From positions 1 through 41,304 of the forward strand of contig JAQUWU010000041.1 of the NCBI GenBank assembly GCA_028692715.1: a stretch of DNA of 41,304 bases, read 5' to 3'. Positions 1 through 41,304 of this stretch are shown one piece after another. The stretch is from Paludibacter sp. (GTDB lineage Bacteria; Bacteroidota; Bacteroidia; Bacteroidales; Paludibacteraceae). How positions within the stretch are numbered: the first letter of the stretch is position 1; each line of letters starts with the position of its first letter. Below the pieces are notes generated by a model. It did no database searches, was not told where the DNA came from, and was given only the letters and a program-made list of their open reading frames with translations. Both the position numbers and the translations under genes were made by a program.

Positions 1-266
1 TGTCCGCGCGCCCATGACGATTCATCAGAATATCCCTGAGCTGTACATTTGCTACGTACACCACCTTTAATTTTATCGTAATCAACCACATGATAACTAC
101 ATGTTATGTATAATAGCTTCGGAGTTGTTTTTTTCTGGCGCAAATCAGGTACAGTGGTGGCGGTTGGAGTGCCTGATACCTTTTTTGCAACCCCCTAGCC
201 CCCTTGGGAAGGGGGTACTGCAAAAAGTGTGACAGAAAAAAACAACAGAAGGGTTGATTGTGCGGA

Positions 267-324
267 GGCAGGCAAAAAAACTGTGCAAACCCAGAGGAAC
301 GAGGGGTGAGGATTTTTGCCTGCC
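267..324. repeat. 12-bp inverted repeat
   Basis: The arms GGCAGGCAAAAA (267-278) and TTTTTGCCTGCC (313-324) are perfect complements separated by 34 nt. The function is unknown; it may be a remnant of a small mobile element end. Confidence 0.5.
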
Positions 325-382
325 GGTGCTTGCCATGCGGAGCTGCCCGTAATTAACTTACAGGCGAAGCCTGACCGCATTA

Positions 383-409
383 AAATCGTCCGACACTGTC
401 GGACGATTT
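383..409. terminator. strong hairpin with T-tract (terminator-like), copy 1 of a hairpin family
   Basis: A 13-base arm AAATCGTCCGACA is followed, after one base, by its exact complement. On the plus strand it runs into a long T-tract (410-420), the form of an intrinsic terminator. On the minus strand, the direction of rloB, it is followed only by TTTTAA. Its core (387-405) is related to hairpins at 423-441 and 2367-2385. Confidence 0.6.
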
Positions 410-422
410 GTTTTTTTTATTT

Positions 423-441
423 CGCCAGTCAGCGACTGACG
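423..441 (-). repeat. hairpin family copy 2, just after the rloB stop
   Basis: On the minus strand this reads CGTCAGTCGCTGACTGGCG, an 8-bp stem with one G-T pair. It differs from the 2367-2385 copy at three of 19 positions, and two of those differences are a compensating pair that keeps the stem. It lies three bases past the rloB stop codon. Confidence 0.55.
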
Positions 442-443
442 AT

Positions 444-1007
444 TTACTCACTTTCTTTACTCATTTTCACCTCATCTAAATTCTGAATCAAAAGATTAAT
501 TTGAGTAGACGGATTTTCATGTATTTTTAGTTTACTTGCTCTATGCAAAGCCTTTTCGTGTTTCTCAACAAGTTTTTCTTTTAATTTAGCATCAATAATG
601 CCTTTTTTATAGGCTTTATGGTGCTCCTTTAACTTTGAATTACATTCTGATGTAGTTATTGCTGATTTTTGTTCCTGATAATGGAGCAAAAACCACAACT
701 CAAAACATGGATTTGACGCAATTATTATTGCATCAGGAATTTTCTGAAGTTTTGAAAGCATTTCCGGCACATCCAAATCATATATCAGAAAAGTTTTGTC
801 TTTCGAGTGGTTTATTTTCGTTTTCTTATAATTACTGATATAGTCTGAGGTAATACGATTACCGGCAACCTTCGCATCAATGACTATTGGCAAACGGTAT
901 TTTGTTCTCAAATAACAGATATATTTTTCTTCGGTTTCGCCTTCGCAAAATACAAAGAAAGTAGGATTAATTGATTTTCCTTTGGGTATTCTATTTGTGC
1001 GGCTCAT
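444..1007 (-). CDS. rloB: RloB-like protein (partner of RloA; AbiL-type defence)
   Basis: The 187-residue protein matches the RloB family in layout. The N-terminal strand FFVFCEGETEEKYI (about residues 17-30) carries the acidic cluster of a TOPRIM-like fold. An acidic IYDLD motif follows near residue 76, then NPCFELWFLLHY near residue 100, and the C-terminal third is charged and helical. RloB occurs beside RloA in restriction loci, and the pair corresponds to the AbiL phage abortive-infection type. The start lies inside the end of the upstream rloA (17-bp overlap), which implies translational coupling. The TOPRIM-like acidic residues suggest a nucleic-acid-cutting effector; that activity is inferred. 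Family assignment is confident, mechanism is not. Confidence 0.85.
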   Translation of the reverse strand: MSRTNRIPKGKSINPTFFVFCEGETEEKYICYLRTKYRLPIVIDAKVAGNRITSDYISNYKKTKINHSKDKTFLIYDLDVPEMLSKLQKIPDAIIIASNPCFELWFLLHYQEQKSAITTSECNSKLKEHHKAYKKGIIDAKLKEKLVEKHEKALHRASKLKIHENPSTQINLLIQNLDEVKMSKESE

Positions 1008-2256
1008 TCAAAAAGTTTTTAATGTTCTCTAATGAGTCATCAATATACGGAATAGCGTCAAAACGACCTTGAAGGTAAGCTTTCTCAACATCCATTGTGT
1101 CTCTAAAATCTTTATAATCAAATAAGGAATATAAATCGCTTGAAGCATCATCCTTTTTATTTACAAAATAGATTTGATCCTTTCTCAACTTATTCAGATT
1201 TAATAAATTTGTATTGTGAGTTGTATAAATCAATTGAGCAGAATTACTGGCATGGAACAAACTAACAATGTATTCTACAATTTTATTGTGCAAACTATTC
1301 TCTATTTCATCAATTAACAGTATTTTATTATTCTTGACTATATCCAAAAGAGTCAGCATAATATAAAACAATACTTGAGTTCCTTGTGATTCTTCACTTA
1401 GGAAATCAAATGATACATTTGGATTTGATTTATGAAAAGTAGTTATTTTGACATGTTGTTGCTGAACATCTTCAATTGAAGCTTTATTGGTTGCAAAATC
1501 TGCATTTAGATTTTTTCCCGAACGAACTTCTTTACTCAACCTAATATCAATAATGTCGCTGTCGGCTATTTGTAAAGCCCGAAGTAAATCAATCCGATTT
1601 TGTTTATATAGGTCCTCTACCGATAAAGCATTATAACCGATATAACCAAGAATGAATTTTTCATTGAAAAAACGAAATATTTCCTTTGGCAACTCCCTGT
1701 CCATTTGACTGGCTCGAGAAATATAAAGTGTTTTACGAGAAGTATTCTCAGCCACATCTAAAGGTTTTTTTATTACAGAAGAGAATGAATAAATACTTGC
1801 CTTATCTTTGCCTATGCTCTCATCACGGGTGAAAACCTTTGCACGTCTGCCATTCGGATAATAATAAAGAGATTCAGTGATTATCTCACTTAGTTTTAGC
1901 GAAAAAGAGTATTCATATTCAACTCCGTTACTAACAAAACGGATAAGAAAAGAGCTCGGTTTATTCTGATAACCATTAAATTTGAATGGTTTGAAATTAA
2001 AGACTGCATTTTCATTGTGTGTATGCGACATAAAAATCATACTCGCACAAAACCGAATCGCTTTTATTATATTACTTTTCCCTGAAGCGTTAGCACCGTA
2101 CAAAACAACGGTTTTTAAAACTGAGATTTCGTCATAATTAAAAACATTATCTTCAAGTTCTTGAGATTTTTGTGTTTTTAAGTTGGCAGCTTGCAAATCG
2201 AGAACAATTTCATCTTTTATAGAGAAAAAATTACTCAAACGTATTTCTAAAATCAT
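991..2256 (-). CDS. rloA: RloA-like AAA/ABC-type ATPase (AbiL-type defence)
   Basis: The 421-residue protein has the architecture of SMC/ABC-like AAA ATPases of defence systems. Residues 1-17 have the typical LSNFFSIKDEIVLDL opening. The Walker A motif is GANASGKS near residue 54. The signature-like segment SEESQGTQ, Walker B with catalytic glutamate LLIDEIENSLH and the H-loop TTHNTNLL lie in the last third. There is no membrane segment or signal peptide, so it is cytosolic. It overlaps rloB by 17 bp in the same direction and would act as the sensor or motor of the pair. A TAnnTTTG box lies about 30 nt upstream of the start. The family call is firm; phage specificity is unknown. Confidence 0.88.
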   Translation of the reverse strand: MILEIRLSNFFSIKDEIVLDLQAANLKTQKSQELEDNVFNYDEISVLKTVVLYGANASGKSNIIKAIRFCASMIFMSHTHNENAVFNFKPFKFNGYQNKPSSFLIRFVSNGVEYEYSFSLKLSEIITESLYYYPNGRRAKVFTRDESIGKDKASIYSFSSVIKKPLDVAENTSRKTLYISRASQMDRELPKEIFRFFNEKFILGYIGYNALSVEDLYKQNRIDLLRALQIADSDIIDIRLSKEVRSGKNLNADFATNKASIEDVQQQHVKITTFHKSNPNVSFDFLSEESQGTQVLFYIMLTLLDIVKNNKILLIDEIENSLHNKIVEYIVSLFHASNSAQLIYTTHNTNLLNLNKLRKDQIYFVNKKDDASSDLYSLFDYKDFRDTMDVEKAYLQGRFDAIPYIDDSLENIKNFLNEPHK

Positions 2257-2284
2257 TTTAATGTTGTATTTTGAAATTATTTTG

Positions 2285-2292
2285 CAAATATA
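2285..2292 (-). promoter_or_regulatory. probable -7 box of the rloAB promoter
   Basis: The minus strand reads TATATTTG, an exact match to the Bacteroidota -7 consensus TAnnTTTG, about 29 nt upstream of the rloA start. I see no clear -33 TTTG at the usual distance, so this is moderate evidence. Confidence 0.45.
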
Positions 2293-2366
2293 ACCAATAA
2301 AATCACATTATGTTCATTTTTATTATTATTTATCAATTTATTTTGAACGAGTTTTTAAATTGAAAT

Positions 2367-2385
2367 CGTCAGACACTGTCTGGCG
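2367..2385 (+). repeat. hairpin family copy 3, upstream of rloA
   Basis: CGTCAGACACTGTCTGGCG forms a stem like that at 387-405 and, on the other strand, 423-441. AAATCGTC precedes the stem in all three. The rloAB cassette therefore has copies of one hairpin family on both sides. Confidence 0.6.
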
Positions 2386-2753
2386 AATTTGGCAGATCGT
2401 GTTTTTTGAAAGAATGCCTGCTCAAACTTTTAAACTTGATACTATAACTACAACTCAAATCCTCCTAAAGTCAGAGATATCTTATCAATCAGCTTACTCC
2501 CTTTTTCTACCCAACTTGCTCCCTTATCAAAATCAACGAATTATAACTTGTTGTTTTTCAGAAATAAAAGAATTCTATACTTACTCCTTTTTCTCGACCA
2601 TCTTAGACCATTCTGAGAAACAGCACATCGAGATTTGTGATCTAAAGTTATAATTGCAGATAAAATATAGTATCCATTGTTCAACCCCGTCCGGGGTTGG
2701 TGTGAGAGGGTAGATCTCATCCCCCAGTTGCGCTTCACTTAGACCTCACCCAA

Positions 2754-2773
2754 CCCTCTCCTTGATGAGAGGG
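2754..2773. terminator. CCCTCTC/GAGAGGG hairpin downstream of the primase gene
   Basis: A perfect 7-bp stem with a 6-nt loop lies about 60 nt past the primase stop. There is no clear T-tract on the minus strand, so it may be a repeat hairpin and not a working terminator. Confidence 0.3.
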
Positions 2774-2832
2774 AGTAAGAGGGGTTACTCACATTTAGCC
2801 ACTCCGTGGCAAAGACATATTTTAATACAACC

Positions 2833-4905
2833 CTAACTATGACCAATCACAAAGTAGTTCGCTTTTGAAGGGTCTTTAAGGATAATGCTTTTTTCGCGCA
2901 TGAATTTGATATAGCCTTTGGCGGTACGCTCTTTTACATCCAGATATTCTTGTAGCTTATCGGTTAGTTCCTGATAGGTGTAGTAGCGTTTTTGTGCGAA
3001 GATTGTTTTGGCGGTGGTGGTAAGTTCGTTTTCCTTGCGCTTTTCTTTTTCTTCCTTGGTTTTTTCGCCTAAATAAACATGCATTTCTTCTTTTTTGTCC
3101 CAAGCAAACTGAATAAGTGGCACATCTAAGGGGCTGCCGTCACGCACTTTCAACACTTTTACTACTGAGACCCCGGGTTGGTCGTCTTTTTCAATAGAGA
3201 GAATGCCTGCGGATTTTCGCTGGAGTTCCGAACCTAAGTGTCCGCGAAGCTTTAACCCGTTAGGGACAAAGTGAAGTACACAGACAATGCAGGTTTGGTA
3301 TATTCCGGCTAGTCGGTATAGTTCGTCGACAATCCGGATACTCTCTGCCTCATCATTGGCCGAATGGATTAAATCGGCAATACCGTCGATAATTACTAAA
3401 TGAATTCCGCCAAATTCATAAAAGAATTTATCCATACTTTGGATTATTGCTTGCAATCTTTCCTTTCGGGACATTCCAGTGAGACAATAGGCTCTGAAGC
3501 TTTCCGGAAAATGTTTCAGCTTTGCCCGTTTGAGACTGTTCATGGTGTTCTTATAAAGCTGTAATTCTGATTGTTCGGTATCATAAAGCAGAACGGCTTT
3601 ACTTTGCCGGTTAGGTTTGATACGAGTTCCCAAGGTATCAATTTCTTCGTCCTCGGTATTCAATGTGCCTGCAACCAAGGCGCAGATATAGTTACTTTTA
3701 CCTGTCCCCTCTCCTCCTGTGATACAACACAGATTGCCTTGTGTACCAAGCGGGACTTTATTAATGGATATTATCATTTCGGCTGATATTGGTGGTTTGG
3801 TGAAATCAATTTCGCATGATTTTAATACTGCCATGGTTTCGGCATAAATAATGTCTAAAAATTGTATAAACAATTTTTGAAAATCTTCTTTCGAATTTCC
3901 GAGTTTGAAATAGTCGGAAATATCTTTCTCCTCTTTGCTTCCTTTTAAAGGAAGTACCATTCTCTTTACTCCCAGCGAAGCTAATTGTTGAACGTGCTTT
4001 TCTGAAGCTTCCAACCCTGTTTTGTCACAGTCGTACAAAATTACAACGTGCTTAAAGCGATAAGACAATTTTCGGATTGTGCTCTGAGGGATATTCGATG
4101 TTTCGCTATTGAAACATATTGCAGTAAAACCTTTAGCGACCAGACTTAGTACGTCTTTTTCACCGCCAGTGATAAAAAGGATATTTCCTTTAGGTGGCAG
4201 CTGCTCCAATCCGAAACAGTATTTGTCACCCAAATCGCCAGCATATTGAAAACGAACAGCCGAAAAAGGTCTATAAAGTTTTAAGTGACGTTTCCCCTGA
4301 TATGCGAAGATTGGTTCTTTATCTGTGGGCGTAAGCTTGTAGGGTTTACCTTCACTATTTTCGGAAACGAATTCTTTTAGCGAAACAACCTGATATCTTT
4401 TCAGGAATTCAAGTGGTATTCCGTATTGTTGCCAATAAGTCAATTCAAGTTTAGAAAATGGTTTGACTTTAATGGAAAACGGTTTGATTGGTTTGGGTTG
4501 TTCTTCTTTAGATTCCAAAATTGGGGACATTGTTGACGTTGAGGACTTTGTGGGCATATTTGACAAGGATTTCGGGAACTGGTTGCTTGAAGCATTATCC
4601 AGTCCCAGGCATAAATCCTGATTTATTTTTTGGAGGATTTCAATGAAACTGTCTGCTTGACGGCAATCAGTTCCCTGTATTTTTCCGACAAAGTGGAAGC
4701 AATCCCCGCTGAAGTTGTCGTTGCCATAGTCTTTCAACTTGTACTGATCATTTGTTCTGTCGAAATATACATTGCACGAAGCTTTTTTGTCTTCGTACAA
4801 TGGATTGAGAAAATTACGCCCGACACGAAACGGAAACGGCAGATAATGTTTGAAGACATTCAAGCCTTTATCTGTCCGTGCGAGTATTTCTTCTTTGCTC
4901 AACAT
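2833..4905 (-). CDS. TOPRIM primase / RecA-like helicase of a mobile element
   Basis: The 690-residue protein has three parts. Residues 1-100 resemble the short zinc-finger-like N-terminal region of Bacteroidota element primases. A TOPRIM domain (about 240-330) shows TGGEKDVLSL with E249 and DCDKTG near residue 292. A RecA/RepA-like ATPase (about 375-600) has Walker A GGEGTGKS (397-404) and Walker B LVIIDG with D507. A charged, helical C-terminus follows. Such proteins serve replication of plasmids, phages and mobilizable transposons by priming and unwinding DNA. It overlaps the upstream helix-turn-helix gene by 38 bp, so the two are co-transcribed. No relaxase or integrase accompanies it, which suggests a reduced element. 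Confidence 0.8.
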   Translation of the reverse strand: MLSKEEILARTDKGLNVFKHYLPFPFRVGRNFLNPLYEDKKASCNVYFDRTNDQYKLKDYGNDNFSGDCFHFVGKIQGTDCRQADSFIEILQKINQDLCLGLDNASSNQFPKSLSNMPTKSSTSTMSPILESKEEQPKPIKPFSIKVKPFSKLELTYWQQYGIPLEFLKRYQVVSLKEFVSENSEGKPYKLTPTDKEPIFAYQGKRHLKLYRPFSAVRFQYAGDLGDKYCFGLEQLPPKGNILFITGGEKDVLSLVAKGFTAICFNSETSNIPQSTIRKLSYRFKHVVILYDCDKTGLEASEKHVQQLASLGVKRMVLPLKGSKEEKDISDYFKLGNSKEDFQKLFIQFLDIIYAETMAVLKSCEIDFTKPPISAEMIISINKVPLGTQGNLCCITGGEGTGKSNYICALVAGTLNTEDEEIDTLGTRIKPNRQSKAVLLYDTEQSELQLYKNTMNSLKRAKLKHFPESFRAYCLTGMSRKERLQAIIQSMDKFFYEFGGIHLVIIDGIADLIHSANDEAESIRIVDELYRLAGIYQTCIVCVLHFVPNGLKLRGHLGSELQRKSAGILSIEKDDQPGVSVVKVLKVRDGSPLDVPLIQFAWDKKEEMHVYLGEKTKEEKEKRKENELTTTAKTIFAQKRYYTYQELTDKLQEYLDVKERTAKGYIKFMREKSIILKDPSKANYFVIGHS

Positions 4906-5224
4906 ATGTTTTGTGACTTTGAATTAGGTCATCGAGTGCTTCCTGATTGCTTTTTACCAATCGTTCTTTCAACATACGTTTGACCTCGGCAATGGTGTAA
5001 TAGGTTTTGCCCGAAATGATAGAATAAGAAACAAGTCCCTTAGTGCGAAGGCGTTGAAGTGTACGTTCACTTATTTTCAAGAATGTGCAAACTTCATAAC
5101 CATCCACCCAAGCTTCTTCTTCGTTGATTTCTTCAGGTTGATAGTTGACTACAAATTTGGCAATGGTGTTGACCTTTTCCATGAGGTCTTTGAATGCTTT
5201 TGATTCGATTGTTATTACTTCCAT
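4868..5224 (-). CDS. helix-turn-helix DNA-binding protein (excisionase-like), 118 aa
   Basis: After a leading helix (1-35), residues about 40-95 form a MerR/excisionase-type winged helix of the HTH_17 kind: a hydrophobic VDGYEVCTFLKISERTLQRL helix-turn-helix and a wing with KTYYTIAEVKRML. Small proteins of this type open the regulatory or excision module of Bacteroidota integrative elements, usually as pairs upstream of a TOPRIM primase, as here. The 3' end overlaps the primase start by 38 bp, so the order and reading frame are fixed. The exact target site is unknown. Confidence 0.75.
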   Translation of the reverse strand: MEVITIESKAFKDLMEKVNTIAKFVVNYQPEEINEEEAWVDGYEVCTFLKISERTLQRLRTKGLVSYSIISGKTYYTIAEVKRMLKERLVKSNQEALDDLIQSHKTYVEQRRNTRTDR

Positions 5225-5296
5225 GAGATTATTCAGATAATATAATTATTCGTATCATGATAACACTTTACATTTTAATTACTACAGTTCAAATAC

Positions 5297-5566
5297 TTAT
5301 TGTTTTATGTTTTTGGAGAGGAGTTTCTCTATACATTCAAGATCATAATAGTACGTTCCTCCAATTTTGGTGTAAGGCAAAGTTCCATTTGCACGTAATG
5401 TTTGCAATGTACCAGGAGACACATTGAGCAGGGCTCTAACTTCAGAGGATTTAAGCCATTTTTTTGCTTTTGTTTCTCCTTTATTTTCAAATAATCGGAT
5501 AATTTCTTCGAGCAATTCCATCTTGAATTCCCGAAGATCATCGGTAGTTATAATTTGTGCTGGCAT
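5297..5566 (-). CDS. helix-turn-helix DNA-binding protein (excisionase-like), 89 aa
   Basis: This is a second small HTH_17 protein. Residues about 38-85 carry WLKSSEVRALLNVSPGTLQTL followed by a wing with TYYYDLECIEKLL. It is shorter than its 118-aa neighbour but has the same fold, and lies 72 bp upstream of it in the same direction. The pair plus the primase is the conserved regulatory and replication module of many Bacteroidota mobilizable or conjugative elements. A role in element excision or control of neighbouring genes is inferred from family and context. Confidence 0.75.
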   Translation of the reverse strand: MPAQIITTDDLREFKMELLEEIIRLFENKGETKAKKWLKSSEVRALLNVSPGTLQTLRANGTLPYTKIGGTYYYDLECIEKLLSKNIKQ

Positions 5567-5663
5567 GGCAGTTTAATTAATAATTGATAATGAAAAATGA
5601 CATTATAGACACCTTATAAATGGATTATATTAAGTCCTATTTTCTGGATTAATATTTGATTAA

Positions 5664-6200
5664 TTAATCGTTGAATGATAAAGCCCGAATAATCCAGCCA
5701 TAGAGATATTTTTTGTTGAGAGGTCGTTTTTTGATAATAGCCATGAAATAGTTGATTTTGGAGACAGTGAAAACTGCCTGAAAATATCCAAAGTCTATGG
5801 AATTTATTTTATTGAGTGTTTGTTCTCCAATTATCCCATCTCTTTTCGTCCCAACAATTGATTGTACCAGACGGACAGAGGTGGCAAGGCCAGAGTTAAC
5901 TGCAAAGTCAAAAACCGAATCGGCTGAAGTTTGATTCTGAATTTTTTCAGCATTGAGAGGTGTCCAGAAATTATCGAAATAGAACAGCTCAACTAAGCTC
6001 TGAAGCTGGGGATTGGTGTCGAGTGAGCGTGGAAAATCAGGTTTGCTTTTGAAGCGGTCAATAAGTGTCCAACCTAACCAAGTACCATGCGAGTTCCGAG
6101 CAATACCTTTATAAGTTTCACCACCCAAATCATCGGGATCGTTGGCATAACCGCCTTCGTGAGAAAGCACTTTTATAAGTGCTAAATTGAATTTTGCCAT
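5664..6200 (-). CDS. GH108 phage-type lysozyme (N-acetylmuramidase)
   Basis: The 178-residue protein opens with LIKVLSHEGGYANDPDDLGG (residues 8-27), the signature of glycoside hydrolase family 108, with E15 as the expected catalytic acid. The C-terminal half (about 90-178) fits the small peptidoglycan-binding domain normally fused to it. It would cleave peptidoglycan glycan strands. There is no signal peptide, as usual for phage endolysins that rely on a holin; no holin gene is visible nearby. Its place between the element HTH genes and rteC suggests a lysin carried by, or left from, a prophage or conjugative element. Family confidence is high; biological role is uncertain. Confidence 0.85.
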   Translation of the reverse strand: MAKFNLALIKVLSHEGGYANDPDDLGGETYKGIARNSHGTWLGWTLIDRFKSKPDFPRSLDTNPQLQSLVELFYFDNFWTPLNAEKIQNQTSADSVFDFAVNSGLATSVRLVQSIVGTKRDGIIGEQTLNKINSIDFGYFQAVFTVSKINYFMAIIKKRPLNKKYLYGWIIRALSFND

Positions 6201-6587
6201 TTTTTAAAATTTTAAAACCAAGAGTAAATACCTTACTCCAATTCTCTCAAGCCTCTATCCGCTTTAGCTTACGCTGACCGTTGGTTCTACAACAGGAGAA
6301 AGAAATAGGATAGTGAATTTTTGAGAGGGAGCATAAAGAGAACTCAATGGTTGTGATTAATAATTGGCAAAGTTCGAGGATTCAAACTGAATTTCTTACC
6401 AAGGTATTACCAACTTGGTGAAAATTTATTATTGTGGAGTTTTATTAAAAATCACAGCTAAATTATGCTTAAGTCTTGCGTTTGGGGTCGGAAATTTATG
6501 AGTTTAAGTGTGAAAAGTATAGAAAATAAAAAAACTACCAAGGTATTATCACCTTGGTAGTTTTTGTCAATAAATTTATTATGGGTT
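6201..6587. other. intergenic stretch between rteC and the lysozyme gene, with two repeated hairpins
   Basis: No gene is supported in these 387 bases. A 22-nt hairpin unit occurs at 6398-6419 and again at 6537-6558 (20 of 22 bases the same). Both copies are followed by a similar AATTTATTAT-rich tail that, in the second copy, runs up to the rteC stop codon. This looks like a partial duplication of the rteC 3' end and terminator. Confidence 0.55.
6530..6565 (-). terminator. rteC transcription terminator
   Basis: A perfect 15-bp stem (arms 6530-6544 and 6551-6565) with a 6-nt loop and A/T outer pairs gives a U-run on either strand. It lies 22 nt past the rteC stop, so it should end the rteC transcript and may work in both directions. 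Confidence 0.8.
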
Positions 6588-7235
6588 TTATGTCTCAAAT
6601 TCTTCATCCATACGTTTTTCGAGGCAATCGGCCAAGTACTTCAAGAAGGCTGTACGATCCTTCTTCCTACTTTTAATAGCAATGTATGTGCGATAATAAT
6701 CGCCTAAATCTATTCCCAATACATTTTGTAATACGTTCATAATTTCTCTTATGTCCGCTTTCCCATCATCTACAACTTTGGCTGCATAAATTCCATAACC
6801 CAGTTCAATGGCAGCAACTTTAGTTCCTGTCCATTTGTTCTTTTGGGTTGCTTGTTTATTCCCAGAATACTCGGATAACCTATCAATCTGTTGTAATTTT
6901 TTATTAAGATAAATCCTTAGCATTTCATTAGAAAGAATCTTAGCAACCTTATAATCGTAACAGGTAGAGAAAGTAGTATCGTTTATAAATTGAGAACTGT
7001 CAACTCCAAGTCTAATGTTGGGTTTTCCTCTACGAAAATAGTAATCGTCTAAATGTGTTGCATTTGAACGATAGTATTGATAAAAATCCAAATTTCTATT
7101 AAAAAAGAATGTCAGGCTATTTAACTCATGTTCATAATAGTTTTTTTGAATAAGATTACTCCCATTGGGTCGTTTAAGCTCAATTGTATATATTTTGTTG
7201 AAATATAATAGCTTACTTAAAACCTGAGGTTTCAT
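6588..7235 (-). CDS. rteC: RteC-type regulator of a conjugative element
   Basis: The 215-residue length equals that of classical RteC from CTnDOT-type conjugative transposons. Family blocks seen are NRNLDFYQYYRSNATHLDDYYF near residue 50, FSTCYDYKVAKIL near residue 90, WTGTKVAAIELGYGIYAA near residue 135, and a C-terminal DLGDYYRTYIAIKSRKKDRT. In CTnDOT, RteC binds upstream of the excision operon and activates it; here no excision genes follow, so the target may lie outside the window or be lost. It is flanked by a strong terminator downstream and 247 non-coding bases upstream. It marks the end of the mobile-element-like segment before the PUL. Confidence 0.88.
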   Translation of the reverse strand: MKPQVLSKLLYFNKIYTIELKRPNGSNLIQKNYYEHELNSLTFFFNRNLDFYQYYRSNATHLDDYYFRRGKPNIRLGVDSSQFINDTTFSTCYDYKVAKILSNEMLRIYLNKKLQQIDRLSEYSGNKQATQKNKWTGTKVAAIELGYGIYAAKVVDDGKADIREIMNVLQNVLGIDLGDYYRTYIAIKSRKKDRTAFLKYLADCLEKRMDEEFET

Positions 7236-7300
7236 TTCCTTAAAAAAACAAATTTCTTACTGCTCATTTTCAAATCCAAATTCAAACAATTTATTTTTCA

Positions 7301-7420
7301 ATGTATATATTCGAACTTGAAGAAATTCAACCATACGCAATGCTTATTCGTTGGAAATATCACATCACTCAGGATCAATGGAAGAAATCTGCTCTGAAAT
7401 TTCTTTCATTATTTGAATAA
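7301..7420 (+). CDS. possible 39-aa small ORF divergent from rteC
   Basis: An ATG-to-TAA frame of 39 codons, beginning MYIFELEEIQPYAMLIRWKY, lies alone on the plus strand between rteC and the sugar kinase gene. Residue composition is protein-like, but there is no clear ribosome-binding site, no promoter match and no recognised family. It could be a small regulator, a fragment of a decayed gene, or chance. Confidence 0.25.
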   Translation: MYIFELEEIQPYAMLIRWKYHITQDQWKKSALKFLSLFE

Positions 7421-7482
7421 ATGTCTCTTTCAAATTTATATTCAAGATAGAGTTTTAAAATCTGCACATTACACAACACACT

Positions 7483-8481
7483 TTATTTACTCAAACTGCT
7501 CGTTTTATTTTGTTGATTTTTCCATACCAATGCACTTGCACCTACAATAGCAGCATCACCAGAAACAAGTTTAGAAGGTAGTACCTTTATTTTATTTTTA
7601 TAAACTGTTAAAAGGTGGTCTTCCATACTTTCAATTGTAGGCCGTAATAACAAATTTCCAGCTGCCATCGGACCTCCAAAAAGGAAAATTGCTTCAGGAC
7701 TAAAATGATGAACCGTATCTGCTAATGCTTGTCCCAACCATTTACCAGTTGAATTAAAAACTTCCAATGCAATTTCATCGCCTTTTAAGGCTGCTTCACA
7801 AATATTTTTTGCAGTTAGTTCATTGTATGAATAACCTGTCAACAAACTTTTGGTATCATTATATTGAGCAAGCAACTCAAATGCAGTTCGTTTCATTCCT
7901 GTGGCAGAGCAATAAGCTTCGAGATGACCCTTCGCTCCACAGCCACATAAACGTCCATTTGGAATAAGCATAGTATGTCCACATTCTCCAGCAAAACCAT
8001 CCTGGCCATAAACCAAGTTTCCATTGACAACCAGTCCACTTCCCACACCCGTACCTAAGGTGTACATTACAAAATTTCTCATGTCTATAGCCCCTCCAAA
8101 CATCATTTCTCCAATTGCAGTAGCGTTTGCATCGTTTGTTAAGGTTATTGTTTGTATATAAGGAAATTTTTCTTTCAATAAAGATACAAATGGTATTACA
8201 CCTTTAAACGAAAGATTAGGAGCGTGTTCAATTGTGCCAGAATAATAATTTGCATTCGGCGCTCCTATTCCGATTCCAATAATATGAAGATTCACCTCAG
8301 TTTGATACAATCTCTCCAGCAGATTATTGATATTGCCTGATAGCTTATTTGTATACTCTGTAATATCATTATATTCTGATGTAGAGAAATAATCTTTAGC
8401 TAGTACATTGCCATTTTGATCTACTAGTCCTAAAACTGTATTTGTACCTCCAATATCAATTCCAATTGCAACCTGTTTCAT
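7483..8481 (-). CDS. ROK-family sugar kinase (probable glucokinase)
   Basis: The 332-residue protein has the ROK layout: phosphate-binding GIDIGGTN (7-14), catalytic D117 in TNDANA, the LGTGVGSG adenosine motif near 142, ECGH with zinc ligand H169, and the zinc-loop sequence CGCGAKGHLE (179-188). The usual loop is CxCGxxGCxE; here the third cysteine is histidine (H186), which could still bind zinc. ROK kinases phosphorylate glucose, fructose or amino sugars in the cytosol. As last gene of the PUL it would turn the released hexose into its 6-phosphate, and glucose is the natural guess for an alpha-glucan locus. A stem-loop with T-tract just before its start may lower its expression. Confidence 0.85.
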   Translation of the reverse strand: MKQVAIGIDIGGTNTVLGLVDQNGNVLAKDYFSTSEYNDITEYTNKLSGNINNLLERLYQTEVNLHIIGIGIGAPNANYYSGTIEHAPNLSFKGVIPFVSLLKEKFPYIQTITLTNDANATAIGEMMFGGAIDMRNFVMYTLGTGVGSGLVVNGNLVYGQDGFAGECGHTMLIPNGRLCGCGAKGHLEAYCSATGMKRTAFELLAQYNDTKSLLTGYSYNELTAKNICEAALKGDEIALEVFNSTGKWLGQALADTVHHFSPEAIFLFGGPMAAGNLLLRPTIESMEDHLLTVYKNKIKVLPSKLVSGDAAIVGASALVWKNQQNKTSSLSK

Positions 8482-8489
8482 AAATAATC

Positions 8490-8533
8490 AAAAAAATTCT
8501 ATAGCAGACTGTTTTTTGCAATCTACTATAGAT
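8490..8533 (-). terminator. intercistronic terminator-like stem-loop before the ROK kinase
   Basis: On the minus strand TCTATAGTAGATTG pairs with CAGTCTGCTATAGA (14 bp with two G-T pairs) around a CAAAAAA loop, and a T-rich tract follows at once. The T-tract ends about 10 nt before the kinase ATG. It lies 22 nt after the stop of the six-hairpin glycosidase gene, so it should end or attenuate the upstream transcript. Confidence 0.65.
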
Positions 8534-8554
8534 GTCAACTAAAACAACTAATAT

Positions 8555-11233
8555 CTATTTTACCCTGTTTATAATCATGGCATCTATTAATGCCTGATTT
8601 ATATATGTATTCATATTTTCATTTTCTGTTTCCAAACTTATCTCAAACAGGTGTTTGCCTTTCGATAGCTTAATTTGAATACTGTTAGTATAACCCCAAT
8701 TAGACCATTCGTTAGCTCCCCGTTGAGGGAATACTATCGTTCCAGCTGTACTACCATCCACTTTTAGCATTCGAATAGCACATTTGTTTTCAGTGTTTAC
8801 CGGACCGTTACCGTTTGCATATCTAAATTTCAAAGTATATACACCTGATTTGTTTGCACTAAAAGGTAAAGTGATATTTGTATTAACAGAATTGTTTGTT
8901 TCAACATACCCCTTCCCTTGATAGTTGTTTTGTTTGTTATCAGACTTCTGGATAAAATCCTCTAATTCAATGGTATTCTCATTTCGTTTTTCACAAACAA
9001 TTATCGGTTCGGAAGTAAAAGATGGAACTTTATTTTTATCTATTGCGATAATCTGATATTCTGAATATCCTTTATATGGAACCTTTAATTTTGTTTTTAA
9101 AGTCTTCTTCCATAATTTGCCATTTCTCAAAATTGAATACGAAACCGCATTCTCAATTTGTGACCATGTTAGTGATTTGTTAGAGTAACTTCCTAAAGGG
9201 GTTTCTAACGAAGTATAATTACTTGTTTTGTTTATAGGCTCAGCATCTATGTCTTTATTATCCAACACAATTTTCACTGAATGTGTGCCTGATAATAAGT
9301 ATGAAATGGCTGCGGTTGTCGATTTTATTCCATCAATCTCAAAATCAACAATTCGGTTTCCATAGCCACTCATTTCAATATTCAAGATAGTATTACGAAC
9401 TTTAAAATTGGTGAGTGTTCGAGTTCCTGAAAGTGCTTTTGGTACCAGTGGTTGAAATCTAAGACTGTCATCATCAAATTTTACTCCAAAAAGAATTTTA
9501 TGAACTAAAGCCAGATTACCGGAAAGACTCCATAGCATATTACTAGAGTTGATTTGCGTTCCGGCAAAATCACCTGTTTCCGCTACAAAATTCTCTTTGT
9601 TTGTGAGAAATAATGCGGCAGGACGATAAATTGCTGCTATACTTTCCAAAACAGATTGTTCGTTACCTACTTGTGTCGATGCTAATGCCCAATAGGCTTG
9701 TACAAACGGCCATACTCCATTATTGTGGTAGGGTGGTATATTAGGGATTTGTGGATAAATACAAGAGATTCCAAAATCAGTAACAGGAACACTAGAAACT
9801 ATTTTTTTGCTTCTTTCGGCATTAGAAATGCCAAATATAACACATAAAGCCTCCCCTAAAGCTTCAGATCGAGGTGAAACCGATTTAAAATTTCTTCCAT
9901 ACAGATATTGAGCATAATACCCTTTATCTTCTAACCAAAGATACTTGTTAATTCCCTCTTTAATGTGCTCAGCAATTTTGGAATGCTTAACAGCTACTTC
10001 TTCATCATTGAGTATCTCTGCCATCTTTGAAAGAATTATATTGGCCTGATAGTGAACTGCATTTGTTCCCAGACATTCAGACTCGTAAATGTCTGCAGGT
10101 TGCATCCAACGAGGATAAGTTTGTTCGCGCCAATCAAGAAAAGAGGATTCACCTTTTACCAGACCGGTTTCTGTATCATAAGCATTGACTATATCTGCTT
10201 CAATAGATTTTTTGATAATTCCATAGGACTGACGCAACCAATCCATGTTTCCGGTTGCTTTGTATAATTCCCATGCAGCTACAGCCCATATCATACGATC
10301 AGTGGATACAGGGTAAGCACCACCTGTCCCGGTGTCCTGAATAATAAGATTGTTTTTTACTTTGCGCAACAGACTATATTCTGCAACTTTCGGTTGTAAA
10401 TATGCCATTGAAAGTATTATACTATAACTTATATCACGTGTCCAAACACCAGCCCATTCCTTGCCCGTGCGGAAAGTACTATCGGGTTCTACAGCCTTAA
10501 TCATTTCTTCTGTGGTAAGATTATAAATGGCATCAGAAATTGAAAAGTCTGATTTATATTGCGGAAAAGCACTTATATCTTTAGTCAGATTCCAACGATC
10601 TTCAGTAAACTTTATGTCCTGTTTTTTATTCATTATCAGGGTTGTTTCATAAATACTATCGGCGTCAGGGTCGGTTAGTTGCAATCCAGGTTTATTGTAA
10701 AGGTTACTAAAGTCCCACGACAACGGGGCAGCACTACCCGCAACATAAACACCCCTGAAATCAGCTTTAGCAAGCTTATCGCCGTTATAAAGTGTGTAAT
10801 AGCCATTGGTTTCAAATGCTTTGAATACTTTTCGCATGTCAAGTCGAATAGTCCAAACTGTATTTTCGGGTAAATTGATTCCGGCAGGAATAGCCTGATT
10901 TTGTTTTAACTGCATTCCAAAAACCACATTCGTAGTACATTTCCCATTTTCGGGAACTAAAGTTACAACATGATCAATTCCGGAAGGCATTTCATTGTCG
11001 CGGGAGTTGATACTAAACTTAAATTTTATAGTTGGACTGTATTTGTCAGCTTCCAGACTACGATAATTGGATGTAAGTTCTACCGATGAAACAGCATTCG
11101 CCGTAAAAGTACCTTGGACTACCTTATCCGGGAAAATAGTAAATGCTTTCGATTTGTATATTACTGCCTGCAGAGCAGAAAGTTGGAAACAAATCACAAA
11201 TAATAATGTTGTAATTCTTAGTTTTAAATTCAT
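8555..11233 (-). CDS. secreted six-hairpin glycosidase (GH63/MGH1-like) with C-terminal CBM-like domain
   Basis: The 892-residue protein starts with a signal peptide (about 1-23, ending ALQA). Residues 25-220 are beta-rich, including a binding-module-like GVYVAGSAAPLSWD near 161. Residues about 225-590 look like an (alpha/alpha)6 barrel: WTRDISYSIILS with D267, SSFLDWREQTYP with D367, NAVHYQANIILS, and a late AETGDFAGTQ with E552. This resembles GH63/MGH1-like and glycogen-debranching barrels; the named acids are catalytic candidates only. A fibronectin-like stretch (665-745) and a galactose-binding-type domain (about 753-892, beginning TIELEDF) of the CBM6/35 kind follow. It lies between the GH31 and ROK genes. 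An exo-acting alpha-glucosidase in the periplasm is the best guess; family number is unsure. Confidence 0.7.
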   Translation of the reverse strand: MNLKLRITTLLFVICFQLSALQAVIYKSKAFTIFPDKVVQGTFTANAVSSVELTSNYRSLEADKYSPTIKFKFSINSRDNEMPSGIDHVVTLVPENGKCTTNVVFGMQLKQNQAIPAGINLPENTVWTIRLDMRKVFKAFETNGYYTLYNGDKLAKADFRGVYVAGSAAPLSWDFSNLYNKPGLQLTDPDADSIYETTLIMNKKQDIKFTEDRWNLTKDISAFPQYKSDFSISDAIYNLTTEEMIKAVEPDSTFRTGKEWAGVWTRDISYSIILSMAYLQPKVAEYSLLRKVKNNLIIQDTGTGGAYPVSTDRMIWAVAAWELYKATGNMDWLRQSYGIIKKSIEADIVNAYDTETGLVKGESSFLDWREQTYPRWMQPADIYESECLGTNAVHYQANIILSKMAEILNDEEVAVKHSKIAEHIKEGINKYLWLEDKGYYAQYLYGRNFKSVSPRSEALGEALCVIFGISNAERSKKIVSSVPVTDFGISCIYPQIPNIPPYHNNGVWPFVQAYWALASTQVGNEQSVLESIAAIYRPAALFLTNKENFVAETGDFAGTQINSSNMLWSLSGNLALVHKILFGVKFDDDSLRFQPLVPKALSGTRTLTNFKVRNTILNIEMSGYGNRIVDFEIDGIKSTTAAISYLLSGTHSVKIVLDNKDIDAEPINKTSNYTSLETPLGSYSNKSLTWSQIENAVSYSILRNGKLWKKTLKTKLKVPYKGYSEYQIIAIDKNKVPSFTSEPIIVCEKRNENTIELEDFIQKSDNKQNNYQGKGYVETNNSVNTNITLPFSANKSGVYTLKFRYANGNGPVNTENKCAIRMLKVDGSTAGTIVFPQRGANEWSNWGYTNSIQIKLSKGKHLFEISLETENENMNTYINQALIDAMIINRVK

Positions 11234-11361
11234 TGAAATAAAGTTAAATATTTTTTTTACATGTTTACTAGTTACTGAAGAGTCTTTCTTACATTAACAA
11301 ATAGGCACTTCTCTGCTACACCTATTACCATTTAATTTGTTATATTTATATGCATTTGGAA

Positions 11362-11376
11362 TTAATGAGTCATTAA
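11362..11376. promoter_or_regulatory. 15-nt palindrome in the gap before the six-hairpin glycosidase
   Basis: TTAATGAGTCATTAA is a perfect palindrome around a central G, about 130 nt upstream of the start of the six-hairpin glycosidase gene in a 238-nt gap. It has the form of a dimeric repressor or activator site, but no regulator can be linked to it from sequence. Confidence 0.25.
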
Positions 11377-11471
11377 CTCTAAATATGTTCATGTTTTTCG
11401 AGTCCCTAATTATTTATATACAATTGGATTCCATCGATTGGAGTAGCACCACATATAATCGAGAAGCAGTT

Positions 11472-13934
11472 TTATATTGTAGCCTTCATTATGGCATAAT
11501 TTTTAGTTAACTGATTGAAGCTAATAATGTATTTGCCAACTTCGGGTATTGTATATGTAATATCAGGGGCAGTAGGCAATCCTTTTTCAGCTGTTCCACT
11601 TATTCCCACCGCATTCCCCCAAACATCATCCGAACTATCTTTTTGAGTCCAAAATTTAAATGATTGCTTTCCGACAGATAGGGGAATAGTATCTGTGACC
11701 CACTTATTATTTCCAAGATACTTCATGGGTAAGGTCAATGTAGTAGATTTATTAAACACTCCACTGATATACATTGAGGGTATCAATGCCTTATCAATTG
11801 TTGGTTGAGTGTCAGCAATTATTTTTACATATCGAACCGAATCTTTAGACCAGTTAGAATAAGCTATGGTATTATTCAAAACATATCCAATCCGATAGGT
11901 GCGGTTTACTTTTCTATTTCCTTCTGTTTGATTAATAATTATTTTCAATGAATCTTCATGAAATTTTGAAGAAACAAACTGATGGACAGCATAGTCTCCA
12001 GTCTGATAATCGTATCCATTTCCAGCATCGTCGTATAGTTTCCCCTGAGCTGAGCCATCAGTATTAGGATTCATCAGTAATGTAACTGAATCTGTTTTAT
12101 ATTCAGCAGTACTTTGGATAATACCCGTTATAGGTACAATAGCTCCCGGACGAAGAAAAACATAAGGCTGATAGCCATCGTCTATATTTTCAAACTTAAC
12201 CTGATTCCAATTTCCTTTTGGAAAACTTACATTGGTTGCCCAACGAGGTGCTATCAACAAATCACTTCCAAGCAAAAATAGCTGCTGTTCAGAACGTAGA
12301 TTAGCATCAGTATAGTCAGCAAAGAAAGCTGGTTGCATTATTGGATTTCCACTTACTGAAGCTTCCCTAAACAGGCTATAAAGATAAGGCATAAGCCTGT
12401 AACGACGATTTAATGCAGTACGCGAAACGTCTTCAATAGACTTTCCAAAAGCCCATGGTTCCTGATCAATTGTATTATTTGAACTATGGTTACGCGAAAA
12501 TGGATAATAGGCTCCCAGAGCCATCCAGTGTCCCAATAATTCTGCATTGCAATCTCCATCAAAGCCACCTATATCCGGACCATTGAACGGTTGACCCGAC
12601 AAACTCAGATTAATGCACATCGGAATAGACATTTTAAGATAATCCCAGGTTGATCTGTTATCACCAGTCCAGGTAGCTGCATAACGTTGCCCACCCAAAA
12701 AGTTAGAACGGGATAAAATGAACGGACGTTTGTCTGGATTAGCGGATATTAGTCCATCCCGACTCGATTTAACCATCAACATTCCATATACATTATGGTA
12801 TCTGGCATGTGAACCAGCGGGCAAATCACCACCACCTCTGTGTATATTATCCTCAGGCATGGTCCCATTTGATCCGTTAAACACTGAAGGCTCATTCATA
12901 TCATTCCATACGCCATCTATACCCAAAGACATAAAATTACTATATAGATCAGCCCACCAACATTGAGTGGCAGGGCGGGTAAAGTCGGGGAAAACACAAT
13001 TACCCGGCCATACAGTGCCGTTGAATTCTTGTCCTGTGGAAGTTCTCACAAAATGTCCTCTTGCTACTCCGGAATCGTATACTGTATATCCGGTTTCTTT
13101 TTTCACTCCGGGGTCAATCATATATACTGCTTTAAAATTCTTGGTGTGTAAATAATCATTTAGACCTTTTGGATTAGAGAATGTTGTTGGATTGAATGTA
13201 AAGACCTTATAATTGGACATATAGTCAATATCCAACCAAATAACATCAGCTGGGATTTTACGATTTCTGAATTCATCAGCTATTTCCTTTACACGCGTAT
13301 CTGGGCTATAGGTATACTTACTTTGCTGATAACCAATAGCCCAAAGTGGAGGAAGATTTATTTTCCCGGTAAGTTCGGCAAGAGTTTTTTGAACTTCCAT
13401 TGGGTTTTGTTTTTCAATGATTATCACACGAAAAGCCGGACCTTCAGAAGTAATAGTCAATGGGTTTGATAAGTCAAAATACTGTTTCCAGCTATTATCG
13501 GCAATAATACCAAAAGCAGTTCCATCTTTGCGAACACCCATTACCCAAGGGTGAGATTGATAAAGTCTTTTCCCGTTATCGACAGAAGTATATAAATAAT
13601 TATCTGTATTCCATAAAGTTATACTTGTATTGTTACGCCTTAATGAACCTGTAACTTCTCCATTTCCATATAAATCAGCATCCTCATCATAAGTAATAGT
13701 AACTGAAGATTTTCCGTTGATTTTGGAAAATACCGGGCGCGTTTTCCAGTTGTCTGGCACAGAGCCTTGAGGTTGTAGGTTTTTTACTAATGCCAATGAA
13801 GGTAAAGTTCCGGTTGAATCCATATTAGCCGGACAAAAAACTGCCACTCCTTCATTAGTTAAAAATGAAGTTTGTGCAAAAAGAGAACTAAAAAGGAAGA
13901 TGAAGAGTATTGTAATATCTATTTTGATTTTCAT
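11472..13934 (-). CDS. GH31 alpha-glucosidase with one C-terminal binding module
   Basis: I start at the ATG at 13934, giving 820 residues. A frame extension to 13973 adds 13 residues before the signal peptide, and the paralogue at 32587-35991 starts at the equivalent methionine. After the signal peptide (ending LFAQ), the GH31 N-terminal beta domain precedes the barrel. DGVWNDMNEPSVF holds nucleophile D345 and ATWTGDN holds acid/base D425; the beta domains and one starch-binding-like module (about 720-820, starting PSMYISGVFN) follow. It removes alpha-linked glucose from non-reducing ends by a retaining mechanism; linkage is unknown. Unlike its paralogue it lacks a T9SS sorting domain and extra modules, so it is probably periplasmic. 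Confidence 0.9.
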   Translation of the reverse strand: MKIKIDITILFIFLFSSLFAQTSFLTNEGVAVFCPANMDSTGTLPSLALVKNLQPQGSVPDNWKTRPVFSKINGKSSVTITYDEDADLYGNGEVTGSLRRNNTSITLWNTDNYLYTSVDNGKRLYQSHPWVMGVRKDGTAFGIIADNSWKQYFDLSNPLTITSEGPAFRVIIIEKQNPMEVQKTLAELTGKINLPPLWAIGYQQSKYTYSPDTRVKEIADEFRNRKIPADVIWLDIDYMSNYKVFTFNPTTFSNPKGLNDYLHTKNFKAVYMIDPGVKKETGYTVYDSGVARGHFVRTSTGQEFNGTVWPGNCVFPDFTRPATQCWWADLYSNFMSLGIDGVWNDMNEPSVFNGSNGTMPEDNIHRGGGDLPAGSHARYHNVYGMLMVKSSRDGLISANPDKRPFILSRSNFLGGQRYAATWTGDNRSTWDYLKMSIPMCINLSLSGQPFNGPDIGGFDGDCNAELLGHWMALGAYYPFSRNHSSNNTIDQEPWAFGKSIEDVSRTALNRRYRLMPYLYSLFREASVSGNPIMQPAFFADYTDANLRSEQQLFLLGSDLLIAPRWATNVSFPKGNWNQVKFENIDDGYQPYVFLRPGAIVPITGIIQSTAEYKTDSVTLLMNPNTDGSAQGKLYDDAGNGYDYQTGDYAVHQFVSSKFHEDSLKIIINQTEGNRKVNRTYRIGYVLNNTIAYSNWSKDSVRYVKIIADTQPTIDKALIPSMYISGVFNKSTTLTLPMKYLGNNKWVTDTIPLSVGKQSFKFWTQKDSSDDVWGNAVGISGTAEKGLPTAPDITYTIPEVGKYIISFNQLTKNYAIMKATI

Positions 13935-14106
13935 GAAATTTAATGAAGGATAAGTTTGTTTGTTTTTAATCATATTTTACAAAATACGATTCTATGTTTA
14001 TTCTAAAATTAGTATAGTTTTAACCAAGCATATATCAGTGAGTTCAGATTTGTATACATGCTGTTAATAATTAGAAGATATATGTAATTATTTTTATGTT
14101 TAAAGC

Positions 14107-14209
14107 TTAATTATGAGTAATTTTTAAGTTCTGTAAATCAATCAAATCATAGGAACCATCTATTGTAGTAGATGTACTATAACCTAAGAATATTGATTCT
14201 AATGATAAA
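14107..14209 (-). pseudogene. possible decayed second copy of the small peptide gene
   Basis: Just past the peptide stop, in the next frame and without a start codon, the minus strand reads DLSLESIFLGYSTSTTIDGS and continues to a stop at 14107. It shares a 15-nt direct repeat (14194-14208 with 14291-14305) that encodes LSLES in both copies. This may be a frameshifted or truncated duplicate; chance similarity beyond the repeat cannot be ruled out. Confidence 0.25.
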
Positions 14210-14380
14210 TCATGTTGTGTTAATTATAAAAGGATCTTTCCTAAAATACTCTATATTGTTAAGTGTTTCTAATGGTCCTTCAGGTGGATCTGATTCTAAT
14301 GATAATGAAATTTCGTTATCTAATCTTATAAACTCAATAATCGGAGTAACATATGCCTTTTTCTGTTCATTAATTCCCAT
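14210..14380 (-). CDS. 56-aa small peptide with LDNEISLSLES-PPEGP signature
   Basis: This short gene starts 9 nt after the stop of the 879-residue T9SS protein, so it is surely in the same transcript. The peptide has a basic N-terminus (residues 1-9), then YVTPIIEFIRLDNEISLSLE (10-29), SDPPEGPLE (30-38) and a polar tail. From memory, Bacteroidales genomes carry many unannotated peptides of about 50-60 residues with a KxYxxPxIExIxLDNEISLxLxS-PPxGP pattern; no function is known to me. It has no signal peptide, membrane segment or lipobox. Codon pattern, tight spacing and the conserved-looking core argue that it is real. A direct repeat and a possible decayed copy lie directly downstream. Confidence 0.7.
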   Translation of the reverse strand: MGINEQKKAYVTPIIEFIRLDNEISLSLESDPPEGPLETLNNIEYFRKDPFIINTT

Positions 14381-14389
14381 ATTTCAATA

Positions 14390-17029
14390 TTATCTGATTA
14401 ACACTTTCTGTTTAAAAATATCACCGGCATTATTGGTGGTTATCAAATATATACCTGCTTGAAATTGTCTTTGTATAACTGTACTATTTTCAGATAGCTT
14501 TTGCTCTACTAATTTTTGTCCAATTGCATTATAAACCACCACATTAATTAGACCATTTGGAGTTCCATTTATCACCACCTGATTATTTGCATTGGTTGAA
14601 ACCCAAATATTGTTGTAAGTTTTAGTATTGATTTCGGCTGCAACATCTGATGATTTGAATACAATTGTGAAACGGTCGCTGTTGCTGGTTGCATCAGAAG
14701 CAAAGCTGTAGTGGCTTCCAGCAGTCAGGTCTGTTTCTGTGTGTAGCAAATTATCTTTCAGGATAATATGAGTATCAATATCAAAATTGCTCATCTCTGT
14801 TGCCCTGATGGTGAAGTTGTTGGTTTCACCTGTTGAAAATCCTAACGAAACTTCATTTACCAAACTTACACTTTCAAGTCCATTGATTACCAAGTTTTCT
14901 TTTCCTGATACAGGTGTAGTATAGATTTCAGGGATTGCCACATTATTATTGGTCATCTTTTCCGAATCATACTTATCAAAACTGTTGGAAGCATTTGGGT
15001 TAAACACAATAATGGCTTCGTCGCTATTCAAACCATTCGACACCTGAAGACGTAAAATCTGATTAATTACTAGTGCGGGTACTTTCAAAGAAGTTGTTAT
15101 ACCAGTTGCGTGCGAACGCATATTGTTGTTAAACATCACATTTCCACTTGTTTGATCGGAGACTACACGTACCCAAACTGCCTGCATTGGCGGAATCAGT
15201 CCGGTTACTGCTCCGCTTCCATTATTATTGGTTCCTGTTCCATTGAATGTATCAAAAACATAAGTTCCACTTTGGTTTTTAGTTCTGTACCAGATTGTAG
15301 AACCTACATTTGTTTTAGTTGCCAATTCCCAGTTTACATATGATGGATATGGATTTCCAATCAGATTAAATCCTTCTTTAGTTTTTCCGGAAGTTCGAGT
15401 TAGGTTAATTGTTTTGTCACTGTCATTCAAAGAGCCATCAAAAGTCAATGTTGTAGTCGATTCTGGTTGTGCAATAAACCCTTTACCTACTGTCATAGAC
15501 GATCCTGCGGCATAAGGTTTCCAATAAGCACTTGCTCCTGATACGCTCAAATCTGTATTATCGCCAGCTTCCTGATATCCAAAGTATGTTGAACCCACAG
15601 GAACATTAAAAGCTGAAACAGGCGATGATATATACCAATTACGAGCCGAAGGAAGATATTGTTTAACTATTGCTTTTGTTATGTTTGATGTCCCTTTATT
15701 TACAAATGTTGCTGTTCCTGAAGCATCGCTTTCAATTATTAGTGAATCTGATACAGTTAATGACTGACTTTCATTAACCGTTAGCTTTGCACCCGGTAAA
15801 ACTTTCACCTGAAATGCGTTGGCAGTTTGATCAACGGTAAGCTCTCCTGAATTGACTACAACAATATCAGAACTCGTAGGAACAGAGCCAAAACTCCAGT
15901 TAGATGTATTAGTCCAATTTCCCGTACTCGAACAAACATTATATTTCCGGATATTTATGCTCATATCTTCTAAATTTACACTTACAATATAATCTCCGGT
16001 TTGAGATATAGACCATTGTTGATCATTTGTTGCATCAGTACTTAATTTTCCATCATTTGAAGCATCTTTAAAAAAGAAAAAGTTATTGTCCCAGTTTCGA
16101 TAAGGATCGGTTGTTATTTTAAAAGTACCACCAGAAGATAATGTAACTTTTGCTGAATATGTATTGTTTTCTTGCCAAACGATAGGAGTTGTTTGCAGTA
16201 AACTCCAGTCACCAGGTGTTGCACTGCCAATAAGATATAATGCTGGATATTTGATTTGTGTTGTTTGGTAATCTACCTTTTGTGCAGTGATTGTCATTGC
16301 ATTTAAATCGCATATAATTTTATAGTTCCCAGATTCAGACAATTTAAATTTCCAATCATCGGTATCACCTTGTTTTACAACAAGTGTACCCGAACCATTT
16401 GTTATGTAGCCAGTTGAACCGGCTCCATTTCGTAAAGAAATGCTTCCCCAATCTGGCTTAGTTTGAAATTTAAATTCCTGATCTGCACTAAACCAACCTG
16501 TGTAGGTAAAAGTATTATTTCCGTTTGGAGAAAGACGTGGAACTTGCCCTAAATCCCAATCGCAAAATACTGCAGATCCCACAATATAAGGAATCATCTC
16601 TACTTTTAATTTCATCGTATTCGTATTGACAATTAAGCGATAATAACCGTCCGTTCCGCTGGGGATACCCCAAAAGTGATCAAGTAGATTACCTGAAGAT
16701 TGAGAACAAAGAAACATATCATATTCACTTCCAGCAGTAATTGTTTGTACATCGCTATTGTAATTTACTGCGTTTGGTACTAAATATCGAACCTGATCCC
16801 ATGTCCCCATGTCTAAAGTAAATTTGAACTGTTTATTGTCAGTTGAAAAATTAATTTCTTTTTCAATAACAAAAACCCCGGGCTCGGAAGATTGGACAAA
16901 TGAAGGTGGGTTTGAGGTATCCCAACCAAATTGTTCGCCTAAACCATACAAATTAGCGGCATCTAAATTACCCGAAATGAATAAAGGAACAAATATTCCT
17001 AAGATTAATAATTTTCTGTATGTTTTCAT
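14390..17029 (-). CDS. large T9SS-secreted binding protein with three starch-binding-like modules
   Basis: The 879-residue protein has a signal peptide (1-24, ending LDAA). Three SusE/F-type modules follow, at about 27-147, 148-253 and 263-365, marked by LYGLGEQFGWD, YIVGSAVFCDWD and LYLIGSATPGDW. Residues 370-500 hold the GNWTNTSNWSFGSVPTSSD beta-repeat type common in Bacteroidota surface proteins, then further beta-rich sequence. The last 80 residues are a T9SS type A sorting domain (VYNAIGQKLVEQ ... GIYLITTNNAGDIFKQKVLI). It has no catalytic motif. Its first 380 residues are paralogous to the 463-residue protein at 18761-20152. It is inferred to hold the glucan at the cell surface beside the enzymes. 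Confidence 0.8.
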   Translation of the reverse strand: MKTYRKLLILGIFVPLFISGNLDAANLYGLGEQFGWDTSNPPSFVQSSEPGVFVIEKEINFSTDNKQFKFTLDMGTWDQVRYLVPNAVNYNSDVQTITAGSEYDMFLCSQSSGNLLDHFWGIPSGTDGYYRLIVNTNTMKLKVEMIPYIVGSAVFCDWDLGQVPRLSPNGNNTFTYTGWFSADQEFKFQTKPDWGSISLRNGAGSTGYITNGSGTLVVKQGDTDDWKFKLSESGNYKIICDLNAMTITAQKVDYQTTQIKYPALYLIGSATPGDWSLLQTTPIVWQENNTYSAKVTLSSGGTFKITTDPYRNWDNNFFFFKDASNDGKLSTDATNDQQWSISQTGDYIVSVNLEDMSINIRKYNVCSSTGNWTNTSNWSFGSVPTSSDIVVVNSGELTVDQTANAFQVKVLPGAKLTVNESQSLTVSDSLIIESDASGTATFVNKGTSNITKAIVKQYLPSARNWYISSPVSAFNVPVGSTYFGYQEAGDNTDLSVSGASAYWKPYAAGSSMTVGKGFIAQPESTTTLTFDGSLNDSDKTINLTRTSGKTKEGFNLIGNPYPSYVNWELATKTNVGSTIWYRTKNQSGTYVFDTFNGTGTNNNGSGAVTGLIPPMQAVWVRVVSDQTSGNVMFNNNMRSHATGITTSLKVPALVINQILRLQVSNGLNSDEAIIVFNPNASNSFDKYDSEKMTNNNVAIPEIYTTPVSGKENLVINGLESVSLVNEVSLGFSTGETNNFTIRATEMSNFDIDTHIILKDNLLHTETDLTAGSHYSFASDATSNSDRFTIVFKSSDVAAEINTKTYNNIWVSTNANNQVVINGTPNGLINVVVYNAIGQKLVEQKLSENSTVIQRQFQAGIYLITTNNAGDIFKQKVLIR

Positions 17030-17242
17030 GATATAAATTTTTAATCAATTTAATTCGTTTCTTTGCTGTAGCCATATCCTATTTAAAAAGTAAGACATTT
17101 TGCAATTATGACTAAATAAATTTGAGTTATAAGCTTGGTATTTATTCAAAATAAAAAAAATGCATTCTAAGAAGGTCTATTTTTTGTGGTGATAATTTAC
17201 CATTTGTATTAGAGTATTTTTTCCAATTTATCCTTATGATTA

Positions 17243-18574
17243 TTACTTTGTTCTTATCTTGATAATTCTACATTCGTGTGGTTTCAATTGAGTTGAGTAA
17301 TTGCCTGACATAACTTCGATATTCTGTTGTTTCCACAAGTCACGTACAACATAAGTTTCATTCTTTTTTAAGCCCAATTCTTTTTCGAAATCAATACTTC
17401 GAGATTGAATGGTACTTTCGCGATTAAATAGACCAACTATCCAATCTCCATTAAGTAGTCTCCCTGCCCAACGAGAGCTGTTTATGGTATCCCTATAATC
17501 GTAACTTAAAGGTTTTGCTATAAACCTCTGAGCATTTAGTTCATTTAATTCAGCATTTTGATATACCCATTTATAAGATTCACCTGTATCAAATTGATCC
17601 GCAATGGCTAATGCCGAACCACCCATAATCATTAAGGAAAACAAAAATTTGCGTTCATCGTCGCTGGCCAACTTGTTCATTCGCATAAAGTCACCATCCA
17701 ATATCATTTGCCCATGAGCACCTATATCGGCAAAACCAATCATGCCATCGAATACATTGGAAAATTGAGGCCACTTACCTTTTTGTTCTCCCCGCAGTTT
17801 ATTGCTGACAAAGTTCCAGTCACCACCCCAGCAATCATCGCTTACACGGATCATATCTCCATATTTCAGTTCTGTTTCACCATGGTTAAAACAGTTGGGC
17901 ATAACCAGACTCAGAAATAAATCATCACCCGCAGCCTCTTCAATCCATTTCAAAGCTTGCGCATAACGTCTGGAGCCGTAGTTATTTTCATAATTTTCCA
18001 GAAAATCAATTCGTAAATATGAAACACCTATTGACTTGAAATAATTCACATAACCCTGAATCCATTCTTTAGCTCCAGGTTTATCCACATCCACCCAATA
18101 TAGCTCAGAATTAAAGGGGGAATATCCAGTAATATCTCGTGTACGTACCTTAGCTCCTATTATCTCTAAATTCTCCTGATAAGCAGTACGTGTGAGCCAT
18201 AATGGATTGTAATATACACCCATCTTCATTCCATTATCTTTCAGATATTGTCCCCAATAGTAAAATCCGTGCTCCCATTTACTATTGTATTTTGTAATAT
18301 AGCCATTAGAATTTACTGATTGTGCAGCTTCAATCCATCCATCGTTACAAATCATATCATAACCGAAAGATTTTAAATTGGTTACCACCCAGTCAATATT
18401 ATTTTTCCAGCGTTCTTCAGGAATTGCTTTGTCGTTATCAATACAATATTCGTAAGCAATCCAATATTTAGGCCCTGTACCTTTGCGCGTATATGGACTG
18501 TCTCGCCCAACTAATGTAGTATTGGAGATAAAAAGAGATAGCCACAATAAAATGGGTTTTATATTTGCTTTCAT
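17243..18574 (-). CDS. GH27-type glycosidase (isomalto-dextranase-like), secreted
   Basis: The 443-residue protein has a signal peptide (about 1-23) without lipobox, then a clan-D (beta/alpha)8 barrel. GYDMICNDGW (71-80) and MGVYYNPLW mark early strands. VSYLRIDFLE carries the expected nucleophile D190, and MIRVSDDCWGGDW the acid/base D247. ILDGDFMRMN and a small C-terminal beta domain ending in KPHECRIIKI follow. GH27 includes alpha-galactosidases and Arthrobacter isomalto-dextranase; the long early loops and GH31 neighbours favour the latter, but this is inference. Two paralogues occur in the locus (20193-21620 and 30365-32536); this is the shortest and has neither binding module nor sorting domain, suggesting a periplasmic role. 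Confidence 0.78.
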   Translation of the reverse strand: MKANIKPILLWLSLFISNTTLVGRDSPYTRKGTGPKYWIAYEYCIDNDKAIPEERWKNNIDWVVTNLKSFGYDMICNDGWIEAAQSVNSNGYITKYNSKWEHGFYYWGQYLKDNGMKMGVYYNPLWLTRTAYQENLEIIGAKVRTRDITGYSPFNSELYWVDVDKPGAKEWIQGYVNYFKSIGVSYLRIDFLENYENNYGSRRYAQALKWIEEAAGDDLFLSLVMPNCFNHGETELKYGDMIRVSDDCWGGDWNFVSNKLRGEQKGKWPQFSNVFDGMIGFADIGAHGQMILDGDFMRMNKLASDDERKFLFSLMIMGGSALAIADQFDTGESYKWVYQNAELNELNAQRFIAKPLSYDYRDTINSSRWAGRLLNGDWIVGLFNRESTIQSRSIDFEKELGLKKNETYVVRDLWKQQNIEVMSGNYSTQLKPHECRIIKIRTK

Positions 18575-18690
18575 TATATTAGAAAAAAAAAATTAAATGA
18601 TAATAGAAAGGAATATATAAGAGTTCGAACAAAATAGAAACATTGTACAACTATTTAAATTATAGGAAATACAATAATTGACCATATATT

Positions 18691-18739
18691 ATCCTTCTTG
18701 ATATTCAAATAAAATATTATTTAAAACATCAAGAAGGAT
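18691..18739. repeat. 12-bp inverted repeat between operon genes
   Basis: ATCCTTCTTGAT (18691-18702) and ATCAAGAAGGAT (18728-18739) are perfect complements. The 25-nt spacer can form a further small AAATAA/TTATTT stem. It lies 22 nt past the stop of the 463-residue protein gene and lacks a T-tract on the minus strand, so it may protect the 3' end of the upstream message and not stop transcription. Confidence 0.5.
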
Positions 18740-18760
18740 TAATTAATCTATTATTTATTC

Positions 18761-20152
18761 TTATTTAAGTAGCAACTTATATGTTTTCGATTCACCTCTA
18801 TTTAACAAAACTGCAATATAAATACCTGCGTTAAGGTTATTAGCAGTCAATTTTTGATATGATCTATCTATTTGTGTCATCTGTAATAACTCCCCCTGTA
18901 CAGAATAGAAGTAAAATACTGATCCTTCTGCATTGGAGACACTAATTGTTTTACCAAAAGACTGAATAGTTGCTTCAGGAGAATCTTTTTCCGGGCTGTA
19001 TGCCGTTGTATTTTCCTTAACAATACTTATGGTCATGGAGCTTAGATCAATAGAGACATTATAATCACCAGCTTCTGATATTGACCACTGAAGGTCACCT
19101 GTTGCATCCGTACTGATTTTACCATTATCTGTCGCATCTTTAAAATAAAAGAATGAATTATCAAATCCTTTACCCGGAGCAACTGTAATTTTGAAAGTAC
19201 CACTAGTTAAATACACCTTACCTGAATAAGTGAACATATTTGCTTCATTATCCTGACGCCACAAAGGGGCTGCAGCAGAAGTAGACCATCCTCCTGGAGT
19301 TGCATCTCCAACAAGATATAAAGCAGGATATTTGATTTGATTATCCTGATATGTTATCTTTTCTGCACTAATAGTCATCGAATTTACATCACAACTTACA
19401 GTATAGTTACCAGATTCTGCTAATTTGAACTTATAATCTTCAGGATCTTTTGTTAGTACCAGTGCACCACCTGTAGTGAGATCCAAATATTCATTTGTTG
19501 ACGCATCAACATTCCCATTTCGTAGTTCAAGATTTCCCCAATCATGAGTAGTTAGAAATTTAAACTCTTTATCCTGTTCGAAGTATCCGGTGTAAGTATA
19601 TACACTACCGTTCTGATACAATTCGAAAGCAGCCTGCGCATCCCAGCCGCATAATGTGGCATCGCCTAAAATATAAATTGGAGAGTTTTTACTTTCTAAT
19701 AGTGTCACACTGATTTTGTTTGTATTTGTATTAACAGTGATACGGTAAACACCGTTAGCCAGCGCATTAATACCCCAAAAATAGTCTTGCAAATTGCCTT
19801 CAGTCTGTGAACAAGGTAATATGTCGTACTCCACACCAGTATTGATAAGCTGAACGTTTCCGTTATAACTTACAGTACTTGGCACTAAAAATTCAACTTC
19901 ATCCCAATTTCCTTGAGATAATGTAAATTTTAATTGTTTGTTTTCACCAGAATAGGAAAGTTCTTTATCAAAAACGAAAATACCAGATTCAGTCGATTCA
20001 GGAATTGAAATACCTGAATTACTATCCCATTGACCAAATGCACTTCCTAAACCATAAAGAGTAGAACTTGCTGCATTAACTGACGTTACAGAAAACAGGA
20101 ATATAAAAATTCCCAGAATACCATAAGAAATGATTTTGTAGTTTTTTTTCAT
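18761..20152 (-). CDS. T9SS-secreted three-module binding protein, 463 aa
   Basis: A signal peptide (1-28, ending VNAA) is followed by three SusE/F-like modules at about 30-152, 157-266 and 275-380. Their heads are LYGLGSAFGQWD, IYILGDATLCGWD and LYLVGDATPGGW, and each ends in a strand with the pattern NTNTNKISVTLL, DVNSMTISA or LSSMTISIV. A T9SS sorting domain (about 395-463) ends GIYIAVLLNRGESKTYKLLL. There are no enzyme motifs. It is paralogous to the front of the 879-residue protein and lies 40 bp after a GH27-type gene, so GH27 plus binding protein occurs twice in a row. Role: surface retention of glucan, inferred. Confidence 0.8.
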   Translation of the reverse strand: MKKNYKIISYGILGIFIFLFSVTSVNAASSTLYGLGSAFGQWDSNSGISIPESTESGIFVFDKELSYSGENKQLKFTLSQGNWDEVEFLVPSTVSYNGNVQLINTGVEYDILPCSQTEGNLQDYFWGINALANGVYRITVNTNTNKISVTLLESKNSPIYILGDATLCGWDAQAAFELYQNGSVYTYTGYFEQDKEFKFLTTHDWGNLELRNGNVDASTNEYLDLTTGGALVLTKDPEDYKFKLAESGNYTVSCDVNSMTISAEKITYQDNQIKYPALYLVGDATPGGWSTSAAAPLWRQDNEANMFTYSGKVYLTSGTFKITVAPGKGFDNSFFYFKDATDNGKISTDATGDLQWSISEAGDYNVSIDLSSMTISIVKENTTAYSPEKDSPEATIQSFGKTISVSNAEGSVFYFYSVQGELLQMTQIDRSYQKLTANNLNAGIYIAVLLNRGESKTYKLLLK

Positions 20153-20192
20153 AACATTTATATTTAAAATAATTAATATTTATAGTTGACCA

Positions 20193-21620
20193 TTATGGAT
20201 TTGTCAACTTTACAATTTTACAACTATGCGATTCTAATGTTACACTTATATTGTCAGCTTCTCCTTCATCTGTATGATTCCATAGATCATGCATTTTCAT
20301 TTTACCTGTTATACCTAGTGTTGAGAATTTTACAGAACGATATTGTGAATTGTCTTCTCTATTGAACAATCCAATTATCCAATCTCCGTTGGACATTTGC
20401 CCGTACCAGATCTGACTTTTTGAGTCATTTAAATTTTCAGACAATGGCTTACCAACAAAACCATCTTTATTTAATGCCAACATTTCTTCATTTTGGTAGA
20501 ATTTCAAATCGCCATTAACGATTGTGTTGTATTGATCAGCAACAGCAACAGGACCTCCAGCCAACAACTGCAATGACACGGAAAATGCTTTTTCATTATC
20601 GTTCGAAAGTGTATTTAACCGGATAAAATCCCCATCCATAATTACCTTACCACGTCCGGCAATATGTGACCAATGAATTAAACCATCAAACTGGTTATGA
20701 CAGGTAGGCCAGCCATCAAAAACCTGCCATCTCAATCGACCCGAAACGTGATCCCATCCTCCATCAAACGTATCAGCCTCTGTCCGAACCATATTTCCGT
20801 ATTTTTTTTCCAATTCAGCATCATTAAATAAGTTTGGCATAACTAACGAAGTAAATACTTTGTATTTACTTGCAGCTTCACATATGTATTGCAATGCTAA
20901 CTCATAATTTTTACGGCCATATCCTTTACCTGGCATCCCCCCAGCTCCACTAGCAGACTCAAAAAGGCATAAAAAATCCATTCTAATAAAGCTTACACCC
21001 ATATTTTTATAATGCTTAAAAAAACCGTCTATATATTCTTTGGCACCTCTATGACTTGGAACTAACCAGGGGAAAGTATCATTGCTATTGGGATACATAA
21101 CAGTTGTTCTATCTGTTTCATTATATCGCAAGTCACCAAAAGTCACATTTGTACCTTCTACAGTTATATTATCTGATCCATGAATCCAAAGTGGATTGTC
21201 ATAAATGCCCAATTTTAATCCTCTTGCATTACATTTTGCAATTAACTTTTTAAGATTCATGCTACCATATTGTGTCATATAACCAGACTCATCTGTAGCC
21301 AACATTGACATAAAACCATCCGTGCAAATCATATCGTAACCGTAAGGTTTAAGGTTTGTAGCTACCCAATCAATTACTCTGTCCCATTCTCCTTCTGACA
21401 TGTCAATTGAACCTCCTGCTTGTTCAGCAACTCTACAATACTCATATACACTCCAATATAATGGTGCATGATATATATGAATACCAAGAGAATCATTTGT
21501 TTCATTTTTCGGATCGTCAGGTAGATTGTCAGGAGTCCATCCTGTACCGTTGTTTTTTTCACATCCTCCAAGAAAGACAAGGAGTATTAATGAAAATATT
21601 GATATTTTAAATTGTCTCAT
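20193..21620 (-). CDS. GH27-type glycosidase, lipoprotein
   Basis: The 475-residue protein has a lipoprotein signal peptide with lipobox LGGC (C20), so it is anchored to a membrane, probably the outer one. A flexible linker rich in N, D and P (21-45) precedes the GH27-type barrel: GYDMICTDGF, LGIYDNPLW, FIRMDFL with nucleophile D215, MVRTEADTFDGGW with acid/base D283, IMDGDFIRLN, then a small beta domain. The alanine before D283 replaces an acidic residue seen in both paralogues, but the aligned acid/base is kept. It directly follows susE by 18 bp, the usual place of a surface endo-enzyme in a Sus-type operon, so it may make the first cut. Substrate is inferred. Confidence 0.78.
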   Translation of the reverse strand: MRQFKISIFSLILLVFLGGCEKNNGTGWTPDNLPDDPKNETNDSLGIHIYHAPLYWSVYEYCRVAEQAGGSIDMSEGEWDRVIDWVATNLKPYGYDMICTDGFMSMLATDESGYMTQYGSMNLKKLIAKCNARGLKLGIYDNPLWIHGSDNITVEGTNVTFGDLRYNETDRTTVMYPNSNDTFPWLVPSHRGAKEYIDGFFKHYKNMGVSFIRMDFLCLFESASGAGGMPGKGYGRKNYELALQYICEAASKYKVFTSLVMPNLFNDAELEKKYGNMVRTEADTFDGGWDHVSGRLRWQVFDGWPTCHNQFDGLIHWSHIAGRGKVIMDGDFIRLNTLSNDNEKAFSVSLQLLAGGPVAVADQYNTIVNGDLKFYQNEEMLALNKDGFVGKPLSENLNDSKSQIWYGQMSNGDWIIGLFNREDNSQYRSVKFSTLGITGKMKMHDLWNHTDEGEADNISVTLESHSCKIVKLTNP

Positions 21621-21638
21621 TATTTATTTGATTATTGG

Positions 21639-23141
21639 TTATTTTTTTTCAAAACTAATCGTTAGATTAATAACATTCAGACTAATCTTATAAAGTCCTT
21701 CTTCGCCTTGGGCAACTATCCATTTCTTATCAGGACTTCCATTGGCTACAAAACTCACATCTGTTTGTGAAAGAGGAGCCAAATTATCGCTATCAACAAC
21801 AGTTGGCATCAAGTAGTTGCATTCAAAACCATTGGTATTACTGAGCGGGAATTTAAACTCTCCGGCCTTCAAATATCCTTCCCAAATAAATGTTCCTTTT
21901 GTTGCAGTTGCATCATAAGTAAGATTTTGAGAGAATGGGGTGTTCCAACTTTCTGGTGTAGCACTTCCTGCGATCCAAATATTTTTAAATGGAACATCAT
22001 CTGGCACCTGAGGACTTACCTGCTTTTCAAACTTGATAGTCATGTCATATACATTGAGTGTGATTTTATAAATTCCAACATTGGAAATTCTCCATTTATA
22101 ATCATGTGTTGCAGCTTGAGATATAGTTACATACTCAATTCTGTTGTCACCATCAGGACCTGTTTGGTCAATAGCTGGCATAAAATAATCACATTCAAAA
22201 AATCCGGTATTTTCAAGAGGAAATTTGAGTTCTCCTGAATTAAGGGTTCCTGTGTAAACAAAAGCTACCTGATTTGTTGGATCTTTTTGTAACTCTATCG
22301 GATTAGTGATATTCCAGCCCGCAGGAGTGGCATCACCAATCATCCAAACCTGATTATAAGCTGCTTCTGGGAAATCTTGCTCAATGGTCAGAGCTTCAAC
22401 ATCAATCGTGATAACATAAAATCCTGGATTATCAATATGGAACAATGTTTCGGTATTATTTCCCGTAGTGTTATAAACTAAGTTAAGATTGCTAGCTCCA
22501 CGACTATAAGAAGGATACAAACTAGTCGTATCTTTTATAAATTTAAAATCGCCCGATTGTAATACTCCAGTCCAAACATATTTCTTTTCAGAAATAACCT
22601 CTTTCATTTTAAGGGCTTTTTCAGGATCCATCCCATTCACAGCACTACCTACAATATATAGATCTCTTGATTGAACATAATAACCTGTTACATTGAAATC
22701 AACAGTAGAAATTTCAGGTTTCATATATACATTTGACTTTGAGACAACTGCTATTACTTCTGCTGATAATTTAGTAGATTTATCAGATGTAATATTCCAG
22801 CCCATCAACATATCATTCAATTCTTTGTGAGTAAAACTTATTGACCTCAATCCAGCAGGAATTTCTATTTTGGGAATAGCTGTTTCAAAATTATTATCTG
22901 CAACATCTACTTTTAAATAATATGTCAACTCTGTACCGGCCCCACGATTTGCAGCATCTCCCCAACTAAAAGTTAAGGCAATGGAATCTCTCTTGTCTTG
23001 ATTTAATTCAATTTCATCTGTAGAAACAGTCACCTTCATTGTGTCAGGAGGAGACATTAAGCTAAAAAATTTCATCTCTTCATTACATCCTACAATCAAT
23101 AAAGATATTGATATCACTAGGTATTTGATTGATCTTCTCAT
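21639..23141 (-). CDS. SusE/SusF-like outer-membrane glycan-binding lipoprotein
   Basis: The 500-residue protein has lipobox LIVGC (C19). Residues 35-160 form the SusE-type N-terminal immunoglobulin-like domain (VTVSTDEIELNQDKRDSIAL...). Three starch-binding-like modules follow, at about 168-265, 270-385 and 392-500, headed LYIVGSAVNGMDP, VWMIGDATPAGW and IWIAGSATPESW. In the Sus system SusE and SusF sit on the cell surface, bind glucan and have no enzymatic activity. It follows susD by 15 bp and precedes the GH27 lipoprotein by 18 bp, fitting one transcript. Aromatic residues in the module loops would make the sugar contacts; the exact glycan is unknown. Confidence 0.88.
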   Translation of the reverse strand: MRRSIKYLVISISLLIVGCNEEMKFFSLMSPPDTMKVTVSTDEIELNQDKRDSIALTFSWGDAANRGAGTELTYYLKVDVADNNFETAIPKIEIPAGLRSISFTHKELNDMLMGWNITSDKSTKLSAEVIAVVSKSNVYMKPEISTVDFNVTGYYVQSRDLYIVGSAVNGMDPEKALKMKEVISEKKYVWTGVLQSGDFKFIKDTTSLYPSYSRGASNLNLVYNTTGNNTETLFHIDNPGFYVITIDVEALTIEQDFPEAAYNQVWMIGDATPAGWNITNPIELQKDPTNQVAFVYTGTLNSGELKFPLENTGFFECDYFMPAIDQTGPDGDNRIEYVTISQAATHDYKWRISNVGIYKITLNVYDMTIKFEKQVSPQVPDDVPFKNIWIAGSATPESWNTPFSQNLTYDATATKGTFIWEGYLKAGEFKFPLSNTNGFECNYLMPTVVDSDNLAPLSQTDVSFVANGSPDKKWIVAQGEEGLYKISLNVINLTISFEKK

Positions 23142-23156
23142 AATTTTAAATGTATT

Positions 23157-25049
23157 TTAGTTCCAATTTGGATTTTGAACAAGTTTTTGATTTTTATCAA
23201 TTTCAGATTGGTGAATCGGGAACCAGTAATAAGCTTTCTTATAAATACGTTGCTGATAAACCGTACGTACATAAAATGAAGCTTTATCTTTTCCACTAAA
23301 ATTCATTCCATAAAAGTTTCCGTTCAATACAGTCTCAGCTTCTTTCCAACGACGCAAGTCGTCATATCTTGTTCCTTCACAGTTTAACTCAACTCTACGT
23401 TCAGCACGAATCAATTTGCGCATCATATCCTGATCACTTAAATCAACATGTATAAAGCTTACGTTAGTAGCTCCTGTGCTATATAATCGAATTCCAGCAC
23501 GTTCACGGATTTTATTCAGGTATGTAAGTATATCTGGGTTACCTGGATCAGATTCATTCAGAGCTTCAACATAATTCAGATATACTTCACCAAGTCGATA
23601 CACAATCCCTGGACGATATTCATAATTACCTTCTTTTACATTTGTTTTTGGTGAAACCTTTTTCCGAACCAAATAACCATTTTGAGGTGCATCGTGCGTA
23701 TGAGTATTGTCAGCAGCCCCATTAAAAAAGTTAAACTGGCGTTTTTCTGCCGTGAAATAAGCATTATTGAAATTTACTGATACGTAGAATCTAGGTTCAC
23801 GGTTACAATACATGTTGTAGGTACCGGATTTAGTGATTGAACCACCATTAATATTCTCATCCCACACTGTACTATCACGGTTTTCATTAGAAGTTGAAAA
23901 TCCTGTTTCTACATAACCTGATTCAGTATTAATGATTGGTAATCCATCAGCATTGTAACCAGTTATTGGAGCTAAACCATTTTTCATAAAGAATGCATCA
24001 ACCAAAGATTGAGTTACACCTAAACCTCCATTTCCTCCGCTTCCATTGGGAGTGGCATGTCTTTCATACTCTACGTAATTACTGTTCGGACGAGCAAAAA
24101 GTATTTCACTATTGTTTTCGTCATAACGTTTTAGAAGAAGGTTTTGATATGACATAAAAGGATCTATTGTTCCAGCAGCATTTCTTTCTACATACAATTC
24201 GTGACCATCTGCTTCAGCGAAATCAATCAACTCTTTACATGCGTTTGCTGCATAAGCCCACTTCGTTTTATCTTCTGCTGTACTGAAAAGGTTCTTACCA
24301 TTTCTGTCTTTAAAATCAGCATAGTCTAAATTTCCATTAACTAATGGACTGGCAGCAAAAAGTAACATACGTGCTCTTACTGCAAGACACATAATGGAAG
24401 TTGCGCGACCGTATTTTCTAGCTTCTGAGTATTTTGAAGGAAGTATTTTTGCCACATCCAGTAATTCTTTATCCACCCAGTTTATCACATCATTATAAGG
24501 ACTTTGACCAACCATCAAATCTGTCAAATTAAAATCTGCTGGAGCAATATAGTCAGGTTTAAATGGTATTGCACCGTATGTATTTGCTAACAAATAATAA
24601 TAATAAGCTATCAAAAAACGACATTCTGCCTTCATATATATTACTTCCTGTGAACTAATACCCTGATCGGGTAAAGCATGAATATTCTGCATGAAAATAG
24701 AAGCTTCACGTATACGTTGTGGAAGTATTGACCAATAATTACCTGCCCAGTTGCTGGACGGAGTCCATTCACCTAAGATATATGGAATTACAGCCCAATC
24801 CCATTGTCGCCAACGCTCTGAAGGAGTTACATCATCTCCTAAAATTTCCCATCCAAGATAATTTGTATATCCCCAATATGGGTCAGGGATAGCAGAATAT
24901 GCATTTGCAAGCCAACTTTCAATTCTGGTTTTATCTTGGAAGACTAATTGGAGTGTTAATTCTGTATCAGGTTCTTTGTCCAAGTAATCACAAGAATTAA
25001 GCAACTGCAAACCGAGAACACAAATTAATATATATTTAATACGTTTCAT
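23157..25049 (-). CDS. susD: SusD/RagB-family surface glycan-binding lipoprotein
   Basis: The 630-residue protein has lipobox LNSC (C20) followed by DYLDKEPD, the typical opening of SusD proteins. The N-terminal half has the helical TPR-like segments of the family (PQRIREASIFMQNIHALPD, KAECRFLIAYYYYLLANTYG). The C-terminus has the LRAERRVELNCEGTRYDDLRRWK block and ends with QNPNWN. SusD caps the SusC transporter at the outer membrane, binds the polymer and hands oligosaccharides to it. It lies 24 bp after susC. It is somewhat longer than starch SusD (about 550 residues). The name denotes family, not proven starch use. Confidence 0.93.
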   Translation of the reverse strand: MKRIKYILICVLGLQLLNSCDYLDKEPDTELTLQLVFQDKTRIESWLANAYSAIPDPYWGYTNYLGWEILGDDVTPSERWRQWDWAVIPYILGEWTPSSNWAGNYWSILPQRIREASIFMQNIHALPDQGISSQEVIYMKAECRFLIAYYYYLLANTYGAIPFKPDYIAPADFNLTDLMVGQSPYNDVINWVDKELLDVAKILPSKYSEARKYGRATSIMCLAVRARMLLFAASPLVNGNLDYADFKDRNGKNLFSTAEDKTKWAYAANACKELIDFAEADGHELYVERNAAGTIDPFMSYQNLLLKRYDENNSEILFARPNSNYVEYERHATPNGSGGNGGLGVTQSLVDAFFMKNGLAPITGYNADGLPIINTESGYVETGFSTSNENRDSTVWDENINGGSITKSGTYNMYCNREPRFYVSVNFNNAYFTAEKRQFNFFNGAADNTHTHDAPQNGYLVRKKVSPKTNVKEGNYEYRPGIVYRLGEVYLNYVEALNESDPGNPDILTYLNKIRERAGIRLYSTGATNVSFIHVDLSDQDMMRKLIRAERRVELNCEGTRYDDLRRWKEAETVLNGNFYGMNFSGKDKASFYVRTVYQQRIYKKAYYWFPIHQSEIDKNQKLVQNPNWN

Positions 25050-25073
25050 ATTATTTTTTTTAGATCGGGTTAT

Positions 25074-28000
25074 TTAAAAGTTTATATCAAATCCTAACAT
25101 TACAGAACGCATTGAAGGATATTTCAATCCGTCGCTTGTGTCTAATTCAGGATCCCAAAGTTTAAATTTCGAGAAATAAATCAAGTTATTACCGCTAGCA
25201 AAGAAGCGTATGCTTTTAGCATGAATAGCATGAGTAACTTTTTCGGGAATACTATATCCAATTTCGATTGATTTAAGACGCAGGAATCTCATATCTTTCT
25301 TCCAAAATGTAGAAGCAACATTATTGTTTGTATTTGTACTTTCAGATAAACGAGGCCAAAATACATTCTGAGAAGGGTTATTTTCTGTCCATCTGTCATT
25401 GTAATTTGAATAAACATTACCTAACACTCCTTGTCCACTTCCGGGAATAAAATAGTTCGAACCTCCAATGATTCTGTATTTATCGCCCACACCTTGAAAG
25501 AAACAACTTAAATCCCATTGCTTAAAGTTCAAATTACCACCGAGTCCATAAACTAATCTAGGATCTTTTGTTCCTCCAATATAACCTTCATCGGCATTTG
25601 TAATAACACCATCTCCATTCATATCTTTATATTTAATATCGCCCGGACGAACATCAAAGCCCAACACCTGTTTAGGTATACCATCTTTCAAAACACCATT
25701 TATAAAATCATCTGCAGTAAAAAGTCTCTCAGCTTGTAATCCCCAAAGCGTATTAATGGATTGTCCTGTAATGGATCGATAGGTTCCTTTTATAGATGCA
25801 GGCTCATCAATTTCCAGAATTGTATTTATAGCATATGTAAGTGTTCCTCGAAGACTTATTGCCCAATTTTTATTAAATCGTTTGTTATAATTTAATGCAA
25901 TATCTAAGCCTTGATTATCAACTTTACCATAGTTTGCATATGGGTTCGACACAAAACCAACTTGAGAAGGAATCGTTGTTCGTTGCATGAAAATATTTGT
26001 ACGTTTTTCTTTGAAAATGTCTGCTTGCAAATTAAACACATTCCATAAACCCAATTCCAAACCTAAATTCATTTTAAGTGCAGTTTCCCAGGTTAAGTTT
26101 GACACACCAACTTCTCCCTCTTGTACACCTTGTCTATATGTGTCACCAGAATAACCCCAATTATACCCTGATGCGTTAGAATTTATTGTAGTTATATAAG
26201 CAAATCGTCTACCACCAATATTATCATTACCAACCTTGCCCACCGAAGCTCTTAATTTCAGGTTACTGATAGAACGTTGCAAAGATTCCATAAATGGCTC
26301 TTCCGAAATTATCCATCCAACTGCTAATGAAGGGAAAAAACCAAAACGCTTGCCTTTTGCAAAGTTTTCAGAACCATTGTAACCAAAATTAAATTCTGAA
26401 ACATAACGACGATTATAAGTATAGGAAACACGTCCGGCTATTCCTTGAGTCTTGTTTGGTTGTATATCTCCCCAATCGTAACTCCGCTGATTATAAAGGA
26501 TAAGTGCATTTATTGCATTTTTATCAAAAGTCTTATCGTATGTTAATGTGGCTTCCAGATAAGTACTTTGATTACCATAATTTCCACTACTTGAAAGTCC
26601 CAAAAACTCACTTCCATAGCTCAAAATATTGTGTATCAGTTCTCCATTATCATCACGCGAAGTGGCTACACTATAATAATCCGGTGATTTACCTCTTGTA
26701 AGATAATTCTCACTATAAGTATCAAAGGCAAATGTTGCTTTTGCTTTTAAACCAGGAGTTATCATCTTTAAATCTTGTTCTAAAGAGAAAAGGGATTCTA
26801 ATTTACTCTTTCCTCCACGGTAATAACCCATTTGGGTGTTCAATGCCCAGGGATTTGTACGTTGGTTACTAGCAATAGGTATCGTTCCATCAGAATAAAT
26901 AGCCGGATGAACAAACGGTGGAGTCTCAAAAGCAGCTCCAAACACTGCATCCGTACTACTATTAGATTTTCTGAGATTCTGCAAATAGCCTCCCACATTA
27001 AATCGTAATAATGTAGTTTTCGTCAAATCCAAATCTACGTTTGCGCGCATATTATAACGGCTCAGTTTACTCCTCGTATCATATGGTAACCGACTATCTG
27101 TAGCCATAATTCCTGTTTCATTATAAACAGATGCTGTAAGAGAATATCTAAGTATAGGTGTACCTCCACTAACTGTCATATTAGCCCGGGTAGAATTGGC
27201 ATAATTATTAGTGATTGCATCTATCCAATTCACATCCGGATATAAATCTTTATCATATCCTGAATATGTTTTTAGAATCTGATCTTTAGTAAAGAGCCTT
27301 TTGTTTGGGTCAGATTGAAGATCGTTGAGCAAACTCATATACTCTGCTGCTCCAATAAATTCAGGTAGTTTGGTAGGGGACTGTACAGACTGTTCAACAC
27401 GCATGCTTATTGATGGTGCAGAAACTGTCCCTCTTTTCGTATTAATTAATATGACACCATTGGCACCTCGAACACCATACATAGCACTTGCAGACGCATC
27501 TTTCAAAACAGAGAAAGCTTCAATTTCCGCAGGATCAATATCGTTCAAACTACGTTCAACACCGTCAACCAATACTAATGGTGATGTATTTCCACTAAAA
27601 GACGCAATTCCCCTAATCCAGAATTTAGAATTATCATAACCAGGCTCTCCCGAAGGTTGAACAGCAATTATCCCAGCCAATTGTCCGGCTAGGTTATTAC
27701 TCATTGATCTTGTCGAGCCTACCTGAAGTTTTGTTGGATTCAGAGTCTGTATAGCACCAACAATGGAGAGTTTCTTTTGATTACCGTATCCAACAACAAC
27801 AACTTCATCCATTGCTTTTGCAGCTTCAAGTAAAGTAATACTAATATTATTTTTATTGCTGTAGTTATTAATCTTTATTTCCTGCTTTGCATATCCAATA
27901 TAAGAAACTAAAATAGTTGGATCAGGTACTGTTCCAAGTGAAAGAGAAAATTTCCCATTTATGTTTGTTATTGTTCCAGTGCTTGTTCCTTTTAAAAGAA

Positions 28001-28151
28001 TACTTACACCAATTAGTGGTTCTCCCTTAGCATCAACAACGACACCGGAAATCGTTTTTATTGTAGTTTGGGCAACTACATTCGGGAAGAAAAATTGCAT
28101 ACTAAAAAATAGTAGCATACAAAAAAGGCATCTTTTCAAATTGACCATCAT
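25074..28151 (-). CDS. susC: SusC/RagA-family TonB-dependent transporter
   Basis: The 1025-residue protein has a signal peptide (about 1-27, ending VVAQ). A carboxypeptidase-regulatory-like domain (33-115; ISGVVVDAKGEPLIGVSILL) follows, then a TonB-box-like EVVVVGYG, the plug domain (to about 240, with LVLVDGVERSLNDIDPAEIE and ASASAMYGVRGANGVILINT) and a 22-strand barrel ending FDINF. It imports oligosaccharides across the outer membrane using TonB energy, with SusD as lid. A TAnnTTTG promoter about 80 nt upstream begins the main operon. The leader carries a hairpin with a TTCG loop. A second start one codon downstream is equally possible. Confidence 0.95.
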   Translation of the reverse strand: MMVNLKRCLFCMLLFFSMQFFFPNVVAQTTIKTISGVVVDAKGEPLIGVSILLKGTSTGTITNINGKFSLSLGTVPDPTILVSYIGYAKQEIKINNYSNKNNISITLLEAAKAMDEVVVVGYGNQKKLSIVGAIQTLNPTKLQVGSTRSMSNNLAGQLAGIIAVQPSGEPGYDNSKFWIRGIASFSGNTSPLVLVDGVERSLNDIDPAEIEAFSVLKDASASAMYGVRGANGVILINTKRGTVSAPSISMRVEQSVQSPTKLPEFIGAAEYMSLLNDLQSDPNKRLFTKDQILKTYSGYDKDLYPDVNWIDAITNNYANSTRANMTVSGGTPILRYSLTASVYNETGIMATDSRLPYDTRSKLSRYNMRANVDLDLTKTTLLRFNVGGYLQNLRKSNSSTDAVFGAAFETPPFVHPAIYSDGTIPIASNQRTNPWALNTQMGYYRGGKSKLESLFSLEQDLKMITPGLKAKATFAFDTYSENYLTRGKSPDYYSVATSRDDNGELIHNILSYGSEFLGLSSSGNYGNQSTYLEATLTYDKTFDKNAINALILYNQRSYDWGDIQPNKTQGIAGRVSYTYNRRYVSEFNFGYNGSENFAKGKRFGFFPSLAVGWIISEEPFMESLQRSISNLKLRASVGKVGNDNIGGRRFAYITTINSNASGYNWGYSGDTYRQGVQEGEVGVSNLTWETALKMNLGLELGLWNVFNLQADIFKEKRTNIFMQRTTIPSQVGFVSNPYANYGKVDNQGLDIALNYNKRFNKNWAISLRGTLTYAINTILEIDEPASIKGTYRSITGQSINTLWGLQAERLFTADDFINGVLKDGIPKQVLGFDVRPGDIKYKDMNGDGVITNADEGYIGGTKDPRLVYGLGGNLNFKQWDLSCFFQGVGDKYRIIGGSNYFIPGSGQGVLGNVYSNYNDRWTENNPSQNVFWPRLSESTNTNNNVASTFWKKDMRFLRLKSIEIGYSIPEKVTHAIHAKSIRFFASGNNLIYFSKFKLWDPELDTSDGLKYPSMRSVMLGFDINF

Positions 28152-28200
28152 TTAATTTTTAAGGTTATTTTAATACTTACGATATATTGTTCAATGACCT

Positions 28201-28216
28201 ACGCATCGAAATGCGT
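28201..28216 (-). promoter_or_regulatory. hairpin with TTCG loop in the susC leader
   Basis: On the minus strand ACGCAT-TTCG-ATGCGT forms a perfect 6-bp stem with a UUCG tetraloop in RNA. It lies about 50 nt before the susC start and just after the expected transcription start. It might stabilise the message 5' end or serve as an operator; no T-tract follows, so it is not a terminator. Confidence 0.55.
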
Positions 28217-28232
28217 CGCTTTTTTAATAGTA

Positions 28233-28261
28233 CAAATATATGTGAATTTTTTTTGCTCAAA
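28233..28261 (-). promoter_or_regulatory. promoter of the susC operon
   Basis: The minus strand has TTTG (28258-28261) and, 17 nt on, TATATTTG (28233-28240), matching the Bacteroidota -33 and -7 elements. It lies about 80 nt upstream of susC and beyond the regulator terminator. Confidence 0.65.
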
Positions 28262-28370
28262 ATGAACTGAATTTCTTAAAGTAGTGTACTGCAATCACTC
28301 AAAAACATAAATTATTGGTTTATAAACAGTTGTCTGATTTTACCTAAAAAAATAAAGTAGTTATTTGAAA

Positions 28371-28412
28371 TAAAAAAAAGGTTTTTATAACCATAATAGT
28401 TATAAAAACCTT
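28371..28412 (-). terminator. intrinsic terminator of the SusR-like regulator gene
   Basis: A perfect 14-bp stem (arms 28378-28391 and 28399-28412), 7-nt loop, and a run of T on the minus strand (28372-28377) directly after it. It lies 18 nt past the regulator stop, separating this gene from the susC operon. Confidence 0.85.
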
Positions 28413-28429
28413 CTCGGTAAATTACTTCT

Positions 28430-30088
28430 CTAATATTTAAATACTCCTATTTGCATTACTTTCGCTTCAAATTCGTTACGAGGTCCTTTAGATTTATTTC
28501 TGAATCTTGTGCGACAATTGTATATTGTTGTTATCGAATAACGCAAAAAGAATGATATTTTATCGCTATCCTTAATCCCAAGCCGTATGAGTGCAAATAC
28601 TCTCAATCCTGTATTGAGAATTTCACCAGGTTTTAGTTTTATTTCCTCATCGTCAATCATCAATTCTCTTAATTCTTCAATAAAATAAGGAAATAACTGT
28701 ATGAATGTACTGTCGAAGTTTGAATAAAACTCTTTAAGTTCTTCGTCAATAATATGTGTAGACTTTATTTCATTTATCAAATTCTCATTTTTCCCTTCAA
28801 TTATCATTTTATTTAAATGCCGTCTATATTCATCTAACTTATTGATATACATCGAACATTGATCTATATATCGACCAATATAAACTTCTTTTATCAAATT
28901 AGATTCTTGCAATTTTTCATTTGTATGTGTAAGTTGATTATTAGTAGAGGACAATTCCTGATTGAGAGTGATTAATTCTTCGTTTGCCACACATAATTTT
29001 TTTCGAGCAATTACCATTTTTTTCATTTGCCTATACACAATAAAAACTGCTAGCATAAGTAAGATAGTCAATATACTAATACTAACAATAGTTATTACCA
29101 TCAATCGTTGACGTAAATCTGTTTGATACTTATAGGCTTTATCAATAATAGGTATCATTTTTGAAACTTCGTAGGTTCTCAAGCGAGCATTGCAAAATAA
29201 AGCATCATCCAACGAACGTTTCATATATTTATAAGCTCTATCAATATCCCCATCTTCATATATAAGAAAAGCTAATTTACGTAAGGAGATATATTCTTTC
29301 GTTGCAGACCTTATGTCGTTTATAGCAGAAATAATCAGCCATTTTTTTTCCAGTTCTTTTTGTTGTTTTCCATTGTAAGCTAACGAAATTGAAAAAGCAA
29401 CAATTGCTTTGTCATGAATTTCGTGAATTTCGTTATTACTTAATTGTGGATAGTAATTTAAAAGAATTTTTAATGCTTCATCATATTTCTTTTTAGTTAT
29501 TAATTGATCTGTTTCAACTATAGTATATACATTGGTATTTTGTTTATTATAAATCAATATTGAGTCACGATATGAATCTATTATTTTTTCGTATTGATTT
29601 TTAACTTGTGTTGAAGCTGTAAAATCTGCCATATATCCAAGTACTAATCGATATATATGAAAGTAGTAAGTTTTTAAATATGAGTACCTACTTATATCAA
29701 CTTCTTGGAGAACATCCATAGCTTCTTTGTACATACCCATAATTCCCATTATGTCAGCTAAATTTAGCCTGGCATCTGTCAAGTATTCATGATTTTTTAG
29801 TCTTTCTGCAATCTCAATCTTTTTCCTTGCATATACTAAAGCCGAATCAGAGTTGAATATCCGATACTCATCAAATAACTTTCCATAAATCGGATATTTT
29901 TGAATGTCGTGTTTTGTATACAGTAATAAATCTTTTAGTTTATTGAGCTGTTGTTCTTTCTGGTTGGAAAAAACCTTGTAGTTATCTACAGAATTATCCA
30001 GAACCTTTAGTAAAGAATCAATATCATTTTTTGCAAATAGCGACATCGATAATACAAAATATCCAATTAAAAAAAGTAGTTTTTTCAT
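28430..30088 (-). CDS. SusR-like membrane-spanning PUL regulator (TPR, DUF6377 type)
   Basis: I start at the ATG at 30088 (552 residues), where a signal peptide (MKKLLFLIGYFVLSMSLFA) begins. An upstream TTG at 30112 would add 8 residues and overlaps the promoter box. Residues 20-320 are helical TPR-like repeats placed in the periplasm, and one membrane segment lies at about 329-352. A coiled coil (360-405) rich in NEELITLNQEL-type heptads leads to a cytoplasmic helix-turn-helix at the end (VFALIRLGIKDSDKISFFL, then YSITTIYNCRTRFR). This is the layout of SusR, which senses sugar in the periplasm and activates sus genes. It sits between the two enzyme blocks with its own promoter and terminator, so it is the likely activator of the locus. 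Confidence 0.85.
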   Translation of the reverse strand: MKKLLFLIGYFVLSMSLFAKNDIDSLLKVLDNSVDNYKVFSNQKEQQLNKLKDLLLYTKHDIQKYPIYGKLFDEYRIFNSDSALVYARKKIEIAERLKNHEYLTDARLNLADIMGIMGMYKEAMDVLQEVDISRYSYLKTYYFHIYRLVLGYMADFTASTQVKNQYEKIIDSYRDSILIYNKQNTNVYTIVETDQLITKKKYDEALKILLNYYPQLSNNEIHEIHDKAIVAFSISLAYNGKQQKELEKKWLIISAINDIRSATKEYISLRKLAFLIYEDGDIDRAYKYMKRSLDDALFCNARLRTYEVSKMIPIIDKAYKYQTDLRQRLMVITIVSISILTILLMLAVFIVYRQMKKMVIARKKLCVANEELITLNQELSSTNNQLTHTNEKLQESNLIKEVYIGRYIDQCSMYINKLDEYRRHLNKMIIEGKNENLINEIKSTHIIDEELKEFYSNFDSTFIQLFPYFIEELRELMIDDEEIKLKPGEILNTGLRVFALIRLGIKDSDKISFFLRYSITTIYNCRTRFRNKSKGPRNEFEAKVMQIGVFKY

Positions 30089-30109
30089 ATTATTGCATTT
30101 AAATTTATG

Positions 30110-30117
30110 CAAAGATA
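30110..30117 (-). promoter_or_regulatory. -7 box of the regulator promoter
   Basis: The minus strand reads TATCTTTG, an exact TAnnTTTG match, 21 nt upstream of the ATG at 30088. A weaker GTTGT lies near the -33 distance. The box overlaps the TTG that would extend the gene, which supports the later ATG. Confidence 0.5.
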
Positions 30118-30364
30118 GATATTTTTGGTGTGCTACAACTCATCATTGAAACTTAGTATATCAACAATCAATATTTCTTCTTGACAACAATGTTCTGTGC
30201 CTTAACAAAAATTTATTCTGTTAGCACATTAAAATTTCCTTTTGGTAAATAAGGAGAAGTGCATGAAAATAAAATAGATAATTTTCAATATTCCCGTAAA
30301 GAGACTGTAGTTCCAAACAGCATACTGATTTTAAATAATTCAATTTTAATTAGTCATTTTTCTT

Positions 30365-32536
30365 TTAAAGGAGTACTTTTACAAAACGTGTTTCAACCAT
30401 AGATTTCACCTTAACTATTACGAATTTATCATTTCTATCATCACATTTAATAATAACAGTCGGAGATTCGAACTTTTGACGAAAAATACACTGACCCTTG
30501 AGTGTGAATAATTCTATTTCTTTGGTTTGATTACAATTTGTATTTATAAAGATTTCACCAGTATGTTTTATTGAATAAACTTCAAATTGATCTTTAGCAA
30601 TATGTTCCTCTGTCATCTGGCTTTTCTCAATGGAGTAATTTTGAATCTCATCATTAAATGTAAAAGTATAGTTTCCAGATTGAGAAATATTGAATTTAAT
30701 ATTTGGTAACCCTCCAGTAGTAATTGTTGCGATTCCGTTAAGACCATTAGCATTACCCCAATCTTCACCAGTCCAGTCTGTTGTATTCGTAAATTTAAGT
30801 TCATAATCGCCAGTTGACAAAAGTACCGGACTTGTTAGCCAGTTATTACCGGTTGATATTGTCATAGGATTTTTGCCCGGATCCCAATTATTAAAGGTAC
30901 CTCCAACATACATTGACTTTTGAACGGGCGAAATAGTATAATTTCCAGAAATTACGAAAGAGTTCTCCTGATTGTTTTTTGTTGCAAAAGCATTAATAAC
31001 TGTTGATTTGTTTATTATTATCGGAGTTGTATAAACAGGAGAATCAAAATTCGGTTTAGTGCCATCAGTAGTATAATGTATAATTGCTTCTGGAGTTTCC
31101 GACGAAATTGAAACAATACAACTTCCGCTATAATTGCCAGATTTTAAACTGAATGTTGGAGTGCTGACTTTATTTGGATTGCTTGCGACACGAAAAATAC
31201 GACAACCATGTGAAACTACCGGTACAGATAAACCATTACAAACTCCTAAATCAGTATGTTCCCATAAATCCCTCACAAATGCACTACCTGAAATCCCAAG
31301 ATCATTCATAAAATCAATGTTACGAGTTTCAGTAGTTGTTTCCCTATTAAAGAAGCCTACAATCCAATCTCCATTCGTCATTTGTCCTTTCCACACCTGA
31401 CTACGATCATCTGAAGGATTGTTCGTAAGAGGTTTACCAACAAATCCATCAACATTTAAAGCTAGTAATTCAGCATTCTGGTAAATCCATAAAGAAGATC
31501 CGATAGTATTGTACTGGTCGGCAATAGATACCGGACCACCCGCCATTAAATGGAGAGAAACGACACTTTTTCTTTCATCATCTGTGCTAAATGTATTTAG
31601 ACGTATAAAATCTCCATCCAAAATTATTTTTTCTTTACCGGAAATCTTAGACCAATAAATGTATCCATCAAATGGATTTGCAAACTGTGACCAGCCATCG
31701 CGCTTCACCCCACGAGATATATTACTGAAACGTTCCCAACCACCTTCAGCACAATCTTCATTAATTCGAATCATATGTCCGAAGGTTTGTTCCGTTACAG
31801 CATCATTATAGAGATTAGGCATTACCAAGCTGAGAAAAATTCCGTTAGCATCACAAGCTTCACGCATCCACCGCAAAGCTGTTTGATAATAAGTCAATGG
31901 ACGTGATGGCCCAACTGTCCCCATATTTCTATCCCACCCGCTTTCGAACCATGAAAGAAAGTCCACTCTGAGATATTTCACCCCCATGTCGGCATAATGC
32001 TGTATATACCCTTTCACGTATTGTTCGGCTCCCGGCTTGTCCACCTGCAACCAGGTAAACCATTTAGCACTTTCAGAACTGTTAATTAAAGTAGAAATAG
32101 AGATATTAGTTCCTTTTACTTTCAATCCCGCCCTTGCAGCTCCGGGATTAACCCATAGTGGATTGTCGTATATACCCAATGTCATACCACGTTTTTGCAG
32201 TTCTGCCGACCACCATGCATAATCGTGCACCCAGCTGCTGGAGTGTTTTGTTCGATAACCATATTGATTGTAATCTACATTTCCCCAGCCATCAATACAA
32301 ATCATATTAAAGCCATATTGCTTTAAATTATTATCCACCCAGTTGATATTAGATAAAAAGTCGGCTTCGGAAATATAGTTGTCTGCTACTCCTGCTTTTT
32401 CCTGTACAAAATTATTTTCGTAAACATCCCAGTAAAGAGGAGCTTTGTATGGATTATTTGGACTTTGAGCAAACACACTACAGTTGAACAAATTACTTAT
32501 GAGCAGAAATATGTAAAAAAAGCGGTATTGATTCAT
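30365..32536 (-). CDS. multimodular GH27-type glycosidase, T9SS-secreted
   Basis: The 723-residue protein has a signal peptide (1-24, ending VFAQ). The GH27-type barrel spans about 30-450: GFNMICIDGW, LGIYDNPLWV, VKYLRVDFLSWFES with nucleophile D192, MIRINEDCAEGGW with acid/base D261, and ILDGDFIRLN. A chitobiase-type C-terminal domain (about 458-536; IIHYTTDGTKPNFDSPVYT), one starch-binding-like module (about 540-640; MYVGGTFNNWDPGKNPM) and a T9SS sorting domain (650-723) follow. It is the largest of three GH27 paralogues and the only one with binding module and T9SS signal, so probably acts on polymer outside the cell. It is 50 bp after the 1134-residue GH31 gene. Isomalto-dextranase-like action is inferred. 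Confidence 0.8.
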   Translation of the reverse strand: MNQYRFFYIFLLISNLFNCSVFAQSPNNPYKAPLYWDVYENNFVQEKAGVADNYISEADFLSNINWVDNNLKQYGFNMICIDGWGNVDYNQYGYRTKHSSSWVHDYAWWSAELQKRGMTLGIYDNPLWVNPGAARAGLKVKGTNISISTLINSSESAKWFTWLQVDKPGAEQYVKGYIQHYADMGVKYLRVDFLSWFESGWDRNMGTVGPSRPLTYYQTALRWMREACDANGIFLSLVMPNLYNDAVTEQTFGHMIRINEDCAEGGWERFSNISRGVKRDGWSQFANPFDGYIYWSKISGKEKIILDGDFIRLNTFSTDDERKSVVSLHLMAGGPVSIADQYNTIGSSLWIYQNAELLALNVDGFVGKPLTNNPSDDRSQVWKGQMTNGDWIVGFFNRETTTETRNIDFMNDLGISGSAFVRDLWEHTDLGVCNGLSVPVVSHGCRIFRVASNPNKVSTPTFSLKSGNYSGSCIVSISSETPEAIIHYTTDGTKPNFDSPVYTTPIIINKSTVINAFATKNNQENSFVISGNYTISPVQKSMYVGGTFNNWDPGKNPMTISTGNNWLTSPVLLSTGDYELKFTNTTDWTGEDWGNANGLNGIATITTGGLPNIKFNISQSGNYTFTFNDEIQNYSIEKSQMTEEHIAKDQFEVYSIKHTGEIFINTNCNQTKEIELFTLKGQCIFRQKFESPTVIIKCDDRNDKFVIVKVKSMVETRFVKVLL

Positions 32537-32586
32537 TGTTTTGTATTTAAAAACTTGATAAAGTGGTTATAGTCTCCAAATAAGCA

Positions 32587-35500
32587 TTATTTTTCAATTA
32601 TGACCTTGAAAGTTTGTGATATTGTTGCTGTTGTCACTTTTACAAAATATTCACCTTGCTTTATCTGTTTTTTGATACTAACGCTGCTATGCCTATTTTT
32701 AAGTGGAGATTCAATAAGCATTACCCCCGTTAAGCTATAAATACTAACCATTGCATTAGAAGTATCATCAATATCAATATTTAATGTCCCTGTTGTAGGG
32801 TTAGGATAAACTTTGATATTTTGAATGAAGTTACTTTCTACCCCGGTTTCAGATGATTTGAGAAAAAGAATTCTATTATTTGCGAGATCTATTGTTATAT
32901 TATAGTATCCTTCATTAGAACTGTCAATCACCCATTTATTGTCAGAGCCAATCCCAAGATTTAAAATTTCGAAGTTAGATAATGCCAAATCCTGACCTGA
33001 TGTTTTCGGGTGAATCCATGGCCAACCATTGCCCCATGTTTTTGTTGTTCCTATTTTAAATTCGCCAGGACTTAATTTTCCAGACCAACTGAAATTTGCA
33101 GGATTTAATGGATTGGGAATCATATCAGAAGCGTATCTTAAATCCCAACCGCCGGCTGTGGCACTCCCTGCAAAAAAAAGGGTTGGAAAATAGTCTAACG
33201 ATTTAATTGAAATGGTATGAGCCTCAAGATTAATCGTAATATTATAACTCCCATCTGTTGATACTTTCCATTTTAAATCCTGAATATCAGATGGGCAACC
33301 TGTGAATGCTGTATACTCCGTAGATGTAAGTGTCTGATCTTGTGTTGTTGCCAACAACCAATCCCCATCGCACCAATCTCCATTTGCAGCGTGGAACTTA
33401 AAATTACCTGCTTTTAATTGACCCTTAAAACTAAATATATTCAAATTAGTTGAATCCTGAATTAATGCAATTCCAGTCGGAGTCCAATCCGCTGGAGTTG
33501 CATCGCCAACAATCGATAAATAATCATATTTTGGAGCTTTTAGTATGGAGTAATTTAATGTTAACTGATTGAAACTAATTATATATTCCCCGTTCTCGGA
33601 CAATGTAAAATTAATTCCCGTAGTGTCGTTCGAGATAATACCAGCAGTCCCCATAGTTCCGTTGGCATTTCCCCATTCCACTCCTGTACGATTTTTCAAA
33701 GAAATGAATTTAAATTCGTGCTGTCCAGCTGTGAGATACATTCTCGTAGATTTCCATTTTCCATTTCCCTGGTATTGCATAGGCAGCGAAGCGGGATTCC
33801 ATTTATTGAAACTTCCTCCAATAAACATTGATGGAAATAATGCATAATCCACTGTCGTTAAAATATCAGGAATATATTTAATGTATTGAGTTGTATCTGA
33901 TGACCAATCAGAATATACAACATCATTACCGGTTACATAACCAATACGAAACAGTCGAGTGGACTTTCTGCTTCCTTCGATTTTGTTGATTGTTATTTTT
34001 AAAGAATCCTGATTATACTTCGACGCTGAGAACTGCTGAATGTCGTAATCTCCGTTTTGGTATCCGTAACCGTTTGATGCATCGTCATACATAATACCTG
34101 CTGCTGAGCCGTCTGATGCCGGATTAATCAGTAATGTAACTGAATCTGTATTATAATCTTCTGTACTTTGTACCAGCGTTCCCATTGGCACAATAGCCCC
34201 TTCGCGTAATAAAACGGTAGCCTGATAACCATCATCGAAATTCTCAAATTTAATTTTATCCCAATCACCTTTCGGGAAGTTTATATTAGATGCCCAACGA
34301 GGAACAACTAATAAATCCTTTCCCAACAAGAATATTTGTTCTTCACTTCGTAAAGTAGTATCCTGAAAGTCGGCAAAAAATGCCGGTTGCATAATGGGGG
34401 TACCATCTACTGATGCTTCTCTGAAAAGAGTATATAAATAAGGCAAAAGCATGTAACGCCGATTAATTGCGGTGCGACTTACAGATTCTATTTCCGTCCC
34501 AAATGCCCAAGGTTCCTGATTAACTGTGTTTGAAGAACTATGATTTCGATAAAATGGGAAATAGGCTCCTAACGCCATCCATTTCCCCAATAAATCGGCA
34601 TTTCCATCTCCATCAAATCCACCAACATCTGGTCCATTGAAAGGTTGTCCTGATAAACTAAGGTTCAAGGACATTGGGATAGATAATTTCATATGTTCTT
34701 CGGTCGAACGATTGTCACCAGTCCAGGTTGCAGCGTATCTTTGTCCACCCAAAAAGTTTGAGCGCGACAAAATAAACGGACGTTTATCCGGATTCGCAGC
34801 CATTATTCCTTCGCGGCTTGATTTTACCATCAACATACCATACACATTGTGGTATCGGCAATGAATATCCTGTGGAAGTCCACTGCCTCCTCTATGAATA
34901 TTATCTTCGGGCATAGTTCCGTCCGGACCATCGAATACTGACGGCTCGTTCATATCGTTCCAAACTCCATCAACACCATTATCCATAAAATCTTTATATA
35001 ATCCTGCCCACCAACTTTGTGTCACCGGATTCGTATAATCAGGAAAAGCACAAGCTCCTGGCCAAACACTGCCATTAAACTCTTTTCCATTTTTATCGAT
35101 TACCCAATGATTTCCTAATTTTCCATCATCGTAAACAGAATAACCTGTCTCTTTTTTTACACCGGGATCAATCATATAAACTGATTTGATTTTTTTGCTG
35201 TGTAAATAATCGTTCAGACCTTTGGGATCAGGAAATTTTGCTGGGTCGAAAGTAAATATCTTATAATTATCCATGTAGTCTATATCCATCCAGATAACAT
35301 CACAGGGAATTTTCCGGTTACGAAATTCATCCGCAATTTCTTTCACTCTTGAGGCTGGATAATAAGAGAATCTACATTGTTGATATCCCAATGCCCAAAG
35401 AGGAGGTAAGTTCATTTTCCCGGTCAATTCCGATAAGGTTTTTATTACCTCCATTGGATTCTCTTTCTCTATAATAATAACCCTAAATCCAGGGCCTTCA

Positions 35501-35991
35501 GAGGTAATGGTAATCGGATTTGATAGGTCAAAATATTGTTTCCATGAATTATCGGCAATGATACCGAACGAAGATCCATCTTTTCGAACTCCAAGTACCC
35601 ATGGGTGTGACTGATAAAGCCTGTTTCCATTATCTTTGGCCGAATAGGTATAGTTATCGGTATTCCATAAAGTAACCTTCGTGTTGTTTCTTTTCAAAGT
35701 ACCTGTCACTTCTCCATTACCATATAAGTCGACAGATTCATCGAAAGTTATGGTTACCGCAGATTTTCCGTTGATTTTGGAAAATACCGGGCGCGTTTTC
35801 CAGATGCCTGGCACAGAACCTTGAGGTTGCAGATTTTTTACTAATGCTAATGAAGGTAATGTACGAACCGAGTCCATATCTGCCGGACAAAAAACAGCAA
35901 CTCCCTGTTCAGCAAGAAATGAGGATTGAGCTTTAGCAACAAAAGATAATAAAAGTAAAGGGAATAATAAATTTAATAATTGTATCTTCAT
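32587..35991 (-). CDS. GH31 alpha-glucosidase with three binding modules, T9SS-secreted
   Basis: The 1134-residue protein has a signal peptide (1-21, ending AKAQ) and a GH31 N-terminal beta domain. The barrel has nucleophile D346 in DGVWNDMNEPSVF and acid/base D426 in ATWTGDN, followed by the C-terminal beta domains to about 715. Three binding modules lie at 718-818 (MFIGGSFNKWNPASLPM), 822-932 (LSIVGDATPADW) and 934-1046 (LFFAGSATAGGWD). A T9SS sorting domain (1056-1134) begins VYPNPTTGTLNIDI. The first 800 residues are closely paralogous to the 11472-13934 enzyme, including a 43-nt stretch of identical DNA. It should be an extracellular exo- or endo-acting alpha-glucosidase; linkage is unknown. 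It is 10 bp after the 447-residue binding-protein gene. Confidence 0.9.
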   Translation of the reverse strand: MKIQLLNLLFPLLLLSFVAKAQSSFLAEQGVAVFCPADMDSVRTLPSLALVKNLQPQGSVPGIWKTRPVFSKINGKSAVTITFDESVDLYGNGEVTGTLKRNNTKVTLWNTDNYTYSAKDNGNRLYQSHPWVLGVRKDGSSFGIIADNSWKQYFDLSNPITITSEGPGFRVIIIEKENPMEVIKTLSELTGKMNLPPLWALGYQQCRFSYYPASRVKEIADEFRNRKIPCDVIWMDIDYMDNYKIFTFDPAKFPDPKGLNDYLHSKKIKSVYMIDPGVKKETGYSVYDDGKLGNHWVIDKNGKEFNGSVWPGACAFPDYTNPVTQSWWAGLYKDFMDNGVDGVWNDMNEPSVFDGPDGTMPEDNIHRGGSGLPQDIHCRYHNVYGMLMVKSSREGIMAANPDKRPFILSRSNFLGGQRYAATWTGDNRSTEEHMKLSIPMSLNLSLSGQPFNGPDVGGFDGDGNADLLGKWMALGAYFPFYRNHSSSNTVNQEPWAFGTEIESVSRTAINRRYMLLPYLYTLFREASVDGTPIMQPAFFADFQDTTLRSEEQIFLLGKDLLVVPRWASNINFPKGDWDKIKFENFDDGYQATVLLREGAIVPMGTLVQSTEDYNTDSVTLLINPASDGSAAGIMYDDASNGYGYQNGDYDIQQFSASKYNQDSLKITINKIEGSRKSTRLFRIGYVTGNDVVYSDWSSDTTQYIKYIPDILTTVDYALFPSMFIGGSFNKWNPASLPMQYQGNGKWKSTRMYLTAGQHEFKFISLKNRTGVEWGNANGTMGTAGIISNDTTGINFTLSENGEYIISFNQLTLNYSILKAPKYDYLSIVGDATPADWTPTGIALIQDSTNLNIFSFKGQLKAGNFKFHAANGDWCDGDWLLATTQDQTLTSTEYTAFTGCPSDIQDLKWKVSTDGSYNITINLEAHTISIKSLDYFPTLFFAGSATAGGWDLRYASDMIPNPLNPANFSWSGKLSPGEFKIGTTKTWGNGWPWIHPKTSGQDLALSNFEILNLGIGSDNKWVIDSSNEGYYNITIDLANNRILFLKSSETGVESNFIQNIKVYPNPTTGTLNIDIDDTSNAMVSIYSLTGVMLIESPLKNRHSSVSIKKQIKQGEYFVKVTTATISQTFKVIIEK

Positions 35992-36001
35992 TTTTTATAA
36001 A

Positions 36002-37345
36002 CTAATTTATTATTATTTGTCTCGCAAATTGTTTTTTGTTACTCTCAATTTTCAGAATAAATATCCCTTTAATATTTTTGTTCACTATATCAAATTCGTT
36101 TCCTAGATTGCGTTGAGAATAAATCCAGCGTCCGTCTAAACTCATAAGTTGTACCAGATCCGCAGAATTATTGTCAAGCATTCTAATGTGGATTCCATTC
36201 GTTATGGAGTAAATTTTAATAAGATTATCTTGATTAATAGTCTCTATCGCGGTTTCACCCACAATATACTGACTTTCAATAGTTTCGTACAATGTATTTA
36301 TTTTTATTAAGTATTTACCTTGTTGACTTTCTTCTATTGTCCATTTATTGTCAGCATATGATCCATTTGTACTTTCTGCATATAAAGTTGCTCCAAGTAT
36401 TGGGTCATTTGCATTTATCGCGTGAAGACTAATAGGATTCCAGTCCATTTGTCCAAGAAGTTTGAAAGCATTGCTTTCCACATATTCGGGTCTGATTTTA
36501 AGTACACCATCAAAGGTGTAGGCTGTTTTGTTTTGCTCATCTTGTTGAAGTTCAATTGCATTACCAGCATTCCAACCTGCTTCGGTGGCACCACCGACAA
36601 TATAGAGCTTCTTGTTAGTATTGACAATCTGGGCAGTTGAAGTTTTACTTAATGTATTTACTTTTACTTTATACAATGGGTCATTAACAGTGACGTACCA
36701 ACCAGAGACATTGGCATCATTTGTTATGCGGTATGAGGTTTCTCCGGTTATATCATTGTCTTCGAGTACTGGAACGAAATACTTTGTATTTTCACCTGGC
36801 GTTGATGTGGACATGAACTTCAAATCGCCCTGATGTAATTCACCACCGTATATAAAAATATTGTCTAATCCCTTTGAAAGTTTCATTGTAGTATTCGGAA
36901 TAGCGCTTCCAGTCACCCAAACTTCATCAAAATTGTCAATAGTTTCTGAAATAACTGACATAGTAAGTTTTTTCAAATCGACTGTCACAGTATAAACACC
37001 TGTTTGCCCGATAATGAATTTATAATCTATTGCATTATTATTTGTATTATATACTAAACTGTGCGTTTCCCCCAATACAACAGCTTCGTTATCGGTGGCA
37101 GCATTAAAACAGGGCATCCACGTGTTGAGCAAATTAATAAACTTAAAATCGCTTTGATTTAAAACACCTGTCCAACTAAAAACAGCGCTTTCAGCTGTTG
37201 ATTCCACTAAAGTCATTTTTTGAGCATTTCCATTGTCCCAACCGTTGGGAGTTGCTCCTCCAATTAAATATACTTGTGAATAGTCCTGCGAGAAAAGAGA
37301 AAATGAAATAAGTATCCCTATAATGATTAAATAAATGTTTTTCAT
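36002..37345 (-). CDS. T9SS-secreted three-module binding protein, 447 aa
   Basis: A signal peptide (1-20, ending LFSQ) leads to three SusE/F-like modules at about 24-132, 141-243 and 247-361, headed VYLIGGATPNGWD, VWVTGSAIPNTTM and LYIVGGATEAGWN. The second lacks the usual tryptophan after the SAIP motif and may be a weaker binder. A T9SS sorting domain (372-447) ends KGIFILKIESNKKQFARQIII. The gene is sandwiched 11 bp after one GH31 gene and 10 bp before another, so all three are translated from one message. Non-catalytic glucan binding at the cell surface is inferred. Confidence 0.8.
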   Translation of the reverse strand: MKNIYLIIIGILISFSLFSQDYSQVYLIGGATPNGWDNGNAQKMTLVESTAESAVFSWTGVLNQSDFKFINLLNTWMPCFNAATDNEAVVLGETHSLVYNTNNNAIDYKFIIGQTGVYTVTVDLKKLTMSVISETIDNFDEVWVTGSAIPNTTMKLSKGLDNIFIYGGELHQGDLKFMSTSTPGENTKYFVPVLEDNDITGETSYRITNDANVSGWYVTVNDPLYKVKVNTLSKTSTAQIVNTNKKLYIVGGATEAGWNAGNAIELQQDEQNKTAYTFDGVLKIRPEYVESNAFKLLGQMDWNPISLHAINANDPILGATLYAESTNGSYADNKWTIEESQQGKYLIKINTLYETIESQYIVGETAIETINQDNLIKIYSITNGIHIRMLDNNSADLVQLMSLDGRWIYSQRNLGNEFDIVNKNIKGIFILKIESNKKQFARQIIIN

Positions 37346-37356
37346 ATGTATAAATT

Positions 37357-39927
37357 TTACAAGATTAGCTTCTCGATTTGATTTTTACCATCGTAGTTTA
37401 AACTCACAATATAAACTCCGCTTAATTGATTAAAAGGAATAAGTAATGAAACGTTCTGTGAATTTTTAAAACTTTTGGTCATCAACTTTTTCCCTGAGAT
37501 ATTAGTTATGCTAACTGATACAGATTCGCAAAGTTCACTAAAACATACATTTAAATCGTTGGTATCTCTATGGTAGTTTAAATACGCTTTTTTACCAGCT
37601 TCAGGTAAAGATATTGCTGTATGATTGTCAGAGAAAACCACTTTAACTTCCGTTTTTTCATTACAAGAGACCAAAGGGATATATATTGTCGCAATTTTTT
37701 TTGCGCTATCATATTTCCACGTTCCTGCATCTCCCGATTCACTTTTGGTGTAAACAGTTTCATTTATTTTTACTTCAGTTGGAAGATTTACTGACAGTAA
37801 CTCCATTGTATAACTACGACTAGTCAACATTCCATTAAAGCTACCTTGAACGGGATAAATTGTATAAATTCCATTCAATCCGCTTACAGATTGTGTAATT
37901 TTGGTAAAGGAATAGTTACTTGTTTCGTAATTATTATTATCGTTCTCATCTTCATAATAATTCACTTCTCCGCTTGTGCCCGGAGCAAATTTCAGAATTA
38001 GATTATTAGGACGATTTTTTAAATGTGCTAATTTTGGAAAACAAGGAATAATAGCTCCTTCCTTGTAATAATAAGGAATATCTGATTGTGTGAAAGTACG
38101 TGTATAGGTTTTATTTCCTTCCAAGATTTCTCCACTACACACTTCATACCATTTCCCTTCAGGAAACCAAATAGACTTTGTGCTTACACCACTTGCATCC
38201 GCAGCTTCAACGATAGGAGCCGCCAAAATGTCATTGCCGAACATATATTCATCTCCATGTTTATAAGCTTCGGAATTGTCGGGTGAATCGTAATACAATG
38301 GGCGACAGATTGAAATTCCTGTATCATAAGTAATTCGAGATTGAGTATAAATATAAGGTACCAAGGCGTAACGTAATTCTATGGCCTCTTTCATTAACAG
38401 GAAATTAGAGTACTTCCATATTCTCCGTTCAATAGCGTCATTCTTAGTACTGTGAGTTCGCAATATTGGAGAGAAAACTCCATATTGAATCCAACGCAAA
38501 AATAATTCCGGATTATTATCTCCAATCTGAACATGTCCGCCAATATCGTGACTCCAATAACCATAACCTACATTTGAAGCAGTGGCTGTGAAGTAAGGTT
38601 GAAAAGCCAAGGTTGGGAAATTTGCGTAGGCATCGCCCGAAAACCCAATCTGATAACGATGATTGCCCAATCCACCCCAACGGTGAAAAATCATTGCACG
38701 TCCTTTGTTTTGTAATTTGTTGTCATTATAGAAAACATGGTTTAACCAAAAGGTATTTCCCAATTTATCAACTTCAGAACTCAATAACGTTTGTTGCCAA
38801 TCTAACCACCAAAAGTCAACTCCAATATTCTCGTGAGGACGAATAATATCTTTAAAAAACGTTTTATAAAAAGTTTCATTTTCAATATGCCAGGGAATGG
38901 TTTTATCCAAAGGTAAATTTAAGTCATTAGCTAGCGTAGTGAAATTATCTTCATCAGTGGCAACTCCATCAGCCGGATGCAGATTTAATGTTGACTTTAA
39001 ATTATTGTTATGTAACCATTGTAAAAATTCAGGGGGATTTGGAAAAAGTCTGGCATTCCAGGTCCAACCGGTCCAGCCTCCTCGACCACCATCGGCAGAA
39101 CTACCGGAGTAATGCCAATCCATATCAACGACCATGACATCAATTGGAATGTCATTTTGCTTAATTTCTCCAACAAGGTCTTTGAAATCCTGTTCCGAAT
39201 ATTCTGAATATTTCGAATACCAATAACCGAAAGCATACATGGGAGGCATTGGAATTTTACCTGCAATTTTTGTAAAATCGCTTAATGCTTTTTTGTAGTC
39301 ACGTCCATAACCCATAAAATACCAGTCCATTGCAGTCTTATCCGTACGCTCTGCCACCCAATCAATTCCTCCCGGGCGTGGTTCAAACATTAGGCTTTTA
39401 CTACCATCCTGACGCTCATGAGTTTCATCAATAACAGCCCAACCTGAACGTGATATAAGTCCGTTTTCCATTTCTGATAATTTGTTATCGCCATTAGAAC
39501 TGTCGAGAGTTCGTGTTGTTCCTTTCAAATTCAGGTTATCTGTTTTCCATGGATACCAAGTTACAACGCGGCCATCTAATGGAAATGTAATTTTTAGATT
39601 TTGTGAACTGGGAGGATTAAATGTTCCGGGAAAACTACCAATTCTGTATTGCAAAGTCAGTTTTTCCGTTTTAATATATAGGAAACCATCTTTTTCCTCT
39701 TTCGTAAAAGCTGGAACAGTTAATCGACGGTTTATTACCGCAAAAGAAGCCCTATCCTCAAATATTTGATTTCCGCTCCACTCTATTCGTATCATTTCAG
39801 GAGTTAACACCGTAAAGCGCATATCTCCTGAGATAATAATTGCATTGGGATCAGCTATAGGATTATTTTCTGCAATAATGGAAAATGAAGTGAAAAGTAT
39901 TAGAATAAGAGAAATAATTTTTTTCAT
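37357..39927 (-). CDS. GH31 glycosidase of a divergent subfamily, T9SS-secreted
   Basis: The 856-residue protein has a signal peptide (1-19, ending IIAE) and a GH31 fold. MPPMYAFGYWYSKYSEYSEQ (227-246) and VMVVDMDWH mark the early barrel. NIGVDFWWLDWQQ carries the expected nucleophile D376, and GFSGDAYANF the acid/base D432. WSHDIGGH and the FSPILRTHS block follow, then distal beta domains and a T9SS sorting domain (about 775-856). The FWWLDWQQ loop differs from the WNDMNEP of the other two GH31 enzymes here, so specificity should differ; GH31 includes alpha-1,3-glucosidases, dextranases and glucosyltransferases. It has no obvious SusE-type module. It starts an 11-bp-spaced cluster, 268 bp after the 313-residue gene. 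Confidence 0.88.
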   Translation of the reverse strand: MKKIISLILILFTSFSIIAENNPIADPNAIIISGDMRFTVLTPEMIRIEWSGNQIFEDRASFAVINRRLTVPAFTKEEKDGFLYIKTEKLTLQYRIGSFPGTFNPPSSQNLKITFPLDGRVVTWYPWKTDNLNLKGTTRTLDSSNGDNKLSEMENGLISRSGWAVIDETHERQDGSKSLMFEPRPGGIDWVAERTDKTAMDWYFMGYGRDYKKALSDFTKIAGKIPMPPMYAFGYWYSKYSEYSEQDFKDLVGEIKQNDIPIDVMVVDMDWHYSGSSADGGRGGWTGWTWNARLFPNPPEFLQWLHNNNLKSTLNLHPADGVATDEDNFTTLANDLNLPLDKTIPWHIENETFYKTFFKDIIRPHENIGVDFWWLDWQQTLLSSEVDKLGNTFWLNHVFYNDNKLQNKGRAMIFHRWGGLGNHRYQIGFSGDAYANFPTLAFQPYFTATASNVGYGYWSHDIGGHVQIGDNNPELFLRWIQYGVFSPILRTHSTKNDAIERRIWKYSNFLLMKEAIELRYALVPYIYTQSRITYDTGISICRPLYYDSPDNSEAYKHGDEYMFGNDILAAPIVEAADASGVSTKSIWFPEGKWYEVCSGEILEGNKTYTRTFTQSDIPYYYKEGAIIPCFPKLAHLKNRPNNLILKFAPGTSGEVNYYEDENDNNNYETSNYSFTKITQSVSGLNGIYTIYPVQGSFNGMLTSRSYTMELLSVNLPTEVKINETVYTKSESGDAGTWKYDSAKKIATIYIPLVSCNEKTEVKVVFSDNHTAISLPEAGKKAYLNYHRDTNDLNVCFSELCESVSVSITNISGKKLMTKSFKNSQNVSLLIPFNQLSGVYIVSLNYDGKNQIEKLIL

Positions 39928-40124
39928 ATATTTTATATCGTTTTGTTGTTAGATTTATAACTTACTCTCAAAGAATGATAATCGTAGTATTGCAACAAAT
40001 TGTAACCTTCGTTTAATCAATTATTTTAATTGCAAGTTAAACTCTTAAGTAGAATAGATTAGAATTGGATTAAATATAATGAGATGTCCTTTCATAGATT
40101 AGTTTAGATTAGATTACGCAATAC

Positions 40125-40158
40125 CTATCCGAATTCTTATAGTAAAGAATCCGGATAG
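40125..40158. repeat. 14-bp imperfect inverted repeat between operon genes
   Basis: Arms CTATCCGAATTCTT (40125-40138) and AAGAATCCGGATAG (40145-40158) pair at 13 of 14 positions around a 6-nt loop, about 40 nt past the stop of the 313-residue gene. There is no T-tract on the minus strand, so it is an RNA-stabilising hairpin or a weak terminator. Confidence 0.5.
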
Positions 40159-40195
40159 CTATCTGCGATTGTCAACTAAATTCTATTTTTTTTAT

Positions 40196-41137
40196 TTATT
40201 GCTTAATGAATTTAAACACCTGATTATTAATATTTAGAATATAAATACCTTCCACTAAAGAAGATACATTGATGTTTTCTCCTACAGAAATTCCATCATT
40301 AACCATAAGACCAGACAAATTATAGACTTTATAGCTAACTGAATTTAGATTATTTACTTTTAATGCAGATTTTACTACGTTAGAGTTTAATGAAATTGCG
40401 TCATTATTTGGAAATCTACTTGTTGTTGTGGTTTGTTTCTGAATTGAAATAGCTAATGTTTGTGTGTTGATATTAATATCATAATTTCCTGCCTCAGCGA
40501 TACTCCATTTTACATCGCCACCAGCTAATAATTGCATTTCCGTATCAGAAACTTTGATAAAAAAGTCCTGACCCCATCCTGAATTTCGATTCACGGGAAA
40601 TTTGAATTCTCCTACATTTAAATGCCCTTTATAACTAAATTCAAATGGATTTCCCGGATTTTTTGTTAGTTCAATAGAATTAGTGATATCCCAACCAATG
40701 GAGGTAGCATCACCAAGCATAAATACAGTATTAAAGCTAATTTCTGCTGTTTCTGTCATTGGTACAATTGAAATAGTAAGAGTAGTAGTATCTACAGTAA
40801 TTGAATAATTTCCAGCAGTTAAAATACTAAATTTGTTATCTGGATCGCTATCAGAAGCACGTTTTACAATGTGAGTGTCATCTGCTTTATTCCATGTTGG
40901 AAACCATGAATCATGGGTATTTTCCAGTATAAACTTAAAATCACCTGTTTTAAGCCAGGCATTGTAGTAAAATACTGATGGATTGGTCGGGTCCTGAATC
41001 ATTGGCGACGCATTACCTTTATCCCAATCGTAACGGGTTGCATCACCAATTAAACACAATTTCCGACTTGCAGAAAGTGAAGTTGTCATCACAAGAGTCA
41101 TTATAATGACTGCCATTTTAAGTAAATTAGTTTTCAT
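40196..41137 (-). CDS. T9SS-secreted two-module binding protein, 313 aa
   Basis: A signal peptide (1-24, ending SLSAS) precedes two SusE/F-like modules at about 25-128 and 136-235, headed LCLIGDATRYDWDKGNA and VFMLGDATSIGWDITNSIEL, each closing with a strand of the TTTLTISIV type. The last 60 residues (about 252-313) form a T9SS sorting domain (YKVYNLSGLMVND ... EGIYILNINNQVFKFIK). It has no enzyme motif. It is the first complete PUL gene in the window and is separated from the next GH31 gene by 268 bp holding a hairpin. Surface glucan binding is inferred from its modules and neighbours. Confidence 0.78.
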   Translation of the reverse strand: MKTNLLKMAVIIMTLVMTTSLSASRKLCLIGDATRYDWDKGNASPMIQDPTNPSVFYYNAWLKTGDFKFILENTHDSWFPTWNKADDTHIVKRASDSDPDNKFSILTAGNYSITVDTTTLTISIVPMTETAEISFNTVFMLGDATSIGWDITNSIELTKNPGNPFEFSYKGHLNVGEFKFPVNRNSGWGQDFFIKVSDTEMQLLAGGDVKWSIAEAGNYDININTQTLAISIQKQTTTTSRFPNNDAISLNSNVVKSALKVNNLNSVSYKVYNLSGLMVNDGISVGENINVSSLVEGIYILNINNQVFKFIKQ

Positions 41138-41179
41138 AATAATTTTTAAGAGTTAGTAAATAATTTACTTAGTCGACCC

Positions 41180-41296
41180 TTAAAAAGCCCATTTTCGTAT
41201 TATATTATTGTTGATTTGGTAAAACATAGCTTTTATCAAGTCAACAATTTGTATTTTAAATTCGAGCCCAAAAGATGATTTCCATTTATTCATCAT
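41180..41296 (-). CDS. possible short ORF or 3' end of an upstream gene at the window edge
   Basis: A minus-strand frame open from the window edge, with two methionine codons at 41291-41296, ends at 41180 and would encode 38 residues ending NNNIIRKWAF. Composition is protein-like, but no family is recognised. It may be the tail of a gene cut off by the window, or chance. A weak -7-like TATGTTTT inside it could instead be the promoter of the 313-residue gene. Confidence 0.2.
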   Translation of the reverse strand: MMNKWKSSFGLEFKIQIVDLIKAMFYQINNNIIRKWAF

Positions 41297-41304
41297 CCTT
41301 TTGA

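Follow-up and report, generated by a model that had tools for sequence, protein, structure and literature searches.

The window analysed here, the whole 41,304-nucleotide stretch from Paludibacter sp., contains 16 open reading frames of 313–1134 aa at positions 7483–41137, all on the minus strand, and domains were assigned to their products with Pfam and NCBIfam profiles at each profile's own cut-off. Adjacent susC and susD homologs and glycan enzymes run in the same direction, the arrangement of a Sus-like polysaccharide utilization locus. The SusC-like TonB-dependent transporter (25074..28151; TIGR04056, 998 bits) is accompanied by a SusD-like lipoprotein (23157..25049; PF07980, E 9.7e-58; lipobox LNSC), a SusE-like lipoprotein (21639..23141; PF14292 and PF16411; lipobox IVGC), a SusR-family regulator (28430..30112; NF058541, 562.5 bits against a cut-off of 480; PF19904) and a glucokinase-like ROK family sugar kinase (7483..8481; PF00480, E 1.7e-57; TIGR00744, 195.7 bits, below the cut-off of 260). 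Together with three GH27-type enzymes, three GH31 enzymes and a six-hairpin glycosidase, these genes make up the list given by the first-pass annotation, which the Pfam and NCBIfam profiles confirmed; the locus additionally encodes four SusF/SusE-fold proteins and tails of the type IX secretion system (T9SS).

Six proteins scored above the cut-off of the T9SS sorting model TIGR04183 (23 bits): GH31a (32587..35991; 41 bits), GH31u1 (37357..39927; 30.9 bits) and the four additional SusF/SusE-fold proteins, SusEF1 (40196..41137; PF16411, E 2.5e-23; 25.4 bits), SusEF2 (36002..37345; E 8.8e-19; 24.8 bits), SusEF3 (18761..20152; E 6.8e-22; 26.2 bits) and SusEF4 (14390..17029; E 1.7e-20; 26.6 bits). 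The Pfam tail model PF18962 was above cut-off in GH31a alone (38.5 bits), so for the other five the prediction of export comes from TIGR04183, at 24.8–30.9 bits. The genome also carries the T9SS gene SprA (SprA_N, 642 bits), and these sorting-domain scores together with SprA place all six proteins among the predicted T9SS cargo. When a shared SusR operator was sought among 12- and 14-mers in eight upstream regions, no word rose above the four shuffled sets prepared for each word length.

The three GH27-type proteins, IMD_A (30365..32536, with extra C-terminal domains matching Melibiase_C and CHB_HEX_C_1), IMD_B (20193..21620, lipobox LGGC, hence a candidate surface lipoprotein) and IMD_C (17243..18574), all matched Melibiase_C (E 2e-17 to 2e-16), and Melibiase_2 was detected in only one of them, at 20.9 bits and so short of the 23-bit cut-off. 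Against solved structures, each was closest by far to the isomalto-dextranase 5awo, which we take to come from Arthrobacter globiformis: E 1.7e-100 for IMD_A (next best 1uas, E 1.5e-9), E 1.4e-78 for IMD_B (next best 1uas, E 5e-12) and E 1.6e-110 for IMD_C (next best a GH27 arabinopyranosidase, E 2.9e-17). The catalytic nucleophile and acid/base Asp, presumably D198 and D266, were found in all 93 isomalto-dextranase-type rows, which include identical ones. GH27 alpha-galactosidases are marked by a C-(E/R)-W substrate motif and a Lys two positions before the nucleophile, a feature visible in both alpha-galactosidase-type outgroup rows. All 93 isomalto-dextranase-type rows instead carried VMP at the site that reads CEW or CRW in the genome's two alpha-galactosidase-type GH27s, and Arg in place of the Lys. 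In a quick tree rooted on only those two outgroup sequences, with a long-branch warning for 5awo and IMD_C, the three proteins grouped with the isomalto-dextranase at a split support of 100. With 5awo as the single structural anchor, the scores, the motif and the tree indicate that the locus GH27s are of the isomalto-dextranase type and not of the alpha-galactosidase type, and the clustering with alpha-galactosidases that the first-pass annotation had named as fatal to its reading did not appear. IMD_B is only 40% identical to IMD_C and 45% to IMD_A, so the linkage attacked or the exo/endo mode could differ among the three.

The GH31 proteins all matched PF01055 (E 1e-57 to 1e-122) and fell into two types. 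GH31b (11472..13973; PF01055, E 1.2e-122) and GH31a, both glucosidase-II-like, had 5djw as best solved relative (784 and 795 bits) and were far from 6jr6, presumably FjDex31A (260 and 248 bits). GH31u1 scored 461 bits against 7wj9 and 151 bits against the next group; we equate 7wj9 with the alpha-1,3-glucosidase LlGH31_u1 of Lactococcus lactis because a constant shift of 20 in the numbering brought all nine checked residues onto the expected amino acids. Taking the key residues of LlGH31_u1 from the description in PMC9061262, we found that GH31u1 and nine aligned relatives (excluding locus L053 and two partial frames of L072) keep H280, Q343, F391 and H427. GH31u1 does not keep Y99 and M122 and has T for S455; Y99 is described as not strictly conserved, and Y99F retains the preference of the enzyme (PMC9061262). 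One locus GH31 is thus predicted to be an alpha-1,3-glucosidase of the GH31_u1 type and two are glucosidase-II-like; likeness to glucosidase II is no proof of alpha-1,3 preference. On the structure scores, an endo-dextranase of the FjDex31A type was disfavoured for the GH31s. GH31a also gave weak, sub-cut-off matches to the starch-binding-like AMPK1_CBM and X25 models, and GH31b, in which no T9SS tail was found, is probably periplasmic.

The six-hairpin (alpha/alpha barrel) glycosidase (8555..11233) matched PF17389 (Bac_rhamnosid6H) at E 1.2e-9, with weak Trehalase and MGH1-like matches as well, and its profile weakly matched trehalase, chitobiose phosphorylase, a rhamnosidase, YgjK and a GH65. 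A Foldseek search with AlphaFold models of mean pLDDT 54 and 60 returned GH94 first, then GH78, GH63, GH92 and others, at low identity and low confidence. Its CBM35-like C-terminus matched carbohydrate-binding modules, among them the ones found in cycloisomaltooligosaccharide glucanotransferase. GH66 lay close to homologs of this protein at 4 of the 11 places examined, and in two loci (L081 and L082) isomalto-dextranase-type, GH66 and six-hairpin genes occurred together.

The locus had been described as free of GH13, GH66 and GH97, and this held: no locus protein reached the cut-off for any of the three, the single sub-threshold GH97 match being to one of the GH27s (20.1 bits, cut-off 32.5). 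The GH66 endo-dextranase that marks a GH66-type dextran locus was thus absent from the locus proteins, and GH66 gave no match in a search of all 122 contigs of the genome; the GH13 amylase that marks a starch utilization locus was likewise absent from the locus proteins. GH13 and GH97 matches were present on other contigs. The contig ends at position 41304 and its final 100 bases recur as matches on two further contigs, so the right border of the locus is not seen and a GH97 or GH66 gene may lie past it. At the matching end of the nearest relative, SusEF4 and SusEF1 are followed by genes without a match to the window set, among which GH97, GH66 and GH13 probes found nothing, which argues against such a gene past the contig end here. 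All three isomalto-dextranase-type genes of the genome lie on one contig (C64), and its GH97 most similar to the one that follows GH27 in relatives is in two pieces, at the ends of contigs C57 and C47.

Isomalto-dextranase-type GH27 genes were found in Sus-like loci across Bacteroidales (n = 79 loci), with GH97 nearby in 56/79, GH66 in 7/79 and GH13 in 1/79. The absence of GH97 is thus a peculiarity of this locus and not of its family, and the company of GH97 or GH66, hardly ever GH13, points to a glucan containing alpha-1,6 bonds. The SusC and SusD homologs of Bacteroides clarus YIT 12056 (L010) and B. nordii WAL 11050 (L072) are 69–77% identical to those of the window, and both loci also contain an isomalto-dextranase-type GH27, GH97 and GH31_u1; the B. 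nordii record has each of SusC and GH31_u1 reading in two frames. GH31_u1 occurred in 5/8 loci with a window-like SusC versus 5/53 others (P = 0.002), with L006 counted from beyond the common flank, L011 merged with L006, loci without a SusC match over 300 columns excluded and one partial 28% match (L053) dropped. Counting the flank only gave 4/8 versus 5/53 (P = 0.013), and merging three near-identical Bacteroides loci gave 2/6 versus 5/53 (P = 0.14), so that the enrichment of GH31_u1 beside a window-like SusC is a hint only.

The sequence itself shows which parts make up the locus and to which type each of its GH27 and GH31 enzymes belongs. The first-pass annotation had proposed an alpha-1,6 or mixed-linkage glucan as substrate; the alpha-1,6 component was strengthened by the company of GH27 in relatives, and the GH31 set, which suggests alpha-1,3 bonds in addition, narrowed the target to mixed 1,3/1,6 glucans. 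From these gene assignments, this is probably a polysaccharide utilization locus whose substrate is an extracellular alpha-glucan of bacterial origin with both alpha-1,6 and alpha-1,3 bonds; the likeliest candidates are alternan, which isomalto-dextranase cuts, and 1,3-branched dextran. The further proposal that GH27 replaces GH66 fits this genome, in which no GH66 was found, but not the family, where GH66 partners GH27 in some loci. Nor is GH27 a plain stand-in for a polymer-cutting, endo-acting GH66, because GH27 dextranases are listed as exo-acting (PMC10316084); no endo-acting enzyme is accordingly evident in the locus.

A mostly linear alpha-1,6-glucan, with the GH31s working on alpha-1,6 bonds or minor branches and isomalto-dextranase in the role of GH66, is an unlikely substrate. 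Isomalto-dextranase is described as turning alpha-1,6-glucan into isomaltose (PMC13084667), GH66 and GH97 accompany GH27 in relatives, and FjDex31A provides a precedent for a GH31 dextranase (PMC10316084); however, GH31a and GH31b resemble 5djw and not 6jr6, GH31u1 belongs with the alpha-1,3 enzymes, and the GH66 gene that the nearest relative carries in an adjoining SusC-type locus would be redundant. A locus for starch, glycogen or pullulan that lost its GH13, leaving the work to GH31 and starch-binding-like modules, is quite improbable. SusR, the SusE/F folds and the AMPK1_CBM- and X25-like matches of GH31a would suit it, such folds and matches being typical of starch loci too, which speaks against the mixed-glucan reading. 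Yet seven GH13 probes from this genome matched only 1/79 related loci, on the opposite strand, the genome's own GH13 genes sit on contigs other than this one, those on C15 having SusC- and SusD-like neighbours, and the relative activity of LlGH31_u1 on maltose is given as 0.16% (PMC9061262); the absence of GH13 here and near relatives' loci disfavoured this substrate. A galactoside locus, with the GH27s as alpha-galactosidases or beta-L-arabinopyranosidases, is highly implausible: the Pfam name Melibiase_C would agree with it, but the weak scores to those enzymes, the altered substrate motif and the separate clade led us to reject the alpha-galactoside assignment, and no Pfam galactoside-enzyme family was found among the other locus proteins.

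Under the preferred mixed 1,3/1,6-glucan reading, five SusE/F-type proteins (one lipoprotein and four with T9SS tails) would hold the polymer at the surface, where the lipoprotein IMD_B, and perhaps IMD_A, would release isomaltose at the non-reducing ends; GH31u1 and GH31a, delivered by the T9SS, would meanwhile strip the alpha-1,3-linked glucose standing in the way of IMD_B. Short products would be imported via SusC/SusD and finished to glucose in the periplasm by IMD_C, GH31b and the six-hairpin enzyme; the ROK kinase would phosphorylate the glucose, and SusR may sense a product and switch the locus on.

Several known systems resemble parts of this locus. FjDexUL of Flavobacterium johnsoniae (Fjoh_4428-4435), which targets a branched alpha-1,6-glucan, shares SusR, SusC, SusD and SusE/F homologs and GH31, but its eight listed genes include GH66, GH97 (acting on isomaltose and nigerose), GH65 and the dextranase FjDex31A, without GH27 (PMC10316084). 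The dextran regulon of B. thetaiotaomicron SusR2 (BT3091) is described with a SusR-type regulator, SusC/D/E and a gene named glucan 1,3-alpha-glucosidase, and differs in including a dextranase gene (PMC3878776). A putative GH87/GH97/GH99 locus of Prevotella melaninogenica, also of Bacteroidota, has a SusR-like gene, GH97 and a proposed alpha-1,3/1,6 exopolysaccharide target but carries a GH87 mutanase, and GH27 and GH31 are absent from the main text of PMC13421300. The Muribaculaceae B2 locus (GH66, GH97, CBM20/CBM69), a predicted dextran/starch locus of gut Bacteroidales, uses GH66 as its outer-membrane enzyme, and GH27 is absent from the main text of PMC8636109. The catalytic residues and four contact residues of LlGH31_u1 described in PMC9061262 are common to GH31u1, whereas the enzyme of the window bears a signal peptide plus a T9SS tail, lies beside isomalto-dextranases and differs at Y99 and M122. 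The locus GH27s share the catalytic domain, both catalytic Asp and VMP with 5awo, a single enzyme, whereas three paralogs from separate clades lie here inside a SusC/D locus.

We tentatively suggest, as a possibility that may well not hold, that such loci form an unrecognised Bacteroidales class in which an isomalto-dextranase-type GH27, annotated as melibiase, would be the surface depolymerase. Paired with GH31_u1, it would provide dedicated alternan degradation, two glucose units per cut from the ends and without an endo enzyme; in this lineage, the T9SS would bring the additional SusE/F proteins and two of the GH31s to the surface, in place of lipoprotein anchoring. Automatic annotation would name the locus GH27s alpha-galactosidases. 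B. clarus YIT 12056 and B. nordii WAL 11050 are named type strains that make the assignment testable. If it is true, many melibiase-like GH27 genes of Bacteroidales would be alpha-glucan enzymes, and the bacteria that carry them may feed on alternan, branched dextran and similar exopolysaccharides made by lactic acid bacteria.

The locus lies on contig C64, which spans 41,304 bases of a 4.85-Mb genome in 122 contigs. Between 7483 and 41137 we identified 16 ORFs of 313-1134 aa each, all on the minus strand, and Pfam and NCBIfam upheld the family of every product, bearing out the locus described in the first-pass annotation, including its lack of GH13, GH66 and GH97, none of which scored above cut-off among the locus proteins in either database. 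In transcription order, from right to left, the genes encode SusEF1; GH31u1-SusEF2-GH31a-IMD_A; SusR; SusC-SusD-SusE-IMD_B-SusEF3; IMD_C; SusEF4; GH31b; and the six-hairpin enzyme-ROK, a division into transcription units that we infer from intergenic gaps. The left flank (444-7235), encoding RteC, a GH108 muramidase, a toprim/AAA primase-like protein and an AAA_21 protein with a small partner, is perhaps the remains of an integrative element adjoining the locus. The right end of the contig (41205-41304) matches two further contigs of this genome, with 94% identity over 96 bases in one and 90% over 31 bases in the other; the assembly may therefore have broken there at a repeat.

Structure matches, alignment and phylogeny all set the three GH27s (IMD_A, IMD_B and IMD_C) apart from alpha-galactosidases, the comparison on which the first-pass annotation had staked its reading. 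Pfam picks up chiefly Melibiase_C in these proteins, a match that would mislead an annotator. Their best solved-structure match was the isomalto-dextranase 5awo (IMD_A: E 1.7e-100; IMD_B: 1.4e-78; IMD_C: 1.6e-110), with the next entries at 1.5e-9, 5e-12 and 3e-17, respectively. We aligned two alpha-galactosidase-type GH27s from this genome with 93 rows of the isomalto-dextranase type, a few of which were identical. The results showed both catalytic Asp residues in 93/93 isomalto-dextranase-type rows, all of which also carried Arg in place of Lys two positions before the nucleophile, and VMP, whereas the two alpha-galactosidase-type proteins had a CEW/CRW triplet. A quick tree, which had these two rows as outgroup and for which the program warned of long branches in 5awo and IMD_C, split the two types with support of 100. 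IMD_A, IMD_B and IMD_C fell into three clades, each with members from other genomes, and hence look like old paralogs. Searched against the genome, IMD_B matched the three locus GH27s and gave a weak 23-bit hit to one gene of the alpha-galactosidase type. Alternan is also cut by isomalto-dextranase. PMC13084667 gives isomaltose as the product of isomaltodextranase.

GH31u1 scored 461 bits against 7wj9 (which we equate with LlGH31_u1 of Lactococcus lactis), compared to at most 151 bits against other groups. According to PMC9061262, LlGH31_u1 acts strictly on alpha-1,3 bonds, and its contact residues include H280, Q343, F391 and H427. These four are kept in GH31u1 and nine aligned relatives (three of them near-identical); GH31u1 has T in place of S455 and differs at Y99 and M122. 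The closest structure to GH31a (795 bits) and GH31b (784 bits) was 5djw, labelled alpha-glucosidase II and presumably BT3299. Both proteins carry F and W at the H427 and F391 sites, as glucosidase II does according to PMC9061262.

Localisation calls were motif-based throughout. A simple pattern detected lipobox motifs in SusE, SusD and IMD_B, and a doubtful one in IMD_A. Six proteins (SusEF1-4, GH31a and GH31u1) have T9SS type A tails that score above the NCBIfam cut-off, only GH31a passed that of the Pfam tail model, and SprA is present in the genome. Neither lipobox nor T9SS tail was found in GH31b, IMD_C or the six-hairpin enzyme, which look periplasmic. The SusF/SusE-fold proteins SusEF1-4 (40196-41137, 36002-37345, 18761-20152 and 14390-17029) have NCBIfam-model T9SS tails without a lipobox, in contrast to the usual lipoprotein form.

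Scanning the named genome collection for the GH27 set yielded 118 stretches that code for a relative of it, from which 79 distinct loci were kept, an undercount because short patterns were used; a few loci come from the same genome, such as L006 and L011, whose stretches overlap on a single contig. Within flanks of up to 10 kb, where many short contigs make the counts lower bounds, GH97 was near GH27 in at least 56 of 79 loci, and was the next recognised gene after it in at least 53. GH31_u1 occurred in at least 11 loci, GH66 in at least 7, six-hairpin enzymes in at least 6 and GH13, on the opposite strand, in at least one. The typical order, SusR-SusC-SusD-SusE-GH27-GH97, was found in Bacteroides, Prevotella and Muribaculaceae, among others. 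The nearest named relative in the scan, a Paludibacter sp. MAG, has most of the locus parts (IMD_A 92%, six-hairpin 90%, ROK 84%, SusC 77%); no GH97 match was found there in 80 kb, and a GH66 gene lies downstream in an adjoining SusC-type locus. Absence of GH97 is thus a trait of this pair, not of the locus family. The core of the proposal that GH27 replaces GH66 in an alpha-glucan locus survives the comparison with alpha-galactosidases; it is modified by the GH97 distribution, by the adjoining GH66 and by the listing of GH27 among exo-acting dextranase families in PMC10316084.

The same relative has a 1462-residue open frame (G001:C2:234766-239151) joining an isomalto-dextranase-type GH27 stretch, 68% identical to IMD_B over 429 columns, to about 1000 more residues. 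In the window's genome, GH97 pieces at two contig ends (L101:8719-10089 and L100:2-1045) share a 60-residue overlap at 97% and may be a single gene that the assembly divided; they are 55-58% identical to the GH97 that comes after GH27 in L018. Close to isomalto-dextranase-type GH27s there is also a family of proteins of 640-760 aa (L061:4667-6901, L066:13833-15776, L070:1750-3675, L073:11690-13954 and L074:15514-17796). Those of L061, L066 and L073 matched nothing in Pfam at 1e-5, and that of L070 had a SusF/SusE match; the family perhaps consists of large surface glycan-binding proteins.

Of 296 genomes sampled from the phylum, 20 had the six-hairpin enzyme, the window's genome among them. 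Among 11 neighbourhoods examined (L140-L150, covering roughly half of the matching genomes), the homolog was near GH66 in four, near GH31 and an isomalto-dextranase-type GH27 in one further case and near GH31 and GH97 in another; in the remaining five, scanned neighbours were unrelated or without family assignment. In neighbourhood L146 it stands alongside GH97 and a GH31 with an Lmo2446-like N-terminal domain; cycloalternan enzymes belong to the Listeria Lmo2446 GH31 group.

Among the papers listed by our searches of the open literature, we found none that describes a Bacteroidota locus with a GH27 of the isomalto-dextranase type; subscription papers, CAZy or PULDB may record one. In the mechanism we propose, surface SusE/F proteins would hold the glucan, and a surface isomalto-dextranase and alpha-1,3-glucosidases would strip it from its ends. 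The products would be imported via SusC/D and their breakdown completed by periplasmic enzymes, with ROK phosphorylating the glucose.
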